NCBI GenBank assembly: GCA_951812965.1
Contig: OX638341.1
Coordinates: forward strand, 310,001 to 374,000
DNA length: 64,000 nt
Origin: an uncultured Pseudohongiella sp.
Lineage (GTDB): Bacteria; Pseudomonadota; Gammaproteobacteria; Pseudomonadales; Pseudohongiellaceae
Direction of reading: 5' to 3'
The position numbers and the translations under genes were made by a program. How positions within the stretch are numbered: position 1 is the first letter of the stretch; every line of letters starts with the position of its first letter. The notes under the pieces are model-generated. The model saw only the letters and a program-made list of their open reading frames with translations. It was not told where the DNA came from and ran no database searches. Positions 1 to 64,000 of the stretch are shown in pieces.

Positions 1-956
1 CCGACCAGCTTGCATCGCTCCCAACCGCCCCCGGACGCCACGAGCACCGGCGTACCGTTAACGGCCGAACGCGGATAACCGTCCGCATAGCCGATGGAAA
101 CTACACCCATGCGCGTATCCCGCGGAAAGCGCCATGCTGCGCCATAGCCGACGGCCTCGCCGGCCCGCACTTCGCGCACGGCAAGCAACCGCGCGTGTAA
201 GGTCATGACCGGCCGCAGTCCGAGTTCCGCGGCGCTGCGGCCTCCCAGCGGAGAACTGCCGTAAAGCATGATGCCCGGGCGTACGAAATCGTAATGGGCG
301 TCGGGCAGACACAGAATGCCCGAGGATGCCGACATGCTGCTCGGCGGCGCCGCGCCAAGCTCGGAGGCAAGATCTCGATGCAGGTTTTCAAATGCCAGCA
401 GTTGCTCCTGGGTGAATGCCGCGGAACCCGCGTCATCGAGTTCGTCGGCCCAGGCCAGATGCGACATCAGCCGGACGTCCAGATCATCGCGTTTGCCGAG
501 TTCAGCGCCCGCGGCCAGGCAGGCTTCCGCGGCCAGGCCAAGCCGGTTCATGCCGGTATTCAGCTTCAGCCAGACCGTCAGGCGCCCGCCCTGCTCCACA
601 CGGAAATCCCGTAACAGGCGCAACTGGTTTTCTTCGTGTAAAACAGGCTGAAAATCCAGCCTCGCGCAGTCCCGCAGTTCTTCGCCGTCGCGAAATCCGT
701 TCAGGCATTGAATGGGCAATTCCGGCTGTGAACTTCGCAATTGCCGCGCCTCGTCCATGGTCGCCACGGCGAATCCGCAAATGCCGGCCTCGGCTTCGCG
801 AAATACCTCGGCGCACTCGGCCATGCCGTGACCGTAGGCATCAGCTTTGACCACGGCGACGATGCCGGCTTCCGGGCAAAGTTCGCGCACGCGGCCGAGG
901 TTGTGCCGCAGGGCTGCGAGGTCGATGGTGGCCCAGGCTCTTTGGGGGGAATTCAT
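1..956 (-). CDS. alr: Alanine racemase (3' end outside the window)
   Basis: PLP-dependent racemase interconverting L- and D-alanine for peptidoglycan synthesis in the cytoplasm. The minus-strand frame opens at ATG 956 and stays open to the window edge, giving about 318 of the usual 355-360 residues, so the C-terminus is missing. Seen: the PLP-lysine motif VVKADAYGHG near residue 35, the RPGIMLYG segment and GYADGYPRS, which carries the conserved tyrosine near the second active-site side. It lies just downstream of dnaB in the same direction with a 10-bp gap, as in Pseudomonas. The identification is firm; only the far end is unseen. Confidence 0.95.
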   Translation of the reverse strand, partial: MNSPQRAWATIDLAALRHNLGRVRELCPEAGIVAVVKADAYGHGMAECAEVFREAEAGICGFAVATMDEARQLRSSQPELPIQCLNGFRDGEELRDCARLDFQPVLHEENQLRLLRDFRVEQGGRLTVWLKLNTGMNRLGLAAEACLAAGAELGKRDDLDVRLMSHLAWADELDDAGSAAFTQEQLLAFENLHRDLASELGAAPPSSMSASSGILCLPDAHYDFVRPGIMLYGSSPLGGRSAAELGLRPVMTLHARLLAVREVRAGEAVGYGAAWRFPRDTRMGVVSIGYADGYPRSAVNGTPVLVASGGGWERCKLV

Positions 957-966
957 GCTTGAGGAA

Positions 967-2391
967 TCAGGCTTGCGGGCCCGCGTAGCGAGAGAAATCG
1001 TCCTGCTTCGCGAGATTTTCGAACTTGGTGAGATTGTTGAGGAAGCTGAGTCTCACTGTTCCAATCTCGCCGTTTCGGTGCTTGCCTATGTTGACTTCGG
1101 CCACGCCTTTGTCCTCTTCCTTGGTTTCTTCCTTTTTGTAGACTTCTTCGCGATAAAGAAAAATGATCAGATCCGCGTCCTGTTCGATGGCGCCGGATTC
1201 GCGCAGGTCCGACATGATCGGCCGCTTGTTCGGCCGTTGTTCAAGGCCGCGATTCAACTGTGAAAGCGCCATCACGGGACATTCGAATTCCCGCGCCATT
1301 AATTTCATGGATCTGGAAATCTCAGAAATCTCTCCTACCCGGTTTTCCGATGTACCTTTCAGGTGCATGAGTTGCAAGTAGTCCACCACGATCAACCCGA
1401 GGCGGTCGCCGTGCTTCTGGCTGATACGACGCGCCCTGGCGCGCATATCGGTCGGTGATAGTCCGGAACCATCATCTATATACAAGGGTTTGTCTTTCAG
1501 GCGCTGCATGGTGGTGTCGAGTTTCGAAAGTTCTTCGGCAGACAGTTTGCCGACCCGAATTTTCGAATGATCGATGCGGCCCACTGAAGACAACATACGA
1601 AAAACCAGGCTTTGCGCAGGCATTTCCAGGCTGAAGACGAGGACGGGCAATTCCTGATGCAGAATCGCGTGTTCCACCGCGTTCATCGCGAACGCGGTCT
1701 TGCCCATGGACGGCCGGCCTGCGACCACGATGAGATCGGATTTCTGCCAGCCGGAAGTTATCTTGTCTAGATCGATAAAACCGCTGGACATGCCGGTAAG
1801 GTCGGATCCCGATTCCTTCAACTGCTCGATTCGATCCATGGCTTCGCTGAGCAAGGGATTGAGCGCCTCGGGCCCCTTGTCCTTGGGTCGGGCGTTGGCG
1901 ATGCCGAAGATCCGCTGCTCGGCCTGATCGAGAATATCCGCCACCGGAGCGCCTTCGGTGTTGTAGCAGTTGTCGATGATCTTGTTGCCCGCGCCGATCA
2001 GTTTGCGCAGAATCGCGCGATCGTGAACGATTTCGGCGTAATGGCGCAGGTTGGCCGTGCCGCGGGCATTCGCGGCCAGGTCGCCGAGATAGTCCACACC
2101 CCCCGCGGACTCCAGTTTGCCGTGGGCGATCAGCACGTCGGCCAGGGTCAGCGTGTCGATGGGTTTGCTTTCCCTGTCCTGCTCCAGCATCGCCTCGAAG
2201 ATTTGCCGATGCTCGGGAAAATAGAAGTCTTCGGCTTCGAGCAGATCGGACACGTCGAACCAGGCGTCGCTGTCGAGCATGAGACCCCCGAGCACTGCCT
2301 GCTCCGCGTCTCTGGAATGCGGGGGAACGCTCAGTTGCCGCGGTTCGGATTCGTCTGCTGGACCTGGAAAGGATTGCGCTGCTGTGGCCAT
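967..2391 (-). CDS. dnaB: Replicative DNA helicase DnaB
   Basis: Hexameric 5'-3' helicase that unwinds DNA at the replication fork and interacts with primase. The 474 residues match the family length. The N-terminal helical domain spans about residues 25-125. The RecA-like domain has Walker A GRPSMGKT at 225-232, Walker B LIVVDYLQ around 333-340, and the SQLNRGLE and SDLRESGAIEQDAD motifs near 375-405. No intein is present. It sits after rplI as in related gammaproteobacteria. An AT-rich stretch at about 2452-2471 on the upstream side may hold its promoter, but I could not fix the hexamers. Confidence 0.97.
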   Translation of the reverse strand: MATAAQSFPGPADESEPRQLSVPPHSRDAEQAVLGGLMLDSDAWFDVSDLLEAEDFYFPEHRQIFEAMLEQDRESKPIDTLTLADVLIAHGKLESAGGVDYLGDLAANARGTANLRHYAEIVHDRAILRKLIGAGNKIIDNCYNTEGAPVADILDQAEQRIFGIANARPKDKGPEALNPLLSEAMDRIEQLKESGSDLTGMSSGFIDLDKITSGWQKSDLIVVAGRPSMGKTAFAMNAVEHAILHQELPVLVFSLEMPAQSLVFRMLSSVGRIDHSKIRVGKLSAEELSKLDTTMQRLKDKPLYIDDGSGLSPTDMRARARRISQKHGDRLGLIVVDYLQLMHLKGTSENRVGEISEISRSMKLMAREFECPVMALSQLNRGLEQRPNKRPIMSDLRESGAIEQDADLIIFLYREEVYKKEETKEEDKGVAEVNIGKHRNGEIGTVRLSFLNNLTKFENLAKQDDFSRYAGPQA

Positions 2392-2483
2392 GACCCGAAC
2401 TTTCGGCGGTGTTGCGGCTGTGGTTACAAGAACTCGCGCAGACGCCGAGATTACCTTTATATATCAATATGTTACAGCGCAAT

Positions 2484-2510
2484 GAAAAAACGCTGCCGCA
2501 AAGGCAGTGT
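2484..2510 (-). terminator. Rho-independent terminator between the DUF1643 gene and dnaB
   Basis: Read on the minus strand this is a CTGCC/GGCAG stem with a TTTGC loop followed by CGTTTTTT. It lies about 65 bp past the stop of the upstream DUF1643 gene and before dnaB, so it should end that transcript and separate it from dnaB. Confidence 0.7.
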
Positions 2511-2572
2511 ACTACAACGACCAGCAATATGCCCGGCCCCCGATGCAATTCGTCTACACCATCCTCAGATCC

Positions 2573-3166
2573 CTATGTTACCCCCGCTTTCAAAATCAAG
2601 TAATCGGTAAGGTCCTTCCATGCAATCTTGGGAAGATAGAGAGGATGCCGGGGGTAGCCATCCCCGGTAAGGCCAAAAGTTTGCCAGTGTCGGGCAAACT
2701 CGCTCCTGCCGGTGAGTACGTTTTCCGCTTTCGCCGCCAACGCCCGAACCTTCTTGCGCCCTTTGGGAACGCCCCAGGCCGCGATGATCTTTCCCTCCGC
2801 CTGAAGCGTCAGAGTGGCCAGCTCGGCGACGAGGTTAACGTTCTCCTCAAAGCTTCGCTCAGCTTCGGAGAAAAATATCTTCTCCGGTTTCGTGGCCCGT
2901 TGGGACAATAAATTTACTTTGAAGAGATACGTCCCGCCCAGGTCTTTGGCGAAGGCGATTTCGCGCCGGAGCGTGCGGTCATCGACGGTTTCGTCAGCGA
3001 TCGAGGGGTTGTAGCCGCAGAACAGAATCGGCCTGACCGCGTGGCAATTGCCGCAATCATCCGCGATTTCGCGAGTAAGGGAATATCGATTGCGTCTGGT
3101 CGAATCCAGTTTCGCGCCGACCGGAGCACGGCGCAGCAGTTCGGAAAGTGGATCAATATCGCTCAT
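2573..3166 (-). CDS. DUF1643 domain protein
   Basis: A protein of about 197 residues of the DUF1643 family, whose function is not established. The core contains FCGYNPSIADETVDD followed by RTLRREIAFA and YLFKVNLLSQRATKP, the part of the family I recognise. No signal peptide or membrane segment is seen. The frame is open to 3199, but I place the start at ATG 3166 (MSDIDP) because GAAGGAAAA directly precedes it. It is a single gene between dnaB and a divergent coiled-coil gene, followed by its own terminator. It interrupts no conserved operon and may be a local acquisition. Confidence 0.75.
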   Translation of the reverse strand: MSDIDPLSELLRRAPVGAKLDSTRRNRYSLTREIADDCGNCHAVRPILFCGYNPSIADETVDDRTLRREIAFAKDLGGTYLFKVNLLSQRATKPEKIFFSEAERSFEENVNLVAELATLTLQAEGKIIAAWGVPKGRKKVRALAAKAENVLTGRSEFARHWQTFGLTGDGYPRHPLYLPKIAWKDLTDYLILKAGVT

Positions 3167-3271
3167 TTTTCCTTCGCCTCGCTTCCAAAGGTCAAACAAG
3201 AATCAAACCTTGTTCGAAAGGATGCCCAACCGGAGTCACAGGATGGTTATTAAACGAATTTAGCCGAAAAC

Positions 3272-3301
3272 TTGCCATTTTCGAGTAAGCGGTTCTATAT
3301 A
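3272..3301 (+). promoter_or_regulatory. Promoter of the small coiled-coil gene
   Basis: TTGCCA at 3272-3277, an 18-bp spacer and TATATA at 3296-3301 form a sigma70-like promoter. Transcription would start near 3308. The upstream in-frame ATG at 3272 is therefore inside the -35 box, which supports the start at 3344 for the gene below. Confidence 0.55.
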
Positions 3302-3343
3302 AATGGGCACGGAACGCAAGCCTTTGCCCAGGAGACCTCAAGG

Positions 3344-3721
3344 ATGCAGATGCAAATGCCCGAACTACCTCACCGGATCATAATTACGATTCTGCTCGCT
3401 CACACCGGCTTCTTCGTCCTGACCGCCTCTGGCGGGTGGGTGATGTACCAAGCCGCGATATCGCATATGAATGCGACCGCGGAGTCTATCGCGACACGGG
3501 TCGTGGAGAGGCTCGAACCGAAAATCGACGCGAACGGTCAACGAATCGAAGAGCTTGGGGAACGAATCGACCGGAACGGGGAACGAATCGACCGGAACGG
3601 GGAACTCATCGCGCAATTGCGCGAACGCATGACCGCAGTGGAAGTGCGCATCGGTGGACTTGAAGAGGTAGTGCGCTTCTTTCACCCGCCGGGAGACGAA
3701 GGGCAGCAGGGCGACCCCTGA
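3344..3721 (+). CDS. Small membrane-anchored coiled-coil protein, unknown function
   Basis: I do not recognise a family. From ATG 3344 (GGAG at 3331-3334, nine bases upstream) it encodes 125 residues. There is one hydrophobic segment at about residues 10-35 (IIITILLAHTGFFVLTASGG), then a long charged helix. The helix contains a seven-residue repeat RIDRNGE, mirrored in DNA as tandem 21-bp units around 3560-3605, which suggests slippage growth. The shape resembles a bitopic protein with a coiled-coil outer domain. It is alone and divergent from the DUF1643 gene. Whether it is expressed is not certain, but promoter and Shine-Dalgarno support it. Confidence 0.6.
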   Translation: MQMQMPELPHRIIITILLAHTGFFVLTASGGWVMYQAAISHMNATAESIATRVVERLEPKIDANGQRIEELGERIDRNGERIDRNGELIAQLRERMTAVEVRIGGLEEVVRFFHPPGDEGQQGDP

Positions 3722-3780
3722 AGATAATCGGCGATTCGTGGAATGGATACAGTCTGGAAGCTGTCTGAAATCCGGCCGGC

Positions 3781-4398
3781 TTATTCCTTCGCCGGCTCTT
3801 CTTCGCTTGCGGCTGCTTCCGCCTTGGCTTCGGCTTCGGGCTCAGGCTCGGGTTCCGCTACGGGTTCAGCTTTGGCTTCTCCCTCGCCCGTGGCTGCTTC
3901 CGTTTCCGCTTCAGACTCACCCTCTTCGTCCAGGAATTGCTCCGGCGCGCCGCGGTTGATGACCGATACCGCGAATGTCGCGGTTACTTCGAAGCCGAGG
4001 TCGGCGATGACTTCGTAATCGCCGCATTGGCGAATAGAGCCGCCGGGAAGGATCACTTCGGATTTTGCGAGGTCGCTGCCGGCCTTCTCGTTGGCTGCTT
4101 CGGCGACGTCACGGCCGGTGACCGAACCGAACAGGCGGCCTTCCTCACTGGCGTTGACCTCGATGGCTATAGTCAGACCCACCAGTTTTTCCGCACGGCT
4201 TTGCGCCTGGGCGATCTTCTCGTTGTGAGCGGCAAGCAATTCCGTGCGCCGCTGCTCGAATTCTTCCAGATTCGCCCTGGTCGCCGGGACGGCCTTGCCC
4301 GTGGGGAACAGGAAGTTTCGGGCGTAGCCGGATTTGACCTTGACGGCTTCGCCGATGTCGCCGAGCTTGGCGATCTTTTCCAGCAGAATAATATTCAT
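3781..4398 (-). CDS. rplI: 50S ribosomal protein L9 with acidic C-terminal extension
   Basis: L9 binds 23S rRNA near the L1 stalk base and supports frame maintenance. The start is ATG 4398 (MNIILLEKIAKLGDIG) behind GAGGAAA; the frame upstream of it is not L9. Residues 1 to about 150 are a complete L9, with the GYARNFLFP motif and the C-terminal domain. After that comes a tail of about 55 residues made nearly only of Glu, Ala and Pro, which standard L9 (about 149 residues) lacks. It is the last ribosomal gene of rpsF-rpsR-DUF2232-rplI. Confidence 0.95.
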   Translation of the reverse strand: MNIILLEKIAKLGDIGEAVKVKSGYARNFLFPTGKAVPATRANLEEFEQRRTELLAAHNEKIAQAQSRAEKLVGLTIAIEVNASEEGRLFGSVTGRDVAEAANEKAGSDLAKSEVILPGGSIRQCGDYEVIADLGFEVTATFAVSVINRGAPEQFLDEEGESEAETEAATGEGEAKAEPVAEPEPEPEAEAKAEAAASEEEPAKE

Positions 4399-4427
4399 CG
4401 CAATTTCCTCAATTCGATCCGCTACGC

Positions 4428-5261
4428 TCAACTGCTTTTCGGCAAGCGTCCGCGAAAGTCATACCAGCTATCGACGATCGCTACCAGGATGAGCAGATAC
4501 ATCATGGTCGGAAAGATCAACAATATGTACATTGCTACCAGCCACATGACCGATGCGTTTTTCCGCGCCACCAATCCGTGGGCCAGGGCCAGACCGGCGA
4601 AAGCGAAGGGCGCGGCGAGAAAAAAAATCCATGCCTCCGGCAATCCTTGCACCACGTTGACCAGCAAGATCATGCCGACCAGGGCAAGCGTTGCAGCCTG
4701 ACTGATCCGCAAGGCATGGAATTCTTCCCCGAATCCGCCCGGGTTGTACAACATCGCCTGCATCGATCGTCCCAGCATCAGCAATGCTATCGACAAGACC
4801 ATGTAGAACGCGGCCAGAAACGATGTCATCACCGGCCGTAGCTGATCGAGTTGCACGCCTTCCAGATTGTTCGCCCGGACGTACAGCTCCAATTGCTCGA
4901 ACACCAGATCAAGCGCGGCCGGCTGCGCGTACAGGTATAACTCGAACATGGCGCCTACGCCAATTGCCGCCAGCAACGCATTCTGCCAGGACCCCGTGGA
5001 CCGTAACACGCCCGCGAGCATGAAAACGCCAATCAGCACCAGCAGCGGGAACACGTTTCCCCAAAGCAGCAACCAAACACTCGCGGGCGCCAGCGCCCAA
5101 AGCAACATGACGGATCCCGCCGCCATGCCCTTGCGCATTCCGACCATTGCCACCAGTGCCGGCGTCAGCAGATTCACCAGCGGCGGCAGGCCGAGAAGGA
5201 CAATCGCCAACACTGCCTGTCTGCGTCCTGCCATCACGAATTCGGCAAGGCCGCGCAACAT
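4428..5261 (-). CDS. DUF2232-like polytopic membrane protein
   Basis: A hydrophobic protein of about 277 residues with around eight predicted membrane segments, matching the membrane protein found between rpsR and rplI in Pseudomonas (DUF2232 type). Function is unknown. The start is ATG 5261 (MLRGLAEFVMAGRRQ), six bases after the rpsR stop. The longer frame upstream is the rpsR gene read in another frame and is not real protein. The gene ends 30 bp before rplI, so it is probably co-transcribed with ribosomal-protein genes. Confidence 0.8.
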   Translation of the reverse strand: MLRGLAEFVMAGRRQAVLAIVLLGLPPLVNLLTPALVAMVGMRKGMAAGSVMLLWALAPASVWLLLWGNVFPLLVLIGVFMLAGVLRSTGSWQNALLAAIGVGAMFELYLYAQPAALDLVFEQLELYVRANNLEGVQLDQLRPVMTSFLAAFYMVLSIALLMLGRSMQAMLYNPGGFGEEFHALRISQAATLALVGMILLVNVVQGLPEAWIFFLAAPFAFAGLALAHGLVARKNASVMWLVAMYILLIFPTMMYLLILVAIVDSWYDFRGRLPKSS

Positions 5262-5266
5262 CGTAT

Positions 5267-5497
5267 CTACACCTGGTGACTGTCCGTGTAGGGTATCAGC
5301 GCCAGATACCGCGCACGCTTTACCGCCGTCGCCAACTGGCGCTGATACCGCGCCTTGGTGCCGGTTATGCGGCTGGGGATAATCTTCCCGGTTTCGGAGA
5401 CATACGCCTTCAAGGTTTCCAGATCCTTGTAATCTATCTCCTTTGTGCCTTCGGCGGTGAATTTGCAAAATTTGCGCCGCCGGAAATATCGACTCAT
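5267..5497 (-). CDS. rpsR: 30S ribosomal protein S18
   Basis: A small-subunit protein of 76 residues that pairs with S6 on the 16S rRNA platform. The sequence is fully typical: [17 protein letters not shown], the [19 protein letters not shown] core and [13 protein letters not shown] near the end. Its ATG overlaps the rpsF TGA by four bases (ATGA), consistent with translational coupling of the S6-S18 pair. Confidence 0.98.
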
Positions 5498-6141
5498 TCT
5501 GCGGTCTCCTCAGCGGATTCTTCCGCGGCTTTCTTCGTGGGTTTCTTCGTTGTTTTCCTTGCAGGCTTCTTCGCGGGTTTCTCTTCCGTTTCCGCGGGGG
5601 TCTCCGTCTCGACCGCCTCCGCCCCCGCCGCCGGCTCTTCCTGTTCGGCTGCTTGCGCCTTATCCGGCGCTTCGGCTGCCGACTCCTCTTCCGAGGCCGA
5701 GTCTTCAGCGGCTTCCGGCGTTTCCGGTTTGGATTCGGCTTTCGCCGACTCCTGCTCGGCGATTTCCTGGTCCCGCAACTTGCGCCGCTGCTCGGCCCTC
5801 ACCTTGCGTTCGCGCGACTCGCGTTCTCCCTTCAGGATGAGCGACTCCTCGGAAACAGCTTCCTGTCTCTTGATGAACAGGTCGCGAATGACCGCGTCGT
5901 TGTAACGGAACAGAGTACCCAGTTCCGTCAGCGCTTCGCGGCCGCATTCAATGTTCAGCAGGATGTAATGCGCCTTGTGGATCTTGTTGATCGGATAGGC
6001 AAGCTGGCGCCGGCCCCAGTCCTCGGTGCGGTGGACCTTGCCGCCGCTGTCTGTAACGATCTGGGTATAGCGCTCGACCATGCCGGGCACTTGCGCGGAC
6101 TGGTCGGGGTGCACCAGGAATACGACTTCGTAGTGTCTCAT
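5494..6141 (-). CDS. rpsF: 30S ribosomal protein S6 with long charged C-terminal tail
   Basis: S6 binds 16S rRNA as a dimer with S18. The start is ATG 6141 ([15 protein letters not shown]) with GGAG six bases upstream; residues upstream of it in the open frame are not S6. The ferredoxin-like core ends near residue 100. The remaining roughly 110 residues are low-complexity Glu/Ala/Ser, ending in Lys/Thr-rich repeats ([14 protein letters not shown]). At 215 residues it is far longer than the 131-135 typical of enterics, although variable S6 tails are known. Only two genes lie between it and rplI, whose product also has an added acidic tail. Confidence 0.95.
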
Positions 6142-6169
6142 TAAGACTCCTCTCGGATTCAGCCTTCCA

Positions 6170-6195
6170 TCCAGCGGGTACCGCGGCGGTAAGAC
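6170..6195 (-). promoter_or_regulatory. Candidate S6:S18 autoregulatory hairpin in the rpsF leader
   Basis: On the minus strand, TACCG-CCG-CGGTA (6191-6179) forms a five-bp stem exposing CCG, 38 bp before the rpsF start. The described S6:S18 mRNA motif presents an unpaired CCG next to a stem and mimics the 16S site. The match is small, so this is a suggestion only. Confidence 0.3.
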
Positions 6196-6277
6196 AAGGA
6201 GTTGGTTTGCGGCGCGAAGCCCTGCTCCGCGCAAAGTCCGCGCATTCTAGTGAAAGCGTCCGCGGGATGCAATAGCC

Positions 6278-7033
6278 TCAAGCCTGGGCGCGACGCTGCC
6301 GCACCACTTCGAACAGGCAGATTCCGGCGGCGACGGAAACGTTCAGGCTGCTCAATGAGCCGCCGGTCGGGATGGCGATCAGGTAATCGCATTTTTCGCG
6401 CACCAGGCGGCGGATGCCCTTGCCCTCCGAGCCGAGCACCAGGGCGACGGGGCCGGCCAGATCCTGGTCGAAAATGGCAGTCGGCGCGTCTTCGGCGGCG
6501 CCGGCGACCCAGATTCCCGCTTGTTTGAGCCGATCGAGAAAGCGCGCCAGATTGGTTACCGTGACCACGGGAACGGTTTCGGCGGCGCCGCTCGCTATCT
6601 TGCGCACGGTGGCGTTGACCTTCACGGACTTGTCGGCGGGAATGACCACGGCGTCGACTCCGGCGGCAGCGGCGCTGCGCAGGCAGGCGCCGAGATTGTG
6701 CGGATCGGTAATGGAGTCGAGTATCAGCAGAAATGCCTCGGTGCCTTTCTCCGCCAGCAGCCCGAGCAGGCCGCGTTCGTCCAGGGATGGCGCGGGGGCT
6801 GCGTCGCTGATGACGGCGATGACTCCCTGATGCTTCCCGGACGCGAGCCCGTCGAGTTCGCGCCGTTCGAGTTCACGGCAGGAAACGTTGTTTTGCGCTG
6901 CCTTTTCGCGCAGGGAATTTATTCGCCGGTCGGTCCTGCCGCGCTGCAGCAACAATTCCTTTACCGTGGACGGATTACGATCAAGAATTTCGCCCGCCGC
7001 ATGCAGGCCGTACACCTGGAGAAAATCGTTCAT
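6278..7033 (-). CDS. rlmB: 23S rRNA (guanosine-2'-O-)-methyltransferase RlmB
   Basis: SPOUT-fold enzyme that methylates G2251 of 23S rRNA using S-adenosylmethionine. The 251 residues match the family. The N-terminal L30e-like substrate-binding domain spans about 1-80. The SpoU domain carries LDSITDPHNLGACLRSA, LVLGSEGKG and IPTGGSLSSLNVSVAAGI, the three motifs forming the knotted cofactor site. The ATG overlaps the rnr stop by four bases, so it is coupled to rnr as in other gammaproteobacteria. Confidence 0.96.
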   Translation of the reverse strand: MNDFLQVYGLHAAGEILDRNPSTVKELLLQRGRTDRRINSLREKAAQNNVSCRELERRELDGLASGKHQGVIAVISDAAPAPSLDERGLLGLLAEKGTEAFLLILDSITDPHNLGACLRSAAAAGVDAVVIPADKSVKVNATVRKIASGAAETVPVVTVTNLARFLDRLKQAGIWVAGAAEDAPTAIFDQDLAGPVALVLGSEGKGIRRLVREKCDYLIAIPTGGSLSSLNVSVAAGICLFEVVRQRRAQA

Positions 7034-8784
7034 CTTCGTTTGCGGCCTTTCGGGCCGCGGCGGTCCTGGCTGCCTGAAGCCCGCTTTCCGGCGCGGCCGG
7101 GGAAATTGTTGCGCCGGGCTTTTCGCTTGTCCGGATGATTGCCGGGGCGCTTGTGTCTTGCGTCTGAACTGCCGTTATCGGCCTCTTCGTTTGCCTGCGC
7201 CAAGCGCAACTCGATCTTCTGTTCTTCCGGTAAAACACTGATCACCTGGACTTTGACCAAATCGCCCAGCCGATAAATTTCTCCCTTGCGTTCACCTTCG
7301 AGAAAATGCTGCACGGGATCGTGACGGTAGTAGTCATCGCCCAGAGTGCTGATGTGTACGAGCCCATCGATGTAGAAATCCTTCAATTGCACGAATAGGC
7401 CGAATCCGGTCACGGCGCTGACGATGCCGTCGAACTCGTCGCCGAGATGATCCCGCATATATTCGCACTTGAGCCAGTTTACCGATTGGTAGCCGGCGGC
7501 GTCGGCCCGGCGCTCGGCGGTGGAACAAAGCTCGCCGAGTTCCTCCATGGCGAAGCTGTTATAGGGGTAGATTTTTCCTCTGGAGAGTTTTCGCGCGCCG
7601 GCGGCGGCGCGAGCGGCGGCGAGCGCCCGATTGCGAATCAGGAAGCGAATTGCGCGATGTACGAGCAAGTCCGGGTAGCGCCGGATCGGCGATGTAAAAT
7701 GTGCGTACCCGGGGAAATTCAGGCCGAAATGGCCGATGTTCTCCGGCTGGTAGACGGCCTGGGAAAGCGAACGGATCAACAGGGTTTGCAGCAGTGCGCG
7801 GTCGGGTCGGCCGGCGAGTTGGCTCAGCAAACGCTGGTAATCCGCGGGCCGCGGTTCGCCGCCTCCCTTGAGCGTCAGGCCGAGGCCGCGCAGGTATTCG
7901 CGCAGATCGGCGAGTTTTTCCTCGTCGGGCCCCTGGTGGACGCGATACAGGGCAGGCATGCCGGATTCCAGCAACAGGCGCGCCGCCGCAACGTTCGCGC
8001 AAAGCATGCATTCCTCGATCATGCGGTGCGCATCGTTGCGCTCAACGGGGACGATTTCGCGAACGGCCCCGCCGGCATCGAGCACGATGCGCGTTTCGAC
8101 GGTTTCGAACTCTATGGAGCCGGAAGCGCCGCGGTGTTTCTTCAGGACCTTGAACAACTCGTGTAATTCTTCGAGATGCCCGCGCAAGTGCTCAAAGCGC
8201 CGCAATACCTTGCGTTTCAGCCGATCGTCCGCGTCCGGCTGCGTCATCGCCGCGACCTGGTTGTAGGTAAGCCGGGCGTGGGAGTGAATCACCGCCTCAT
8301 GGAAACTGAAATCGATCAGCTCGCCATCGGCGGCGATGCGCATTTCGCAGGCGAGCGCGAGACGGTCGACACGGGGCTTGAGCGAACACAACTCGTTCGA
8401 GAGTTCTTCCGGCAACATTGGAATGACAAAATCCGGGAAATACACCGAAGTGCCCCGTTCGCGCGCTTCCAGATCCAGCGCGCCGTCCGCGGCCACATAG
8501 TGGGAAACGTCGGCGATCGCCACGATCAGAGTCCAATCGCCCGAATCCTCGCGGCGGGCATAGACCGCGTCATCGAAGTCCTTCGCGTCTTCGCCGTCGA
8601 TGGTTACCAGGGGCAGTTCACGCAAATCGAGGCGGTAGGCGATCTCGGCGGGTTTGACCTTGCCTCCGAGCCGCCGCGCCTCAAGCCGGGCCGCTTCCGG
8701 CCAGTCAAGGGGCAGACCATGACCGAGAATGGCGGCCCTGAGGTCGGGGCGGATATTTTCGAGCGCTGACGTGGTTTCGTCCAT
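7030..8784 (-). CDS. rnr: Ribonuclease R, N-terminally short form
   Basis: A processive 3'-5' exoribonuclease of the RNB family acting in RNA turnover and quality control. At 584 residues it is about 230 shorter than E. coli RNase R (813). It begins just before the RNB domain (TIDGEDAKDFDDAVY near residue 62, with the metal-binding aspartates) and has AHFTSPIRRYPDL, an S1 domain at about 470-545 and a basic tail. The N-terminal helix-turn-helix and both cold-shock domains are missing. An in-frame TAG lies about 30 bp upstream of the ATG and no lost N-terminal segment is visible on either side of the nearby insertion sequence. Confidence 0.9.
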   Translation of the reverse strand: MDETTSALENIRPDLRAAILGHGLPLDWPEAARLEARRLGGKVKPAEIAYRLDLRELPLVTIDGEDAKDFDDAVYARREDSGDWTLIVAIADVSHYVAADGALDLEARERGTSVYFPDFVIPMLPEELSNELCSLKPRVDRLALACEMRIAADGELIDFSFHEAVIHSHARLTYNQVAAMTQPDADDRLKRKVLRRFEHLRGHLEELHELFKVLKKHRGASGSIEFETVETRIVLDAGGAVREIVPVERNDAHRMIEECMLCANVAAARLLLESGMPALYRVHQGPDEEKLADLREYLRGLGLTLKGGGEPRPADYQRLLSQLAGRPDRALLQTLLIRSLSQAVYQPENIGHFGLNFPGYAHFTSPIRRYPDLLVHRAIRFLIRNRALAAARAAAGARKLSRGKIYPYNSFAMEELGELCSTAERRADAAGYQSVNWLKCEYMRDHLGDEFDGIVSAVTGFGLFVQLKDFYIDGLVHISTLGDDYYRHDPVQHFLEGERKGEIYRLGDLVKVQVISVLPEEQKIELRLAQANEEADNGSSDARHKRPGNHPDKRKARRNNFPGRAGKRASGSQDRRGPKGRKRR

Positions 8785-8860
8785 GGTGTTCCGGGATGTG
8801 TTCCTGCGGGTAGCCTAGGCGGCGCGCGGGATTGGGGGGAGAATTTCGGGGTGCGCGCGG

Positions 8861-8890
8861 ATTATACATGCAGGCCGACATGGGTGTCCC
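8861..8890 (-). promoter_or_regulatory. Probable rnr promoter
   Basis: A perfect TATAAT lies at 8866-8861 on the minus strand, with GGGACA (matching GACA of TTGACA) 18 bases upstream. It would start transcription about 70 bp before the rnr ATG. It lies between rnr and the insertion sequence, so rnr can be transcribed despite the insertion. Confidence 0.5.
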
Positions 8891-8898
8891 GTGTTGCA

Positions 8899-8909
8899 GT
8901 CTTGCATGT
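8899..8909. repeat. Target site duplication, left copy
   Basis: GTCTTGCATGT, identical to 10986-10996 on the other side of the insertion sequence. Eleven matching bases is slightly above the 8-10 bp usual for ISAs1 elements, so one base may be a chance match. Confidence 0.85.
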
Positions 8910-10985
8910 CAGGGCCATCTTATAGTCACATAGGTAGTTGGGGTTCTCAGTTGTTTGGTTTGATTGCGGTCGGGCTGGGGGGGTGTTGTTTTGACGGTTT
9001 TGCTCGTTCTGTGGACGGGAGCGGTTGGGCGGGAATCGATATTGGCACTTGCCAGCTTGTTCGGTACGGTTTGGGCCGGTGCGTTTTGGGGCTGGGTCAG
9101 GCGGCGTTGACGACTTCGCGCAGGGCGTCGCCCTGGCGGGCGGCGTAATGTCGCTGGGCCTGTGGTTGGTGCTTGAAGCGGCCGCGCAGGCGGATGATGG
9201 AGATGGCGACGTTGGACAGGCAGGCCAGATTGCGGGGCAGTTTGCCGTTGCGGACCCGAGACCGATCCTCGTCCCAGGACCAATCGCGAACATAGTGAAG
9301 TCGATTTTCGATTTCCCAGTGTCCGCGGTTCAGGGCGAGTATTTCCGCGGGGCCGGCGCGGTCGGCGCCGAGCGAAGTGAGACCGTACACGGTTTCGACG
9401 GTGGTGGTGTTTTTCTTCAGGACGGTGCGCCGCCGGCGGATGCGGAAAGCCTGGCGGCGTCCCGGCAGGGCGGCCAGATCGTCCGGGCATTCCTCCAGCG
9501 ACAGCAGCGCGCAAGCGCGTTCCTCCAGGCGTCCGTGGCCCTTGTCGAGCGTTTCGGCGGCGGGCGCGGCGTCGAAGGCGGCATTGAAGGCCGCGAGGTC
9601 TTCGCGCAGGGTTTTGCGGTTGCCCTTGACGGGCATCACATAGTCCGCGCCTTCGTCGAGGATCAAGCGCGCGGTTTTCGGGCAACTGTGCAAGGCGTCC
9701 AGCGTCAACACGCGACCGCCGACGTCCAGTTCCCGGATCAGGCGCCGGGCGCCGCGGATCTCCCCGCCCGCGCTGTCCGAGGCGGTCTGGCCGGCGACGA
9801 TGCCGGCGCCGTGCGTGACCGCGGCCAGCAACATGCGCCCGTCGTCCGGCCCGGCCGGCCGATGGAGCGGGGCAGCCTTGCCGTCAATGGCCAAAGCGCC
9901 CTCCGGGGGCCGCCGGGCGGCCGAGAACCGCCGTACCGCCCGGTCCAGCGCGTCCGGATCGATACCCGACAGCAGGCGGTGCATGCTCGCCCGCGAAGGC
10001 GGTGTCAGCCGACCGGTGGTCGGACTGCGAAAAGCCCGCACCGCCGCCAGTTGCCGCTGGTCCAGCCGCGCCCCGAACTCGGCGATGGCGGTCGGCCCCT
10101 GGGCGCCGGCCAGCTTCGCCGCCACGGCAATGGCCAGCACGCTCGCCAGCGAGTGCCGCACCCCGCGCGCGCAACGAAACTCCGGCACCTGCCGCAGGTG
10201 ATCGAACAGGCTGCGCAGTCGGCCGGGTTCCGGCAACTCCGGCTCCTCTTGTCCGCAACCCCAATGCGCAGGTTCGGCCAGCCCGGCCAAGTCAGTGCCC
10301 GCGCTCGGCGCCAAAGGCCGCAGCCACACCGTCTTCGGCTCTCCGTGCGCCACCCAGCCGCCGCCGGACCGGGCGTAACCACGCGTCACGCCGACTTGCT
10401 CCCACCCGGCGGCGCGGTAACACACACCCCGGAATCGGGACGGGTCGACGAAAGTCTCCGCCAGCAGCACCGGATGGCCGAACCGCGCCTCCATGTCCGC
10501 GGAAAGACGGCGCGCCGAAAGCGCCAGCACGCGGGAGGCCAGGTTCGGCGCCCGACCGCGGGGCAGCACCAGAAAACGGCAGTTGTTCGCAATCAACCGC
10601 AAACGCCTGAACTGCTGCTCCGGCGCCCAGCCGATCCAGGCGTCCCGCGCCTTGACCTTGAACGCCCCGGCGCACCAGCCGAGCAGCGCCAGCCATTCAC
10701 CGTCCGGACCCGTCGCCACATGCCGGATCCCGTGACCGAACATGCCTCGGAAACCCAGATAGTGCTCCGCGTCCATCACACGATCCCACCGGGCCCGCTC
10801 GGCCGCGTCGGAAACAGGCCGCACCTCGACCGCGGACAGGGAAAAACCCAATTCCACAGCAGCGTCGTTGTGCTCATGTGCGCGATCAGACATGGAACCA
10901 GCGTAACCCTTCCAGCGCCAAATGTCCAGACCGGAAATTTCCGGCAATGCTTCAGTTGGTTAACGACGACTTTAAGATGGCCCTG
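8910..10985 (-). mobile_element. Complete ISAs1-family insertion sequence, 2076 bp
   Basis: The ends are inverted: CAGGGCCATCTTA at 8910-8922 and its reverse complement at 10973-10985, with the match continuing (AGTC) past one mismatch. Both ends are flanked by the identical 11-mer GTCTTGCATGT, so the boundaries are well supported and the insertion looks recent. It carries a single minus-strand transposase gene. It sits between divergently oriented rnr and tRNA-Leu and breaks no gene. Typical ISAs1 elements are about 1.2-1.5 kb; the extra length comes from the N-terminal DruA-like domain. Confidence 0.93.
9097..10893 (-). CDS. ISAs1-family transposase with N-terminal DruA-like (DUF4338) domain
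   Basis: About 598 residues from ATG 10893; an earlier in-frame ATG at 10947 would add 18. Residues about 22-194 match DUF4338/DruA: EHYLGFRGMFGHGIRHV, RDAWIGWAPEQQ, NNCRFLVLP, NLASRVLALSARRL, ETFVDPSRFRGVCYRAAGW. The rest is an ISAs1 DDE transposase: HSLASVLAIAVAAKLAGA, then catalytic residues in ALAIDGK (Asp about 337), LTLDALH (Asp about 399) and HWEIENRLHYVRDW (Glu about 527). The reading frame is intact. DruA domains are known both from transposon proteins and from the Druantia defence system; here the fusion points to a transposition accessory role. Confidence 0.92.
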   Translation of the reverse strand: MSDRAHEHNDAAVELGFSLSAVEVRPVSDAAERARWDRVMDAEHYLGFRGMFGHGIRHVATGPDGEWLALLGWCAGAFKVKARDAWIGWAPEQQFRRLRLIANNCRFLVLPRGRAPNLASRVLALSARRLSADMEARFGHPVLLAETFVDPSRFRGVCYRAAGWEQVGVTRGYARSGGGWVAHGEPKTVWLRPLAPSAGTDLAGLAEPAHWGCGQEEPELPEPGRLRSLFDHLRQVPEFRCARGVRHSLASVLAIAVAAKLAGAQGPTAIAEFGARLDQRQLAAVRAFRSPTTGRLTPPSRASMHRLLSGIDPDALDRAVRRFSAARRPPEGALAIDGKAAPLHRPAGPDDGRMLLAAVTHGAGIVAGQTASDSAGGEIRGARRLIRELDVGGRVLTLDALHSCPKTARLILDEGADYVMPVKGNRKTLREDLAAFNAAFDAAPAAETLDKGHGRLEERACALLSLEECPDDLAALPGRRQAFRIRRRRTVLKKNTTTVETVYGLTSLGADRAGPAEILALNRGHWEIENRLHYVRDWSWDEDRSRVRNGKLPRNLACLSNVAISIIRLRGRFKHQPQAQRHYAARQGDALREVVNAA

Positions 10986-10996
10986 GTCTTGCATGT
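10986..10996. repeat. Target site duplication, right copy
   Basis: GTCTTGCATGT, identical to 8899-8909. It marks the right boundary of the insertion sequence. Confidence 0.85.
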
Positions 10997-11015
10997 ACAG
11001 AACCCGCGAGATGGA

Positions 11016-11044
11016 TTGACAGCAAGTAGCGTGCTGGGTAGAGT
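11016..11044 (+). promoter_or_regulatory. tRNA-Leu promoter
   Basis: TTGACA at 11016-11021, 17-bp spacer, TAGAGT at 11039-11044, followed by a GC-rich discriminator (TCCCTGCCCGCGCC), the pattern typical of stable-RNA promoters. It lies 50 bp before the tRNA and just outside the insertion sequence. Confidence 0.75.
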
Positions 11045-11094
11045 TCCCTGCCCGCGCCGGGGTTCTCCGGCGCCGCGATCAGCTCGCCCCGCAT

Positions 11095-11181
11095 GCCCAG
11101 GTGGTGAAATTGGTAGACACGCTAGCTTCAGGTGCTAGTGATCGAAAGGTCGTGGAGGTTCGAGTCCTCTCCTGGGCACCA
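11095..11181 (+). tRNA. tRNA-Leu(CAG)
   Basis: A class II tRNA of 87 nt including an encoded CCA. The acceptor stem is GCCCAGG/CCTGGGC with discriminator A. The anticodon stem CTAGC/GCTAG encloses loop TTCAGGT, giving anticodon CAG at 11129-11131, which reads CUG. The T arm contains GGTTCGAGTCC, and a long variable arm is present. In Pseudomonas a tRNA-Leu lies at this place between purA and rnr, but in the same direction as both; here it is on the opposite strand. Confidence 0.97.
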
Positions 11182-11253
11182 AACCCGCTTGCGCTCACTC
11201 CGTTACAGGCTGAGCTGCGTTATCACCTGAAATACGCAATCGATTCTGGTCGC

Positions 11254-11619
11254 TCAGTCCTGTTCCACCTGGACCTGGAATCGCACTTCGCCGGTGTACT
11301 CGGTGGGGTCTTCGCCGACTATGGCGGTCCACTGGACGGCATAGTCGCCGTCGGCTAGAGGCTCCATGATCTCGATCATGAGGTCGTCCGCTGCCATGGT
11401 ATGCAGGCCGCGCAATTCGACTTCTCCTTCCGGACCGATCAGGCTCAACCCGCTGCGTTCGACATCAGGCAGCGCATCGTAGTACAGGCGCAAGGTGCGG
11501 GGCATGTGCGTCTGGATTGAATCGGCGGCCGGCTCGGAGTTGACGATCGGCGTGTATTGGGGCTCTTCCGTACAAGCGGCGAGCAACAGGGGAACGACTG
11601 CCAAAAGGATTCGGTGCAT
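11254..11619 (-). CDS. CopC-domain-like lipoprotein
   Basis: A 121-residue protein with a lipoprotein signal (LLAVVPLLLAAC, acylated Cys16). The mature part resembles the CopC/YobA immunoglobulin-like fold: NSEPAADSIQTHMPRTLRLYY, SLIGPEGEVEL, LADGDYAVQWTAIVGED, YTGEVRFQV. CopC proteins bind copper in the periplasm, but the usual His and Met ligand set is not evident, so copper binding is unproven. It probably faces the periplasm. It is not in a copper operon; its neighbours are tRNA-Leu and repeat elements, within an accessory patch between rnr and purA. Confidence 0.65.
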   Translation of the reverse strand: MHRILLAVVPLLLAACTEEPQYTPIVNSEPAADSIQTHMPRTLRLYYDALPDVERSGLSLIGPEGEVELRGLHTMAADDLMIEIMEPLADGDYAVQWTAIVGEDPTEYTGEVRFQVQVEQD

Positions 11620-11657
11620 GCCTGGAACTCTGGTTATTGCGCGGTGTCAGGGTCGTT

Positions 11658-11685
11658 CGCGGGCGAGGCATGCCTCGCCCCTACA
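11658..11685. repeat. REPIN-like family: single arm
   Basis: One arm of the dispersed repeat: perfect 20-bp palindrome GGGCGAGGCATGCCTCGCCC at 11661-11680 followed by CTAC. It is separated by about 25 bp from the two-armed copy next to it. Confidence 0.85.
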
Positions 11686-11709
11686 GGTGGATTCTACCCT
11701 GCTTCATCT

Positions 11710-11788
11710 GTAGGGGCGAGGCATGCGTCTCCCGCGGGTTTTGCGCAGTGTCGGGGCCGTTCGCGGGCGAGGCATGCCTCACCCCTAC
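11710..11788 (-). repeat. REPIN-like family: two-armed variant copy
   Basis: The left arm (11710-11736, with a variant core GGCATGCGTCTCCC) and right arm (CGCGGGCGAGGCATGC...) are inverted around a spacer reading as the reverse complement of CGCGAACGGCCCCG...GTGCA. It is inverted relative to copies at 47, 50 and 53 kb. The right end is seven bases from the stop of the small coiled-coil gene. Confidence 0.8.
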
Positions 11789-11794
11789 AGGGCT

Positions 11795-11983
11795 TCAGAA
11801 CAGTTTGTTGTGCATCTCGCGGGCGCGCTCCATTTCTTCTGCGAATGCCGCCAGCATTTCGCGAATTTGATCTTCGCGCTCGCGTTTCTCAAGCAACAAT
11901 TGAAGCTGGTCCCTGGCCTTCCTTCTAGTCTTCGTGACAGCTTCCTGCACTTCGGCTTCAGTATTCTGTGCTAATTGAGCCAT
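11795..11983 (-). CDS. Small charged coiled-coil protein, unknown function
   Basis: Sixty-two residues from ATG 11983 (MAQLAQNTEAEVQEAV), which has GAGG nine bases upstream; the ATG 15 bases earlier lacks such a signal. The sequence is almost entirely helix-forming with many Glu, Arg and Lys (KTRRKARDQLQLLLEKRERE) and no membrane segment or cysteine. I recognise no family. It is divergent from the ROK kinase and its stop lies seven bases from a REPIN-like arm. Confidence 0.5.
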   Translation of the reverse strand: MAQLAQNTEAEVQEAVTKTRRKARDQLQLLLEKREREDQIREMLAAFAEEMERAREMHNKLF

Positions 11984-12155
11984 TCCTGATAACCTCATCG
12001 GCCATTCGGCGCTGGTATGATCCGGTGCCGGGCGACCGCCGTATCGCGAATCCCGCTATCGTTCCGTTTTATGATTCGACGGTCGATGGGCTCAACATAT
12101 AGTGTTAAATCGGCAAAGTCAAACCATATATATTGTAAAAATGGCATAATCGAAC

Positions 12156-13073
12156 ATGGAACAACAAGGGCAATTACGCATCGGCATTGATATCGGCGGC
12201 ACCAAGATTGAAGGCATCGTGCTGACCGAAACCGGCGAAGTGATCGATCTGGCCCGGCGGCCAACGCCGGCGGAATTTTATGAAGAGGCGCTGATCGAGG
12301 TCACTGGACTCATTACCAGGCTGCAAAAAGGACGGCGGCTGAAAGTCGGAATCGGAACTCCCGGAGCGCTGGCGGCGCCATCGGAAACGATCAAGAACTC
12401 CAATTCAACTTGCTTCAACGGCAAGCCTCTGAAGCGCGACATCGAGCAGCAACTCGGATACGAAGTACGCATGGAGAACGACGCCAATTGCTTTGCCTTG
12501 TCGGAAGCGCACTACGGCGCCGGGCGCGACTGCCGTTCGGTGTTCGGCGTAATCATCGGCACCGGAACGGGAGGCGGAATAGTCGTGGACGGCAAGTTGC
12601 ATACCGGCCCCAATCGCATAGCCGGGGAGTGGGGTCACAACTGCATTCCCGCCAGCGTACGCGATTCGATAAACGCGGACCGCAAATGCTATTGCGGCCG
12701 CTGGAACTGCATCGAGACCGTGCTGAACGGCGCCGGGCTCAGACGCACTTTCACCGAGGCCGGCGGCGCCGAAATCGACGCTGCCGAGATCGCTCGCCTG
12801 GCGGCGGAGGGAGACCAGCCGGCCCTGGCCTGCCTGAAGCTGTATTGCCGGCAATTGGCGCAATGCGTCGCCACCGTCATCAACGTGCTCGATCCGGAAA
12901 TGGTGGTGCTCGGCGGCGGACTTTCCAACATTCAGCAGATATACAAGCTGGTCCCGAAAATACTGCCGGAATACGTTTTCACCGACAATCTGCTCACGCG
13001 CATTTCCCCGCCGCGATTTGGCGACGCCAGCGGCGCCCGGGGCGCAGCCTGTCTGTGGAGCCTGGAAGAGTGA
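12156..13073 (+). CDS. ROK-family sugar kinase (fructokinase/N-acetylglucosamine kinase type)
   Basis: An ATP-dependent hexose kinase of 305 residues. Seen: phosphate-binding IGIDIGGTK at 9-17, catalytic Asp109 in MENDANC, the second nucleotide loop IGTGTGGGIV, and the ROK zinc site with H161 and the cysteines of CYCGRWNCIE at 178-187. The family form of that motif is CxCGxxGCxE; here Gly is replaced by Asn before the last Cys. It most resembles Mak and NagK, but substrate cannot be told from sequence. It is alone, without transporter or isomerase, in an accessory patch between tRNA-Leu and purA. An AT-rich upstream region (12090-12150) probably carries its promoter. Confidence 0.88.
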   Translation: MEQQGQLRIGIDIGGTKIEGIVLTETGEVIDLARRPTPAEFYEEALIEVTGLITRLQKGRRLKVGIGTPGALAAPSETIKNSNSTCFNGKPLKRDIEQQLGYEVRMENDANCFALSEAHYGAGRDCRSVFGVIIGTGTGGGIVVDGKLHTGPNRIAGEWGHNCIPASVRDSINADRKCYCGRWNCIETVLNGAGLRRTFTEAGGAEIDAAEIARLAAEGDQPALACLKLYCRQLAQCVATVINVLDPEMVVLGGGLSNIQQIYKLVPKILPEYVFTDNLLTRISPPRFGDASGARGAACLWSLEE

Positions 13074-13195
13074 GGACCGGTCGGCGTAGCCGACAAGAAG
13101 CGTAGCTTATTGAGGTCCGAACGACTCACCAGGGATGGCGAGGCTAGGGGTTGGCGAAATCACAATAGCCGCGCCATGGACGGCATGCACGAACA
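13074..13195 (+). repeat. GGA-hairpin string, copy at 13.1 kb
   Basis: About 120 bp directly after the ROK kinase stop, roughly 75% identical to the minus strand of the core of the 48.6-kb element. In order: hairpin GTCGGC-GTA-GCCGAC, AAGAAGC-GTA-GCTTATT, CTCACCAGGGATGGCGAG, then TTGGCGAAATC and GCCGCGCCATGGACGGC. It lacks the long terminal inverted repeats of the 48.6-kb copy. It is non-coding; purA ends convergently at 13223. Confidence 0.75.
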
Positions 13196-13222
13196 AGGGG
13201 AACGCTGGTATCCGGCGGGCGA

Positions 13223-14533
<1,311 letters not shown>

Positions 14534-15718
14534 TCAGAATTTCTCGACCAGCCATTTACCGCCGCGTCGCAGCAGGAGTCGGTCGCAATGGAGTTCCCGC
14601 GCCGCCGCGGCATCGCAGGCGCCGCTGACGTCGGTAACCACGATTTCACCGGATGCGCGCAATTTTTCGACTGTTTCCCGCAATTCGTCACAGTCGCCGT
14701 CCGGAGCGAGAATTCCCGGCTGTCGGCGGAATTCTCTCCCGGTCAGGCGCGCCAGTGTTTTCAGGTCACTGTCGAAACCGGTTGCCGGCCGCGCCCGGCC
14801 AAATACCGCTCCGATGTTGTCGTAACGGCCGCCCTTGGCGACCGCGCGGCCGTAACCCGGCGTATAGGCGGCGAATACGATGCCGGTGTGATATTGATAG
14901 CCGCGCAATTCGCAAAGATCGTAGCTCAAGGGTACGGCTGGAACGCGCTTGCGGACTCCGGCGTCGATCGCCAGCAATTCCCCCAGTTCGGCTTTCACCG
15001 CTGCCGGCGCCCCGGCGAATTCTTCCTGCGCCAGTTCGAGCGCTTCGTCGCCGCTGAGCCGCACCAGCCCGGCCAGCATTTCGCGCAAGCCGGCGTCGTC
15101 GACGCTTTCGGCGAGCAATTGATCGACTTCTCCATAGGCCTTTCGCTGCACCGCATCGAACAGGGTCTCCTCGGATTCCGGATTCATTCCCGCCGATTCC
15201 AGTAACGATCGGAAGATGCCGACGTGGCCGAGCACCAGATGGATATTTTCCACGCCCGCCTGTTGCAGCATGGCGTACATCAGGCAAATGACTTCGATAT
15301 CACATTCGACGCCCGCGTGTCCGTAGAACTCGGCGCCGACCCGAATCGGCGCGCGGGATGTCTGGATGCCGCGGGGCAATGTGTGGAGCACGCTATCGGC
15401 ATAACACAGCCGTACCGGACCGTCGCGATTCAGGCGGTGGGCGTCGATGCGGGCGGCCTGGGGCGTGATGTCGGCGCGAATGCCCATGAGTTGCCCGCTC
15501 AACTGATCGATCAGTTTGAAGGTATGCAGGTCGAGATCATGAGAGGAGCCCACCAGCAGCGAATCGAGAAATTCAATCAGCGGCGTAATGACGAGTTCGT
15601 AGCCCCAGCCGCGATAAAGATCGAGAATCTCTCGCCGCAGGTTTTCCAGCTTGCGGGCTTCTTCCGGCAGAATCTCTTCGACACCGTCGGGAAGCAGCCA
15701 TGTATTGGCGGAACTCAT
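14534..15718 (-). CDS. hisZ: ATP phosphoribosyltransferase regulatory subunit HisZ
   Basis: A histidyl-tRNA-synthetase-like protein that lacks aminoacylation activity and pairs with short-form HisG in histidine synthesis. About 394 residues from ATG 15718 (MSSANTWLLPDGVEEILPEEA); an ATG nine bases upstream is the alternative. Class II synthetase-like motifs are visible, e.g. GWGYELVITPLIEFLDSLL and LCYADSVLH. No hisG is in the window. Its place between purA and the DUF2065-hflC genes is the same as in Pseudomonas. Confidence 0.9.
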   Translation of the reverse strand: MSSANTWLLPDGVEEILPEEARKLENLRREILDLYRGWGYELVITPLIEFLDSLLVGSSHDLDLHTFKLIDQLSGQLMGIRADITPQAARIDAHRLNRDGPVRLCYADSVLHTLPRGIQTSRAPIRVGAEFYGHAGVECDIEVICLMYAMLQQAGVENIHLVLGHVGIFRSLLESAGMNPESEETLFDAVQRKAYGEVDQLLAESVDDAGLREMLAGLVRLSGDEALELAQEEFAGAPAAVKAELGELLAIDAGVRKRVPAVPLSYDLCELRGYQYHTGIVFAAYTPGYGRAVAKGGRYDNIGAVFGRARPATGFDSDLKTLARLTGREFRRQPGILAPDGDCDELRETVEKLRASGEIVVTDVSGACDAAAARELHCDRLLLRRGGKWLVEKF

Positions 15719-15730
15719 GCCATCCACTCT

Positions 15731-15916
15731 TCAGTTGACCAGATACAGCAACACGGCGCCGGAAAACATGAATGCCAGGCCCGCCAAGCGAATCTGGCGT
15801 TCCGGCGCTTCACTCAGGGTCAGCACCATTCGCTTCCACACACCCGGAGCGAGCGAGGGCAGCAAGCCCTCGATGACCAGCAGCAAACACAATGCCACAG
15901 CTAAATCATGCCACAT
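15731..15916 (-). CDS. DUF2065 (YjeT-like) small membrane protein
   Basis: Sixty-one residues with two hydrophobic segments (ALCLLLVIEGLLPSL and AGLAFMFSGAVLLYLV). It matches the YjeT/DUF2065 family regularly found beside hflC. Function is unknown. It lies 12 bp before hisZ. Confidence 0.85.
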   Translation of the reverse strand: MWHDLAVALCLLLVIEGLLPSLAPGVWKRMVLTLSEAPERQIRLAGLAFMFSGAVLLYLVN

Positions 15917-15943
15917 GGGAGGATTCGGTTTTTTAAATGAAAT

Positions 15944-15969
15944 CCGGCCGCCGATCGGCCGGCGGCCGG
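15944..15969 (-). terminator. Strong hairpin after hflC, possible terminator
   Basis: CCGGCCGCCG-ATCGGC-CGGCGGCCGG is a perfect 10-bp stem. On the minus strand it is followed by ATTTCATTT, only a weak T-tract. It may end or attenuate the hflK-hflC transcript before the DUF2065 gene. Confidence 0.4.
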
Positions 15970-15995
15970 AAAGGACGAGTCATGCCTCGCCCGTG
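15970..15995. repeat. Degenerate REPIN-like arm
   Basis: GGACGAGTCATGCCTCGCCC, a palindrome-arm relic with two changes, next to the hairpin after hflC. Confidence 0.5.
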
Positions 15996-16044
15996 TATGG
16001 ATTCATCGCGTTCCCGTAAACCATTCGATACGGGCTCCCAATTA

Positions 16045-16923
16045 TTATTGTTCCGGCAGACCGTTGTCGAGATCCTTCAGGTACCTGAAATATTCGCTGT
16101 CCGGATCCAGCAACAACACATCCCCCTTGTTCTTGAACGTTTCGCGATAGGCGGTCAAGCTGCGGGTGAAGGCGTAGAATTCCGGATCCTTGTTGTAAGC
16201 GTCGGCGTAGACCGCGGTTGCGCGGGCGTCGCCTTCGCCGCGAATCTGCTCGGCGTCGCGATAGGCTTCGGCTTCGAAGATGATTGCCTGCCGGTCGGCG
16301 TCGGCGCGGATACCGATGGCGAGCTCGTCGCCGCGGGAACGCAGTTCCTGGGCTTCCCGGTTGCGCTCGGTAATCATGCGTTCGTACACGGAGTTTCGCA
16401 CGTCCGCGGGCAAGTCGATGCGTTTTACGCGCACATCGATGACTTCGATGCCAATATCGACCGCGGAATCCATGTTCAGGTTCGCGGTCAGATCGAGCAT
16501 GAGCTGGTCGCGTTCGCCGGCGACGACTTCCTGCAAAGTGCGCTCGCCGATCTGGTCGCGCAAGCCGTCGTTGACACGTTGCGCGAGCAGCGAACCGGCC
16601 CTGGACACTTCGCCCTGGGTGGAAACGTAAAACTGGCCCACGTCAATGATTCGCCACTTGGCGTAGGAATCAACAACCAGGGCTTTCTGCTCCAGCGTAA
16701 AAAAGTCCGCGGGCACCGAATCTTCAATCTGGATGCGCGCGTCGAACTTGCGCACCTGATTCACCCAGGGAATCTTTACATGCAGTCCCGGAGCTATATC
16801 AGCATTTACGAGTTCGCCGAAGCGCAACATGACGGCGCGCTCGGTTTCGCGCACCACGAACAGGCTGTTGGCGGCCAGTATCAGCAACAGTATCGCCAGC
16901 CCTATACCGTAATATCTTTTCAT
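16045..16923 (-). CDS. hflC: HflC, SPFH-domain protease modulator
   Basis: An inner-membrane protein that with HflK forms the periplasmic cage around FtsH and modulates its proteolysis. 292 residues, usual length. One N-terminal membrane anchor (GIGLAILLLILAANSLFVV), then the SPFH/Band 7 domain beginning RETERAVMLRFGEL, with the conserved RSRGDELAIGIRADADRQA helical region. The ATG overlaps the hflK stop by four bases. Confidence 0.96.
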   Translation of the reverse strand: MKRYYGIGLAILLLILAANSLFVVRETERAVMLRFGELVNADIAPGLHVKIPWVNQVRKFDARIQIEDSVPADFFTLEQKALVVDSYAKWRIIDVGQFYVSTQGEVSRAGSLLAQRVNDGLRDQIGERTLQEVVAGERDQLMLDLTANLNMDSAVDIGIEVIDVRVKRIDLPADVRNSVYERMITERNREAQELRSRGDELAIGIRADADRQAIIFEAEAYRDAEQIRGEGDARATAVYADAYNKDPEFYAFTRSLTAYRETFKNKGDVLLLDPDSEYFRYLKDLDNGLPEQ

Positions 16924-18143
16924 GGTCTCGTTACTCCACTTCTGGCGTCGGACAGGCGCGACGCGTCAACCGCCCCGCCACTGGAAACGTTAGGCAAATA
17001 CGGCGCCAACTCGTCGGCGAAGTCGCGCCACTCCGTTGCCGAGCGCGGTCTGGCCGCACCCGTGATGGACGTGTTCTGTTCGAGAATCTTGTCGAGCGGC
17101 ACGTAGAGCATGTTGTTGCCGCCCTCGACATCGATCATGATCTTGGACGACGCGGTCATCACGTCCTGGATCGAATCGATGTACATGCGCTGCCGCGTCA
17201 CCTGGGGCGCCTTCTGGTACTCAAGCAGCAACTGGTCGAATCGCGAGGCGTCGCCTTCCGCCCGGGCGATCACATCTTCCTTGTAGGCGTTGGCCTGTTC
17301 GATCTGCCGCTGGGCCTCTCCGCGGGCCTCGGGGATGACGCGGTTGGCGTATTGCTGGGCCTGATTCTGGGATCTCTGTTCGTCTTCCCGGGCCTCGATC
17401 ACATCCTCGAAGGCAGGTCGCACGGCTTCCGGCGGATTGACGGCTGCGACGTTGACCTGACTGACGAAAATGCCGGTGTTGTACAGATTCATGTAATTCT
17501 GCAGTCGTTCGTGCACATCGGCTGCCACGATAGGACGACCCTCGGTCAGGATCTGGTCCATGAAATTGCCGCCGACCACGTGCCGGATCGCGGATTCCGC
17601 GGCATTGTCTAGACTGCGTTCGGGATCCTGCACGGCAATCACGTACTTGACCGGATCGACGATGCGGTATTGCACCGTTACCACGATGTCGATGATGTTT
17701 TCATCGGTGGTCAACATCGACCGGTTCTGATACTCCTTGGAGTTAAGTTCCGAGACGTTGACCTTGTTGACCTCGTCGATAAGCGGCGGGTTCCAGTGCA
17801 ACCCGGGGGTTACGGTATTGTCGAGCACGCGCCCGAACCGCAGCACAACAGCGCGCTCGGCTTCGTCGACCATGTAAAAGCCCAGGAATCCCCAGACCAC
17901 GAGGGCGACGACGATGAATCCCGCCAACAGGCCGCCTGACATGCTCTTGCCGGGAGCCTGCTTGCCGCCGCCCGAGCCGCCCTTGGCGCCGCCGCCGAGG
18001 ATGCCGAAACGGCTCAGCAGATTTCTGAGTACTTCGTCGATATCGGGCGGGCCCTGGTTGTTGCCACCACCGCCGCCGCGGCGGCCGCCGTTGCCCCAGG
18101 GATCGGGATCGTTGCCATTGTTGCCGGGTTCATTCCAGGCCAT
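16920..18143 (-). CDS. hflK: HflK, SPFH-domain protease modulator
   Basis: The partner of HflC in the FtsH-regulating membrane complex. The start is ATG 18143 (MAWNEPGNNGNDPDPWG) with GGAGA six bases upstream; the upstream frame belongs to the intergenic hairpins. 407 residues: Gly/Asn-rich cytoplasmic N-terminus to about 45, one membrane segment (GLLAGFIVVALVVWGFLGFY) and an SPFH domain (MVDEAERAVVLRFGRVLD). Residues after 340 form a tail. It lies 193 bp after hflX, a gap filled with a hairpin array. Confidence 0.96.
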   Translation of the reverse strand: MAWNEPGNNGNDPDPWGNGGRRGGGGGNNQGPPDIDEVLRNLLSRFGILGGGAKGGSGGGKQAPGKSMSGGLLAGFIVVALVVWGFLGFYMVDEAERAVVLRFGRVLDNTVTPGLHWNPPLIDEVNKVNVSELNSKEYQNRSMLTTDENIIDIVVTVQYRIVDPVKYVIAVQDPERSLDNAAESAIRHVVGGNFMDQILTEGRPIVAADVHERLQNYMNLYNTGIFVSQVNVAAVNPPEAVRPAFEDVIEAREDEQRSQNQAQQYANRVIPEARGEAQRQIEQANAYKEDVIARAEGDASRFDQLLLEYQKAPQVTRQRMYIDSIQDVMTASSKIMIDVEGGNNMLYVPLDKILEQNTSITGAARPRSATEWRDFADELAPYLPNVSSGGAVDASRLSDARSGVTRP

Positions 18144-18193
18144 CAGGGTCTCCATCGCCAGACTTTCGTCAACACGAATGATTAAGAATTCTC

Positions 18194-18335
18194 TGAACAA
18201 TTCCCTCCATGGAATTGTTCAGTGCCGCAAAACAAAAACGTGGTTTTGTTTTGCTCCCGGATTCAATGGCTTGCGCCATCGAATCCGGCGGCACATCCCT
18301 GTGCCGCGCGGAAGTGCTGATAACTCAGCGCTTCC
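18194..18335 (-). repeat. Array of five consecutive hairpins between hflX and hflK
   Basis: Five perfect or near-perfect stems packed in 142 bp (plus-strand positions): 18194-18221, 11 bp; 18227-18254, 11 bp (GCAAAACAAAA); 18257-18288, 14 bp with one mismatch and TTGC loop; 18288-18307, GCGGCACA-TCCC-TGTGCCGC; 18310-18335, 11 bp with one G-T pair. On the minus (sense) strand the fourth reads CACAGGGATGTG, a GGA loop. The last stem begins right at the hflX TAG. There is no T-tract, so it is not an ordinary terminator. Confidence 0.85.
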
Positions 18336-19673
18336 CTAAAAGCGGAATTTTACCGAATTTTGGCGTCCAGACACAGTGCCTTCGGGCCGATATTCGGAAT
18401 GTTCTATCCGGCAACCTTCGAGCGCGGCAATGCGCCGTGCCTCGTCCGGCGCCAGTCGCGCCAGCAAATGAAAGTTGCCCGACTCGTCCACGTGTTCCGA
18501 ATCGATACAGCCGCGCGCCAGCAAGCGGGAGCGCAATCCCGCCTGGGCCGGCGGCAGAAACAGCGCTTGTTGCCGCATGTCCTTGCCGAGCAGTTCTCCG
18601 AGCGCACGACGTAATTCTTCTTCGCCGGCGCCGGTAAGCGCCGACATCCAGACGCGTACCGGCCGCCCTTCGCGATCCCTGTCGATACGTGGCTCGACTT
18701 CGGCGCACAGATCGATCTTGTTGCAGACCTGCAGGCGCGGGATGTCGGCCGCGCCGATTTCCGCGAGAACTTCATGCACCTGCCCGATATGCTCCTCGCG
18801 TCTTGCCCCCGCCGCGTCGATAACGTGCACCAGCAACTGAGCTTCCACCGTTTCTTCCAGTGTCGCCTTGAAGGCTTCCACCAGTTGATGAGGCAGATGG
18901 CTGATGAAACCCACCGTATCAGCGAGAATCGCCGCGCCGTAAGCGGGCAGCGTCACGCGCCGCAGGCGCGGGTCCAGTGTCGCGAACAACTGGTCGGCGG
19001 CATAGCCCCCGGCGCCCGTCAGCAGGTTGAACAGCGAAGTCTTGCCGGCATTGGTGTAGCCGACCAGTGAAATCGTCGCCAGGTCCGCCCGCCTGCGCGC
19101 ACCCCGGCCGAGTTCGCGCCGCCCGTGAACCCGCGCGAGACTCTTGCGAATGGACTTGATGCGCTGCCCGATCATGCGCTGGTCAAGTTCGATCTGCTTC
19201 TCGCCGGCGCCGCGCAGACCGATGCCGCCCTTTTGCCGGTCCAGATGAGACCAGCCGCGTTTCAGGCGAGAGCTCAAATGCCGCAACTGGGCGAGTTCGA
19301 CTTGCAGCTTGCCTTCATGGGACTGGGCGCGCTGGGCGAAAATGTCCAGTATCAACCCGGTTCGATCGAGTACGCGGCAACGCAGCCGCCGTTCGAGATT
19401 TCGCTCCTGACTCGGCGACAGCGAATGATTGAACAGCACCAGTCCGGCATCGTGGGATTGCCGGATTTCCGCCAGTTCTTCCAGCTTGCCGGCGCCCAGA
19501 AACGTCGCGGACTCCGGCTTGTCGCGAGACCCCGTGACGACCGCCACGGGATCAGCTCCCGCGGAAATCGCCAGTTCCTCGAATTCGGCCAGATCTTCCT
19601 GGTCGGAGTTAGCGGCTATGTCGATGTGTACGAGTACACAGGTTTCACCGGAATCGGGCCTTTCAAAAAACAA
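18336..19673 (-). CDS. hflX: Ribosome-dissociating GTPase HflX
   Basis: A GTPase that binds and splits stalled ribosomes, notably under heat stress. 445 residues. N-terminal nucleotide-binding-like domain (FEELAISAGADPVAVV), glycine-rich linker (GGIGLRGAGEKQIELD), then the G domain with P-loop GYTNAGKTSLFN, G2/G3 DPRLRRVTLP and ADTVGFI, and G4 NKID. The gene lies downstream of hfq, as is usual. Its stop codon touches the first stem of the hairpin array. Confidence 0.96.
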   Translation of the reverse strand: MFFERPDSGETCVLVHIDIAANSDQEDLAEFEELAISAGADPVAVVTGSRDKPESATFLGAGKLEELAEIRQSHDAGLVLFNHSLSPSQERNLERRLRCRVLDRTGLILDIFAQRAQSHEGKLQVELAQLRHLSSRLKRGWSHLDRQKGGIGLRGAGEKQIELDQRMIGQRIKSIRKSLARVHGRRELGRGARRRADLATISLVGYTNAGKTSLFNLLTGAGGYAADQLFATLDPRLRRVTLPAYGAAILADTVGFISHLPHQLVEAFKATLEETVEAQLLVHVIDAAGARREEHIGQVHEVLAEIGAADIPRLQVCNKIDLCAEVEPRIDRDREGRPVRVWMSALTGAGEEELRRALGELLGKDMRQQALFLPPAQAGLRSRLLARGCIDSEHVDESGNFHLLARLAPDEARRIAALEGCRIEHSEYRPEGTVSGRQNSVKFRF

Positions 19674-19737
19674 CGAAATACCTCAAGCCCGAACCGGAAA
19701 AGGTTCGAAGAGGGATTCGGTGCCGGTCAACCCTGCC

Positions 19738-19995
19738 TTAATGGTCAGCCTCGTCATCCTGATCTTCGGAAGGGTGGTTGACTTGTATCTTTACCATCCG
19801 TCCCGGCACCACGGTGGAAATCGCGTGCTTGTAGACCATCTGACTGACGGCATTCTTGAGCAGTATTACGAACTGATCGAACGATTCGATCTGTCCCTGC
19901 AACTTGATGCCGCTTACCAGATAAATCGATACCGGCACACGATTCTTCCGTAGTGCATTCAAAAACGGATCCTGTAAACTATGTCCCTTGGACAT
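19738..19995 (-). CDS. hfq: RNA chaperone Hfq
   Basis: A hexameric Sm-like protein that pairs small RNAs with mRNAs. 85 residues, with the Sm1 motif [20 protein letters not shown], the proximal-face [10 protein letters not shown] and Sm2 [12 protein letters not shown] short acidic C-terminus ([10 protein letters not shown]) follows, similar to the short-tailed Pseudomonas form. It lies between miaA and hflX as in most gammaproteobacteria. Confidence 0.98.
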
Positions 19996-20064
19996 TCTTG
20001 TTCTCCATTGCTCGCTGCATTATAAGCAGTATGCCTTTGATCAGAGATTTCCTTTTGTTCCTGA

Positions 20065-21036
20065 TTACCAGAATGCGAGCGAATCTACAAATTTCAATAC
20101 TTCATCCAGATTCCATTCCGAATCCTCTTTGAGATTGCGCACCTCTGACCAGCCGCGCAACCAGGTCAACTGCCTTTTGGCTAGTTGTCGCGTCGCCGCG
20201 ACGCCTTTCTCCACCATTTCGGGATAACTTGTCTCTCCATCGAGATACTGCCATATCTGTCGGTAACCCACCGATTTAATGGATGGCAGACCCGGATGAA
20301 GGTCATCCCGCCGGTGAAGTGTTTCCACTTCCGCTATCAGCCCGTCAGACAGCATTTGCCTGAATCGTGACTCGATGCGATCGTGCAATACGCTCCGCTC
20401 GGCCGGGTGGAGTGCCAAAAAATGCAATCTGAAAGATGTAGACCCGCTCGACTGGTTTTTTCTTTCGTCATGAAAATTACTAATTTTTTCGCCGGTGAGT
20501 ATATAGACCTCCAGAGCCCGTTGCAGACGCTGCGGATCATTGGGATGAATCCGCGTGGCCGCTTCCGGATCGACCTCCCTTAGCCGGCGATGAACCGCCG
20601 CCCACCCCTCCTGCACCGCCTGCGCCTCGATATCCCGACGCACGCCGGGGTCGGCGGCGGGCATGGCCGCCAGTCCCTTCCTCAACACCTGGAAATAAAG
20701 CATGGAGCCTCCGACCAGCAAGGGTGTCTTGCCCTTGCCGATGATATCGCTTATTTCGCGCAGGGCATCTTCGCGGAAATTTGCCGCCGAATAGGGTTCC
20801 GCGGGGTCGCGAATGTCGATCAACCGATGGGGCGCCAATGACCGGGTGCGCGCATCCGGTTTTCCGGTGCCGATATCCATCCCCCGGTAGATCTGGGCGG
20901 AGTCTACGCTGATGATTTCCAGCGGGCGGCGCTGCGCCAATTCCACCGCGAGCGCGGTCTTGCCCGCCGCCGTAGGGCCGGTCAGGCAAATCACGTCCGC
21001 CCCGGTGTCCACGAACTGGCGCTCGAATGAAACCAA
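20065..21036 (-). CDS. miaA: tRNA dimethylallyltransferase MiaA
   Basis: Adds an isopentenyl group to A37 of tRNAs reading UNN codons. Seen: P-loop TGPTAAGKTALAVELA, ISVDSAQIYRGMDIGTGKPD, HRLIDIRDP, and QKRQLTWLRGW-type C-terminus. No ATG lies before the P-loop within the conserved part; I place the start at TTG 21036, two bases after the mutL stop, giving 323 residues. GTG at 21012 is the other candidate. The frame stays open to 21105 but that part overlaps mutL. Confidence 0.93.
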   Translation of the reverse strand: MVSFERQFVDTGADVICLTGPTAAGKTALAVELAQRRPLEIISVDSAQIYRGMDIGTGKPDARTRSLAPHRLIDIRDPAEPYSAANFREDALREISDIIGKGKTPLLVGGSMLYFQVLRKGLAAMPAADPGVRRDIEAQAVQEGWAAVHRRLREVDPEAATRIHPNDPQRLQRALEVYILTGEKISNFHDERKNQSSGSTSFRLHFLALHPAERSVLHDRIESRFRQMLSDGLIAEVETLHRRDDLHPGLPSIKSVGYRQIWQYLDGETSYPEMVEKGVAATRQLAKRQLTWLRGWSEVRNLKEDSEWNLDEVLKFVDSLAFW

Positions 21037-21037
21037 G

Positions 21038-22840
21038 CTAACGGCCGCGCAGGAACAACTTGTCGAGTTCGTCCATGGACTGCCAGACCCAGGTTGGCCG
21101 GCCATGATTGCACTGGCCGCTGCGTTCGGTCGCTTCCATGTCCCGTAACAGGGCGTTCATTTCGTCGATTCCGAGCCGGCGGTTGGCGCGCACCGAACCA
21201 TGGCAGGCCATGGTCGACAGTAATTCGTTCTGACGATTCTCAAGCCGGTCACTGGCGCCGAATTCGAGCAAGTCGGAAAGCACGTCGCGCACGAGTTGCT
21301 CGATGTCAGCGTCTTTCAGCAAGGCCGGAACCTGGCGCACGACCACGGATTCGGCGGCAACCCGCTCCAGTTCCAGCCCCAGCGCAAGCAGGCTTTCGCG
21401 ATGAGATTCCGCACAATCCGCCTCCGCTTCGCTGACCGCCAGCGACAGGGGCACGAGCAGGGTCTGCCGCTTGATCCTCTCTTCCTCCAGCGCCTGCTTC
21501 ATGCGCTCGTAGGTGATGCGTTCGTGCGCGGCGTGCATGTCGACGATGATCAGGCCCTCCCTGTTTTGCGCAAGTATGTAGACGCCATGCAGTTGCGCCA
21601 GGGCATATCCCAGAGGGGGAGCTTCCTCACCGCCACTGAACAGTTTCGCGTATTGCTCCGGCGTGCCGACGGGGCTTGCCGCCGGCGCTGACCGCAGGGG
21701 GAAACTGTACTCCCCGGCGGAGTCGCGAACCGGCGCGGAATCGCGCAATGGCAGCGAAGTCTGGGTTGCGGTGGTTTCCGGCCCGGCCTGAAGCGGTTCC
21801 GCATGGCCAGAATCCGGGACCTGGGCTTCCGGCTTGACATCGGCCAGTTCCCGGTGGAGCGAACGGAACAGGAAATCGTGCGCCAGCCGGCCGTCGCGGA
21901 AACGCACTTCGTGCTTGGTTGGATGCACGTTCACGTCCACCGCGCCGGGGTCGAGTTCGAGGAAAAGCACGTATGCCGGATGGCGGCCGTGATACAGGAC
22001 GTCCTGGTAGGCCTGCCGGATCGCATGGCTGACGATCTTGTCGCGCACGATGCGCCCGTTCACATAGAAATATTGCAGGTCCGCCTGGCTGCGCGAAAAG
22101 GCAGGCAGGCTGATCCAGCCCCACAAGCGCAGCCCCGCCGCCTGCTGCTCCACCTCGACCGAGTTTTCGAGAAAGGCGGGGCCGCAAACCAGGCCGACTC
22201 GGCGCCGCTGTTCCAACTCATTACGCGCGGGGCGCAACTCGTGTACGATGCGCTGGTTGTGGCGCAAGCTGAATTGCACGCCGAAGCGGCTGAGCGCAAG
22301 GCGTTTGAGCACTTCGTCAATGCGGCCGAACTCGGTTCTCTCGGTCTTGAGAAATTTCTTTCGCGCAGGCGTGTTGAAAAACAGGTCGCGCACTTCCACG
22401 GTAGCGCCGACGCCATGCTGGCAGGGTTCCAGGGAAGTCTCCATCTGCTGGCCTTCGGCCCGCACTTTCCAGCCGGTTTCGCTGTCGGCTTCAGACGCCC
22501 TGGAGGACAATTCCAGCCTTGATACCGATCCGATGCTGGCCAGTGCCTCGCCACGAAATCCGAGACTGGCGATAGCCGCCAGATCTTCCGGCCGGGAAAT
22601 CTTGCTTGTGGCGTGGCGGCTCAGGGCAAGCGCAAGATCGTCCTTGTGGATGCCTCTACCGTCATCGCGCACCCGCAACAGCTTCTTGCCGCCCTGCTCT
22701 ACATCGATATCCACACGCCCGGCGCCTGCGTCGAGACTGTTTTCGAGCAATTCCTTGAGTACCGATGCCGGGCGCTCGACGACTTCGCCTGCTGCGATCT
22801 GGTTGGCCAGACGCGGACTCAGTCGATTGATGCGATTCAT
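21038..22840 (-). CDS. mutL: DNA mismatch repair protein MutL
   Basis: An ATPase that links MutS to strand incision. 600 residues. N-terminal GHKL ATPase: [20 protein letters not shown], the DDGRGI loop and [11 protein letters not shown] Pro/Ser/Thr linker covers about 340-400. The C-terminal domain has [12 protein letters not shown], matching the DQHA(X)2E(X)4E endonuclease motif with Met for Gln, and CNHGRPT near the end, so it is likely an incising MutL as in Pseudomonas rather than the E. coli type. It is followed by miaA and preceded by amiB. Confidence 0.97.
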
Positions 22841-22861
22841 TTAGTTTTCATTGCAGCACGA

Positions 22862-22883
22862 AAGCTCTGATAAATCAGAGCTT
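22862..22883 (-). repeat. Hairpin abutting the amiB stop codon
   Basis: AAGCTCTGAT-AA-ATCAGAGCTT, a perfect 10-bp stem in the gap between amiB and mutL. On the sense strand it starts within a few bases of the amiB TGA. It is closely related to the hairpins at 18310-18335 and 24450-24476. Confidence 0.75.
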
Positions 22884-22885
22884 CC

Positions 22886-24385
22886 TCAGCGGGGAATTTT
22901 CAACTCACTGCCCACGGCGATCCGGTCGCTTGTCAGATCGTTCGCCTCGCGCAATTGCGACAGGCTTACCGAGTAGCGGTGCGCGATTTCCGACAGTGTA
23001 TCACCGCGCCGGACAACGTAGGTAACCGAAAGTTCGGGTTGGGTCCTTTCGTTTCCGGATTCTGCACCGATCAACGCGTCGACCAGGCTGGTCGCCATGT
23101 TGGCCACTTCGTCGCCCGGCGATGCGGCAAGTCCGGCGCCGTTCGACTTCCGCCAGGCGACGAACGTCCCATCCGGTGCGCGATCGTCGAAATAACTCAC
23201 GATGCCCGTAGCCAGGGCGCCGGCAAGTTGCCGCTGAAAAGAAGGCGAGTTGAGCTTTTCCAGTTCCGCGGGATTGGTCATGTATCCCGTCTCAATCAGG
23301 ATCGAAGGAATATCGGGTGAATTCAGCACTTGCAACGAGGCTTGTTGCACCTTGTCCCTGCGCAGGCGTGTAACCGTGCCCGAGGATTGCAGGATATGCG
23401 AGCCGGCCAACTGGCTTTGTTCCAGGCTCCAGCCCATGTGCACCGAAACCAGCGTCAGCGCCACGTCGTCGTCGAATTCTCCGAGCCGCAGGTCGCTGTC
23501 CACACCGGCGATCAAGTCGGTAGTATTTTCCTTGCGTGCGACCCTGGCGGCGTTTTCCCGGTCTGCGCGCTCGCCGGACAGGGCGTAGATGGTCATGCCG
23601 CTGGCGCTGCTCGAGCGATAGGCATCCGCATGAATGGCTACCAGCAGGTCCGCCCGGTGCTCCCGGGCAATTTCGGCTCTGCCCCGCAAAGGCACGTAAT
23701 AATCCCCGTCGCGAATCATTACCGGTCGATAACCGGGCTCTTCCCGCAGGCGTTCGTTCAGAAAGCGGGAAACCGCCAGGGTGATGTCCTTCTCCCGGTT
23801 GGCGCCGACCATGGCGCCGGGATCTTCGCCGCCGTGACCGGCGGAGATCGCCACGACGATGTCGCGCAAGGCCGGAGGCGCCGCATCTCCGGCTTGGGAA
23901 CGGGACTCGGCCTCATCCCGCTCCGGCAAGGCAATTGCCGGCGGCGATGGTTCCTGCTCGACGTCGTACAGATCGAGCACGAGCCGATCGCCGTATTGCT
24001 CAATGGGAGGCAAGATGAATCCGCGAGGCTCGACCGGGGCGGCGAGTTCGACAACGAAACGCAAGATTCCGCCGGGCGCTTCTTCCCGTCGCAGTCCGGT
24101 CACAGGTCCGCCGACAATAACCGAATCGACGGGATCATCAAAGGATGCGGCGACAACTGAGTCTTCGAGGTCGATTAGCAATTGTCCGGCTGAATCGAGC
24201 CGGATCAACTGGTAGCTGACTTCGCCGTCGAGATCGAATACCAGGCGAGTCCGGTCCGGCGCACGCCAGATCCTGACTCCTTCCACTTCGGCGCCGGCCG
24301 CCGGACCGCCCGGCGCAAGGCATAGCGGAAGCGCGCAACCAGCGGCTGCGAACCATGCGTTCAACCGGCGCCAATACAGATTCAT
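22886..24385 (-). CDS. amiB: N-acetylmuramoyl-L-alanine amidase with AMIN and LysM domains
   Basis: A periplasmic zinc amidase that cuts peptide side chains from glycan during cell separation. 499 residues: signal peptide to about residue 32, AMIN septal-targeting domain (VRIWRAPDRTRLVFDLDGEVSYQL) at about 35-135, Amidase_3 domain from about 180 with zinc ligands in SAGHGGEDPGA, NREKDI, IHADAY and LIETGYMTNP, and a C-terminal LysM (VVRRGDTLSEIAHRYSVSL). An insertion between AMIN and amidase is Ala/Glu rich. It sits between tsaE and mutL, as in other gammaproteobacteria. Confidence 0.95.
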   Translation of the reverse strand: MNLYWRRLNAWFAAAGCALPLCLAPGGPAAGAEVEGVRIWRAPDRTRLVFDLDGEVSYQLIRLDSAGQLLIDLEDSVVAASFDDPVDSVIVGGPVTGLRREEAPGGILRFVVELAAPVEPRGFILPPIEQYGDRLVLDLYDVEQEPSPPAIALPERDEAESRSQAGDAAPPALRDIVVAISAGHGGEDPGAMVGANREKDITLAVSRFLNERLREEPGYRPVMIRDGDYYVPLRGRAEIAREHRADLLVAIHADAYRSSSASGMTIYALSGERADRENAARVARKENTTDLIAGVDSDLRLGEFDDDVALTLVSVHMGWSLEQSQLAGSHILQSSGTVTRLRRDKVQQASLQVLNSPDIPSILIETGYMTNPAELEKLNSPSFQRQLAGALATGIVSYFDDRAPDGTFVAWRKSNGAGLAASPGDEVANMATSLVDALIGAESGNERTQPELSVTYVVRRGDTLSEIAHRYSVSLSQLREANDLTSDRIAVGSELKIPR

Positions 24386-24449
24386 GGCAACTTTCAGAAC
24401 GTCAGATCCCGGTGTTCCATTTTTTCATCACCGCATACATGTGCCGCGA

Positions 24450-24476
24450 GGAAGCTCCGATTTCATCAGAGCTTCC
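24450..24476 (-). repeat. Hairpin abutting the tsaE stop codon
   Basis: GGAAGCTCCGAT-TTC-ATCAGAGCTTCC, a 12-bp stem with one G-T pair. On the sense strand it begins directly after the tsaE TAG. It is preceded on the plus strand by TGTGCCGCG, the same linker found in the hflX-hflK array. Confidence 0.8.
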
Positions 24477-24974
24477 CTAAACATCGACCCCGGCCCACAA
24501 TTTCTTGACTATTTCAGCACCCCTGCCGGAGTGCGCCGTGCATTCGACACCGCGGCCCGCGCCCGCTCCCCGCAATTCGACTTCGAGGTCCGCCGCGGGT
24601 ATTCGCACGCCGCCGCGCCGCGCCCATTCGACGATACACAGGTTTTCGCCTGCGAAGTAATCTTCCGTGCCGAGGAATTCCACTTCACCCGGGTCTGCGA
24701 GACGGTACAGGTCGAAATGATAGATGCGTCGGCGATCGAGTTCATAAGGTTCGACCAGAGTATAGGTAGGACTCTTTACCGGCCCATCGTAGCCATAGCC
24801 GCGCAGAATTCCGCGCGCCAGAGTCGTCTTGCCGGCGCCGAGTTCGCCATGCAGATGAATCACGATGGCGCTTCCGTCCGGAGTCCGCGAGTCCTTCCCG
24901 GTAGCTTCCGCGAGCAATACGCCGAGGCGCAAGGTCGCGGCTTCGTCTTCCAGTTGTCCGGAGAATCGTTGCAT
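24477..24974 (-). CDS. tsaE: tRNA threonylcarbamoyladenosine biosynthesis ATPase TsaE
   Basis: The ATPase partner of TsaB-TsaD in making t6A37 on ANN-decoding tRNAs. 165 residues. Seen: Walker A GELGAGKTTLARGIL, SPTYTLVEPY (switch region), and YHFDLYRLADPGEVEFLG. The order nnr-tsaE-amiB-mutL is conserved in the group. The start at ATG 24974 lies six bases after the nnr stop, suggesting one transcript. Confidence 0.95.
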   Translation of the reverse strand: MQRFSGQLEDEAATLRLGVLLAEATGKDSRTPDGSAIVIHLHGELGAGKTTLARGILRGYGYDGPVKSPTYTLVEPYELDRRRIYHFDLYRLADPGEVEFLGTEDYFAGENLCIVEWARRGGVRIPAADLEVELRGAGAGRGVECTAHSGRGAEIVKKLWAGVDV

Positions 24975-24980
24975 GAGCGT

Positions 24981-26528
24981 TCAGCAGGGATTGACCAGTT
25001 GTCTGATGAAAGGCATGAGATCGGTCGCGATCAGGCCGCGCTGGCCGGCGTCCCGCACGGCAAGGTCCGCCGCTTCGCCGTGAACGCAGGCCGCGCAACT
25101 CAGGCTATCTTCCAGCGAAAGGCCCTGAGCGTGCAGACCTGCAATTATGCCACTGAGTACATCGCCCATGCCTGCGCTCGCCATACCCGGATTGCCCTCC
25201 GAACAGAGTTTGAATCGCCGCGGCTCGCCCGGGACGCCAATGAGGCTGCCCGCTCCCTTGAGCAGGCAATGTCCGCCGTAGCGGCGCTGCAACTCGGCGA
25301 CCGCAGCGAATCGGTCCCGCTGCACTTCTTCCACTTCGATCCCAAGCAATGCGGCTGCTTCGCCCGGATGTGGGGTCAGTATCCAGCCGTTGTCCGGGAA
25401 ATCGGTTTCCGGCAAGGCCTTTTGCGCCAGCAGTCGCAAGGCGTCCGCGTCCGCCACCAGCGGCAGGCCGCGAGTCGAATGACCGCCAAGCGCCGCCCGC
25501 AACAGATTCCGCGACCAGTCGCCCAGTCCAAGACCCGGCCCGACCACGATATTGCTTGCCCGATCGAACAACGCCGGCAAATCCACTCTGCCGTCTTCGG
25601 TGCCGGTAATCATGACCTCGGGTCGACGGGCAAGCAATGCCGGGCGGTGCGTCGAGCGGGTCACCACGCTGACCAGGCCGGCGCCGCTGCGTAACGCCGC
25701 CTCGGCCGCCATGATAATTGCGCCGCCCATGCCATGATCGCCGCCGAACAACAGTACGTGGCCATGGTTGCCCTTGTGCGCCGAGGGCTTGCGCGGGGGC
25801 AGGTAACCGACGCTCGAATGAATGTCGATGCGATCGACTTCGGCAGTCGTTGACGCGCCGGAAGAATGTATCTTCGACGGAGCGTCCAGATCTTCGAAAA
25901 TTACCTCGCCCGTGCAATCCGGACCTCGATGAGTCAGCAGGCCCCGCTTCATGCCGATGAAAGTCACCGTCAATCGGGCGCGCACCGCGGCGCCCATCGG
26001 CGTGCCGGTATCCGCATGGAGCCCGCTGGGAATGTCCACCGCCAGCACGGGCAATCCGCAGGCGTTGATCCATTCGATCGCCTCCAGCCAGTCACCCTCG
26101 GCCGCACGGTTCAGGCCCGTGCCGAACAGGGCGTCTACCACCAGGTCGAAGTCCTTCCATTCACCGGACGTGAATTCCTTGAAAGAGCACATCGGCACCC
26201 TACCTTCGGCCGCCATGCGCCAGGCCCGGGCAGCCGCTCCGGAAAGCTCTTCCGGATTCGCCGGAAACACGATCTGGACGCCGAGCCCGAGTTTCGCCGC
26301 CAGTGCCGCAATGACATAGCCGTCGCCGCCGTTGTTGCCTGTGCCGGCGAAAATCAGCAAGTTTCGGGCATGCTGCCAGCGCTCCTGCAGTCTGGTGAGG
26401 GCCACGGCGCCGGCCCGATGCATGAGTTCGAATTCGTCTATGCCGAGTTCTTTCAGTACGAGCCGGTCCAGTTCGCGAACCTGCTCCGCCTGATACAGGG
26501 CTCGTGGCAAATTTTTGCTCAATTGCAC
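24981..26528 (-). CDS. nnr: Bifunctional NAD(P)HX epimerase/dehydratase
   Basis: Repairs hydrated NADH and NADPH. 515 residues. The N-terminal YjeF_N epimerase (about 1-220) has GTGNNGGDGYVIAAL and PSGLHADTG; the C-terminal ADP-dependent dehydratase of the ribokinase fold has LLFGGDHGMGGAIIMAAEAALRSGAGLV, HPGEAAALLG, LLKGAGSLI and MASAGMGDVLSGIIAGL. Both halves look intact. It probably begins the nnr-tsaE-amiB-mutL-miaA transcript. Confidence 0.95.
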   Translation of the reverse strand: MQLSKNLPRALYQAEQVRELDRLVLKELGIDEFELMHRAGAVALTRLQERWQHARNLLIFAGTGNNGGDGYVIAALAAKLGLGVQIVFPANPEELSGAAARAWRMAAEGRVPMCSFKEFTSGEWKDFDLVVDALFGTGLNRAAEGDWLEAIEWINACGLPVLAVDIPSGLHADTGTPMGAAVRARLTVTFIGMKRGLLTHRGPDCTGEVIFEDLDAPSKIHSSGASTTAEVDRIDIHSSVGYLPPRKPSAHKGNHGHVLLFGGDHGMGGAIIMAAEAALRSGAGLVSVVTRSTHRPALLARRPEVMITGTEDGRVDLPALFDRASNIVVGPGLGLGDWSRNLLRAALGGHSTRGLPLVADADALRLLAQKALPETDFPDNGWILTPHPGEAAALLGIEVEEVQRDRFAAVAELQRRYGGHCLLKGAGSLIGVPGEPRRFKLCSEGNPGMASAGMGDVLSGIIAGLHAQGLSLEDSLSCAACVHGEAADLAVRDAGQRGLIATDLMPFIRQLVNPC

Positions 26529-26693
26529 ACCTGATGTTCTGAATCGTCGACTGATTGATTTTACCGCATTACCGACGGTCGCCTTCCGGGGTCGAACGAA
26601 TTGGCCGACGCCGAAAGCCCCTCATATTGGCGGGAAATTCAATGTGTGGCAATGTAATGGAAAATATTTTCTGAAAACGACCGATTCGAATGA

Positions 26694-26720
26694 GTCGGAT
26701 AAATAGGTCTATAATTCGCT
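26694..26720 (+). promoter_or_regulatory. tRNA-Pro promoter (-10)
   Basis: TATAAT at 26710-26715 lies 38 bp before the tRNA, followed by a G/C-containing discriminator. The -35 region (CGAATG at 26687-26692) is poor, but an A/T-rich stretch at 26660-26680 could serve as an UP element. Confidence 0.5.
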
Positions 26721-26753
26721 TTCGCGATTTCCCCCTGCCGGGAATGCGTATGT

Positions 26754-26830
26754 CGGAGTGTAGCTCAGCCTGGTAGAGCACTGCCTTCGGGAGGCAGGGG
26801 TCGCAGGTTCAAATCCTGCCATTCCGACCA
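26754..26830 (+). tRNA. tRNA-Pro(CGG)
   Basis: 77 nt with encoded CCA. Acceptor CGGAGTG/CATTCCG (one G-T pair), discriminator A. Anticodon stem CTGCC/GGCAG with loop TTCGGGA gives anticodon CGG, reading CCG. T arm GCAGGTTCAAATCCTGC. The first base C is typical of tRNA-Pro. Confidence 0.97.
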
Positions 26831-26854
26831 CTTCCCGGCCAAACGACGCTGGCC

Positions 26855-27412
26855 ATGCAGATGAAACCGATGCCCCGGAAGCCGATCATGCCGCGATTGT
26901 TCCCGGTCAGAGCCACCCTGATTTGCATCTTCAGTTTTGCCGGCCTGTCGGCATTCGGGGCAGAAGAGTCGATCGATGAAGCCAACCGGCTTTTGCGCGT
27001 AACCGGCACGGGGGAATTGTTCGAGTCGACCACACGCGAACAGGCCCAGGAAATCATACGCACCTATTCTCTCATCGTCTCCAGTTCCGCCGACCGTTCC
27101 CTGCCTCGGCGCGTTCGCGACGCCATAGCCGAATGTTATAGCCGCAATTACGCCTGGGAAAATTTCGCCGAGGGCATCGCCCGAATCCTGGCCGACCATC
27201 TCAGCGAAAAGGAATTGCGCCTGCTGATCGGCATCTACCAGAACCGCGGCCTGCCCCCGATGGAAATAGAAACCTTCCGGCAAACCGTACGCAAGGGCGA
27301 TGCCATCGCCGCGGCCAGCGCCGAATACATCTACGACAACAGCACCGGCTGCGTAGACCAGGACGCCCGCCTCATCAAACGCTTCCTCGCCGAACCCCAA
27401 CCCGAAGTCTGA
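26855..27412 (+). CDS. Secreted DUF2059-like protein
   Basis: A 185-residue protein with a signal peptide (RATLICIFSFAGLSAFG, cleavage near residue 35). The mature helical part has LLRVTGTGELFESTT near its start and DHLSEKELRLLIGIYQNRGLP towards the end, the pattern of DUF2059 proteins, whose function is unknown. It begins 25 bp after tRNA-Pro in the same direction and could share its transcript. Several ATGs occur early; 26855 is the first, and the third or fourth is equally possible. The family call is from pattern only. Confidence 0.6.
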   Translation: MQMKPMPRKPIMPRLFPVRATLICIFSFAGLSAFGAEESIDEANRLLRVTGTGELFESTTREQAQEIIRTYSLIVSSSADRSLPRRVRDAIAECYSRNYAWENFAEGIARILADHLSEKELRLLIGIYQNRGLPPMEIETFRQTVRKGDAIAAASAEYIYDNSTGCVDQDARLIKRFLAEPQPEV

Positions 27413-27492
27413 CTGAGTACACCCGCAAAGATTCTGCGACTACACTCCGCCCCGCGCAGAATGACAGTGTGCAGGTTGAAATACATGTGAGA

Positions 27493-27616
27493 CCGTAGGG
27501 GCGAACCGTTGACGGTTGATTCGGTTACATGCGAGACGGTAGGGGCAAGGCATACCTCGCCCGCGACCGACCCCGAAATTGTGCAAGACCCGCGGGCGAC
27601 GCATGCGTCGCCCCTA
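27493..27616 (+). repeat. REPIN-like family: full copy with an extra partial arm
   Basis: The full copy is 27539-27616 (arms 27539-27565 and 27591-27616; the first arm has two changes, the second has GGGCGACGCATGCGTCGCCC with compensating changes that keep the palindrome). Before it, GAGACCGTAGGGGCGA at 27490-27505 is a second arm start. The copy lies in the 470-bp gap 27413-27883, which holds no gene. Confidence 0.85.
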
Positions 27617-27659
27617 CCGGGCGCACAGACAGTTGGTTTTGAGGCCGGCACGGTGTGAG

Positions 27660-27777
27660 TCGCCGTTGGGTCAGGGGGTGTGCAGCGGGCGTGCGAGACA
27701 TGGATGTCAAGCCCGAAGCGTACAGGGATGTATTTACAGCGTCCGCTGCATACTGCCCGCCAGACGGCGAAGTATCG
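27660..27777 (+). repeat. GGA-hairpin string, copy at 27.7 kb
   Basis: Conserved end modules TGCAGCGGGCGTGCGAG (27681-27697) and TTTACAGCGTCCGCTGCA (27734-27751) match the ends of the 48.6-kb element. Between them are two hairpins with GGA loops: GACA-TGGA-TGTC (27697-27708) and TACA-GGGA-TGTA (27721-27732). The second fits the CsrA consensus RUACARGGAUGU exactly when preceded by G27720. It lies upstream of and in sense with the 27884 operon. Confidence 0.75.
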
Positions 27778-27883
27778 CAGCCACGACCGGTTGAACCCCC
27801 ACGCCGCATTGAGTTGGCCGCTGGTTTGCCGCACAATACTTATCCCCATTTGAAACGCGACTTGTGATCCGGAGGATTCCATC

Positions 27884-28408
27884 ATGTACGTTCGCACACC
27901 TGTCACTACCTTGCTGTTTTCGGTTTTCGCGCTGGTTCTGGCCGCTTGCGGGCCTCAATACCAGGTCGACAGGGAAGCGCTCGAAGCCGCGGAGATTTCC
28001 AATTTCAGCACCCCGGAGGAGATGGTTTTCGCCGCCGGCCAACCCACCCCGGAACAGATTCAGACCCTGGCGGACTCCGGCATTCGCCATGTCATCAGCC
28101 TGCGCACCGATGGCGAAATCGACTGGGATGAATCAAATCTGGTCAACGCCGCCGGCATGCAGTTTCATTCCATTCCCGTGGCGGGCGCCGATGGCGTAAC
28201 CAGCGAGAATGCCCAGACGCTGGATCAGTTGCTCGCGCAACTCGACGGCCAGCCCGTGCTCCTGCATTGCGGCAGTAGCAATCGGGTCGGCGCCTTGCGC
28301 GCCAGGACCGCCCGTGACGGCGGCGCAAGCCTTGAGGACGCCCTGGCCGAAGGCCGGCGCTGGGGCATGACGCGCATGGAAGAAACCGTGCGCGAGATTT
28401 TGCAATAA
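27884..28408 (+). CDS. Lipoprotein with DUF442/protein-phosphatase-like domain
   Basis: 174 residues, lipoprotein signal (VFALVLAAC, Cys22). The mature part follows the DUF442 (beta-lactamase-hydrolase-like, cysteine phosphatase fold) pattern: FAAGQPTPEQIQTLADSGIRHVISLR, then the active-site loop HCGSSNRVGAL with Cys129 and Arg134 (CX5R would need HCxxxxxR, which fits). A clear GGAGG lies eight bases before the ATG. DUF442 domains often accompany sulfide and persulfide oxidation genes; here the next gene is a YeeE/YedE transporter, four bases away. Periplasmic phosphatase or sulfur-related role is inference. Confidence 0.7.
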   Translation: MYVRTPVTTLLFSVFALVLAACGPQYQVDREALEAAEISNFSTPEEMVFAAGQPTPEQIQTLADSGIRHVISLRTDGEIDWDESNLVNAAGMQFHSIPVAGADGVTSENAQTLDQLLAQLDGQPVLLHCGSSNRVGALRARTARDGGASLEDALAEGRRWGMTRMEETVREILQ

Positions 28409-28411
28409 GCA

Positions 28412-29623
28412 ATGAGCAAACACGGAACTGACACCATGAGCACCGCCACCGAGGCCATAGACGGCAGGGCCGGGGACTTCAACCGGCCCGCAATGTTGCT
28501 CGCCGCCGCCGGCGCCGCGGGCATCTGCGTCTACCTGGCCGCTTTCCACGGCTGGCGGCAGGCCGCCCTGTTCGGAGTCGGCTTCGGCGCCGGTATCGCC
28601 CTCTATCACGCCGCATTCGGCTTTACCGCAGCCTGGCGCGAGGTCGTCAGCAGCGGACGCAGCGCGGGGCTGCGCTCGCAGATTATCATGATGGCGGTGA
28701 CGGTGCTCGTGTTCACACCCCTGATCGCCCAGGGCGAGATCGGCGGCATCGCTGTGCGCGGCAACGTGTCGCCGCTCAATCTCGCGGTGATCTGCGGCGC
28801 CTTCATGTTCGGCCTTGGCATGCAACTCGGTGGCGGCTGCGCCTCGGGCACCCTGTTCACTGCCGGCGGCGGCAATGCGCGCATGATCATTACGCTGGCG
28901 GCATTCATCGTCGGTTCGGTGATCGGCACCTGGCACTGGTCGCTATGGCAGGACGTCCCCGGCTTCGAGCCGGTCTCACTGTCGGGCAGTTTCGGTGTTG
29001 GCGGCGGCATCCTGTTCAGCCTGCTGCTGTTCGGAGCCGTATGGCTGATCGCCGCGCGCTACGAGAAAGCGCGGCATGGCGCCTTCGAGCGGGAATGGCG
29101 GCCAATGTCGTCGCGTTCCTGGCTTACCGGTCCCTGGCCGCTGCTGGCCGGGGCTCTGGCCCTGGCGCTGGTCAATATTGCCACCCTGGTGCTGGCGGGA
29201 CGGCCCTGGGGCGTAACTTCCGCATTCGCGCTATGGGGCGCCAAACTGGCGGCGCCGCTGGGCATCGATGTGACCGGGTGGGCCTATTGGCAGCGGCCCA
29301 ATCTGCAGGCCGCACTGGAAGCCAATGTCTTTAACGACATCACTTCGGTGATGAATTTCGGCATCATGCTCGGCGCACTGATCGCCGCGACGCTGGCGCA
29401 CAAATTCTCACCCTCGTTCCGGATTCCGACGCGATCGGTGCTTGCGGCCGTGATCGGCGGCCTTTTGCTCGGTTATGGCGCCCGCATCGCTTTCGGCTGC
29501 AACATCGGCGCCTTTTTCAGCGGCATATCCTCGACCAGCATGCACGGCTGGCTCTGGTTCGCGGCGGCTTTCGCCGGCAGCGTTCTCGGCACCCGGATGC
29601 GGCCGCTGTTCGGACTGCGCTGA
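28412..29623 (+). CDS. YeeE/YedE family sulfur-compound transporter
   Basis: A polytopic inner-membrane protein of 403 residues with about ten hydrophobic segments. The two conserved cysteine motifs are GGGCASGTLF at 140-149 and FGCNIGAFFSGI near 365, the hallmark of the YeeE/TsuA family that takes up thiosulfate through cysteine relays. A later ATG at 28436 is an alternative start. It forms a unit with the preceding DUF442 lipoprotein, and aceE follows after 25 bp. Confidence 0.85.
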   Translation: MSKHGTDTMSTATEAIDGRAGDFNRPAMLLAAAGAAGICVYLAAFHGWRQAALFGVGFGAGIALYHAAFGFTAAWREVVSSGRSAGLRSQIIMMAVTVLVFTPLIAQGEIGGIAVRGNVSPLNLAVICGAFMFGLGMQLGGGCASGTLFTAGGGNARMIITLAAFIVGSVIGTWHWSLWQDVPGFEPVSLSGSFGVGGGILFSLLLFGAVWLIAARYEKARHGAFEREWRPMSSRSWLTGPWPLLAGALALALVNIATLVLAGRPWGVTSAFALWGAKLAAPLGIDVTGWAYWQRPNLQAALEANVFNDITSVMNFGIMLGALIAATLAHKFSPSFRIPTRSVLAAVIGGLLLGYGARIAFGCNIGAFFSGISSTSMHGWLWFAAAFAGSVLGTRMRPLFGLR

Positions 29624-29648
29624 TGCCCAGCGCTTCGCCGCGTGCAGC

Positions 29649-32318
29649 ATGAACGCAAAGCCGCCCACCGACCCCGCCATCGAACAAGACCGCAAGGAAT
29701 GGCTGGAGGCGATCGAAAACATCCGCGAACAATACGGTCCTGATGGCGTCGGCAGCATTCTCGCCAGCCTGCGCGAATGGAGCGAGAGCCATTGTTCCGG
29801 CAGTGGACAGACGCCGACTTTCAATACTCCTTATCTGAACACGATTCCCGTCGAGCAGCAGCCGAATTATCCCGGTGACCAGGACATCGAGCAGCGACTG
29901 GAGAACATTCTGCGCTGGAACGCCATGGTCATGGTTCTGCAAGGCGGCGACGCCGGTCTCGGCCTGGGCGGACATATCGCCACCTACGCGTCGGCCGCCA
30001 CGCAGATGGAAGTCGGCTTCAATCACTTCTTTCGCCAGAAATCCGAAAACTACGGCGGCGACCTGATGATCCCGCAGCCCCATGCGGCAACGGGCGTATA
30101 TGTCCGCTCCTGGCTCGAAGGCGTGCTGGACGACGAACACATAGACAATTACCGCCGGGAACTCACCCCCGGCGGTGGCCTTTCCGCCTATCCCCATCCC
30201 CGTTCCATGCCGGACTACTGGCAAATCGCGAACGCGTCGATGGGACTGTCCACGCCGACGGCCATCTATCAGGCGCGCTTTGCCAAATACCTGGAAAATC
30301 GCGGCCTGAAACCGAAGCTCGGCGGCAAGACGTGGTGCTTCATCGGCGATGGTGAAACCGACGAACCGGAAGTGCTCGGTACGATCAATATCGCTGCGAG
30401 GGAAAGGCTCGACAATCTGATACTCGTGGTCAACTGCAATCTGCAGCGGCTCGACGGACCGGTGCGGGGCAACGGCAAGATCATCCAGGAGCTTGAGGCT
30501 TCCTTCCGGGGTTCGGGCTGGGAGGTCATCAAGGTCATCTGGGGCGGCGGCTGGGACCGGCTGCTCGCCGATGACGTAAAAGGAACCCTGCGCCGGCGCA
30601 TGGAAGAATGTCTCGACGGCGACTATCAGCGCTATTCGGTGCTACCGGGCGAACGGCAACGAGAACTGTGGGTTGACGGAAATCCAGAACTTGAAGCCAT
30701 GATGAACGCGTTGTCCGACGATCAGGTTCGCGAGATAAAGCGCGGCGGACAGGACGCGGTAAAACTCTACGCCGCCTACGACAGGGCGATTCACGCCGAC
30801 AAACCGGTGGTGATTCTGGTCAAGACAGTCAAGGGCGACGGCGTGACCGGCGCCGCGGGCAGCAACGCCGCGCACCAGAAGAAGAACATCAGCCCGGACC
30901 AGCGGGTAGAGATCGCCCGCTCCCTCGGCATTCCGATCAGCGACGAGGAAGCGCGCCGGGCCGCGCTGTACCGGCCGCCGGATTCAAGCCCCGAAGTACG
31001 CTACCTGAAGGCGCGGCGGCAGGCGCTCGGCGGCGTTCTTCCGGCGCGCAACAGCGAATGCGCTGCGTTGGAAACTCCGCCGCTTGCAATCTTCAAGAGC
31101 TTGCTGGAACGCATCGAACGGCCGCATTCGACTACCTTGTGCCTGGTGCGGATTCTGTCGATTCTGATGCGCGACAAATCTCTGAAACGTTATATCGTGC
31201 CCATCGTTCCCGACGAGGCGCGCACCTTCGGGCTCGAAGGCCTGTTCCGAATCGCCGGAATTTTCTCCCTGCAGGGCCAGCATTACACGCCGGTCGATGC
31301 CGGAACAGCTATCGCCTACCGGGAGGCGGAAGACGGCCAGATCCTGCAGGAAGGAATCTGTGAAACCGGCGCCATGGCCTCCTTTCTCGCGGCCGGCACC
31401 GCCTGGTCGATCCATGGCCTGCCGATGGTGCCGTTCTATTTCTTCTATTCGATCTTCGGCTTTCAGCGCGTTGGCGACATGATCTGGGCATGCGGCGACA
31501 TGCTTTGCCGGGGCTTCCTGATCGGCGGCACCGCCGGCCGCACCACGCTCAACGGCGAAGGCCTGCAACACCAGGACGGGCACTCCCATATCCTGGCCGG
31601 CACTTTCCCCAACCTGAAGAGCTACGACCCGGCATTCGCCTGTGAAATTGCGGTTATCGTTCGGGACGGCATCCGGCGCATGTACGAGCAACAGGAAAAC
31701 ATCTTCTATTACATAACCGCCTATAACGAAAATTACCCGATGCCGGCGTTGCCGGAAGACGAATCCGTGCAGGAGGGAATTCTGGCCGGCGCTTACCTGC
31801 TGGACAGCGATGCGCCTGCCGCGGATTGCGCCGTGAATCTGCTTGGCTCGGGCTCGATCATGCAACAAGTGTTGCAAGCTCGGCAGCGGTTGCGGGAATG
31901 GGGTTACGCATGCGCGGTATGGAGCGTAACGAGTTACAACGAGTTGTACCGCGAGGCGGAATCCTGTGAGCGGCACAACCGCCTGCATCCGGCGGCGCAA
32001 CAGCGCAGGCCTTGCATCAGGAGGCTATTTCCCAATGACGAGGCTGTGGTCGTTGCGGCAACCGATTACATGAAGGCCTTGCCGAATTCCATCGCGCGCT
32101 GGATGCCGGACAACTATCTGGTGCTCGGCACCGATGGTTACGGCCTGAGTGAAACCCGGCCGGATTTGCGCAACTGGTTCGAAGTCAGCGCCGACTACAT
32201 TTGCCACGCCGCTCTCGTGGGAATGTTTCGCGCGGGCAGACTCGATGGCGACGAACTGGCGGCAAAAACCGCGGAACTTGAAATCGATCCGGAAAAGACG
32301 GACGCCGCCCGGCGTTAA
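29649..32318 (+). CDS. aceE: Pyruvate dehydrogenase E1 component, homodimeric type
   Basis: Thiamine-diphosphate enzyme that decarboxylates pyruvate and passes acetyl to the E2 lipoyl group. 889 residues from ATG 29649, matching E. coli AceE (887); the frame upstream is the yeeE gene read in another frame. Seen: GGH at 107-109, PQPHAATGV with His145, ThDP site GDGETDEPE...NCNLQRLDGP (233-271), AHQKKN (flexible-loop His) and GEGLQHQDGHSH. The N-terminal helix used for E2 binding is kept. No aceF or lpd is nearby, which is unusual because these normally form one operon. Confidence 0.92.
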   Translation: MNAKPPTDPAIEQDRKEWLEAIENIREQYGPDGVGSILASLREWSESHCSGSGQTPTFNTPYLNTIPVEQQPNYPGDQDIEQRLENILRWNAMVMVLQGGDAGLGLGGHIATYASAATQMEVGFNHFFRQKSENYGGDLMIPQPHAATGVYVRSWLEGVLDDEHIDNYRRELTPGGGLSAYPHPRSMPDYWQIANASMGLSTPTAIYQARFAKYLENRGLKPKLGGKTWCFIGDGETDEPEVLGTINIAARERLDNLILVVNCNLQRLDGPVRGNGKIIQELEASFRGSGWEVIKVIWGGGWDRLLADDVKGTLRRRMEECLDGDYQRYSVLPGERQRELWVDGNPELEAMMNALSDDQVREIKRGGQDAVKLYAAYDRAIHADKPVVILVKTVKGDGVTGAAGSNAAHQKKNISPDQRVEIARSLGIPISDEEARRAALYRPPDSSPEVRYLKARRQALGGVLPARNSECAALETPPLAIFKSLLERIERPHSTTLCLVRILSILMRDKSLKRYIVPIVPDEARTFGLEGLFRIAGIFSLQGQHYTPVDAGTAIAYREAEDGQILQEGICETGAMASFLAAGTAWSIHGLPMVPFYFFYSIFGFQRVGDMIWACGDMLCRGFLIGGTAGRTTLNGEGLQHQDGHSHILAGTFPNLKSYDPAFACEIAVIVRDGIRRMYEQQENIFYYITAYNENYPMPALPEDESVQEGILAGAYLLDSDAPAADCAVNLLGSGSIMQQVLQARQRLREWGYACAVWSVTSYNELYREAESCERHNRLHPAAQQRRPCIRRLFPNDEAVVVAATDYMKALPNSIARWMPDNYLVLGTDGYGLSETRPDLRNWFEVSADYICHAALVGMFRAGRLDGDELAAKTAELEIDPEKTDAARR

Positions 32319-32361
32319 TGTCCGCAGCCATACCGGCAACAATTCCCGCGACCGATCATCC

Positions 32362-32459
32362 CGCGGGCGAGGCATGCCTCGCCCCTACAGGTAAACCGGA
32401 GAATGTCGGGAAACCGGCTGGATGATTCCCTTCGCGTAGGGGCGAGGCACGCCTCGCCC
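32362..32459. repeat. REPIN-like family: two outward-facing arms
   Basis: Arms at 32362-32389 and 32436-32459 flank GTAAACCGGAGAATGTCGGG and about 25 more bases. This inner sequence recurs right after the copy at 33279-33356 (GTAAACCGGAGATTGCCGGG). The second arm touches the TAA of the DUF4159 gene. Confidence 0.8.
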
Positions 32460-33206
32460 TTAATGCGTCATCGAATACATCAGGTAATTGATTCCCAGCC
32501 GGTAAGCCGAGTTGGCGTAACGCGTCGGATACGCCGGGTGGTAGGTGTGCTCCCAGCCGTCGCCCATGTCCGAGTTCCAGTTGATGAGCACCATGACCCG
32601 ACCCGCGTCGTCGAGAATCGCGTGATTGCTGGCGTGATCGATCCCTCGCTCGCCGAACTCGTCGGTGCGATACAACGCCGGGATCATCTGCGGCCCATCG
32701 ATATCGTAATAGACGTGAAAAATCTCGTGGTCCGGCGACAGCTCGGTTATTTCCCGGTCCGGGAATACCTGGCCGAAAGCCGCCTGGAAATTGTCCCATT
32801 CGTTTTGGCCCCAGAAATCGTCGATCAACAGAAATCCGCCGCGCAGCAGGTACTCGCGCAGGTTCTCGATCTCCGCGGGACTGAGAATAATGCCGCCGTT
32901 CTGGCCGACCTCAAGCATGTACAGAAAGGGATAGTCGAAAATGCGCTCGTCATCGATTCGCATCACGATGGGATTGCTCATGACGCGGATATTGGTCAGC
33001 CGCGAGACTCCGCGCAGGAAATTTTCATCGGCGTCCGGAAAGTCGATGGCCCATGTGCCATAGCCGAAACCGCGGCCATAGTAGCTGTCAAACTGCACCC
33101 GCACGAAATTGAATTCGCCGGCTTTGTCGTAATCGATATCCGGGCTCTGGCCCAAAGCGGAGCTGCCAAGGGCGAACAGCAATGTGAACGAAATCAGTAT
33201 CCGCAT
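32460..33206 (-). CDS. DUF4159 secreted protein
   Basis: 248 residues with signal peptide (ILISFTLLFALGSSALG). The DUF4159 pattern is clear: FNFVRVQFDSYYGRGFGYGTWAIDFPDAD, NFLRGVSRLTNI, FDYPFLYMLEVG, LREYLLRGGFLLIDDFWG, and LSPDHEIFHVYYDI. The fold resembles glutamine-amidotransferase-like domains; function unknown. The start is ATG 33206; the longer frame runs into a REPIN-like repeat and is not protein. It may be the last gene of the sixA-cytochrome-chaN group. Confidence 0.85.
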   Translation of the reverse strand: MRILISFTLLFALGSSALGQSPDIDYDKAGEFNFVRVQFDSYYGRGFGYGTWAIDFPDADENFLRGVSRLTNIRVMSNPIVMRIDDERIFDYPFLYMLEVGQNGGIILSPAEIENLREYLLRGGFLLIDDFWGQNEWDNFQAAFGQVFPDREITELSPDHEIFHVYYDIDGPQMIPALYRTDEFGERGIDHASNHAILDDAGRVMVLINWNSDMGDGWEHTYHPAYPTRYANSAYRLGINYLMYSMTH

Positions 33207-33278
33207 CGGAATGACATCGAAATCGGCATTGAAGTGTGTCCGCATTCGGTCCCGGTTGCAACTGCGCGTGCGGGATCG

Positions 33279-33356
33279 GTAGGGGCGAGGCATGCCTCGC
33301 CCGCGGGTGTAGTACGATATACGGGGCGCGCGCGGGCGAGGCATGCCTCGCCCCTA
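33279..33356 (-). repeat. REPIN-like family: full copy
   Basis: Arms 33279-33305 and 33331-33356, both with the perfect palindrome GGGCGAGGCATGCCTCGCCC, inverted around a 25-bp spacer (reverse orientation). It lies between chaN and the DUF4159 gene. Confidence 0.9.
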
Positions 33357-33399
33357 CAGGTAAACCGGAGATTGCCGGGAAACTGGGTGGATGCTGCTC

Positions 33400-34329
33400 C
33401 TACAGGCGCAATTGCGCGCAATAGTCCTGCTCTTCCACCGCGGGCGTAAACCAGAGATAGTCGTGCTCGGCGATACCTCCGAATCGTTCGAGATAACTCA
33501 CCGGCACGAATTCATCGGGCTCGACTTCCAGGAAAGCCAACGAGACGATTTCCTCGCGGCTGATCCCGGCATCGAGCGCGAGCAGGAAATTGGGTACGCC
33601 GAGATCCTGTCGCGTGTGGTAATTTCCCGCGATCAGCAGCGCCGCGCCTTCATCGTTCGCCAATGAGCGCAAGGCCTCTGCCATGGCTAGATCTCGAGTC
33701 TGCTGCACTCGCACCATGGCGGGAAACTGGCTCTCGGGCAACAGCCCGCAATGGCTCTCGTCAATGTCGGCATAGAGCTTGTCCATTGCCGCCTGGTCGT
33801 AAACATCGTCGGGCAGGGTAGGACCAGCCCCCTGATAGATGTCCATGACCGCATTTTCATCGATATTCGCGGCCGCCAGGGGCAATCCGGCATCGAGACC
33901 GGCAAGCAGCAGCGGCGAATAGAATTCCCACTCCCAGCCCTCGTCCCATTCGAGCCACTCCCTGAGTTCCTCCGCGGCGGCGAATTCGCGGCCGGCGACG
34001 CCTGCAAGATTCGGCGCCCGGGAAGCGTCGATCATCTCGAAAGCGACCCCCGACACCGCATCGGAGTCGATCAGCGATTCGAGTACCGCCGATTGCAGGC
34101 GATGGTGGTCGGCATTGTCGTGTTTCTCGCCCAGCAGCAGGAAACGCGCCTCGCGCAAGCCGGCGAGCAATTCTTCCGGGGTTACGAACTGTTGCAGGCG
34201 GCTGTCCCAGATGCGCCCCGCCAGCGCATGATCGCCATGCAGGGGCGAGACCCAGATGCCTGACCAGGTATCAGAAAATTCGGGCGACCGCGCCGTGCAG
34301 GCAGAAAGCAGCAGCACGGCCAGGATCAA
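33400..34329 (-). CDS. ChaN-family lipoprotein
   Basis: 309 residues, lipoprotein signal (ILAVLLLSAC). It has the ChaN motifs LLLGEKHDNADHHRLQ and LLIAGNYHTRQDLGVP. ChaN-type proteins bind heme dimers and have been linked to iron uptake; in several species they are lipoproteins. The region SGVAFEMIDASRAPN is also typical. It follows the monoheme cytochrome gene with a 10-bp gap in one direction. Confidence 0.85.
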   Translation of the reverse strand: MILAVLLLSACTARSPEFSDTWSGIWVSPLHGDHALAGRIWDSRLQQFVTPEELLAGLREARFLLLGEKHDNADHHRLQSAVLESLIDSDAVSGVAFEMIDASRAPNLAGVAGREFAAAEELREWLEWDEGWEWEFYSPLLLAGLDAGLPLAAANIDENAVMDIYQGAGPTLPDDVYDQAAMDKLYADIDESHCGLLPESQFPAMVRVQQTRDLAMAEALRSLANDEGAALLIAGNYHTRQDLGVPNFLLALDAGISREEIVSLAFLEVEPDEFVPVSYLERFGGIAEHDYLWFTPAVEEQDYCAQLRL

Positions 34330-34339
34330 AAGTGGAATT

Positions 34340-34798
34340 CTAATTCGTGCCTCCCATCATCAGCCATTGTTCGTAGATCTCATCGCTCCAGAATTCCTGA
34401 AACCAGGCGATCACCGCGAGTTTCTCCTCATTATCCAGCACTTGCCCGAACCCGGGCATCTGCCCGCCGAGCGATTGTCCGCCCATGTCGATCACCTGCA
34501 ACAATACCGAAATCGGGTGGTGCCAGGTATGGGCCGAGCCGTTCAGGGGCGGCGGCGGAAACGATCCGTCCGGCAGCCGCTCCCGCCAGTCGGCGGCAGT
34601 GCCCTGCGCGGCGTTACCATGACATTCGGCGCAATGTTCGGCAAATACCGGCGAGCCGGCCACGGCCAGCTCGGCAGAATACCAGCGCCCGGTTGCGGGA
34701 TCGATCCGGTCGAGCGGAACGCCCGAGTCGCCGCAGGCTGCAATGAGGGAAAACAGGGCAAACAAGGACGCACGGTGCGCCTGCAACCCCTTAATCAT
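34340..34798 (-). CDS. Monoheme cytochrome c lipoprotein
   Basis: 152 residues from ATG 34798, with a lipoprotein-like signal (LFALFSLIAAC, Cys22). One heme motif CAECH at 56-60 and a likely distal methionine in GGQMPGFGQVL. The start overlaps the sixA stop by eight bases, so it is translationally coupled. Cytochrome c class I, periplasmic, electron partner unknown. Confidence 0.85.
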   Translation of the reverse strand: MIKGLQAHRASLFALFSLIAACGDSGVPLDRIDPATGRWYSAELAVAGSPVFAEHCAECHGNAAQGTAADWRERLPDGSFPPPPLNGSAHTWHHPISVLLQVIDMGGQSLGGQMPGFGQVLDNEEKLAVIAWFQEFWSDEIYEQWLMMGGTN

Positions 34799-35285
34799 CG
34801 TTCTTCGGAAAATCGAACTCCACCAGGGTTGAGTTTCCGCGTTTGATCTCGGACCAGTGGTCGATCGGCAGCGAGAGTTCGACCAGGCCGCAGGTGGGGA
34901 TGTTGGCGATCTCGGCGTTCGCCATTTCATTGGCGAAGTCGGTAATTGTCGGATTGTGGCCAACGAGCATGAGCGCGCCGCAGTCGTCGTCAGTCAGGCT
35001 GGCGGCTTTCAGATACATGGACGTACCGCAGAAGTAGAGGTCGGGATTGCTGACTACTTCGTCGACGGGATAACCTATGGCCTCGGCCATCAGCATTGCG
35101 GTCGAGCGGGCGCGCACCGCAGGGCTGGAAACGATGCAATCGACGCAGGAATCGCGTCCAAGAAAACGCCCTCCCATGACCGGCACTTCGCGGTCACCGC
35201 GGGGCGCGAGCGGGCGCTCGAAATCGCGCAACTTGGGATAGTCCCAACTGGACTTCGCGTGGCGCAACAGGAAAAGCGTCTTCAT
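34791..35285 (-). CDS. SixA-type histidine phosphatase
   Basis: 164 residues of the histidine-phosphatase (phosphoglycerate mutase) fold: LLRHAKSSWDYP with Arg8-His9, FERPLAPRGDREVP, SPAVRARSTA and VGHNPTITDFANEM. SixA-like proteins remove phosphate from phosphohistidine. The start is ATG 35285; the upstream frame has no family similarity. It precedes and overlaps the cytochrome gene by eight bases. Confidence 0.88.
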   Translation of the reverse strand: MKTLFLLRHAKSSWDYPKLRDFERPLAPRGDREVPVMGGRFLGRDSCVDCIVSSPAVRARSTAMLMAEAIGYPVDEVVSNPDLYFCGTSMYLKAASLTDDDCGALMLVGHNPTITDFANEMANAEIANIPTCGLVELSLPIDHWSEIKRGNSTLVEFDFPKNDD

Positions 35286-35417
35286 TTTCGGTTTGTCGGC
35301 AATTTTACCCGTGGAATTAACGCACAGATTGCGGAAACAACGTCGATTCCGCCGTAAATGGCGTATTGCGGGCAGGATTTGTAAAATCCCGGCTTCCATA
35401 CGCCATGGAGCCGCGAC

Positions 35418-36140
35418 TTGCCCAACTCATCCGCAATTCCCCTGCTCGCCCTGCTGATTCTGTTCAGCCCAGTCTTAACGGCCGCTGAAGAAGAGGAAGA
35501 AAGCCCATTGAACAGCGAAATCGAGCTGGGCGCCATCTATACTTCAGGAAATACGGACGATGAGAATATTCAGTTCAGAGGCGCTGTCAACTATTCGCTG
35601 GACGGCTGGGATTTCGGGCTGGATATAGACGGCTTTCGCTCCTCCAAGGAAAACGTACTCGCCGCTCAGCGCGTCTATTACGTCTCTGAAGCGAATTACA
35701 ACATCAACGACGAGAGTTTCGTGCTGACCCGGCTCGCCCACGACGACGACCGCTTCAGCGGCTATGAAGGACAGACCGACATTTCGCTCAATTATGGACG
35801 CAATCTGCTCGTCGACCGTGAGGACATGGGTCTGACGCTGAATATCGGCGGCGGCTACCGCCGTTCAACAACGCTGGAGGACGAATTCGGCGAAGCCATG
35901 TTCCGTCTGGCCGCCGATTTCAACTGGGACTTGTCGGACTCCGCCGCCTTCCTGCAGGAATTCAGCACCGAGGCCGGCGAGGAAACGAGCATTTTTCGCG
36001 CCCGCAGCAGTATCGAGACGCAGATAGTGGAAAATCTCCTGCTGCGTTTCTCGGTAAATCTCAAACATCAGACCCAGGTGCCCGCGGGACGCAAGAACAC
36101 CGATACCGAAACAAGCATGACCTTCGTCATGCGATTCTGA
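35418..36140 (+). CDS. DUF481 outer-membrane beta-barrel protein
   Basis: 240 residues: signal peptide (IPLLALLILFSPVLTAA), then alternating aromatic strands (IELGAIYTSGNTDDENIQFRG, WDFGLDIDGFRSS) ending in Phe (SMTFVMRF), the pattern of the DUF481 salt-stress/OmpL-like barrel. The only start in frame near the expected place is TTG 35418; an ATG at 35405 is out of frame. The next gene, cobT, follows two bases after its stop. Confidence 0.8.
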   Translation: MPNSSAIPLLALLILFSPVLTAAEEEEESPLNSEIELGAIYTSGNTDDENIQFRGAVNYSLDGWDFGLDIDGFRSSKENVLAAQRVYYVSEANYNINDESFVLTRLAHDDDRFSGYEGQTDISLNYGRNLLVDREDMGLTLNIGGGYRRSTTLEDEFGEAMFRLAADFNWDLSDSAAFLQEFSTEAGEETSIFRARSSIETQIVENLLLRFSVNLKHQTQVPAGRKNTDTETSMTFVMRF

Positions 36141-36142
36141 GC

Positions 36143-37153
36143 ATGGCAGACACCGAACCCTTCCAGCTTCGGATCCGCCGACTTATCGACGGCAAGACCA
36201 AGCCCCCGGGCTCGCTCGGAAAACTCGAGGAACTGGCCGCGCAGATCGCGGCCGCGCAGGATTCGACCGCGCCGGTCATGGATCGGGCCGCGCTGATCAT
36301 TTTCATTGCCGATCACGGCATTGCCGAAGCAGGAGTGTCCGCTTATCCGCAAGCCGTTACGACGCAGATGGCGCAGAATTTTCTCGACGGCGGGGCGGCC
36401 GCCACTGCCTTTGCACGGAGTCTTGATATTCCAGTGACCCTGGTCGATGCGGGAATGCGCGAAACACCGGCGCACCCGCTGCTGCTTGACCGGCGCATCG
36501 CTTGCGGGACCGACAACTTTGCCGAAGGGCCGGCGATGTCGATGCGCCAATGCGAAACGGCGATGGACCACGGCCGCACGCTCGGCCGGGAAACCGAATG
36601 CGACGCGCTCTGCCTCGGCGAAATGGGCATCGGCAACAGTTCTTCGGCAACGATGCTGGCGCACAAGTTGCTGGGTCTGCCGCTTGCCGGTCTGACCGGT
36701 CCGGGCGCCGGTCTCGATGCCGGTGGAGTTGACCGCAAGCGTGAAACTCTAGTGCGTGCGGCGGCACGGACATTCGGCAAACTCGGAGCCATCGATGCGC
36801 TGGCGGAATACGGCGGTTTCGAAATTGCCATGCTGGCCGGCGCCATGCTTGGTGCGGCAGAGTCCCGCCGCATCGTCCTGATCGACGGATTCATCGCCAC
36901 AGCCGCCGCGGTCACCGCATTGCAACTCGATCCCGGCTGCCGGTCCCGGCTCGTGTTTTCCCATCTCAGCGCCGAGCCTGGACATGCCCTGATACTGAAG
37001 GCTCTGCGAGCGGAACCGCTATTGCAACTTGGGCTGCGTCTTGGCGAAGGCACCGGCGCCCTGCTCGCCTGGCCGCTGTTGCGCGCCGCCGCGGCCATTC
37101 TTACCGGCATGGCCTCGTTCGAGCAGGCCGGCGTGAGCGGCAAGTTGACATGA
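36143..37153 (+). CDS. cobT: Nicotinate-nucleotide--dimethylbenzimidazole phosphoribosyltransferase
   Basis: Makes alpha-ribazole phosphate for the lower ligand of cobalamin. 336 residues. Seen: KPPGSLGKLEELA at the N-terminus, FIADHGIAEAGVSAYP, and GEMGIGNSSSATML, the motifs around the substrate pocket, plus the glutamate in LRLGEGTGA near the C-terminus. Its stop overlaps the cobS start by four bases. Confidence 0.96.
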   Translation: MADTEPFQLRIRRLIDGKTKPPGSLGKLEELAAQIAAAQDSTAPVMDRAALIIFIADHGIAEAGVSAYPQAVTTQMAQNFLDGGAAATAFARSLDIPVTLVDAGMRETPAHPLLLDRRIACGTDNFAEGPAMSMRQCETAMDHGRTLGRETECDALCLGEMGIGNSSSATMLAHKLLGLPLAGLTGPGAGLDAGGVDRKRETLVRAAARTFGKLGAIDALAEYGGFEIAMLAGAMLGAAESRRIVLIDGFIATAAAVTALQLDPGCRSRLVFSHLSAEPGHALILKALRAEPLLQLGLRLGEGTGALLAWPLLRAAAAILTGMASFEQAGVSGKLT

Positions 37154-37914
37154 ATCTGTTGCGGGAGGAACTCGCCGCCTTGCTGTTCGCGGTTCAGATG
37201 CTTACCCGCATGCCGATCCCGGCATCGCTCGAGTTCAGCGCAGCACGGCAACGGAACGCCATCGGCTATTACACTTTGACCGGCGCCTCCATCGGATTAT
37301 TAACCGCGGCGGTCTGGTGGGCTGCGCTATTCATTTTCCCGCCGCTGATCGCGGTGCTGCTCTCCGTGGTTGCCGGACTCCTGCTTACCGGCGCCTTTCA
37401 CGAAGACGGTCTCGCCGACACCATGGACGGCCTCGGCGGAAGGGACGCAGCCGCGAGTTTGGTCATCATGCAGGACAGCCGCATCGGCGCCTATGGCGCC
37501 GTGGCCTTGATCTCGGCTTTGGGCCTCAAGGCCACGGCACTGCTGGCGCTGCCCGGAGAAATGCTGCCCATGAGCCTGATTGTGGCGCACGCCGGCAGCC
37601 GGTTTTCAGCCGTCTGCGTGGTGGCGACCAGTACCTATGCGGGAAGCGAGTCAGATTCGAAACCGACGGCAAGGGGTATCGGCGCCGCCGGTCTGATCAA
37701 GTCCGGTCTGACCGGGGCGGCCGTAATCGCACTGGCGCCGTTGGCCATTCCCGCCAGTGCGTTGCTCGCCGGAATCACGGGACTGCTGCTGGGCCACGCC
37801 GCCAGCCGGCTGCTTTATGAACGCAAATTGCGCGGCTATACCGGGGACTGCCTGGGGGCAACCCAGCAATTCAGCGAACTCGGCGTCTACCTCGGCCTGC
37901 TGGCCGCGCTGTAG
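37150..37914 (+). CDS. cobS: Adenosylcobinamide-GDP ribazoletransferase
   Basis: Inner-membrane enzyme that joins adenosylcobinamide-GDP with alpha-ribazole. 254 residues, about seven hydrophobic segments, with FHEDGLADTMDGLGG (metal-binding acidic motif) and the conserved GYTGDCLGATQQ near the C-terminus. It overlaps cobT by ATGA. Together with cobU this gives nucleotide-loop assembly, consistent with cobinamide salvage or the end of cobalamin synthesis. Confidence 0.95.
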   Translation: MNLLREELAALLFAVQMLTRMPIPASLEFSAARQRNAIGYYTLTGASIGLLTAAVWWAALFIFPPLIAVLLSVVAGLLLTGAFHEDGLADTMDGLGGRDAAASLVIMQDSRIGAYGAVALISALGLKATALLALPGEMLPMSLIVAHAGSRFSAVCVVATSTYAGSESDSKPTARGIGAAGLIKSGLTGAAVIALAPLAIPASALLAGITGLLLGHAASRLLYERKLRGYTGDCLGATQQFSELGVYLGLLAAL

Positions 37915-37940
37915 ACCGGCGCGGCCAGCAGGCACTGAGC

Positions 37941-38667
37941 CTAGAAAGCGTTCCAGATCGCCCGGAAGTAATAGAATCCGCCGTTGAAGCTGAACGGAGA
38001 CTGTTCCGGATAAATCAGCCCCGCCACTTCGCCGTGAGGATTGGTCGACGGATACTCGTCGAACGCATTCTGCACTCCGGCCGCCAATGAAAAGGACTCG
38101 TTCACTTCGTATCCCGCTTCGAAGTCGAATACCGTGGACGGTTGCGGATAGAACGCCACAGTTCCGTCGTTTGTAGGCGCATCGTAGTACTCGCCGTAAT
38201 TGCGTGCCCGGGACATGAAGCGCCACGCACCGCCGAGCTGCAGGACCTCGTTCACATTGGACTCGATATCGACATAGGCGGCCACCGAACGCACCGTGTT
38301 TTCACCCGCGTCTCCCGGCTGAAATCCCGGAAATCCGTTGGAGCCCAGCGCATTCGGATCGGCTACATAGTTATTGATCCGCACAACGGGACAGTTTCCG
38401 GACTTGTTACCCGTCAGGTCGGCCACCTTGACCGTTCTGGTAATTCCGTCCATGGCCAGGACCGGCGAGCCATTGCCGTAGAGCAGCGCGGCTCCGTCGT
38501 CGAGATCGCCCTGCCCCGGGGATTCCAGGTCGCCATCGTCGTTCCTGATGACAACCTCGTTGCGGTTCGCGTCGAGCACAGGTCCGTGGAGCGATCCCGG
38601 CGACGGGAGCCGACCACCAGAATCTCTTCCACGGCTTCCGTCGATTGACCCTGATTGACGGGTTGGG
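37941..38667 (-). pseudogene. TonB-dependent receptor remnant (possibly BtuB-like)
   Basis: The C-terminal 210 residues of a TonB-dependent barrel are intact in one frame (37941-38579): SVAAYVDIESNVNEVLQLGG, NAFDEYPSTNPHGEVAG, and a terminal FRAIWNAF ending in Phe. Just upstream, in another frame, is a plug start VEEILVVGSRRRDRS preceded by DTAQAQPVNQGQSTEA. The whole plug and most of the barrel (several hundred residues) are missing, with a frameshift at the join near 38590, and the signal peptide is lost into the end of cobU. Position among cob genes suggests a former corrinoid receptor; that is inference. Confidence 0.85.
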
Positions 38668-38688
38668 CCTGGGCGGTGTCGGAGTAAT

Positions 38689-39201
38689 TCAGTATTTCAA
38701 GCGCAGTGGCAGGCCCGCGGCGAGGAAAATGACTTCGCCGGCGATTGCGGCGAGGCGCTGGTTCAAGATTCCCTGTTCATCCCGAAATTCGCGTCCGAGC
38801 GGCGTGGCGGGAACGATGCCGAGGCCAACTTCGTTGGTGACCAGGATCAGTTCGGCTGGCGAATCTCCGACGGCCGCGAGAAGCTGATCCACTTTGATTT
38901 CGCAGCCCCCTTCCTCGTGTAGCAGATTGGACAGCCACAACGTCAGGCAGTCCACCACCGCCACATCGGCCGGCGCCAGTTCCGCGATTGCCGCGGCTAA
39001 TTCGAGCGGCGCTTCCACGGTAGTCCAATGCGCTCCCCGGTCGCGGCGATGACGCGCTATGCGTTGCCGCATTTCCTTGTCTCCGGGAACCGCTGTCGCG
39101 ATCAGCACGGGATTCTTCGATTTCTCTTCCGCCAGCTTCATGGCGTGCCGGCTCTTGCCGGAACGTGCGCCCCCAAGAATTAACACGGTCTTTTGATGCA
39201 T
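38689..39201 (-). CDS. cobU: Adenosylcobinamide kinase/guanylyltransferase
   Basis: Phosphorylates adenosylcobinamide and transfers GMP to it. 170 residues from ATG 39201. P-loop GGARSGKSRHA, then RHRRDRGAHWTTVEAPLEL (guanylylation histidine region), VDCLTLWLSNLL and VTNEVGLGIVPATPLGR. It is convergent with cobS across the receptor remnant. The frame upstream of 39201 has no similarity. Confidence 0.95.
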   Translation of the reverse strand: MHQKTVLILGGARSGKSRHAMKLAEEKSKNPVLIATAVPGDKEMRQRIARHRRDRGAHWTTVEAPLELAAAIAELAPADVAVVDCLTLWLSNLLHEEGGCEIKVDQLLAAVGDSPAELILVTNEVGLGIVPATPLGREFRDEQGILNQRLAAIAGEVIFLAAGLPLRLKY

Positions 39202-39332
39202 GAATTGATGAACTCGGTTGGCAACGGGCGTAGACTGTCCGCGTCGGCAGATTCTATCGCGTTTGCCTTCTTCAGGGACTTGAATGCCCCGCAAACCGGT
39301 TCCAAGAGATTCAGGTCCAGGAGAAATCCGCC

Positions 39333-40958
39333 ATGACCCCCGTCGCCCGCGTCTACCTCGTCATCAATTTTCTCTTCCTGCCGTTGAGCCTGCTCTGGCT
39401 GTTGCTGAGCATGGACGATATCGCCGTCTCCTGGGCCGCGCTGGCGTCCGCGCCACTACAATTGGCGCTGTTCGCATTGCTGCTGGCCTGGTCGGTGGCC
39501 GGAGCTTGCGATTACTTCTTCAGCGCCAGCAACCTGCGTCGAAACTATCCGGTGCTGGCCAATATCCGCTACATACTGGAATTTTTCCGCCCCGAGATTC
39601 AGCAGTATTTCATTTCCAACAATCTCGAAGAACGGCCTTTCAGCCGCGAACGGCGCAATATCGTCTATTCCCGCGCCAAGGACATGACCGACACGATTCC
39701 CTTCGGCACGCAGCGAAACTTGCTCGAAGACGGTTATCGCAACTTGCAGCATTCCCTGCTGCCTACTCATCTTGACGAAAGTCACGGCAGAGTGGTGTTC
39801 GGCGGTCCCGCCTGCAAGCAACCCTACAATGCATCGAGAATGAACATTTCCGCCATGAGTTTCGGCGCTCTCAGCGCCAATGCGGTAATGGCGCTGAACA
39901 AGGGCGCCGAACTGGGCGGCTTTGCCCACAATACCGGCGAAGGCAGTATCAGCCCCTACCATACCAGGCACAATGGCGACCTGATCTGGCAAATTGGCAC
40001 CGGCTATTTCGGCTGCCGGCAGCAGAACGGACGCTTTGACGCCAGCGCTTTCGGCGAGCGCGCCAACGCGGACCAGGTGAAGATGGTGGAACTGAAACTA
40101 TCCCAGGGCGCCAAGCCGTCCCACGGCGGTGTGCTCCCCGGCGCGAAAGTCACCGCGGAAATCGCGCGGATTCGCCTGGTGGAAGCGGGCAAGACCGTGC
40201 TGTCGCCGCCCCGGCATCAGGAGTTCGAAGATCCCATCGGACTACTTGAGTTTTTGCAGAAACTGCGCGAGCTAAGCGGCGGCAAGCCGGTGGGCTTCAA
40301 ACTCGCGATCGGCAAGCCCAGCGAATTCAACGCCATCGTCAAGGCGATGCTGAAGACCGGCATCCAGCCGGATTTCATAACCGTCGACGGCGCCGAGGGC
40401 GGTACCGGCGCGGCGCCGGTGGAATTCACCAATCGGCTGGGAATACCCTGTCTGGAAGCCACCAACCTGGTCAGCCAGATTTTACGGGGAGCAGGATTGA
40501 AGCAGGAAATTCGCGTGATCAGCTCGGGGATCACGGCCACCGGTTTCGACCTGCTGGAAAAGATCGCCCTAGGGGCGGATGCGGTCAACGCGGCCCGCTC
40601 AATGATGCTGGCGCTCGGCTGTATTCAGGCCCGCGCCTGCAATACCAATCGCTGCCCGACCGGGGTTACTACCCAGAACAAGGCTCTGGCCCGCGCCATA
40701 AATGTCGACGAAAAAGCAAAACGGGTCTACCGCTTCCAGCGCGCGACGGTGGAAGCATTCCTCGAACTCTGTGGCGCGATGGGGTTGCAACGCCCGGATG
40801 AACTCAGCGCCGAACACCTGTTCATCCGCCGTGACGACGGCATTCGTACCTACGCGGACATCCATTGTATATTGCAGCCCGGTCAACTGCTGTCGGACAG
40901 CGATGTTCCGCCGTTATTCCGGCGCGACTGGGAAGCGGCCAGTCCAGACAGATTCTGA
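39333..40958 (+). CDS. FMN-binding glutamate-synthase-like protein
   Basis: 541 residues. Two N-terminal membrane segments (VYLVINFLFLPLSLLWLLLSM and the following) precede a glutamate-synthase central domain: FGGPACKQPYNASRMNISAMSFGALS, GEGSISPYHTRHNGDLIWQIGTGYFG, SHGGVLPGAKVT, FITVDGAEGGTGAAPVEF, and the iron-sulfur cysteines in CIQARACNTNRCPTGV. It lacks the glutaminase domain, so it resembles the stand-alone GltB-like archaeal-type enzymes; natural donor and substrate are unknown. A clear AGGAGA precedes the ATG. It is divergent from cobU. Confidence 0.9.
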   Translation: MTPVARVYLVINFLFLPLSLLWLLLSMDDIAVSWAALASAPLQLALFALLLAWSVAGACDYFFSASNLRRNYPVLANIRYILEFFRPEIQQYFISNNLEERPFSRERRNIVYSRAKDMTDTIPFGTQRNLLEDGYRNLQHSLLPTHLDESHGRVVFGGPACKQPYNASRMNISAMSFGALSANAVMALNKGAELGGFAHNTGEGSISPYHTRHNGDLIWQIGTGYFGCRQQNGRFDASAFGERANADQVKMVELKLSQGAKPSHGGVLPGAKVTAEIARIRLVEAGKTVLSPPRHQEFEDPIGLLEFLQKLRELSGGKPVGFKLAIGKPSEFNAIVKAMLKTGIQPDFITVDGAEGGTGAAPVEFTNRLGIPCLEATNLVSQILRGAGLKQEIRVISSGITATGFDLLEKIALGADAVNAARSMMLALGCIQARACNTNRCPTGVTTQNKALARAINVDEKAKRVYRFQRATVEAFLELCGAMGLQRPDELSAEHLFIRRDDGIRTYADIHCILQPGQLLSDSDVPPLFRRDWEAASPDRF

Positions 40959-40985
40959 TACCGGCCGCTTGTCGCCATCAAGGCT

Positions 40986-41351
40986 TTACTGGCGAGTGCC
41001 GGAAACCGCGATATCGCCGAAGTCGGAGCCGAACGATCCTTCCAGCGCATCACCGTCAACGGCGCCGCTGAAGTCAAGAACCACGGTTTGTCCCTGGGCG
41101 TCGATTTCGGCGGTGAACGTCACGTTCTGACCGTCGTACATGACGTCGGAGACCGGCGCTTCGCCGAGGGGAGCCGAGGACATGCTGCCGGTGCCATCTT
41201 CGTTCAGGGTTAAGGTGACCGGGATCACGCCCAGGGGCGTGTTCATGTCAACGCCCCACATTCCCACCGCGGGCGGCGGACCGCTGGCGCAGCCGGCGAG
41301 AAAAATCAGGGCCAAAAACAGGCTTCCGCCGGTAATTCTGTTCATATGCAT
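40986..41351 (-). CDS. Small lipoprotein, unknown function
   Basis: 121 residues with lipoprotein signal (LFLALIFLAGC). The mature part is beta-rich (VTLTLNEDGTGSMSS, VTFTAEIDAQGQTVVLDFSGAVDGDALEGSF), a pattern shared by many small secreted proteins, including some adjacent to amidohydrolases. No catalytic residues are evident. ATG 41345 is an alternative start. Confidence 0.6.
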   Translation of the reverse strand: MHMNRITGGSLFLALIFLAGCASGPPPAVGMWGVDMNTPLGVIPVTLTLNEDGTGSMSSAPLGEAPVSDVMYDGQNVTFTAEIDAQGQTVVLDFSGAVDGDALEGSFGSDFGDIAVSGTRQ

Positions 41352-41453
41352 ACCTACTTTGTGTGTGAGAGTTGGCGCGATACGTTCGTTTCGAAAGTCG
41401 ATCCCGGTCGCGTACCGCTGCGCCTATTGTCCGGTTAATTACGCACCCGTCAA

Positions 41454-42494
41454 CTATTCCTTGTTTGAGTGTACGACAAAAACCTGCGTCATCTTGATAT
41501 CCAGCGCAGTTGAGATCGCTGTATTTTCGCCGGTTTCCGGATCGGGATGAGCGTCGGCCAATCGGCGCAGCGCCTTGTAGAGTGAGATTCCCGATATTTG
41601 CCCATTACTCAAATGGTGCGTCGAGTCGTTTCGGATGAGTTGATAATACCAGGTGTCCACATCGGCATAACCGGCCAGCAGTCCGGTCGCGCCGTCGCTG
41701 GTTAAATCCAGCCGCAATCGTGCATCGCGAAAGAGTTGTATCGAAGGAACATTCAGATTCATCCAGGGGATCACCAGGTCGTCAACGGGTTCACTGGTGA
41801 ATACGGAATCGACAATCTTGCCTTGCGTCCGGCGAATCAGACTTTCACCCCAGCGTCTGTCGACTCTTTGTGTGCCGCCGGGCATGACCCTCTGCCCGGT
41901 AGCGTCAGTCAATAGTCGATCCATTCCCCGGTACCAGGTAAGCGTTACGGCATCGTCATTCTCAAGATCATCAACGCCGGTAAGCTCAATCATCATTCGG
42001 TTGTATACGCGATCGAGAATAGCCTTGTTCTGAAAAATAAACTCGACGCCGTCCGGCCCGCGGAAACCGATGATACAACCGACAGCGCGATACACTTCGT
42101 TATCGATGCCGGGGGTACCGTCAGGATGAGTGAAGTCATTTGGCCCGGTCTCTCCATCCAGGTTCAGACCCCAGGAAAGCTCACCTTCCACTTCGAGAAA
42201 CTCGAACCCGTCCGGCTCGGTGGTCGGATGCCAGGTTTCGATTTCCTGCTTCAGTTGAGTCTCTTCCACAGAAAGAAATTCATGTGCGGGAAACAGTTGT
42301 TCGAATTGTTCGCGCGGTCCGTCATTGAAACCGCGAGGACATTCCTGGCGCCCATCCGCTGTCTGATAAACGGACCAGAACAAGTCGGTCATCACATAGG
42401 CAATCGTACCGTCACGCAAACGACTGTCGTCGGCCCGCACGCCGGCGCAAGCGATCGTCAGCAGACTTGCAAGGAAAATCGGCGCCCGGCTCAT
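41454..42494 (-). CDS. Secreted protein of the DUF1552/DUF1592 operon, unknown function
   Basis: 346 residues with signal peptide (IFLASLLTIACAGVRA). I recognise no family. Soluble, acidic, with few cysteines (one after the signal in QECPRGFN, one in VGCIIGF) and no heme motif. Its ATG shares one base with the stop of the secreted-repeat gene (TGATG), and it is last of four coupled genes. The sequence looks like a periplasmic or surface protein that could be a substrate-binding or structural partner; this is inference from operon position. Confidence 0.65.
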   Translation of the reverse strand: MSRAPIFLASLLTIACAGVRADDSRLRDGTIAYVMTDLFWSVYQTADGRQECPRGFNDGPREQFEQLFPAHEFLSVEETQLKQEIETWHPTTEPDGFEFLEVEGELSWGLNLDGETGPNDFTHPDGTPGIDNEVYRAVGCIIGFRGPDGVEFIFQNKAILDRVYNRMMIELTGVDDLENDDAVTLTWYRGMDRLLTDATGQRVMPGGTQRVDRRWGESLIRRTQGKIVDSVFTSEPVDDLVIPWMNLNVPSIQLFRDARLRLDLTSDGATGLLAGYADVDTWYYQLIRNDSTHHLSNGQISGISLYKALRRLADAHPDPETGENTAISTALDIKMTQVFVVHSNKE

Positions 42495-43876
42495 CAGAGT
42501 ATTCCATCCATAAAATCGTCACGCAGCCAGAACGCTTTCAAGCCGTTGCGCTGGCCTCTCCATTCCCCGGCGCCGTCACCGTATACGTCACCCGGCAGTT
42601 TATCCCCGGCGAACAGATACACCGGTCTGCCACGATAAGACCAGACTCTCAATGCTCCCGGTTCGCCGTCAACCGCCAATCGACCGGTGTCCGGGTCGAT
42701 AGTCAAGATGCGCCAACTGCGATTCATGCTTGTTTCATCGGCTCCCGCCAAAACGTAGGGCCAATGTTTCGAACACTTCTCGGGGCTGCCGCCACCACAC
42801 ATGGCGAGCCTGTAGACCTGGGTGTCTTGCGGGTGGTCACATGCGAGCTGGTCCGCGGAATCTTCACCGCAACGATAAACGTAAATCGTTCTGCCGCCGG
42901 CATCCGCCAAAACCTCTCCGGCAATAGTGGATTGCACGGTAAAACCTTGCGGGTAAGCCGGCGCCTTTTGCGTGAATACATTTTCCCACATGGCGTCATC
43001 GCTGCCCTGCTGACTCCAGGAACCTGTATCCAGAACATGGGTATACAGCGGCTGGCCTCTGAAGACCCATTGGCGCACACCAGGCGAGCGCTCCAATATA
43101 GACCATTCACCCTGGGCGCGGGCCAATCCCGGGGCGACGACAGGGCGCCGGTTCACCAGGCAGGCATCATGGCAATTCGTCGTCGTGGCAGTGTCGCCGC
43201 TATATGCGTATACCGCCTCATTCTTGTCCGTGGTGAGCATTCGGCCGATTGAAGTCGTCCTGACGGCAAAGCCGGGAGGAAGCAGCGCAGGCGGCCCGAT
43301 GGGAACGCGATAGGCAGGAGAGTCGCCGCCGTATCGCCGCGTCGTACCGCCGACTACATCGCCGGGCTGTTTATCGCGAATGGACGTATACAGCGGCTGC
43401 TCGTCGAATGCCCATTGCCGGCTGCCATCGTTGCGCTCAACGATCGTCCACTTGCCGACAGGTTCCGCATCGTCGCTTGCCGGCGCCGGCGGCCACAGAT
43501 CCACGCAACTCAAACGCTGGTCGAGCTCAGGCAGCTTGATACCGGGAGGATACGGACTCATGAGTCCGGCGGTCTCGGTGAGCACTTCGTCGTAGCACTG
43601 CGGCGTACCGGGCGGTTCTCCGCTGTAGCCATTGCGAAGTTTGTGCAGTGGCCACTTGTAGAGCGTCTTGCCGGCGCTATCGGCGAAGACCGGGCCATCC
43701 AGTTCGGTCAACTCGACATGGAATTCAGGGGGTGTGGGAATATCCCTGTAGGCTTCGGTAAAGAATTCCTCGTCTGCCGCGAGAACGGTGGAGCCGGTAC
43801 CGGCGATGACCAGCGCCAAGCAGATCTTCAGGAGGGTTGGACAAGATGTTTCAGACCAGAATTTCACCGATCTCAC
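42494..43876 (-). CDS. Secreted-repeat (COG4315/Lipoprotein_15-like) protein
   Basis: 460 residues with signal peptide (LALVIAGTGSTVLA). At least three units of the secreted-repeat family are visible: one starting near residue 62 (GPVFADSAGKTLYKWP), one near 205 (RMLTTDKNEAVYAYSGD, with NCHDACLV) and one near 315 (LADAGGRTIYVYRCGED), interleaved with segments EWSILERSPGVRQWVFRG. In other bacteria such repeats occur in surface proteins of unknown role. It overlaps the DUF1552 gene by 26 bases and the next gene by one. There is no heme motif. Confidence 0.8.
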   Translation of the reverse strand: MRSVKFWSETSCPTLLKICLALVIAGTGSTVLAADEEFFTEAYRDIPTPPEFHVELTELDGPVFADSAGKTLYKWPLHKLRNGYSGEPPGTPQCYDEVLTETAGLMSPYPPGIKLPELDQRLSCVDLWPPAPASDDAEPVGKWTIVERNDGSRQWAFDEQPLYTSIRDKQPGDVVGGTTRRYGGDSPAYRVPIGPPALLPPGFAVRTTSIGRMLTTDKNEAVYAYSGDTATTTNCHDACLVNRRPVVAPGLARAQGEWSILERSPGVRQWVFRGQPLYTHVLDTGSWSQQGSDDAMWENVFTQKAPAYPQGFTVQSTIAGEVLADAGGRTIYVYRCGEDSADQLACDHPQDTQVYRLAMCGGGSPEKCSKHWPYVLAGADETSMNRSWRILTIDPDTGRLAVDGEPGALRVWSYRGRPVYLFAGDKLPGDVYGDGAGEWRGQRNGLKAFWLRDDFMDGIL

Positions 43877-45185
43877 CCGAGGTTGTGTTGCTCTTGTCTC
43901 CCCAGGACTCGATTTCCAGTCCCATCAGACGTTGAGCGGTATAACCCAGGCGACAACCCGGCGATCCGGCCCCATCGATATGCAATCCTGTCTTTACCCG
44001 GCCGCCGGCGGTCCCCGCACTGAACATGGGAATCCCGTCGATGGCGTGAGTCTTGGCGAAAGACTGATCTGTCGTGCAGTAAATCAGGGCGTTATCCAGC
44101 AAAGAGCCGTCTCCCTCCCTGAAACTGGCTAAAGCGCCAACGTAGTAAGCCCATTCTTCCATGGCGCGGCGAGTGTACCAGGACACATTGGGCTGATAGC
44201 CGAGTTCGCTGTCTACCGCTTCTTCATGAGTCGCCGTGTGGTGGGGTTTGTCATAGCCCGGTTTGGTAGTGGCCGAAAACGCGGACGCATAAAACATGTT
44301 GAACACGCGAGTCTGATCGCAGGCAACCGCCATCAGCATCAGTTCGGTCATCATGCGATGACGCTTCGATACGAGATCGGCATCGAGTCCGGTAGGCAAG
44401 TCTTCCGGCGCTACACTGACGATGCAAGCTTCGCGAGGATCCGGTTTCGTCAATTGCAAATCGAAGCGCCTTTCAAGATCACGCAATCCGGTAAAGTATT
44501 GATCCAGTCTTGCACGATCCGCCGATCCCAAAGATTTTTCCAGCTTTTTGGCATCGTCCTGTACGGCGGAGAGCGCGCTCTTTCTCACCATCACCCGCGG
44601 GTCCGGGGTAAAGGAATCGGCGTTGGGATCCTGAAAATCTTCTCCGAACAACCGCTGATAAAATCGGAGCGGCGACCATTCGGGAACATTTACCGAGTTA
44701 CCGCCTTCGTAACTGAAGCTGTCCCGCATGTCACCGGTCGCGGTTGCGCTAAGGCTGCGGAATCGAGTGGCGTTGCCGATCTGGCGCGCAACGGAAACAT
44801 CGATGGTTTCACCAGGGCGATTTTCCGAGGTCATCGGTGCGATGCCGGAGCGTAAAACGACCCAGCCGGAGTGATGACACAAATTGGGCGCGTCATCCTT
44901 GAATACGTGAAAATTGGTGTACAGGTTTATGTGCTTCTGAATAGGCGCCAGGGCTGCTATTTCTTCCGGCAGATCGAAATCCGGTCCCGTTTTTTTCGGC
45001 ACGAATATCGATTCGCTCATGCCGAGACCCCAGGACCAGGTGCCGAAGCGCATGGGTATGGGAGCACCATTGGCCAATGCCGACCCGTTCTCGTTCAGGA
45101 AGACATCCAGTAATGGCAGACCGACGGTGATCACACCGCCATTCAAAGCTCCTTTCAAGAATCTGCGTCGATTGAATTTGCCCAT
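43851..45185 (-). CDS. DUF1552 secreted protein with Tat signal
   Basis: 444 residues from ATG 45185. The N-terminus is a twin-arginine signal (NRRRFLKGALNGGVITVGLPLLD). The DUF1552 core is typical: FGTWSWGLGMSE, MTELMLMAVACDQTRVFNMFYASAFS, and YCTTDQSFAKTH. Tat export suggests that it folds with a cofactor before export. DUF1552 is almost always paired with a DUF1592 cytochrome-like protein, as here (start four bases after that gene's stop). The reaction is unknown. No DUF1552 role can be read from the sequence. Confidence 0.9.
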   Translation of the reverse strand: MGKFNRRRFLKGALNGGVITVGLPLLDVFLNENGSALANGAPIPMRFGTWSWGLGMSESIFVPKKTGPDFDLPEEIAALAPIQKHINLYTNFHVFKDDAPNLCHHSGWVVLRSGIAPMTSENRPGETIDVSVARQIGNATRFRSLSATATGDMRDSFSYEGGNSVNVPEWSPLRFYQRLFGEDFQDPNADSFTPDPRVMVRKSALSAVQDDAKKLEKSLGSADRARLDQYFTGLRDLERRFDLQLTKPDPREACIVSVAPEDLPTGLDADLVSKRHRMMTELMLMAVACDQTRVFNMFYASAFSATTKPGYDKPHHTATHEEAVDSELGYQPNVSWYTRRAMEEWAYYVGALASFREGDGSLLDNALIYCTTDQSFAKTHAIDGIPMFSAGTAGGRVKTGLHIDGAGSPGCRLGYTAQRLMGLEIESWGDKSNTTSGEIGEILV

Positions 45186-45189
45186 GATT

Positions 45190-46929
45190 TCACCGTTGCG
45201 GCGGCGGGCCGAATTCAGGCCCACTGAATCGGTATGGCGTTTCACTCGCATCTGAACCGCTTATATTACCTTGAATTTCACCCGGCGATATAGTGGAGAA
45301 CGCCTCGCTGAGCGCGACATCGCGCAACAGCGCACTCAGTTTGTAACCATTGGCGACGAAGCGGTTTTCAAACCAGCTAATGATGTCGCGGTCGCGACGT
45401 AACGACACCGGACCGCCGGTACCGTAGGCATAGAGGCGATTCACCAGACAGTTCGAGAGTTTCGGATGATCCCGCATTGCCGCTGCCAGACCTTTCGCAT
45501 CGTCGTAGAGTACGCCATCCAACTCACCGCTCAAGTCCAGCGCCGCGCCGTTTTCAGTCTCCCGGAAACGCCCCGCGCCATCGAAATTCTCCAGCGCAAG
45601 CCCGATAGGATCGGTAATAAGATGGCATCCCGCACAAGATGGGTTGGTATTGTGTACGTCGAGTCGCTCGCGCGCCGTGGCTGCATGCTCGGCTTCTTCC
45701 AGCAGGGAAAAATCCACGTTCGGAGGTGGAGGAGGCACGACCTGGCAAAGGAAGCGCTCGCGTAGCGCCTGCCCCCGCAGTGTCGGTGAACTACGCACCG
45801 CATGGGAATTCGCGGCGAGAAAGCTGACTTGTGTCAGCAATCCGATTCGCGGGCTGTCAGCGTCGAATTCATAAGGGGTCCAGCCGTTGCCGGCGGGAAT
45901 GCCATAGACAACGGCAAGTGCCGGAGACATGAACGTCTTGCGCGTGGTGAACAGATCACGATAGTCCGATTCCTGGTGAAGCAGGTGATCGATGATGGTT
46001 CGCAGTGTCTGTTCCCGCGCATCCTGCAAGGTGGACCCGGTAACCATCGGATAGACAATCGGATCTTTTGCCAGGCTGTTGAATTCATCGAAACCGAGCA
46101 TGTCATCGAAGAACGCGCGCATGCCTGATTCGAGTCTTGCACTGGACAGCATCCGCTCGACCGTGGCGCTCAGCCCTGCCCGGGTATGTAATTCTCCGCT
46201 TTCCGCCGCATCCAGCAAAGCATGGTCGGGAGGCCCGTTCCACAGGAAAAAACTCAAGCGGGAGGCTAATGACCAGGCGTCAAGTCGCTCCAGTCCCGGG
46301 CGGCCCGGATGGGGTTCCGCCTGATCCACGATAAACAGGAATTCCGGGCTGATCAGTATGGATTCCAGCGCCAGGGCCAATCCCGAATAGAAATCTTCCG
46401 TTTGTTCCGCCGCGTAGCCGGCGATATCGACAAGCTCGGCCAGTCGAACGTCCTCAAGCGTCTGGCGATTGAGTAGTCGACCCGTTTCGCGCAAAAACAG
46501 TTCCGCACAAACCGGATCGGCTTGCTCCGGTGATTCCGGCCGGCAGGGGATCAGAAAATCACGATGCGCTTCGTCGACCGCTTTTGCCGCTATTGACGTC
46601 GCGGTCTGCTGTATTTGAGAAACCTGGTCGGAAGTAACGCCAACATAAGCGGCGCCGGAAGCCAGCAGGCCATCGGTCCTGGCCATCGGTGGAATCGGAG
46701 GGAGTATGCTGCCGCTAATGTCCTCGCCGAATACCTGCGCAATCGTATTCGAGTATTGGTCTCCGGTCATCAGGCGCGTTCTGAGTACCGAGGCAGTTTG
46801 CGGAGGCTCTGCCGTAGTAGCGGAATCACGCTCGCAGGCAGTCAGCGACAGCGTTGCAATAATTGCAATTGCACCGGCTGGTCGCGCCAGTTTACTGGCA
46901 AACGAAAGGGACAAATTGAATTGCCTCAT
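45190..46929 (-). CDS. DUF1592/DUF1588/DUF1585 c-type-cytochrome-like protein
   Basis: 579 residues with a lipoprotein-like signal (IIATLSLTAC). The order typical of this group is seen: an N-terminal RLMTGDQYSNTIAQVFGED segment, DUF1595/1592 (RLSFFLWNGPPDHALLDAAESGEL, MRAFFDDMLGFD), DUF1588 with a single heme motif CAGCH in NPSCAGCHLITDPIG, and DUF1585 towards the end. Such proteins are abundant in Planctomycetes and some gammaproteobacteria; no activity is proved. It likely passes electrons to or from its Tat-exported DUF1552 partner. Confidence 0.9.
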   Translation of the reverse strand: MRQFNLSLSFASKLARPAGAIAIIATLSLTACERDSATTAEPPQTASVLRTRLMTGDQYSNTIAQVFGEDISGSILPPIPPMARTDGLLASGAAYVGVTSDQVSQIQQTATSIAAKAVDEAHRDFLIPCRPESPEQADPVCAELFLRETGRLLNRQTLEDVRLAELVDIAGYAAEQTEDFYSGLALALESILISPEFLFIVDQAEPHPGRPGLERLDAWSLASRLSFFLWNGPPDHALLDAAESGELHTRAGLSATVERMLSSARLESGMRAFFDDMLGFDEFNSLAKDPIVYPMVTGSTLQDAREQTLRTIIDHLLHQESDYRDLFTTRKTFMSPALAVVYGIPAGNGWTPYEFDADSPRIGLLTQVSFLAANSHAVRSSPTLRGQALRERFLCQVVPPPPPNVDFSLLEEAEHAATARERLDVHNTNPSCAGCHLITDPIGLALENFDGAGRFRETENGAALDLSGELDGVLYDDAKGLAAAMRDHPKLSNCLVNRLYAYGTGGPVSLRRDRDIISWFENRFVANGYKLSALLRDVALSEAFSTISPGEIQGNISGSDASETPYRFSGPEFGPPPQR

Positions 46930-47057
46930 TTGCTGGTAAGGTCAAGCGGAGCGGACAAGGCATTATCGAGTATTTGTTCCGGATGATCAAAGATCAATGC
47001 GGCCCGGCACGCACAATCCCGTTGGGGGCGACAATGCGGCCTGCCGCACACAATCCT

Positions 47058-47136
47058 GTAGGGGCGAGGCATGCCTCGCCCGCGAACGGCCTCGGCGTCG
47101 TGCAACACCCACGGGCGAGGCATGCCTCGCCCCTAC
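47058..47136 (+). repeat. REPIN-like family: full copy
   Basis: Arms 47058-47084 and 47112-47136, both with the perfect 20-bp palindrome, inverted around GAACGGCCTCGGCGTCGTGC and a few more bases. It lies in the 269-bp gap between the triheme cytochrome and the DUF1592 gene. Confidence 0.9.
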
Positions 47137-47139
47137 GTC

Positions 47140-47203
47140 CTGTTTGAGGTCATTCGTCGTTGATTGCCGTTCTGTTCGAGGTCATCCGTCGTTGGTTGTT
47201 ATC
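47140..47203. repeat. Two-copy imperfect direct repeat
   Basis: CTGTTTGAGGTCATTCGTCG at 47140 recurs as CTGTTCGAGGTCATCCGTCG at 47172 (period 32). The second copy runs into the stop codon of the triheme cytochrome gene. Confidence 0.6.
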
Positions 47204-48506
47204 GTTGACGCGCTACCTGCGCGGGGGTCACGACACCCGCTGAATTTTCCCAGGAATTGCGAATGTAACTGGCTACCGCCGCAATTTCCTCGTCGTCGAG
47301 CTGATATTGAAACTCTTCCATGGGTTCCCTCCATTTTGGAGGCAGCGGATGTCCTGGAGATTCCGGCCCGTACAAGATGGCATTGATCATGGACGCCGGA
47401 TTCGAGGACTGCACAACCAGACTGCCCGCATTAAGCCTGGGCGCCATTTCCGGATCGCCCTCGCCGGTTGGAAGATGGCAGGCGCCGCAGTGGAGATTGT
47501 AGATCGTCCGGCCGCGACCCATGATTTGCGAATCCGGCATTCTTGCCATGGGCTCGTCGACAGCAGGCAGACTCTTGAGGTAGACAGCCATGGCATTGAT
47601 ATCACTGTCCGATAGAAATCGCGTGCTGTTCATGATGACCTGGTTCATTGGCCCGAACGATTCCAGAAACTCATTTCGCGCGGACTTTAAGTAGTCTTCG
47701 ATATCCTGTTGTGTCCACAATCCGAGGCCGCGCTCCGTTGCGGTAAGATTGGGTGCGGCCCAGGGCCGGTGCGCTCCGCTTCTGACGCGGTCCAGGTACT
47801 CGCCGCCGCTCATGTGCAACTCTTTTTGCTCTGCTCCCAGACCGTTTCTCGGCGTGTGGCAGGCGCTGCAGTGAGCCAACCCTTCAACCAGATAGGCGCC
47901 ACGATTCCATTCATCGGTTTGATCTTCGTTCGGTTCAAATGCTCCCGGTTTGAGATAGATTGCTTTCCAGAAGGCCATCAGCGGCCGGATATTGAATGGG
48001 AACGACAACTCATTTTCCGGCGCGGCTTGATACACCGGTGGAATACTTTGCAAATAGGCATGGATCGCCGCGATGTCTTCATTGGAAATCCTGGTGAATG
48101 CAGTGTAGGGAAATGCCGGGTAAAGATGCTCGTTATCGGGTCTGACGCCATGCCGCATCGAATTCAGGAAATCCCGATCGCTCCAGTTGCCGATTCCGGT
48201 GTCTGCATCGGGAGTAATGTTGGTTGAATACAGTGTGCCAAACGGCGTTTCAAACGCCAGTCCACCGGCCATGAACTCGCCGTCGGCCGTGGTGTGACAA
48301 CTCGCGCAATTGCCGGCGATCGACAGATACTCGCCTCGCGCCAACAACTCATCCCCGCTGATATCCAGGATGGCGATCGGACCGTCTTCCTCGCTCGAAT
48401 CGGAACGCAACAGGAAGGCAGTCAGGACAACTATCGCAATTAGGGCCGCAACGGCAATGTGGCGCAAGGAAAATGTCAAATCGGCTACTCGATGTAATTG
48501 CCGCAA
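47199..48506 (-). CDS. Triheme cytochrome c, dehydrogenase-subunit type
   Basis: 435 residues: one N-terminal membrane segment (IAVAALIAIVVLTAFLL) and three class I cytochrome domains with heme motifs CASCH (67-71), CSACH (213-217) and CGACH (340-344). The sequence follows the membrane cytochrome subunit of alcohol and aldehyde dehydrogenases: FETPFGTLYSTNITPDADTGIGNW and LPTGEGDPEMAPRL. No large dehydrogenase subunit lies next to it. It probably feeds the DUF1592/DUF1552 operon downstream in the same direction. Confidence 0.9.
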   Translation of the reverse strand: MRQLHRVADLTFSLRHIAVAALIAIVVLTAFLLRSDSSEEDGPIAILDISGDELLARGEYLSIAGNCASCHTTADGEFMAGGLAFETPFGTLYSTNITPDADTGIGNWSDRDFLNSMRHGVRPDNEHLYPAFPYTAFTRISNEDIAAIHAYLQSIPPVYQAAPENELSFPFNIRPLMAFWKAIYLKPGAFEPNEDQTDEWNRGAYLVEGLAHCSACHTPRNGLGAEQKELHMSGGEYLDRVRSGAHRPWAAPNLTATERGLGLWTQQDIEDYLKSARNEFLESFGPMNQVIMNSTRFLSDSDINAMAVYLKSLPAVDEPMARMPDSQIMGRGRTIYNLHCGACHLPTGEGDPEMAPRLNAGSLVVQSSNPASMINAILYGPESPGHPLPPKWREPMEEFQYQLDDEEIAAVASYIRNSWENSAGVVTPAQVARQR

Positions 48507-48550
48507 TTACAACGACATCGACCGGTTAAGTCCAGTGGTGGCTTCGATCC

Positions 48551-48780
48551 GTCGCTGTCTGGTGAAATCAGGTGCAGCGGACGCCGTAAATACGGTCCGC
48601 TGACTGCCTTCATTTGCATTTTGCAAGCCGTCCCTGGCGCAACTTCCTTGGTTTCGCCAACCCCCAGTCTCGACATCCTGTCGAGCCGTTCGGTCCTCAA
48701 GAAGCTTTGCTTCTTGTCGGCTGCGCCGACCGGGCCTCACCCTCGCACGCCCGCTGCACCTGATTTCACCAGACGGCGAC
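48551..48780 (-). mobile_element. 230-bp MITE-like element with 30-bp terminal inverted repeats, carrying GGA hairpins
   Basis: Terminal inverted repeats 48551-48580 and 48751-48780 agree at 29 of 30 positions (inner part CTGGTGAAATCAGGTGCAGC). No target duplication is seen. The minus-strand interior holds GTCGGC-GCA-GCCGAC, AAGAAGC-AAA-GCTTCTT, CTCGACAGGATGTCGAG, GCGCCAGGGACGGC, TTGCA-AAA-TGCAA and a CCGTA-TT-TACGG stem. Its core matches 13074-13195 and its end modules match 27681-27751. It fills the 401-bp gap 48507-48907, and its GGA strand is in sense with the cytochrome gene starting at 48506. Confidence 0.8.
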
Positions 48781-48907
48781 TCACGTTGTGCGTTTTCTGT
48801 GGTCGTTCTGCGTTTTGGGTTTCTGTGTTAGCGTTGGGGGGCATTGGGCGGAGGACGGACAATTGGAAACGTACGGACTGTTAAGGAATTTCAGGAGAGG
48901 AATTTGT

Positions 48908-49756
48908 GTGTTGGCAGCGAGCCTTGTCGTTGCGTACTCTCCGCTTCTTTTGGCGCAGGCTGTTTTTACCGACGATGAACTGCTGGCTGCGGATCGTCCA
49001 ATCGCCGCCGGTCACTCTTTCTGGATGGAAGAGTTGACCTTCATGGAAATTCGGGATTTGATTGCCGATGGGACTACGACAGTCATCGTTCCGACCGGCG
49101 GCATCGAAGAAAACGGTCCGTATCTGGCGACCGGAAAGCACAACCTGATACTCGAAGCGACTTGCCCTGCCATCGCGGAGAAACTGGGCAACGCCCTGTG
49201 TGCGCCCATTGTCAAATTCGTGCCGGAAGGAAATATCGACCCGCCCAGCGGCGCCATGAAATTTCCCGGAAGCATCAGTCTGACCGCGGCAACCTACGAG
49301 GCATTGTTAACCGACATCGCGCTCAGTCTGAGACAGTCCGGTTTTACCGACATCGTCCTGATCGGCGACAGTGGCGGGAATCAAACCGGCATGGCCAATG
49401 TCGCGGCGGCATTGAAAACTCTATGGGAAAGTGGGGAAACGCGAATCCATTTCGTCTGGGAATTCTATAGTCCGGGCTGGGAAGAGACGGAGCAGTTTAC
49501 CGAGGGGCAACTTGGCGTTGCCGAATCAGGGCACGATGGTTATCACGACGATATCTGGGTGACCGCGATGATGATGGTAACGGATCCTGATCAGGTTCGA
49601 ATCAGCCAACGGATCGACGCCGGCCTTGCGTCAATCAACGGTGTCTCCATCGTTCCCCTGGAAGAGACCATCGAACTTGGCAGGAAAATGGTCGAGTTTC
49701 GCGCCGAGTTCACCGCAAACGAAATCCGCAGCGTCATCTCGGCATCGAGAAACTAG
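48908..49756 (+). CDS. Secreted creatininase-family protein
   Basis: 282 residues from GTG 48908, preceded by AGGAGAGG with seven bases spacing; the frame is open back to 48788 but that part is the repeat region. Signal peptide MLAASLVVAYSPLLLAQA. Creatininase fold: TFMEIRDLIADGTTTVIVPTGGIEENGPYLATGKH and DIVLIGDSGGNQTGMANV. The metal ligands of creatininase (EQHG, GTD, NGH) are changed to EENG, GKH and GDS, so activity may differ or be lost. It is convergent with the aquaporin gene; both stops use the shared CTAG. Confidence 0.8.
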   Translation: MLAASLVVAYSPLLLAQAVFTDDELLAADRPIAAGHSFWMEELTFMEIRDLIADGTTTVIVPTGGIEENGPYLATGKHNLILEATCPAIAEKLGNALCAPIVKFVPEGNIDPPSGAMKFPGSISLTAATYEALLTDIALSLRQSGFTDIVLIGDSGGNQTGMANVAAALKTLWESGETRIHFVWEFYSPGWEETEQFTEGQLGVAESGHDGYHDDIWVTAMMMVTDPDQVRISQRIDAGLASINGVSIVPLEETIELGRKMVEFRAEFTANEIRSVISASRN

Positions 49757-50415
49757 TCAGCCAGAAATTCGTCGCCCTGCAACCAGCGTGCGGCCGGCCA
49801 GGCCAGCAGCGCGCCGATGGGCGGAGCGGTCAGGTACAGCCAAAGCAGATCGAGATTCTCCGCCGCCAGCGCCGGGCCGATCGAGCGGGCCGGGTTCATC
49901 GAGGCGCCGGTGACGCCGCCGCCGAACATGCTCAGCAAGGTCACCGCGGCGCCGATGACGAGCCCCGCCATGGTTTTCTTTGCGCCATTTCCGCTTAGCA
50001 CATTGAAGATCACGAACATGAGCATGAAAGTAAGCAGAATCTCGAACAGGAAGGTGCGCGGAACGTCAATCACGGTCGCCGTCATGCCATAGCCGGAATG
50101 ATCGGGAAACAGCAGCCGCAAGGTAAAGGCCGCGACGATGGCGCCAAAGCATTGCGCGGCGATATAGGGCAGCAGCAGGTTGCGCGGCAGGCGGCCCGAA
50201 GCGCAGAAGGCGATGCTCACCGCCGGATTGATATGGGCGCCGGAAACATTTCCCAGCGAATAGACCACGGCCATGACCACCATGCCGAACACGATATTGA
50301 TTCCAAGGGCGCCGAAACCAACGTTGAAGAGGTCGTTGGCGACCACCGCGCCACAGCCGGTGAATACCAGTGCATAGGTACCCACTGCTTCGGATCCGAG
50401 AATTTTCCAGTTCAT
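49753..50415 (-). CDS. aqpZ: Aquaporin (MIP family)
   Basis: 220 residues from ATG 50415 with six membrane segments and both NPA boxes, HINPAVSIAF and SMNPARSIGPAL. The first asks for water selectivity as in AqpZ, but a glycerol channel is not excluded. It transports water across the inner membrane. It is a single gene, convergent with the creatininase-like gene with a four-base overlap. A REPIN-like copy lies just upstream of it. Confidence 0.88.
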   Translation of the reverse strand: MNWKILGSEAVGTYALVFTGCGAVVANDLFNVGFGALGINIVFGMVVMAVVYSLGNVSGAHINPAVSIAFCASGRLPRNLLLPYIAAQCFGAIVAAFTLRLLFPDHSGYGMTATVIDVPRTFLFEILLTFMLMFVIFNVLSGNGAKKTMAGLVIGAAVTLLSMFGGGVTGASMNPARSIGPALAAENLDLLWLYLTAPPIGALLAWPAARWLQGDEFLAD

Positions 50416-50505
50416 CGTCTTTCCCCGCAATTTCCGTCTCGGCCGCATTATCCACTTCATCCGCCTCCCTGTCTCTGTGCAGTTTCAGATACATTCCGGG
50501 GGGCC

Positions 50506-50584
50506 GTAGGGGCGAGGCATGCCTCGCCCGCGGATGGCCCCGGTATCGTGCAACACCCTCGGGCGAGGCATGCCTCGCCCCTAC
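50506..50584 (+). repeat. REPIN-like family: full copy
   Basis: Arms 50506-50532 and 50560-50584 with perfect palindromes around GATGGCCCCGGTATCGTGCA. It sits between divergent aqpZ and the molybdenum hydroxylase genes. Confidence 0.9.
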
Positions 50585-50662
50585 ACGTGGAACCCGCACA
50601 TTCGCTAGTATCCTGCCTGCCGTTCCTTTATGCTTCCCAGCGGATACACAGGAGGAAAACCG

Positions 50663-51124
50663 GTGGCGACTTTCATACTGAACGGAGAGACCAGGGAACT
50701 CGACGTAGAACCCGAAATGCCCTTGCTCTGGGCGCTGCGTGACGAACTCGGCATGACCGGAACCAATTTCGGCTGTGGCATCGGCAATTGCGGCGCCTGC
50801 ACGGTACATGTCGACGGCAATGCGCTGCGCAGTTGCGTCACGCCGGTAAGCGCGGTCGAAGGACGCGACATTACCACCATCGAAGGGCTTGCTTCGGTGG
50901 CGGGCGGCGCCAATGACCTGAGCCCGGTGCAACAGGCCTGGATCGATTACCAGGTGCCTCAATGCGGCTATTGCCAGTCGGGCATGATCATGGCGGCCAC
51001 CGCCCTGTTGGCGCGTAATCCCGCGCCCACCGACGAGGAAATCGACGCCGGCATCACCAATATTTGCCGCTGCGGCTCCTACCCCCGGGTGCGCAAGGCC
51101 ATCCGCGCATTGGCGAGCGTGTAA
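50663..51124 (+). CDS. Molybdenum hydroxylase 2Fe-2S subunit (IorA-like)
   Basis: 153 residues from GTG 50663 with AGGAGG seven bases upstream. N-terminal plant-type ferredoxin domain with cysteines in [11 protein letters not shown] and RSC, then the helical domain with [10 protein letters not shown] and [11 protein letters not shown] holding the second cluster. It transfers electrons from the molybdenum subunit. It precedes iorB-like gene with a 102-bp gap that contains a strong GC hairpin. Isoquinoline 1-oxidoreductase is the named family; the actual substrate is unknown. Confidence 0.92.
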
Positions 51125-51146
51125 GGCCAGGGCAAGCGGTTTCGAA

Positions 51147-51176
51147 GGCGCGGCCCGAGCGGCGCCGGGCCGCGCC
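51147..51176. other. Strong GC hairpin between the two hydroxylase genes
   Basis: GGCGCGGCCCG-AGCGGCGC-CGGGCCGCGCC is a perfect 11-bp stem with no T-tract. It may stabilise the upstream mRNA or set the ratio of the two subunits; that is inference. Confidence 0.55.
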
Positions 51177-51226
51177 CGGCGGCTGGACCGAAATATATGT
51201 CACCCGCAATCTCCCAATAGGAGAAA

Positions 51227-53467
51227 ATGATGAACAAACCAAAACTGAACCGGCGCAAGTTCCTTCTCGTTTCCGCCGTTGCCGGCGGCGGCGTGCTGAT
51301 CGGCTACGCGGCCACCCGTCCGAGCCGGCACCGGCGCGCCAACGACAGCCTTGCCAGCGACAACGAACGTTTTGTCACTTCCTGGATTCGCCTGCAGCCC
51401 GATAACCGGATCACGGTATACGTACCGCATTCCGAAATGGGCCAGGGCATCCATACCGCCCTGGGCCAGATGGCGGCCGACGAACTCGACGCCGCTTGGG
51501 AACTTGTCGACATCGAACAGGCCCCGGCTACTGATCTGTTCGCAAACGACGCTATCGTCAAGGGTTTCGGCGGGGAACTGCTGCCCCCGTTTCTGATGGG
51601 CCTCGTCAACGCCAGCGCCCTGACCGTGGCCCGGATCGCCAATCTGCAAATCACCGGCGGCAGTTCCTCGGTGCGCTATACCGGCGAGAACACCATCCGC
51701 GTAGCGGGCGCCGCGGCAAGACAGATGCTTCTGCAATGCGCCGCCGACCGCTGGGGTGCGGCAGTCGATGAATGCACCACCGAACTGAGCCATGTGCATC
51801 ATTCCGCCAGCGGCCGCTCGATTCCCTATGGCGATCTGGCCGAGGCCGCAGCCGAGCTCGAACCACCCGCCGTGCCCGTTCTCAAGGACCGCTCACAATT
51901 CACTATCATGGGCAGAGCCATCTCCAGACGCGATATTCCGCCGAAGGTCGACGGCAGCGCGCCCTATGGCATCGATGCCCATAGCGAGAACATGTTGTAC
52001 GCCGCCTTGCGGCTGGCGCCGGTGTTCGGCGCCAAACTCGCCTCGGTGGATGCAACTGAGGCGCTAGCGCAACGCGGAGTACGCAAAGTGGTCGAACTCG
52101 AAGACGGCTATGCCGTGGTCGCGGACAACTACTGGCGTGCGAAACAGGCTCTCGAACTGGTCAAGGCGGAGTTCGGGCCGACTGAAAACGACCGGGTCTC
52201 AAGCGCGGAACTGGCGGAAAGATTCGATAGTGCTTTGGCAGAAGACAACAGCTCAAGGGATTTTGAAAGCGGCGACGCCGACGCAGCCCTGGAAGACGCG
52301 CAGGACGTGTTCGAAGCGAATTATCGCGTGCCCTACCTGGCCCATGCCGCCATGGAGCCCATGAATTGCACGGTGCATATTCAGGGCGACCGGGCCGACC
52401 TCTGGACCAGCACCCAGGACGCCCTCGGCATCAAGGGCCGGGTTGCCAAAGTGGCGGGCCTGAGCGAGGACGACGTCACCTTCCACCATAGTTATCTCGG
52501 CGGCGGCTTCGGCCGGCGCCTGCCGTTCACCTGGAATGTGATCGATCACGCTACCTTGATTGCAAAAGAGGTCGCGATGGAATTCGACGCGCCGGTGAAA
52601 ACGATCCTCACCCGCGAGGAAGACATGCGCCAGGATTACTACCGGCCCGCGGTGCACAGCAATTTCAAGGCGGCGCTGAACGCCGAAGGACGCGTGACAG
52701 CCTGGCATAACCGCTTTACCGGCCCGATCCAGGTGCCGGGCGCGGCGCATATCCCCTACGCCATCCCGAACCAGTCGATTCGCGTCGTTGACGTGGAAAC
52801 CCACGTGCCCATCGCTTCCTGGCGCAGCGTCGACCATTCCCAACAGACTTTCTTCATCGAATCCTTCATCGACGAGATTGCCCATCGCGGCAGAACCAAT
52901 CCCTATCAGTTGCGCATGGAACTGCTTGAGGACCATCCGCGCCACCGCAACGTATTGCAAGTCGCGGCGGAGTCGGCGGGATACGGCAGCGGGCTGCCGG
53001 AAGGCCGCGCGCTAGGCATCGCCGTCCAGGAAAGTTTCGGCAGCATCGCCGCTCAGGTCGCCGAAGTCTCTATAGGCGAAGACGGCCGCCCCATCGTACA
53101 CAAGGTTACCTGCGCGATGGACTGCGGCTGGGTGGTAAATCCCGACACCGCCGAGGCCCAGATCGAAAGCGGCATCATTTTCGGCCTCACGGCGGCGCTT
53201 TACGGCGCAATCACCATTGAGGACGGCCGAGTCGTGCAAGGCAATTTCCCGGATTACGAGATGTTGCGCATGGCCGATTCACCGGAAATCGCGGTGCATC
53301 TGGTGGAGTCGGGCAATGCGCCTGGAGGCCTCGGCGAGCCGGCGACACCGCCGGTAGCCGCCGCCGTCGCCAACGCGATCTACATCCTTACCGGCCAGCG
53401 AGTGCGCGAACTCCCCATCGGCGACCGCGATTTCTCAACAAGCAGATCGCTTGCCGGCCGCATCTAG
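51227..53467 (+). CDS. Molybdenum hydroxylase large subunit (IorB-like), Tat-exported
   Basis: 746 residues. Twin-arginine signal LNRRKFLLVSAVAGGGVLIGY. The molybdopterin-binding domains show YVPHSEMGQGIHTALGQM, YLGGGFGRRLPF, AMDCGWVVNPDTAEAQIESG and the catalytic glutamate in GGLGEPATPP. It belongs to the isoquinoline 1-oxidoreductase beta subfamily. Periplasmic location follows from the Tat signal; the small subunit would travel with it. No XdhC/CoxF-type maturation gene is adjacent, so maturation must come from elsewhere in the genome. Confidence 0.93.
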   Translation: MMNKPKLNRRKFLLVSAVAGGGVLIGYAATRPSRHRRANDSLASDNERFVTSWIRLQPDNRITVYVPHSEMGQGIHTALGQMAADELDAAWELVDIEQAPATDLFANDAIVKGFGGELLPPFLMGLVNASALTVARIANLQITGGSSSVRYTGENTIRVAGAAARQMLLQCAADRWGAAVDECTTELSHVHHSASGRSIPYGDLAEAAAELEPPAVPVLKDRSQFTIMGRAISRRDIPPKVDGSAPYGIDAHSENMLYAALRLAPVFGAKLASVDATEALAQRGVRKVVELEDGYAVVADNYWRAKQALELVKAEFGPTENDRVSSAELAERFDSALAEDNSSRDFESGDADAALEDAQDVFEANYRVPYLAHAAMEPMNCTVHIQGDRADLWTSTQDALGIKGRVAKVAGLSEDDVTFHHSYLGGGFGRRLPFTWNVIDHATLIAKEVAMEFDAPVKTILTREEDMRQDYYRPAVHSNFKAALNAEGRVTAWHNRFTGPIQVPGAAHIPYAIPNQSIRVVDVETHVPIASWRSVDHSQQTFFIESFIDEIAHRGRTNPYQLRMELLEDHPRHRNVLQVAAESAGYGSGLPEGRALGIAVQESFGSIAAQVAEVSIGEDGRPIVHKVTCAMDCGWVVNPDTAEAQIESGIIFGLTAALYGAITIEDGRVVQGNFPDYEMLRMADSPEIAVHLVESGNAPGGLGEPATPPVAAAVANAIYILTGQRVRELPIGDRDFSTSRSLAGRI

Positions 53468-53526
53468 TCCAGCAGGACTCGACTTGGCGGGGACAAGAAT
53501 GAGGGGCTGTGCAGGTTCATGAGACC

Positions 53527-53606
53527 GTAGGTGCGAGGCATGCCTCGCCCGCGAACGGCCCCCGAAACCGTGCAACTCCCGCGGGCGAGGCATGCCTCGC
53601 CCCTAC
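53527..53606 (+). repeat. REPIN-like family: full copy with outer inverted flanks
   Basis: Arms 53527-53553 (one change in GTAGGTGCGAGG) and 53580-53606. Outside them, CTGTGCAGGTTCA on the left is matched by an inverted TGAACCCGCACAG on the right, so the element extends to roughly 53509-53624. Confidence 0.9.
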
Positions 53607-53657
53607 ATGCTGAACCCGCACAGGGGCTTGACGAGCCGCATTAGAGGTATTACTTTA

Positions 53658-53679
53658 ATCACATTTGTATTAATGTGAT
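53658..53679. promoter_or_regulatory. Operator-like inverted repeat before the antitoxin gene
   Basis: ATCACATT-TGTATT-AATGTGAT, a perfect 8-bp inverted repeat ending four bases before the antitoxin ATG and containing AT-rich promoter-like sequence. Ribbon-helix-helix antitoxins usually repress their own operons by binding such sites. Confidence 0.65.
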
Positions 53680-53683
53680 CGTC

Positions 53684-53926
53684 ATGAGCACAATTTCCCT
53701 CAAAGTGCCGGAAACCCTTGAAGCGGAGCTTTGCGCGGCTGCGAGCCGTCGGGGCGTCAGTAAGTCGGCGCTGATCCGTGAGGCGATTCAGTCGTATCTG
53801 CTTACCGCGGAGAAAGCGGAAAGGCCTGAATCCGCCCTTTCCCAGGTCGCTGACCTGGTGGGCGCTTTTTCCGGGCCCGCGGATCTGTCGGTGGGCAAGA
53901 ATCATCTGGATGGTTTCGGTGAGTGA
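53684..53926 (+). CDS. Ribbon-helix-helix antitoxin (VapB-like)
   Basis: 80 residues from ATG 53684. N-terminal RHH/CopG pattern: STISLKVPETLEAELCAAASRRGVSKSALIREAIQSYLL, where the first strand binds DNA and the two helices dimerise. The C-terminal part should wrap the toxin. It overlaps the PIN gene and is preceded by an inverted repeat. The upstream GTG at 53675 lies inside the operator and is not used. Confidence 0.85.
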   Translation: MSTISLKVPETLEAELCAAASRRGVSKSALIREAIQSYLLTAEKAERPESALSQVADLVGAFSGPADLSVGKNHLDGFGE

Positions 53927-54347
53927 AACCGGAATCATCCTGGACACCGGGCCTCTGATAGCGCTGTTGAACGGCAACGACCGGCATCACAAGTGGGTTC
54001 GCGAAACCTGGAGCCAACTCTCCTTTCCGCTGCTCGTTTGCGAGCCCGTGCTGGCGGAGGCGCATTATCTGGCCCGGCGCCTCGCCCCTGGCGCGCAACG
54101 AGCGATTATGCAGTTCTTCGAGCGCGGGATGTTCCGGTTGTCATTCAGTCTTGCCGAAGAGCTGGTCGCGGTAGGCCGCTTGTTGACGAAATACGAGGAC
54201 GTTCCCATGTCGCTCGCCGATGGCTGTATCGTCCGCATGGCTGAACAGCAATCCCGCAGTGTGGTTTTCACTCTGGACAGCGACTTTGCCGTTTATCGAA
54301 AGCACGGAAGTCAGCGCATTCCGCTCCTTTCTTCGGTAATTTCCTAG
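53910..54347 (+). CDS. PIN-domain toxin (VapC-like)
   Basis: 145 residues from ATG 53910, overlapping the antitoxin by 17 bases; GTG 53919 is another choice. The PIN active site is complete: Asp12 in ILDTGPLIALL, Glu50 in LAEAHYLARR, Asp104 in SLADGCIVRMAE and Asp123/125 in FTLDSDFAVYRKHG. VapC toxins are magnesium-dependent ribonucleases that typically cleave initiator tRNA or rRNA. The pair sits between the molybdenum hydroxylase and an ABC exporter. Confidence 0.88.
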   Translation: MVSVSETGIILDTGPLIALLNGNDRHHKWVRETWSQLSFPLLVCEPVLAEAHYLARRLAPGAQRAIMQFFERGMFRLSFSLAEELVAVGRLLTKYEDVPMSLADGCIVRMAEQQSRSVVFTLDSDFAVYRKHGSQRIPLLSSVIS

Positions 54348-54401
54348 CAGCCCGAAGTTCCGCGACTTCGCAACCGGCGAGATATCTTGTCCTGCCTTGC
54401 C

Positions 54402-55502
54402 CTAGTCCAGCCGCTTGCTGAAGCGCAGTACCGCCAGGGTCAGGGCGATCGCTGTGAACGCTGCGAGCGCGAAGATTTCCTGCATCATCATGGAGACTTC
54501 CGCGCCACGCAGGACGATGCCGCGAATCAAGCGGTTGAAATGCGTCAGCGGCAGCACTTCGGCGATGCCCTGGGCGATTTCGGGCATGCCTTCAAAGGGA
54601 AACATGAAACCCGACAGCAGGATCGAGGGCAGGAAGAAAAAGAAGGTCATCTGCATGGCCTGAAATTGGGTGGCGGCAACTGTCGAGATAAGCAGGCCCA
54701 GTGACAGGTTGGCGGAAATGAAGATCAGCGCCGCCAGCAATACCTGCCATTCGCTGCCCATGATCGGCACGGAGAAGATGACGCGGCCAACCGCCAGGAT
54801 GATGACGAGCTGGATCAGCCCGATGACGATGTAGGGAACGATTTTTCCGAGCATCAGTTCCACGGTCCGCACCGGAGTATTGATCAGCAACTCCAGATTG
54901 CCCCGCTCACGCTCGCGCACGATGGCGACACCGGTGAACAGCACCATAGTCATGGTAAGCACCACGCCGACCAGGCTGGGCACGATGTTCACCGCCGAAC
55001 GGCGCTCCGGGTTGTAATAATTGCGCACCTCGACCATGCGTTGCCGAGGCTGCAATCCGGATTGCGAATCGAATCGCAGCGGGATCGCCGCCAACCCCTC
55101 CGCCACGCCGAGGATGATCGGATCGGTCCCGTCCACGAGCAGTTGCAATGCCGGACGGTCGCGGGAAATCACCCGGCGATCGAAATCGTCCGGTATGGCG
55201 ACGCCTACCGATATCGCTCCCGCATCGAGCAATTGCACCAGTTCCCCGACGTTGGCGACGCGCTGGCGCAGCACGACAACCTGGGTAGCGCCCAGGTCGG
55301 CGATGAGTTGGCGTGAAAGATGGGAGTCGGCTTCGTCGACGTAGGCGGCCGTGAGATTGCGCACATCGGTATTGATGGCGTAGCCGAACAGCAGTAACTG
55401 GATCAGCGGGATGCCGACGATCATGCCGAAGGTGAGCCGATCCCGCGACAGTTGCAGCAACTCCTTGTGCATGATGGCGAATATGCGGATCAGGGATTTC
55501 AT
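54402..55502 (-). CDS. ABC-2 type exporter permease
   Basis: 366 residues of the ABC-2 (YhhJ/YbhR-like) family: one N-terminal membrane segment, a large periplasmic domain (IGVAIPDDFDRRV, LLVDGTDPI), then five C-terminal segments with the REREKGT-like REREGNLELLINTPV motif. Its ATG overlaps the ATPase stop by four bases. It completes the HlyD-ATPase-permease exporter of unknown substrate. Confidence 0.9.
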   Translation of the reverse strand: MKSLIRIFAIMHKELLQLSRDRLTFGMIVGIPLIQLLLFGYAINTDVRNLTAAYVDEADSHLSRQLIADLGATQVVVLRQRVANVGELVQLLDAGAISVGVAIPDDFDRRVISRDRPALQLLVDGTDPIILGVAEGLAAIPLRFDSQSGLQPRQRMVEVRNYYNPERRSAVNIVPSLVGVVLTMTMVLFTGVAIVRERERGNLELLINTPVRTVELMLGKIVPYIVIGLIQLVIILAVGRVIFSVPIMGSEWQVLLAALIFISANLSLGLLISTVAATQFQAMQMTFFFFLPSILLSGFMFPFEGMPEIAQGIAEVLPLTHFNRLIRGIVLRGAEVSMMMQEIFALAAFTAIALTLAVLRFSKRLD

Positions 55503-56467
55503 GAATCCACCGCTTCCGTGGTCCCGGGCCGGGTTTCCCGCAATTCCGTGACTGCAACGAAGATGTCCTCGATATCGGGAAAAACCCGATCGACCTCGGC
55601 CGCGATGCCCGCGTGACGCAGGGCCCGGGCGACGATGGCGGCCGGCTCGGAGATGTGTTTCGGAAGCTGCGCCCGCAGCCTCGTTCCGAGCCGGGTAAGA
55701 CTGACGATCTGCGGAACTCCGTGCAATGCCAGATGCGCCGCGTCGATGTCGTCGGCTTGCACTTCGATGACATTCGTGGCGATGTTCTCGCCCAGCGAGC
55801 GCGGCGATCCGTCGGCGACTTTCACGCCCCGGTCGAGAATCGCCAGATTGTGGCAGCGCACTGCTTCGTCCATGTAATGGGTAGACACCAGGATGGTCGT
55901 GCCCTGCTCCGTCAGTTCAAACAGCGATTCCCAGAAATCCCGGCGATTGCTCGGGTCCACCGCGCTGGTCGGCTCGTCCAGCAACAACAGATTCGGCCGG
56001 TGCATGGTCGCCGCGGCGAGCGCGAGACGTTGCTTCTGGCCGCCGCTCAAGGTGCCCGCGCGTTGCCGCTCCCGCCCGGTCAGACGGAAGCGGCTGAGCA
56101 ATTCGTCCATGCGCCCGCGGCGCTCCCGTCGCGGTATGGCATAGACTTCGCCGATGAATTGCAGATTCTCCCGTACGCTCAAGTCCTCGTACAGCGAAAA
56201 TCGCTGGGTCATGTAGCCGATCTGCTGCTTGAGCGCTTCCGAATCCTTGCCGGCATCGAGTCCGAGCACACTGGCCTGGCCGGAACTCGGCGTCAGCAAG
56301 CCGCAAAGCATGCGGATGGTGGTGGATTTGCCGGAGCCATTGGGGCCGAGAAAGCCGTAAATTTTCCCTGTCGGGACGTTGAGATCGACCTCGTTGACCG
56401 CGACCAGAGCGCCGAAACGGCGGGTAAGGCCGCGCGCCTGGATCGCGAATTCGCCGTTACTCTGCAT
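55499..56467 (-). CDS. ABC exporter ATP-binding protein
   Basis: 322 residues with Walker A LGPNGSGKSTTIRML, Q-loop YMTQRFSLYEDL, signature TLSGGQKQRLALA, Walker B LLLLDEPTSAVDP and H-loop STHYMDEA. A single ATPase domain, as in the drug-exporter type half of YbhF. It works with the overlapping permease and the HlyD-like adaptor. Confidence 0.94.
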   Translation of the reverse strand: MQSNGEFAIQARGLTRRFGALVAVNEVDLNVPTGKIYGFLGPNGSGKSTTIRMLCGLLTPSSGQASVLGLDAGKDSEALKQQIGYMTQRFSLYEDLSVRENLQFIGEVYAIPRRERRGRMDELLSRFRLTGRERQRAGTLSGGQKQRLALAAATMHRPNLLLLDEPTSAVDPSNRRDFWESLFELTEQGTTILVSTHYMDEAVRCHNLAILDRGVKVADGSPRSLGENIATNVIEVQADDIDAAHLALHGVPQIVSLTRLGTRLRAQLPKHISEPAAIVARALRHAGIAAEVDRVFPDIEDIFVAVTELRETRPGTTEAVDS

Positions 56468-56486
56468 ATCTCGACAACGCCAGGCG

Positions 56487-57440
56487 TTAGTCGAACAACG
56501 CCTGTACCGGAAGGCCTTCCGGTAGCCGTTCCGGTAAATCGGGCATGCGCACCTCGGCGAGGAACGAGAGCCGCCCGCGATCCCTTTCGGTCAGCGCGAA
56601 ATAGGGCGTGAAATTTGCCTCGCTGGCAATGCGGCGAACGGTTCCGGTCACAGGCTGTTCGATGCCGTCGACCGCGATACGCATGGTGCTGCCGACACGC
56701 AGTCCGGCGCGTAGCGGTTCGGGTATGTATACCCGGGCGTATGGCTGTTGGCCGGTCAACAGGATCGCTACCACATCGCCCGGTTGCGGCCGCTCACCGA
56801 CTTCGAACGGCAGCGTATCCAACATGCCGCCTACCGGCGCCACCACGTGCAGACGCTCGCGGTCGAGCTTGAGCGAATCGAGTTGCGCTCCGGCCTGGCT
56901 GAGCAGACCTCGAGTCTGTTCAATCTGCTCCGGCCTTGTACCGGCTTCGAGTTCGGCCAGCCGCGCCGAGACGATCTCGATTCTGGCGCCGGCGGATTCG
57001 AGCAGATTTCGCGCCTGGTCGACGCTTTCTTCCGAAGTCAGGTTGCGTTCGCGCAAGCCCGTGAGCCGGTTCAGTTCGCGCTCGCGGAAATCGCGTTCGA
57101 TCTCGGCCTCGAGCAGGCTGGCGCGAGTGGCTTCGATGGTCTCTACCCGCGGGCCGTTGACCTGTTCTTCGAGCAGCGCTTCTATGCGTGAGATATTGGC
57201 CTGTGCTTCGCGAATGCGGATGTCGAGCCGCGCCGTGTCCTGCCGCAGGATCGGCGCGCCGGCAGCGAGCGCGTCGCCTTCAAGCGAAGCTATTTCAACA
57301 ATGGGCTCATTGGATTCCGCGACCACTTCGACACGATCGGATTCGAGCTGCCCGTAAGCCTGCAGGGGCGGCTCCTCGCAGCCTGTCAGCGCAAGCAGTG
57401 GTAGTAAGAAAAATCCTGGCCGAATCATCATCACCCACAT
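56487..57440 (-). CDS. HlyD-family membrane fusion lipoprotein
   Basis: 317 residues with lipoprotein signal (LLPLLALTGC, Cys21). A long coiled coil (about 70-190, e.g. QANISRIEALLEEQVNG and EIERDFRERELNRL) is framed by lipoyl-like halves (VVAPVGGMLDTLPFEVGE) and a beta-barrel. It would link the inner-membrane exporter to the outer membrane. It lies 19 bp upstream of the ATPase gene and starts the operon. Two ATGs just after the first (57431, 57428) are alternative starts. Confidence 0.9.
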   Translation of the reverse strand: MWVMMIRPGFFLLPLLALTGCEEPPLQAYGQLESDRVEVVAESNEPIVEIASLEGDALAAGAPILRQDTARLDIRIREAQANISRIEALLEEQVNGPRVETIEATRASLLEAEIERDFRERELNRLTGLRERNLTSEESVDQARNLLESAGARIEIVSARLAELEAGTRPEQIEQTRGLLSQAGAQLDSLKLDRERLHVVAPVGGMLDTLPFEVGERPQPGDVVAILLTGQQPYARVYIPEPLRAGLRVGSTMRIAVDGIEQPVTGTVRRIASEANFTPYFALTERDRGRLSFLAEVRMPDLPERLPEGLPVQALFD

Positions 57441-57488
57441 TTAATGTGAGGCGATTCGGGATGTCAAAAGGGACCACGGGGCAACCCA

Positions 57489-57953
57489 GGCGGGCGACGC
57501 ATGCGTCGCCCCTACATCGACCGTGGATTGGAGACAATTTTTGCCTGCTGTAGGGGCGAGGCATGCGTCATCCCCGCATTGGCCGTTGATCGGCGACAAT
57601 TTTTTGCCTGCTGCAGGGGCGAGGCATGCGTCATCCCCGCATTGGCCGATGATCGGCGACAATTTTTTGCCTGCTGCAGGGGCGAGGCATGCGTCATCCC
57701 CGCATTGGCCGATGATCGGCGACAATTTTTTGCCTGCTGTAGGGGCGAGGCATGCGTCATCCCCGCATTGGCCGTTGATCGGCGACAATTTTTTGCCTGC
57801 TGTAGGGGCGAGGCATGCGTAATCCCCGCATTGGCTGTTGATCGGCGACAATTTTTTGCCTGCTGCAGGGGCGAGGCATGCGTCATCCCCGCATTGGCCG
57901 CTGATCGGCGACAATTTTTTGCCTGCTGTAGGGGCGAGGCATGCCTCGCCCGG
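57489..57953 (+). repeat. REPIN-derived arm and seven-copy 63-bp tandem repeat
   Basis: It begins with one palindromic arm (GGGCGACGCATGCGTCGCCC at 57492-57511). Then the unit containing TAGGGGCGAGGCATGCGTCA repeats every 63 bp, anchored at 57551, 57614, 57677, 57740, 57803, 57866 and 57929; each unit also holds CATTGGCCGTTGATCGGCGA and ACAATTTTTTGCCTGCTG. The last unit returns to the full arm GGGCGAGGCATGCCTCGCCC. The 63-bp period is a multiple of three, which leaves long open frames on both strands, but nothing suggests translation. It fills most of the 594-bp gap 57441-58034. Confidence 0.9.
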
Positions 57954-58034
57954 GTTTTGTCCCGGCGATGCGATCATACGGACGTGATAACCCGCCTGCG
58001 TGCTACAATGCCCGGCCCGTAAGGAGACGGCCTC

Positions 58035-58595
58035 ATGACTGTTCTGATTCTCGGATTAATCCTGTTTCTCTTGCCCCACACCTTGCGGGAATTCGGCTTG
58101 CGCGAAGCGCTGGCCGGCCGCTTTCCGTCGCACGGCGCGTACAAGGGCGTCTACAGCCTGATCGCCCTGCTAGGGCTCGCGCTAATCATCTGGGGCAAGT
58201 CCATCGCGCCCTTCGTCATGGTCTGGGAGCCGCCTTTCGGCCTGCGCAATTTTTCCCACTTCCTCATGATTCCGGTTTTCTGGCTGCTGCTGGCCGGCTC
58301 GATGCCGATGTCCGGGCTGCGCCGCCAACTGCGCAATCCCATGGTGCTCGCGGTGACCTTGTGGGGCGCGGCGCATCTGTGGACCAATGGTGACCTCGCC
58401 TCGATGCTGCTGTTCGGCGGTTTCACCTTATGGGGCGCGATCAAGTTTTTCAGCCTCTGGCGAAACACCGCGGTTCCCGCCTACAGATTTCGTATGGCCT
58501 CCTGGGACATCGTCAGCGGGTTGCTCGGCCTGGTGATCTATTGGGCCGTGTTCATTTTCCACGGCGACCTGTTCGGGGTGGGTCTGGTGCTGTGA
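58035..58595 (+). CDS. NnrU family membrane protein
   Basis: 186 residues, six hydrophobic segments. The NnrU pattern (LILFLLPHTLREFGLR, HGAYKGVYSLIALLGLALIIWG, WGAAHLWTNGDLASMLLFGGF) is clear. NnrU proteins are linked to nitric-oxide reduction regulons in denitrifiers and are related to NnrU/isoprenylcysteine-type membrane proteins; no nor genes lie in the window. A good AAGGAGA precedes the ATG. Confidence 0.85.
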   Translation: MTVLILGLILFLLPHTLREFGLREALAGRFPSHGAYKGVYSLIALLGLALIIWGKSIAPFVMVWEPPFGLRNFSHFLMIPVFWLLLAGSMPMSGLRRQLRNPMVLAVTLWGAAHLWTNGDLASMLLFGGFTLWGAIKFFSLWRNTAVPAYRFRMASWDIVSGLLGLVIYWAVFIFHGDLFGVGLVL

Positions 58596-58969
58596 GAATT
58601 CTCGTCCTCACGCTGCTGATCGCTTTCGGCCCCCAGACTCGGGCGGCCGAAGACTACGCGCAGTACTGGAATGGTGTCTGGGCCGCCGAAGGCACGCTGT
58701 TTTCGGTGGAAGTAACCGTAGTGGACGGCCGCGTCGAATTGCGCCAACTCGAATCTCTCGGCTTCCAATGGGCGAGTTCCGCGGGCAGGGTGGCGGGTTC
58801 AATACTGGAGATCGAAGTCGACTACGCCGGCGTTTCGGGCGTGATCCGCGCCCGGCTCGAAGACGCGGGCACCGCCATTGTATTCGCCCGCACCTGCAAG
58901 CCCGACTTCATGGTTGTCTGTGCGCTTGCCAGAAACCGCCAGGCGACGTTCCACAAGGTCAGCGAGTAA
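58592..58969 (+). CDS. Small secreted protein, unknown function
   Basis: 125 residues from GTG 58592, which overlaps the nnrU TGA in GTGA, so it is translationally coupled. Signal peptide LVLTLLIAFGPQTRAA. The mature part is beta-rich (TLFSVEVTVVDGRVELRQLES, ILEIEVDYAGVSGVIRARLED) with a C-terminal CKPDFMVVC pair of cysteines. I recognise no family. Its end overlaps the convergent cytochrome gene by 11 bp. Confidence 0.65.
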   Translation: MRILVLTLLIAFGPQTRAAEDYAQYWNGVWAAEGTLFSVEVTVVDGRVELRQLESLGFQWASSAGRVAGSILEIEVDYAGVSGVIRARLEDAGTAIVFARTCKPDFMVVCALARNRQATFHKVSE

Positions 58970-59381
58970 CTTCGCCGCAATTGTCCTGGCTTTGCCGGAT
59001 ATAGGCGATGATCTTCCAGATGTCGCTGTCGCCTTCGGGAAAATTCTCGCCGAATCCGACCATCCGCGTATCCGGGACGCCTTCCTTGATGATGCGGAAG
59101 ATCTCCGCGTTGTCCTCGGCGTGGGTCCACCGGCAGTCGAACAGGAACAGCGCATCGGCCTGGTCGGGTTCCTCCTCGATCAGGCCGTGGCAGAAGCTGA
59201 CACAGGAGCCGAGAAACAGATCCTGACCTCTCTGCAAGGCGGCAGGGTCGTTCATGTAGCCTGCGACAATGAATTCCGGGGTCGACAGCAGCGGAGCCGG
59301 CTCCGCCGGAGCCTGTACGGTCTCTTCGCCCCCGCAGGAGGCCAGAATGGGCAGAACAAGGGCCAGGCAGAATCTGTTCAT
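58959..59381 (-). CDS. Cytochrome c lipoprotein with CX3CH heme motif
   Basis: 140 residues, lipoprotein signal (LALVLPILASC, Cys16). The single heme site is CVSFCH at 60-65, that is C-x-x-x-C-H rather than the usual CXXCH, in the context RGQDLFLGSCVSFCHG. A distal Met is likely in DTRMVGFGENF. Extra cysteines (in FDCRWTHAED) could form a disulfide. It begins where the MMPL gene ends (sharing the base at 59381), so it is coupled to it. Confidence 0.8.
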   Translation of the reverse strand: MNRFCLALVLPILASCGGEETVQAPAEPAPLLSTPEFIVAGYMNDPAALQRGQDLFLGSCVSFCHGLIEEEPDQADALFLFDCRWTHAEDNAEIFRIIKEGVPDTRMVGFGENFPEGDSDIWKIIAYIRQSQDNCGEVTR

Positions 59382-61849
59382 CAGGCGGTTTCCGCTCCCA
59401 AAGGCTTGAAGGTCGCCAGCAATTGCGGCAGCAGAGTCAACGATCCGGTGAGGGCGACCAGCATGGCCAGGCTCGTCAGCAGGCCGAAGATGCCGGTCGG
59501 AATGAAATTCGACAGGATCAGGATCGAAAAACCGGCGACGATCGTCATCGAAGTGAAATACATCGCCCGGCCGATGCTGTCGTGGCAGTAGTACATGGTC
59601 GTGCGATAGTTCCCGAACCGCGGAAATACGCGCCGGAACCGGTACATGTAATGAATCGTGTTATCGACGCCGATGCCCACCGAAACGGCGGCGATGGTGA
59701 TCGTCATGATGTCGAGCGGAATATCGAGCCAGCCCATGATGCCGAGCACCAGCGAGGCGGCGATGGCGTTGGGAACGATGCAGAGCACCGCGATCAGCAG
59801 CGAACGGAACAGCACCAGGAACATCAGCATGATCGCGAGCATGACCACCCCGAGCGTGAGAATCTGGGACTGGAACAGGCTTTGCAGCACATTGTTGTAC
59901 ATCACCAGCAAGCCGGTCAGGCGCACCTGGTCGGGCTCATAACCGAACTCCTCTTCCAGCCCCGCCTCGACCCGTTGCAGCAATTCATTGCGATTCAGGT
60001 CCGGCGCCGATTCGCGCACGCGCACATTGAAACGCAGTTCGCTGTCGTCGATCCGCACGAAAGGATCGAGAACCGCCTCGCGCAAGGTCTGCGGAATGCG
60101 GTTGTACATCACCGCCCAGAGCAGGCCGTCCACCGGTTCATGGTCGTTCAGTTGCTCGGCGAGTTGCACGACAGCGCCCAGCGAGAGCACTTTGCCGGTA
60201 TAGGGGTCGGCGTCGAGATATTCATGAATCGCCTTGACTTCGGCCATGCGCGGCGCGGTGAACCAATAGGCATCGTCGGACTCGCCGCCGAAGCCGTCGT
60301 CTCCGAAGTCATCGACAAAAGCATCCTCGAATGCGGCTTCCTCCTCCGGTAATCTGACGATGGCGTCGAAGGACAAGGTGCCGCCGAGTTGTTCGTCGAT
60401 CAAGCTCATGCCCTGGTTGATCTCGGTCGTGTCGCGAAAGTAGTCAATGAAACTGTTCTCCACTCGCAGCCGGGTCAGGCCGGTGACGCCCACGATCAGA
60501 ATCAACGCGTAGATCACGAATACCCAGCCACGCAACTTGTCGGTCAGCCGGGCCAGGGCCGAAGTCAGATTCAGGCGCAGGTCCGAAGAAAGCCGGGAGC
60601 GGTCCGCCGGCAAGGTAGACATGATCGACGGGAACAGCGTGTAGGCGACGATCAGCGCCGTGGCAACCCCCATCATCATCATCCAGCCGAAGGTAATGAT
60701 CGGCAGTATGCCGCTGACGATGAGCGAGCCGAAGGCAACGATGGTGGTCAATGCCGTATACAGGCAGGGCCGGAACATGCTCAGCACGGCATGACGCAAC
60801 ATTTTGCCGTGCCGGCTGAAATGGCGGGTCGCGCGCAATTCCCGGTAGCGCACCGTCAGATGCACCGTGAGCGAGATCGTGATGATCAGCAGCAGCGAGA
60901 CGAAATTCGACGAGACCACGGTCACGCGCCAGTCCATCAGCCCCAGCGTGCCCACCATGATCGTTCCCGCGGCGGCGCAGCAGATCAGCGGGATGGCGAT
61001 GAAACGGAGCTGGCGGAAGATCAGGCCGAGAGCGACGACGATGAGAATCAGCACGGCGATGCTGAAACTGCTGAGGTCGCCGCGCACGAAGGAAATCAGG
61101 TCGTCGGCAATCATCGGCGCGCCGCTGAGGTGAATGCGGGCGTCATCGCGATAGCGGTCGAGAGTTTCGCGGACGGCGGTGATCAGTTCATGCTGTCTTT
61201 CGTTGACGCCGATGCTGTAATCCGCCCAGGCGGCTTCGACTTCGCGCAATTCCGCCAGTCCCCCGGCGTCGATTTCCCCGTCGATCCGCAATTGGCGCAA
61301 GGCGCTGCGGCGGTTGAGCAGATCGCGGGCGGGTTGATCGATTTCAATGCTGACCTGCATGCCGGCGCCGCGGCCGTCGGGACTGATCAGCGCATCGGTG
61401 TATATCGGGTTGGCCATCATTTCCGCGCGCGCCGCCGACAGGTCGACGCCGTCGTCGAGCAAGGTCAGATAATCCTCGGAAATTCCGGTCAGTGGCGTAT
61501 CGGCGAATACCGGCACGTTGAGGATGCTGTCCACGCGCTCGACGCGGTCGATCGCGAGCAGATCGTCATGCAGCCGGTTCAGTTTTTCGAGTTCGGGACG
61601 GGTGAACAGCTCGCCGTCCGGGATATAGGCGACCACGACGAATTCGCGGATGCCATAGCGGTTTTCCACCTGGCGAAAGAATTCCCAGTCGGGATCGTTT
61701 TCCAGCAACAGGGAATCGGCCGAAGCGTCCAGCCTGAAATACTGGGTGAACCAGGCGAAGAAGGCAACGATCAGCGCGGTGATGCCGATGACCAGCCAGG
61801 GTCTGCCAAACACCAGGTCGCTGTAGAGTTTGACAGCCCTTGAAGTCAT
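59381..61849 (-). CDS. RND/MMPL-family transporter
   Basis: 822 residues in two similar halves with twelve predicted membrane segments and two large periplasmic loops. N-terminal anchor PWLVIGITALIVAFFAWFTQYF; MMPL/SSD segments such as ISLTVHLTVRYRELRA and SVGIGVDNTIHYMYRFRR with acidic residues in membrane helices. Substrates of this type include lipids and hopanoids; here unknown. Single-component, without an adjacent adaptor. The next gene is the CX3CH cytochrome. Confidence 0.88.
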   Translation of the reverse strand: MTSRAVKLYSDLVFGRPWLVIGITALIVAFFAWFTQYFRLDASADSLLLENDPDWEFFRQVENRYGIREFVVVAYIPDGELFTRPELEKLNRLHDDLLAIDRVERVDSILNVPVFADTPLTGISEDYLTLLDDGVDLSAARAEMMANPIYTDALISPDGRGAGMQVSIEIDQPARDLLNRRSALRQLRIDGEIDAGGLAELREVEAAWADYSIGVNERQHELITAVRETLDRYRDDARIHLSGAPMIADDLISFVRGDLSSFSIAVLILIVVALGLIFRQLRFIAIPLICCAAAGTIMVGTLGLMDWRVTVVSSNFVSLLLIITISLTVHLTVRYRELRATRHFSRHGKMLRHAVLSMFRPCLYTALTTIVAFGSLIVSGILPIITFGWMMMMGVATALIVAYTLFPSIMSTLPADRSRLSSDLRLNLTSALARLTDKLRGWVFVIYALILIVGVTGLTRLRVENSFIDYFRDTTEINQGMSLIDEQLGGTLSFDAIVRLPEEEAAFEDAFVDDFGDDGFGGESDDAYWFTAPRMAEVKAIHEYLDADPYTGKVLSLGAVVQLAEQLNDHEPVDGLLWAVMYNRIPQTLREAVLDPFVRIDDSELRFNVRVRESAPDLNRNELLQRVEAGLEEEFGYEPDQVRLTGLLVMYNNVLQSLFQSQILTLGVVMLAIMLMFLVLFRSLLIAVLCIVPNAIAASLVLGIMGWLDIPLDIMTITIAAVSVGIGVDNTIHYMYRFRRVFPRFGNYRTTMYYCHDSIGRAMYFTSMTIVAGFSILILSNFIPTGIFGLLTSLAMLVALTGSLTLLPQLLATFKPLGAETA

Positions 61850-61871
61850 GGATGCTCAGCTTGCGCCACTG

Positions 61872-62876
61872 TCAGGGCTGCAGCTCGGCTTCCAGTTCCT
61901 GCCGGCGTGCGCCGGCGAGAATTCCGGCAAAGGCGTAATTGCCTTCATGGCAGGCGTATTCGTACATGCGCTCTTCCCGCGCCTTGCGATTCATGGCGAC
62001 TTCTCCGGACCATGGCTGGGTATAGGTCAGCGGATCGTCGATGGTGAAACGATAGCGGATTTTCTCCGGGCCGAGCAATTCGAACTCTTCGGTCATCACG
62101 ACCCCGTTTGAACTGCCGCGGAACGATTGCTGGGGATGAAAGTCGCGAGTCTCGACCTTGAGCACATTGCCCTCCCAATATCCCACCGAATCGCCCATCC
62201 ATTTGTCGAAATCGTTCTCGTGATGCCTGTCGCCCAGTCGGATGATGCGCGCGTCGTGGACCATTTCCACCAGGATCATGACGTAGCCCGGCGTCTGCAC
62301 GATCTGGTAGTTGCTGTTATAGAGTATCGGCAGCATGGGCGGCCCGGACCCGGAACCGAAAGTCAGCAGGCAGCGTTCCGCCAGCGGGCGCAGGGGATAG
62401 TCGTCGAAAGCTTCGACTCCCGGCCGGTCGCGCCAGGCGGTTCGCAGGTCGTGCCCGGGCGCGCCGCCTTCGACGAATGGAATCTGACCGTCCGGCGGAT
62501 CGATGATGATCGAGGTGCGATATTCGCCGTTGATTTCGATAGCGTCGTCCCGCGGGTCCCACCAGAAGCTGTTGTAGCCGAAATCGGCGTTGCCGTCTGT
62601 CGGCGGCCCTCGTTCCGGGTCGATCGGCTGCGCCAACAGGTTATAGCGGTCGCGCCAGCCCTGTTCGACATCCTGCGCTTCCTCTTGCGTAAGAAATCCC
62701 TTGGTTCCGAATTCTTCCGGCCGCACCAGGGGTGTTTGCGACGAGTTGGTCCAGATGCCTTGCAGGTCGGGCTGTCCGTCCGGGGTGCGCGGCATCTCCC
62801 AGTCCTGCTGCGCCGCAGCCGCCAGCGACAGGGCCAGGCAGAGCGCGGCGCCGATCGTCTTGTATGTCAGGTTCAT
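61872..62876 (-). CDS. Conserved secreted protein, unknown function
   Basis: 334 residues from ATG 62876, with GGAG seven bases upstream. Signal peptide LCLALSLAAAAQ. The mature protein begins WEMPRTPDGQPDLQGIWTN and contains WDPRDDAIEINGEYRTS, QTPGYVMILVEMVHDARII, GYWEGNVLKVETRDF and YEYACHEGNY, a pattern I know from many uncharacterised secreted proteins of Acidobacteria and marine gammaproteobacteria, without a function. The frame is open to 63047, but that part reads the REPIN-like repeat. Confidence 0.75.
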   Translation of the reverse strand: MNLTYKTIGAALCLALSLAAAAQQDWEMPRTPDGQPDLQGIWTNSSQTPLVRPEEFGTKGFLTQEEAQDVEQGWRDRYNLLAQPIDPERGPPTDGNADFGYNSFWWDPRDDAIEINGEYRTSIIIDPPDGQIPFVEGGAPGHDLRTAWRDRPGVEAFDDYPLRPLAERCLLTFGSGSGPPMLPILYNSNYQIVQTPGYVMILVEMVHDARIIRLGDRHHENDFDKWMGDSVGYWEGNVLKVETRDFHPQQSFRGSSNGVVMTEEFELLGPEKIRYRFTIDDPLTYTQPWSGEVAMNRKAREERMYEYACHEGNYAFAGILAGARRQELEAELQP

Positions 62877-62960
62877 GACTATCTCCGGGACCAGTCGTGG
62901 CTGAGATGCAATGAGCATACTCGGAAGCCGGTAGCGCCTCAATAGCGCGCCCGCCTTCAT

Positions 62961-63036
62961 GTAGGGGCGAGGCATGCCTCGCCCGTCAGTTGCACGATTT
63001 CGGGGCCATTCGCGGGCGAGGCATGCCTCGCCCCTA
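62961..63036 (-). repeat. REPIN-like family: full copy
   Basis: Arms 62961-62986 and 63011-63036, perfect palindromes, with the spacer in reverse orientation (TTGCACGATTTCGGGGCCAT). Outside, GGTCTCGC mirrors the GCGAGAC preceding the 27.5-kb copy. Confidence 0.9.
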
Positions 63037-63201
63037 CGGTCTCGCAAGCATCACGATTTCGTTTAACGACTGCAACAATCTGTTACCGCGACAATTTGCC
63101 GCTTTGATGCGAATTGCGGAATTGGTACGATCAGGCGTTGCGGTTCGGGCTTGCGCCCGGAATTTGCGATTTGTTCGGACAAGAGATATTGGGAGTTGAC
63201 A

Positions 63202-63792
63202 GTGAAACGTTTGATTGGCCTTTTCATTTCCTGCGCATTGGTGCTTGCCGCCAGTGCGGCCGTGGCCGACGGCTGGCTGCGATCGATTCCGGAATTTGAA
63301 CTTACCGATCACCTCGGTGAGGTGCATACCCTCGATACCTACAAGGACAACGATTACGCGGTGTTCTACGTGCAAGGCGTGGGCTGCCCCATCGCGCGGC
63401 TGGCCCTGCCGAACTATCGCGCGGTCCGCGATGAATTCGGGCCCAAGAACATCGCCTTCGCCATGTTCAATTCCAATATCCAGGACGACCTGCCGCGCAT
63501 CGCCCGGGAAGCCGAGGAATTCGGCATTGATTTCCCAATCATGAAGGATCAGGATCAGGCGCTGGCCAAGGCGCTTGGCGTCGAGCGAACCGCTGAAGTT
63601 TTTATCATCGACCCGCGCACTCGCGAGGTGCTTTATCGCGGCCCCATCAACGACCAATTGGGCTATGAGACCCAGCGCAACGAGGCTCGCGAGCATTATC
63701 TGACGGACGCGCTGAGCACCGTGCTTGCCGGCGGCGTGGTCGATATGGAAAACGTTCCCGACTCAAAAGGCTGCCTGGTCGCCATTTTCTGA
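63202..63792 (+). CDS. Secreted redoxin/peroxiredoxin-like protein
   Basis: 196 residues from GTG 63202, with GGGAG eight bases upstream. Signal peptide LIGLFISCALVLAASAAVA. Thioredoxin-fold with FELTDHLGEVHTLDTYKDNDYAVFYVQGVGCPIARLALPN; the first cysteine sits where peroxiredoxins have the catalytic Cys, but the TxxC form is replaced by VGCP. A second Cys is near the C-terminus (KGCLVAIF). A periplasmic thiol redox role is likely; the partner is unknown. Confidence 0.75.
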   Translation: MKRLIGLFISCALVLAASAAVADGWLRSIPEFELTDHLGEVHTLDTYKDNDYAVFYVQGVGCPIARLALPNYRAVRDEFGPKNIAFAMFNSNIQDDLPRIAREAEEFGIDFPIMKDQDQALAKALGVERTAEVFIIDPRTREVLYRGPINDQLGYETQRNEAREHYLTDALSTVLAGGVVDMENVPDSKGCLVAIF

Positions 63793-63850
63793 TGCGGGCG
63801 CAAGCAGGCCTCGCTTCATTGCGCAAGCGGCGCCGGCCGGGCGCCAGGAA

Positions 63851-64000
63851 TTGAACATCTCTCGTCGCGAATTCGCGGTATATCTTGCTTCCCTGATTGC
63901 CGCTGGAACAGCGCATCCAGTTCAGCAACGATGGCTGGGACTGGCCGACCGGAGGTCCGGCAACTCTGGCAGACACAATGTCGCACCGGGGTCTGCTCGG
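63851..64000 (+). CDS. Start of a Tat-exported protein (runs off the window)
   Basis: A frame from TTG 63851 open to the end of the window (50 codons). It begins MNISRREFAVYLASLIAAGT, a twin-arginine signal SRREF followed by a hydrophobic stretch. CAGGA lies close before the TTG, so the start is uncertain. The product beyond the signal cannot be identified. Confidence 0.45.
   Translation, partial: MNISRREFAVYLASLIAAGTAHPVQQRWLGLADRRSGNSGRHNVAPGSAR

Follow-up and report, generated by a model that had tools for sequence, protein, structure and literature searches.

The Yersinia YPAL/RU-2 palindromes are the described repeats closest to one of the families analysed here. YPAL is reported to have empty sites and target-site duplications of 3-26 bp (PMC2229807), and a possible part in RNA stability has been considered for YPAL-like repeats (PMC2229807, PMC2267715). 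No CsrA site is named in the sections of the YPAL literature available to us, and within the literature covered, which lies apart from the original YPAL paper, we found no paper tying YPAL/RU-2 to CsrA. The CsrA consensus is given as a hexaloop ANGGAX on a stem (PMC4005645), and the consensus derived by SELEX is RUACARGGAUGU, with bridging between sites at 10-63 nt and an optimum over 18 (PMC7652899). The repeats considered here probably join these two subjects, as three families of small, apparently mobile palindromes that each carry paired hairpins on which CsrA would dock.

Repeat families in the window

A preliminary description of the window, the whole 64,000-nt stretch of DNA analysed, had drawn attention to four intergenic regions with strings of GGA-loop hairpins. 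All four regions contain the hairpins that were quoted, but they belong to three unrelated repeat families, A, B and C (Table 1), which nest in one another and share modules. The region at 48551-48780 is a family C copy nested inside family B. Each family has two CsrA-type hairpins. The stop codon of the ROK-family kinase gene is the TGA of the stand-alone C element itself, and purA follows on the opposite strand; the first base of the family A copy comes directly after the hflX stop codon. The B copy has a long imperfect outer stem in which about 27660-27690 pairs with 27740-27769, and the CTCACCAGGGATGGCGAG hairpin contains one A-C mismatch.

Table 1. Repeat copies and their GGA hairpins in the window
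Feature	Position	Strand	Description
Family C, stand-alone copy	13070..13190	+	at very end of ROK-family sugar kinase gene (12156-13073)
C hairpin 3	13125..13142	+	hexaloop AGGGAT, C-G closing pair; quoted as CTCACCAGGGATGGCGAG
C hairpin 4	13173..13184	+	hexaloop ATGGAC
Family A copy	18189..18335	-	between hflX (18336-19673) and hflK (16920-18155)
A hairpin 2	18288..18307	-	hexaloop AGGGAT; contains quoted CACAGGGATGTG
A hairpin 5	18193..18222	-	hexaloop ATGGAG; contains AATTCCATGGAGGGAATT, overlooked in the preliminary description
Family B copy	27660..27783	+	YPAL/RU-2 kin
B hairpin 1	27697..27708	+	hexaloop ATGGAT; quoted as GACATGGATGTC
B hairpin 2	27720..27732	+	GTACAGGGATGTA, with full CsrA SELEX consensus match inside; GTACAGGGATGT quoted at 27720-27731
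Composite	48539..48780	-	B copy with nested C copy in its core
Family C copy nested in B	48620..48741	-	
C hairpin 3 of nested copy	48669..48685	-	pentaloop AGGAT; quoted as CTCGACAGGATGTCGAG
C hairpin 4 of nested copy	48627..48638	-	hexaloop AGGGAC

Within the window, A-N-GGA-X hexaloop hairpins are not clearly enriched: 3 have a stem of at least 4, the mean for 64 triplets being 2.5 (rank 23), and 2 have a stem of at least 5, where the mean is 0.8 (rank 11). These counts would suit an origin by chance or by the palindrome bias of a GC-rich genome, so it is the repeats that give the hairpins their significance. Homologous copies number in the dozens and show covariation, and a reversed-pattern control gave 0 in every listed genome of the other-genome searches; such an origin is left with a negligible probability, and the existence of the repeat families excludes it.

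CsrA-type loops on changing stems

The genome search for csrA that had been proposed as a check found the gene, and the encoded protein has L4 and R44, residues through which CsrA binds RNA. The host protein is close to solved CsrA-family chains, the best being 1vpz. Across the class sample, B-core copies range from none to 503 per genome, and csrA is present in 39 of 41 B-core genomes; the two without a match above the cut-off are both fragmented, although one (G196) is rated 98% complete. The co-occurrence of B core and csrA in this sample is not significant (39/41 vs 274/328, Fisher p=0.06), and we rejected it as proof of a CsrA link because csrA is too common to discriminate.

The match between the repeat hairpins and the CsrA site is strongly supported at the level of sequence. 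Of the 138 GGA hairpins in aligned full copies from the host genome, 134 have a loop of the form C[A(N)GGA(X)]G recognised by CsrA/RsmE, a tally for which B hairpin 2 was read off the copy alignment. Loop position A is fixed though its would-be partner X varies, N is free, GGA is near-invariant, and the hexaloop ANGGAX is interchangeable with the pentaloop AGGAX. B hairpin 2 is flanked by ACA..GU, as in SELEX, and the full consensus fit first reported at 27720-27731 was borne out. Genome-wide there are 15 occurrences of ACAGGGATGT against 1 for the reversed control; on manual reading 13 of the 15 lie inside repeats and 2 outside (L002, L012). The distance from GGA to GGA is about 20 nt in B, 42 in C and 87 in A, the last exceeding the published bridging range. 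Among B-type copies of other genomes, a second CsrA-type hairpin is present in 97 of 116, with GGA starts 22-24 nt apart in 96 of these 97, a spacing that suits one CsrA dimer.

Loops varying freely on unchanging stems had been named as the pattern that would speak against a CsrA site, and the opposite was found: loops stay ANGGAX or AGGAX and stems change. Pairs altered on both sides number 17 of 51 in A, 14 of 28 in C and 22 of 42 in B, each count higher than in any of 500 shuffles or any slid version; in the A test, the structure of hairpin 1 was out of register (51.8% paired), and it is in register in a separate fold. As to further pair types, 68 of 500 shuffles reached the observed value in A, and 3 of 500 did so in C. 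Helix 1 of B comprises 32 pairs, with 94.1% of cells paired and 20 pairs changed on both sides, and forms long self-complementary arms. In 17 distant A and C copies, manual reading of the alignments showed loops kept on new stems in 31 of 34 hairpins. In Methylotuvimicrobium buryatense, GGA is equalled in invariance by several positions of the core that do not belong to the loop.

The repeats could instead be ordinary structured RNA-stability elements, the role discussed for YPAL-like repeats, with loops that look conserved only through recent copying, and a mean column identity of 83-88% among copies within the host genome would fit such an origin. We regard this as quite improbable because stems are largely replaced across genera while loops remain, the remaining hairpins of the same elements have different loops, and N varies freely within the loop itself.

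On the GGA strand of the B outer arms, G-U exceeds A-C mismatches by 95 to 49, or by 24 to 9 when counted by similarity cluster (p=0.0135). Events in the short A and C stems are too few for this comparison, except in A hairpin 3 (12 to 0).

Orientation, stop codons and the role of the sites

Sense orientation had been claimed for all four regions of the window. Those at 18194 and at 27660 each have neighbours that share one strand, that at 13074 lies between convergent genes, and that at 48551 is sense to its downstream gene only, which makes the claim weaker than first stated. Genome-wide, it holds for stand-alone C only (15 sense, 1 antisense). Orientation is random for family A (8 sense, 6 antisense) and for full copies of family B (6 sense, 5 antisense) in the host genome, and B-type copies elsewhere divide 13 sense to 13 antisense, or 20 to 19 in a second tally. 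Random orientation, named beforehand as evidence against a CsrA role, thus applies to A and B and not to stand-alone C, and the idea of one family always in sense is rejected by the three families together with the random orientation of two of them. One of the orientation tallies leaves out 27 far or edge rows and 38 rows inside ORFs (31 sense, 7 antisense), which we judged to be mostly spurious ORFs running through palindromes. Among B-type copies, 17 of 20 lying in sense and 15 of 19 lying in antisense preserve ANGGA, so that B, being also randomly oriented, gives no visible sign of cis selection by the host gene.

Several stand-alone C copies provide the stop codon of the upstream gene, a TGA (once TAA) within the closing helix. 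When the longest ORF is taken, 10 of 36 rows have their stop at the TGA of the C element, and three of these 10 are ORFs of <90 codons in B-nested copies; longest-ORF and codon-usage gene calls differ at some C copies. Family A often starts directly after a stop codon, and family B in the host genome has no clear stop-codon preference. Two genera also have a C element in the xerD-dsbC interval, its stems changed and its loops kept. The suggestion that the hairpins form leaders and trailers consequently survives for C copies, which are trailers, whereas for A and B the better description is that of mobile palindromes with CsrA-type sites.

The random orientation of A and B, and B loops about equally intact both ways, would also be expected if the constraint acted during mobilisation, with the A(N)GGA(X) hairpins serving as single-strand DNA recognition structures for a mobilising enzyme and their likeness to CsrA sites being incidental. 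The nesting of the families and their shared modules fit such a mechanism, and a strand-specific single strand would explain the excess of G-U over A-C as well. We nevertheless consider it unlikely, because the loop obeys the CsrA rules in detail, down to the fixed A, the free N, the pentaloop swap and the ACA..GU flanks, and because stand-alone C is sense-biased with several copies tied to stop codons.

The reading we prefer remains that of mobile palindromes with paired docking hairpins for CsrA. Mobility is suggested by scattered copies, which show a MITE-like distribution in the genome, by patchy occurrence and by the YPAL literature. On a transcript of the GGA strand, one CsrA dimer would clamp the two hairpins of the element, and this predicted clamping would be the reason that the loops are kept. 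With A and B lying in either orientation at random, and antisense B copies keeping their loops, the sites of these two families most likely help the element itself to spread or to be harmless, instead of acting for the gene beside it. The strongest candidate for a 3' UTR used by the host and putatively bound by CsrA is family C, given its frequent in-register fusion to the upstream stop and its xerD-dsbC placement in two genera. In so far as they are transcribed, the copies would jointly form a sponge for CsrA, dispersed over the genome. More tentatively, Gammaproteobacterial mobile palindromes with paired predicted CsrA sites might in general constitute a transposon-borne CsrA sink, with C as a 3' UTR element that holds the upstream stop in its closing helix and so might couple termination to CsrA binding; we think this wider proposal possible, if somewhat doubtful.

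If CsrA binds these elements, dispersed repeats of debated role would have a defined partner, the amount of free CsrA would depend on repeat content, and target predictions restricted to the vicinity of ribosome-binding sites would miss such sites. The elements suggest that repeats may spread ready-made docking sites for a global regulator, and they raise the testable question of why palindromes tolerate large stem turnover yet hardly any loop change.

Relation to known repeats and CsrA-binding RNAs

Family B, which recurs across Gammaproteobacteria, is by sequence comparison kin of the YPAL/RU-2 palindromes. RU-2, like B and its kin, has two GGA hairpins at its core (..GCGCCAAGGATGGCGC..CTACATGGATGTATTTACGGCGTC..), arms that form a palindrome and copies scattered between genes, and a homologous core was found when the RU-2 letters (PMC2759123 Table 1b, 168-nt copy) were compared with B by eye. 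The architectures of A and C differ from that of YPAL/RU-2 and alignments judged by eye reveal no shared core sequence, although A, B and C have the GGA hairpin loops in common. Ysr224 (Rfam RF02770, Yersinia sRNA 224) aligns over its full length to a Methylocucumis copy (E 2e-8) and overlaps the core at 6 of 8 scanned loci; unlike the GGA hairpins, it reads from the complementary strand, and every match is below the gathering score. No Rfam family matched A or C. At the gathering threshold, an Rfam scan of the window returned two tRNAs only, and a permissive scan of 12900-28000, which spans a single copy each of A, B and C and not the composite at 48539-48780, returned nothing on the elements. 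The 60-nt B core had no match in phages, plasmids or E. coli, and the exact 26-nt B core was not found in viral contigs. The C copy of the window matched no plasmid; with a C copy of another genome as query, the match was confined to one 31-nt stretch of a single Xanthomonas plasmid, and phages gave none.

GTAG REPs and other stop-codon-adjacent repeats (PMC3733652) resemble the elements in that their ends supply or abut the stops of flanking genes. The elements differ in being multi-hairpin strings with GGA loops, and C has its stop inside the closing helix. The GTAG tag is absent from the aligned ends of A and C, A starting with (TA)GGGAAGC or AAGGAAGC and C with GGTGAG. In a pull-down from P. 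putida KT2440, ISPpu8-adjacent intergenic RNA and a long palindromic region are listed among the common targets of RsmA, RsmE and RsmI, and that report leaves the meaning of Rsm binding to such RNA open (PMC7937890). Judged by their description, these RNAs are like the elements in coming from mobile-element or palindromic regions. The best CsrB (RF00018) hit in the host genome scored 12.7 bits against a cut-off of 71. The sponge RNAs CsrB and RsmX/Y/Z (PMC7652899, PMC5864184) share with the elements repeated hairpins whose A(N)GGA loops fit CsrA; the elements differ from them in having two sites each, on copies that are dispersed.

Repeat families and their loops

Strings of GGA hairpins had been described in four intergenic regions. 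The quoted hairpins are present in all four regions when checked against the sequence, but searches of the host genome (3.43 Mb, a single contig, with the window at 310001-374000) resolve them into three repeat families rather than one common element. Family A strings five hairpins over about 147 nt and has 21 long copies in the genome (bits over 90). Family B is a long palindrome of about 123 nt whose apex carries two small hairpins, and family C, also about 123 nt, has a closing helix enclosing two hairpins and then two further hairpins, with 46 rows genome-wide counting fragments and nested copies. The region 48551-48780 is a C element within a B element, and the identical junction recurs at other B/C composites in the same genome. 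At composites such as loci L096, L101, L103 and L107, B and C copies contain one more module, ..GGCAAGCGTTTATGAAGCGCAGCTTCATG..CGCCAAGCTGTGCTTGGCG.. or variants of it, and the elements are thus nested and modular.

Repeats in the window and their coordinates
Feature	Position	Strand	Remarks
Family C copy	13070-13190	+	
Family A copy	18189-18335	-	between hfq-hflX and hflK
Family B copy	27660-27783	+	
B/C composite	48539-48780	-	C nested at 48620-48741
Family D3	11644-62985		twelve listed copies
Tandem array	57475-58041		63-bp units; seven overlapping registers listed; 62-98% identity to reference

Alignments were restricted to full copies (20 of 21 long A rows, 31 of 46 C rows and 18 of 59 B rows, the last total taking in reverse-strand echoes and composite halves). 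In these, the pattern C-A(N)GGA(X)-G fits family A hairpins 2 and 5 in 20/20 copies each, family C hairpins 3 and 4 in 29/31 each, and family B hairpin 1 in 18/18, as does hairpin 2 when read off the alignment (18/18). All four bases are found at N in A hairpin 2, X is variable, and loops lacking N are the pentaloop AGGAX. The pattern is the specificity published for CsrA/RsmE in the passages drawn on here, which give a hexaloop ANGGAX atop a stem (PMC4005645) and a SELEX consensus RUACARGGAUGU with full conservation of ACA and GGA (PMC7652899).

The loop of A hairpin 4 is CCACG or nearly so in most own-genome copies and several distant ones, forming a second conserved loop motif. The fourth family, D3 (GTAGGGGCGAGGCATGCCTCGCCCGC and its mirror), is dense in the window and has a GCATGC palindrome as its core, not a GGA loop.

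Stem turnover, orientation and gene ends

Two-sided pair changes that keep pairing were found at 17 of 51 pairs in A, 14 of 28 in C and 22 of 42 in B, exceeding all 500 shuffles and every slid version; when pair types were counted instead, 68 of the 500 shuffles did as well for A and 3 of the 500 for C. The outer arms of B are hypervariable among own-genome copies, yet within a copy they mostly pair with each other, as though the two arms were corrected to match or pairing were selected for. Across genera the stems have largely been replaced and the loops kept, which is the opposite of the pattern that would have spoken against the preliminary description, namely loops varying over constant stems. 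Distant A and C copies were located at 37 places outside the own genome; by-eye reading of the 17 readable loci among 20 chosen and fetched shows 31 of 34 GGA hairpins still fitting, the exceptions being A copies at L288 (without both) and L285 (without the second), while the second hairpin at L287 fits as a string with an imperfect stem. Together with the loop fits, this sequence evolution bears out the claimed match to the CsrA recognition consensus, and a CsrA reading of the loops is well supported. In Methylotuvimicrobium (M.) buryatense 5G (L248-L267), the second hairpin of eight B-type copies reads CCCCC-ATGGAT-GGG in place of CCTAC..GTA; the whole stem has been exchanged with the hexaloop kept.

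Orientation of copies relative to flanking genes, from home-made gene calls (codon usage or longest ORFs)
Set	Sense to both	Antisense to both	Mixed (=x)	Mixed (x=)	Remarks
A, own genome	8	6	6	1	
Full B, own genome	6	5	5	5	
Stand-alone C, 25 rows	15	1	7	1	=? 1
C nested in B, 12 rows	4	2	3	3	
B-type, reference genomes	13	13	14	14	leaves out 27 far/edge rows and 38 rows inside ORFs
B-type, M. buryatense 5G (G249), 400 kb, 78 copies	20	19	21	17	inside 1
ANGGA intact in these copies	17/20	15/19	19/21	16/17	

The hairpins had also been said to lie always in sense to the neighbouring genes. This stands for stand-alone C and fails for A and B, and the generalisation holds only for stand-alone C; family B follows no sense rule in the own genome, the reference genomes or the 400 kb of M. 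buryatense, and in the last of these its loops show no orientation-dependent decay.

Gene ends are a second aspect of placement. In family A, 7 of 21 long copies begin on the base right after the stop codon of a sense gene, and 8 of 21 finish 1-5 nt away from the end of an opposing gene; one copy belongs to both groups. For family C, the upstream sense gene ends -5 to +1 nt from the first base in 11 of 46 rows, and in 9 of those 11 it stops on the element's own TGA by codon-usage gene calls, with which longest-ORF calls disagree at some C copies. Six of eight distant C copies keep exactly the same stop register, once with TAA instead of TGA; their upstream genes are xerD (twice), rimK (twice) and nqrF by NCBIfam, and a sixth with no NCBIfam family at threshold. 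The two xerD loci come from different genera within one family; in both, dsbC comes next (best family DsbC, scores just under cut-off), and their C elements differ in the stems but have kept the loops. One of these xerD-dsbC loci, L269, is a tandem array with at least five C-type units, each about 100 nt long, in the stretch examined, one of them with GGA changed to GGC in hairpin 3. Within the nqrF copy, the helix GTAAATCATG/CATGATTTAC includes the stop codon, whose partner strand therefore appears to follow it. Family C may act as a stop-codon-coupled 3' UTR bound by CsrA.

Distribution and csrA

The B core (at most 2 mismatches) occurs in 41 of 369 genomes of a class sample, the reversed control giving 0. 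Matches to csrA were found in 313 of the 369 and in 39 of the 41 with the core, an association that is not significant in this sample (p=0.06); the two core-bearing genomes with no csrA match over the cut-off are G196 (98% complete, ~270 contigs) and G343 (85% complete, ~350 contigs). A phylum sample of 398 genomes held 21 with a B-core match, 20 of them inside the class, and the sole genome outside it has a single match with 2 mismatches. Under strict filters, with at most 18 and 16 candidates scored per genome, C and A were found in 10 and 9 of 194 order genomes, own genome counted; neither turned up in the 2 genomes of the same genus or the 4 of the same family that were sampled. Weak copies may be missed by such filters. 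Because the distribution is patchy, it suggests mobility or frequent loss. The host CsrA retains L4 and R44 and matches CsrA-family chains of known structure. Relatives of it are encoded on viral contigs, in 252 stretches (L298-L377).

Strand form, hairpin spacing and kinship

When B-type outer arms are aligned by a method blind to the type of mismatch, their GGA strand shows 95 G-U against 49 A-C, with G-U in excess in 24 of 33 informative similarity clusters (49 in all; p=0.0135); the counts are 76 versus 53 in M. buryatense (p=0.05) and 7 versus 2 in own B copies (p=0.18). This excess favours the GGA strand being single-stranded, as RNA or as DNA. In P. putida, RNA from intergenic regions next to ISPpu8 and from a long palindromic region is reported among the common targets of RsmA, RsmE and RsmI, their meaning left open by the authors in the part of the paper used here (PMC7937890). 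Likened by description, not sequence, these targets may lend independent support for RNA.

Among the 116 of 119 B-type copies with enough flank, a second CsrA-type hairpin is present in 97 and absent in 19, and the GGA starts are 22-24 nt apart in 96 of the 97, leaving about 20 nt between the two sites. A CsrA dimer can bridge gaps of 10-63 nt, with an optimum above 18 nt (PMC7652899). In own-genome alignments the gap between the sites reads as 42 nt for C and 87 nt for A, which places A outside the bridging range. CsrA could clamp the element RNA, and the copies could form a dispersed CsrA sink.

Rfam scans gave no match to A or C, either window-wide or in a permissive scan with one copy of each, and by these scans and the literature searched both families look undescribed. 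The B core lies in at least 117 reference-genome stretches, and the genera among the matches listed include Methylotuvimicrobium, Methylocucumis, Ectothiorhodospira, Thioalkalivibrio, Stenotrophomonas, Rheinheimera and Thiosymbion. Of 8 loci scanned, 6 have an Rfam Ysr224 match overlapping this core; these matches lie on the other strand and score below the gathering threshold. Family B itself belongs to a known kind of element, here seen in a new light: it is related to the palindromic YPAL/RU-2 sequences of Yersinia, and the published RU-2 sequence has the same two hairpins (PMC2759123, Table 1b).
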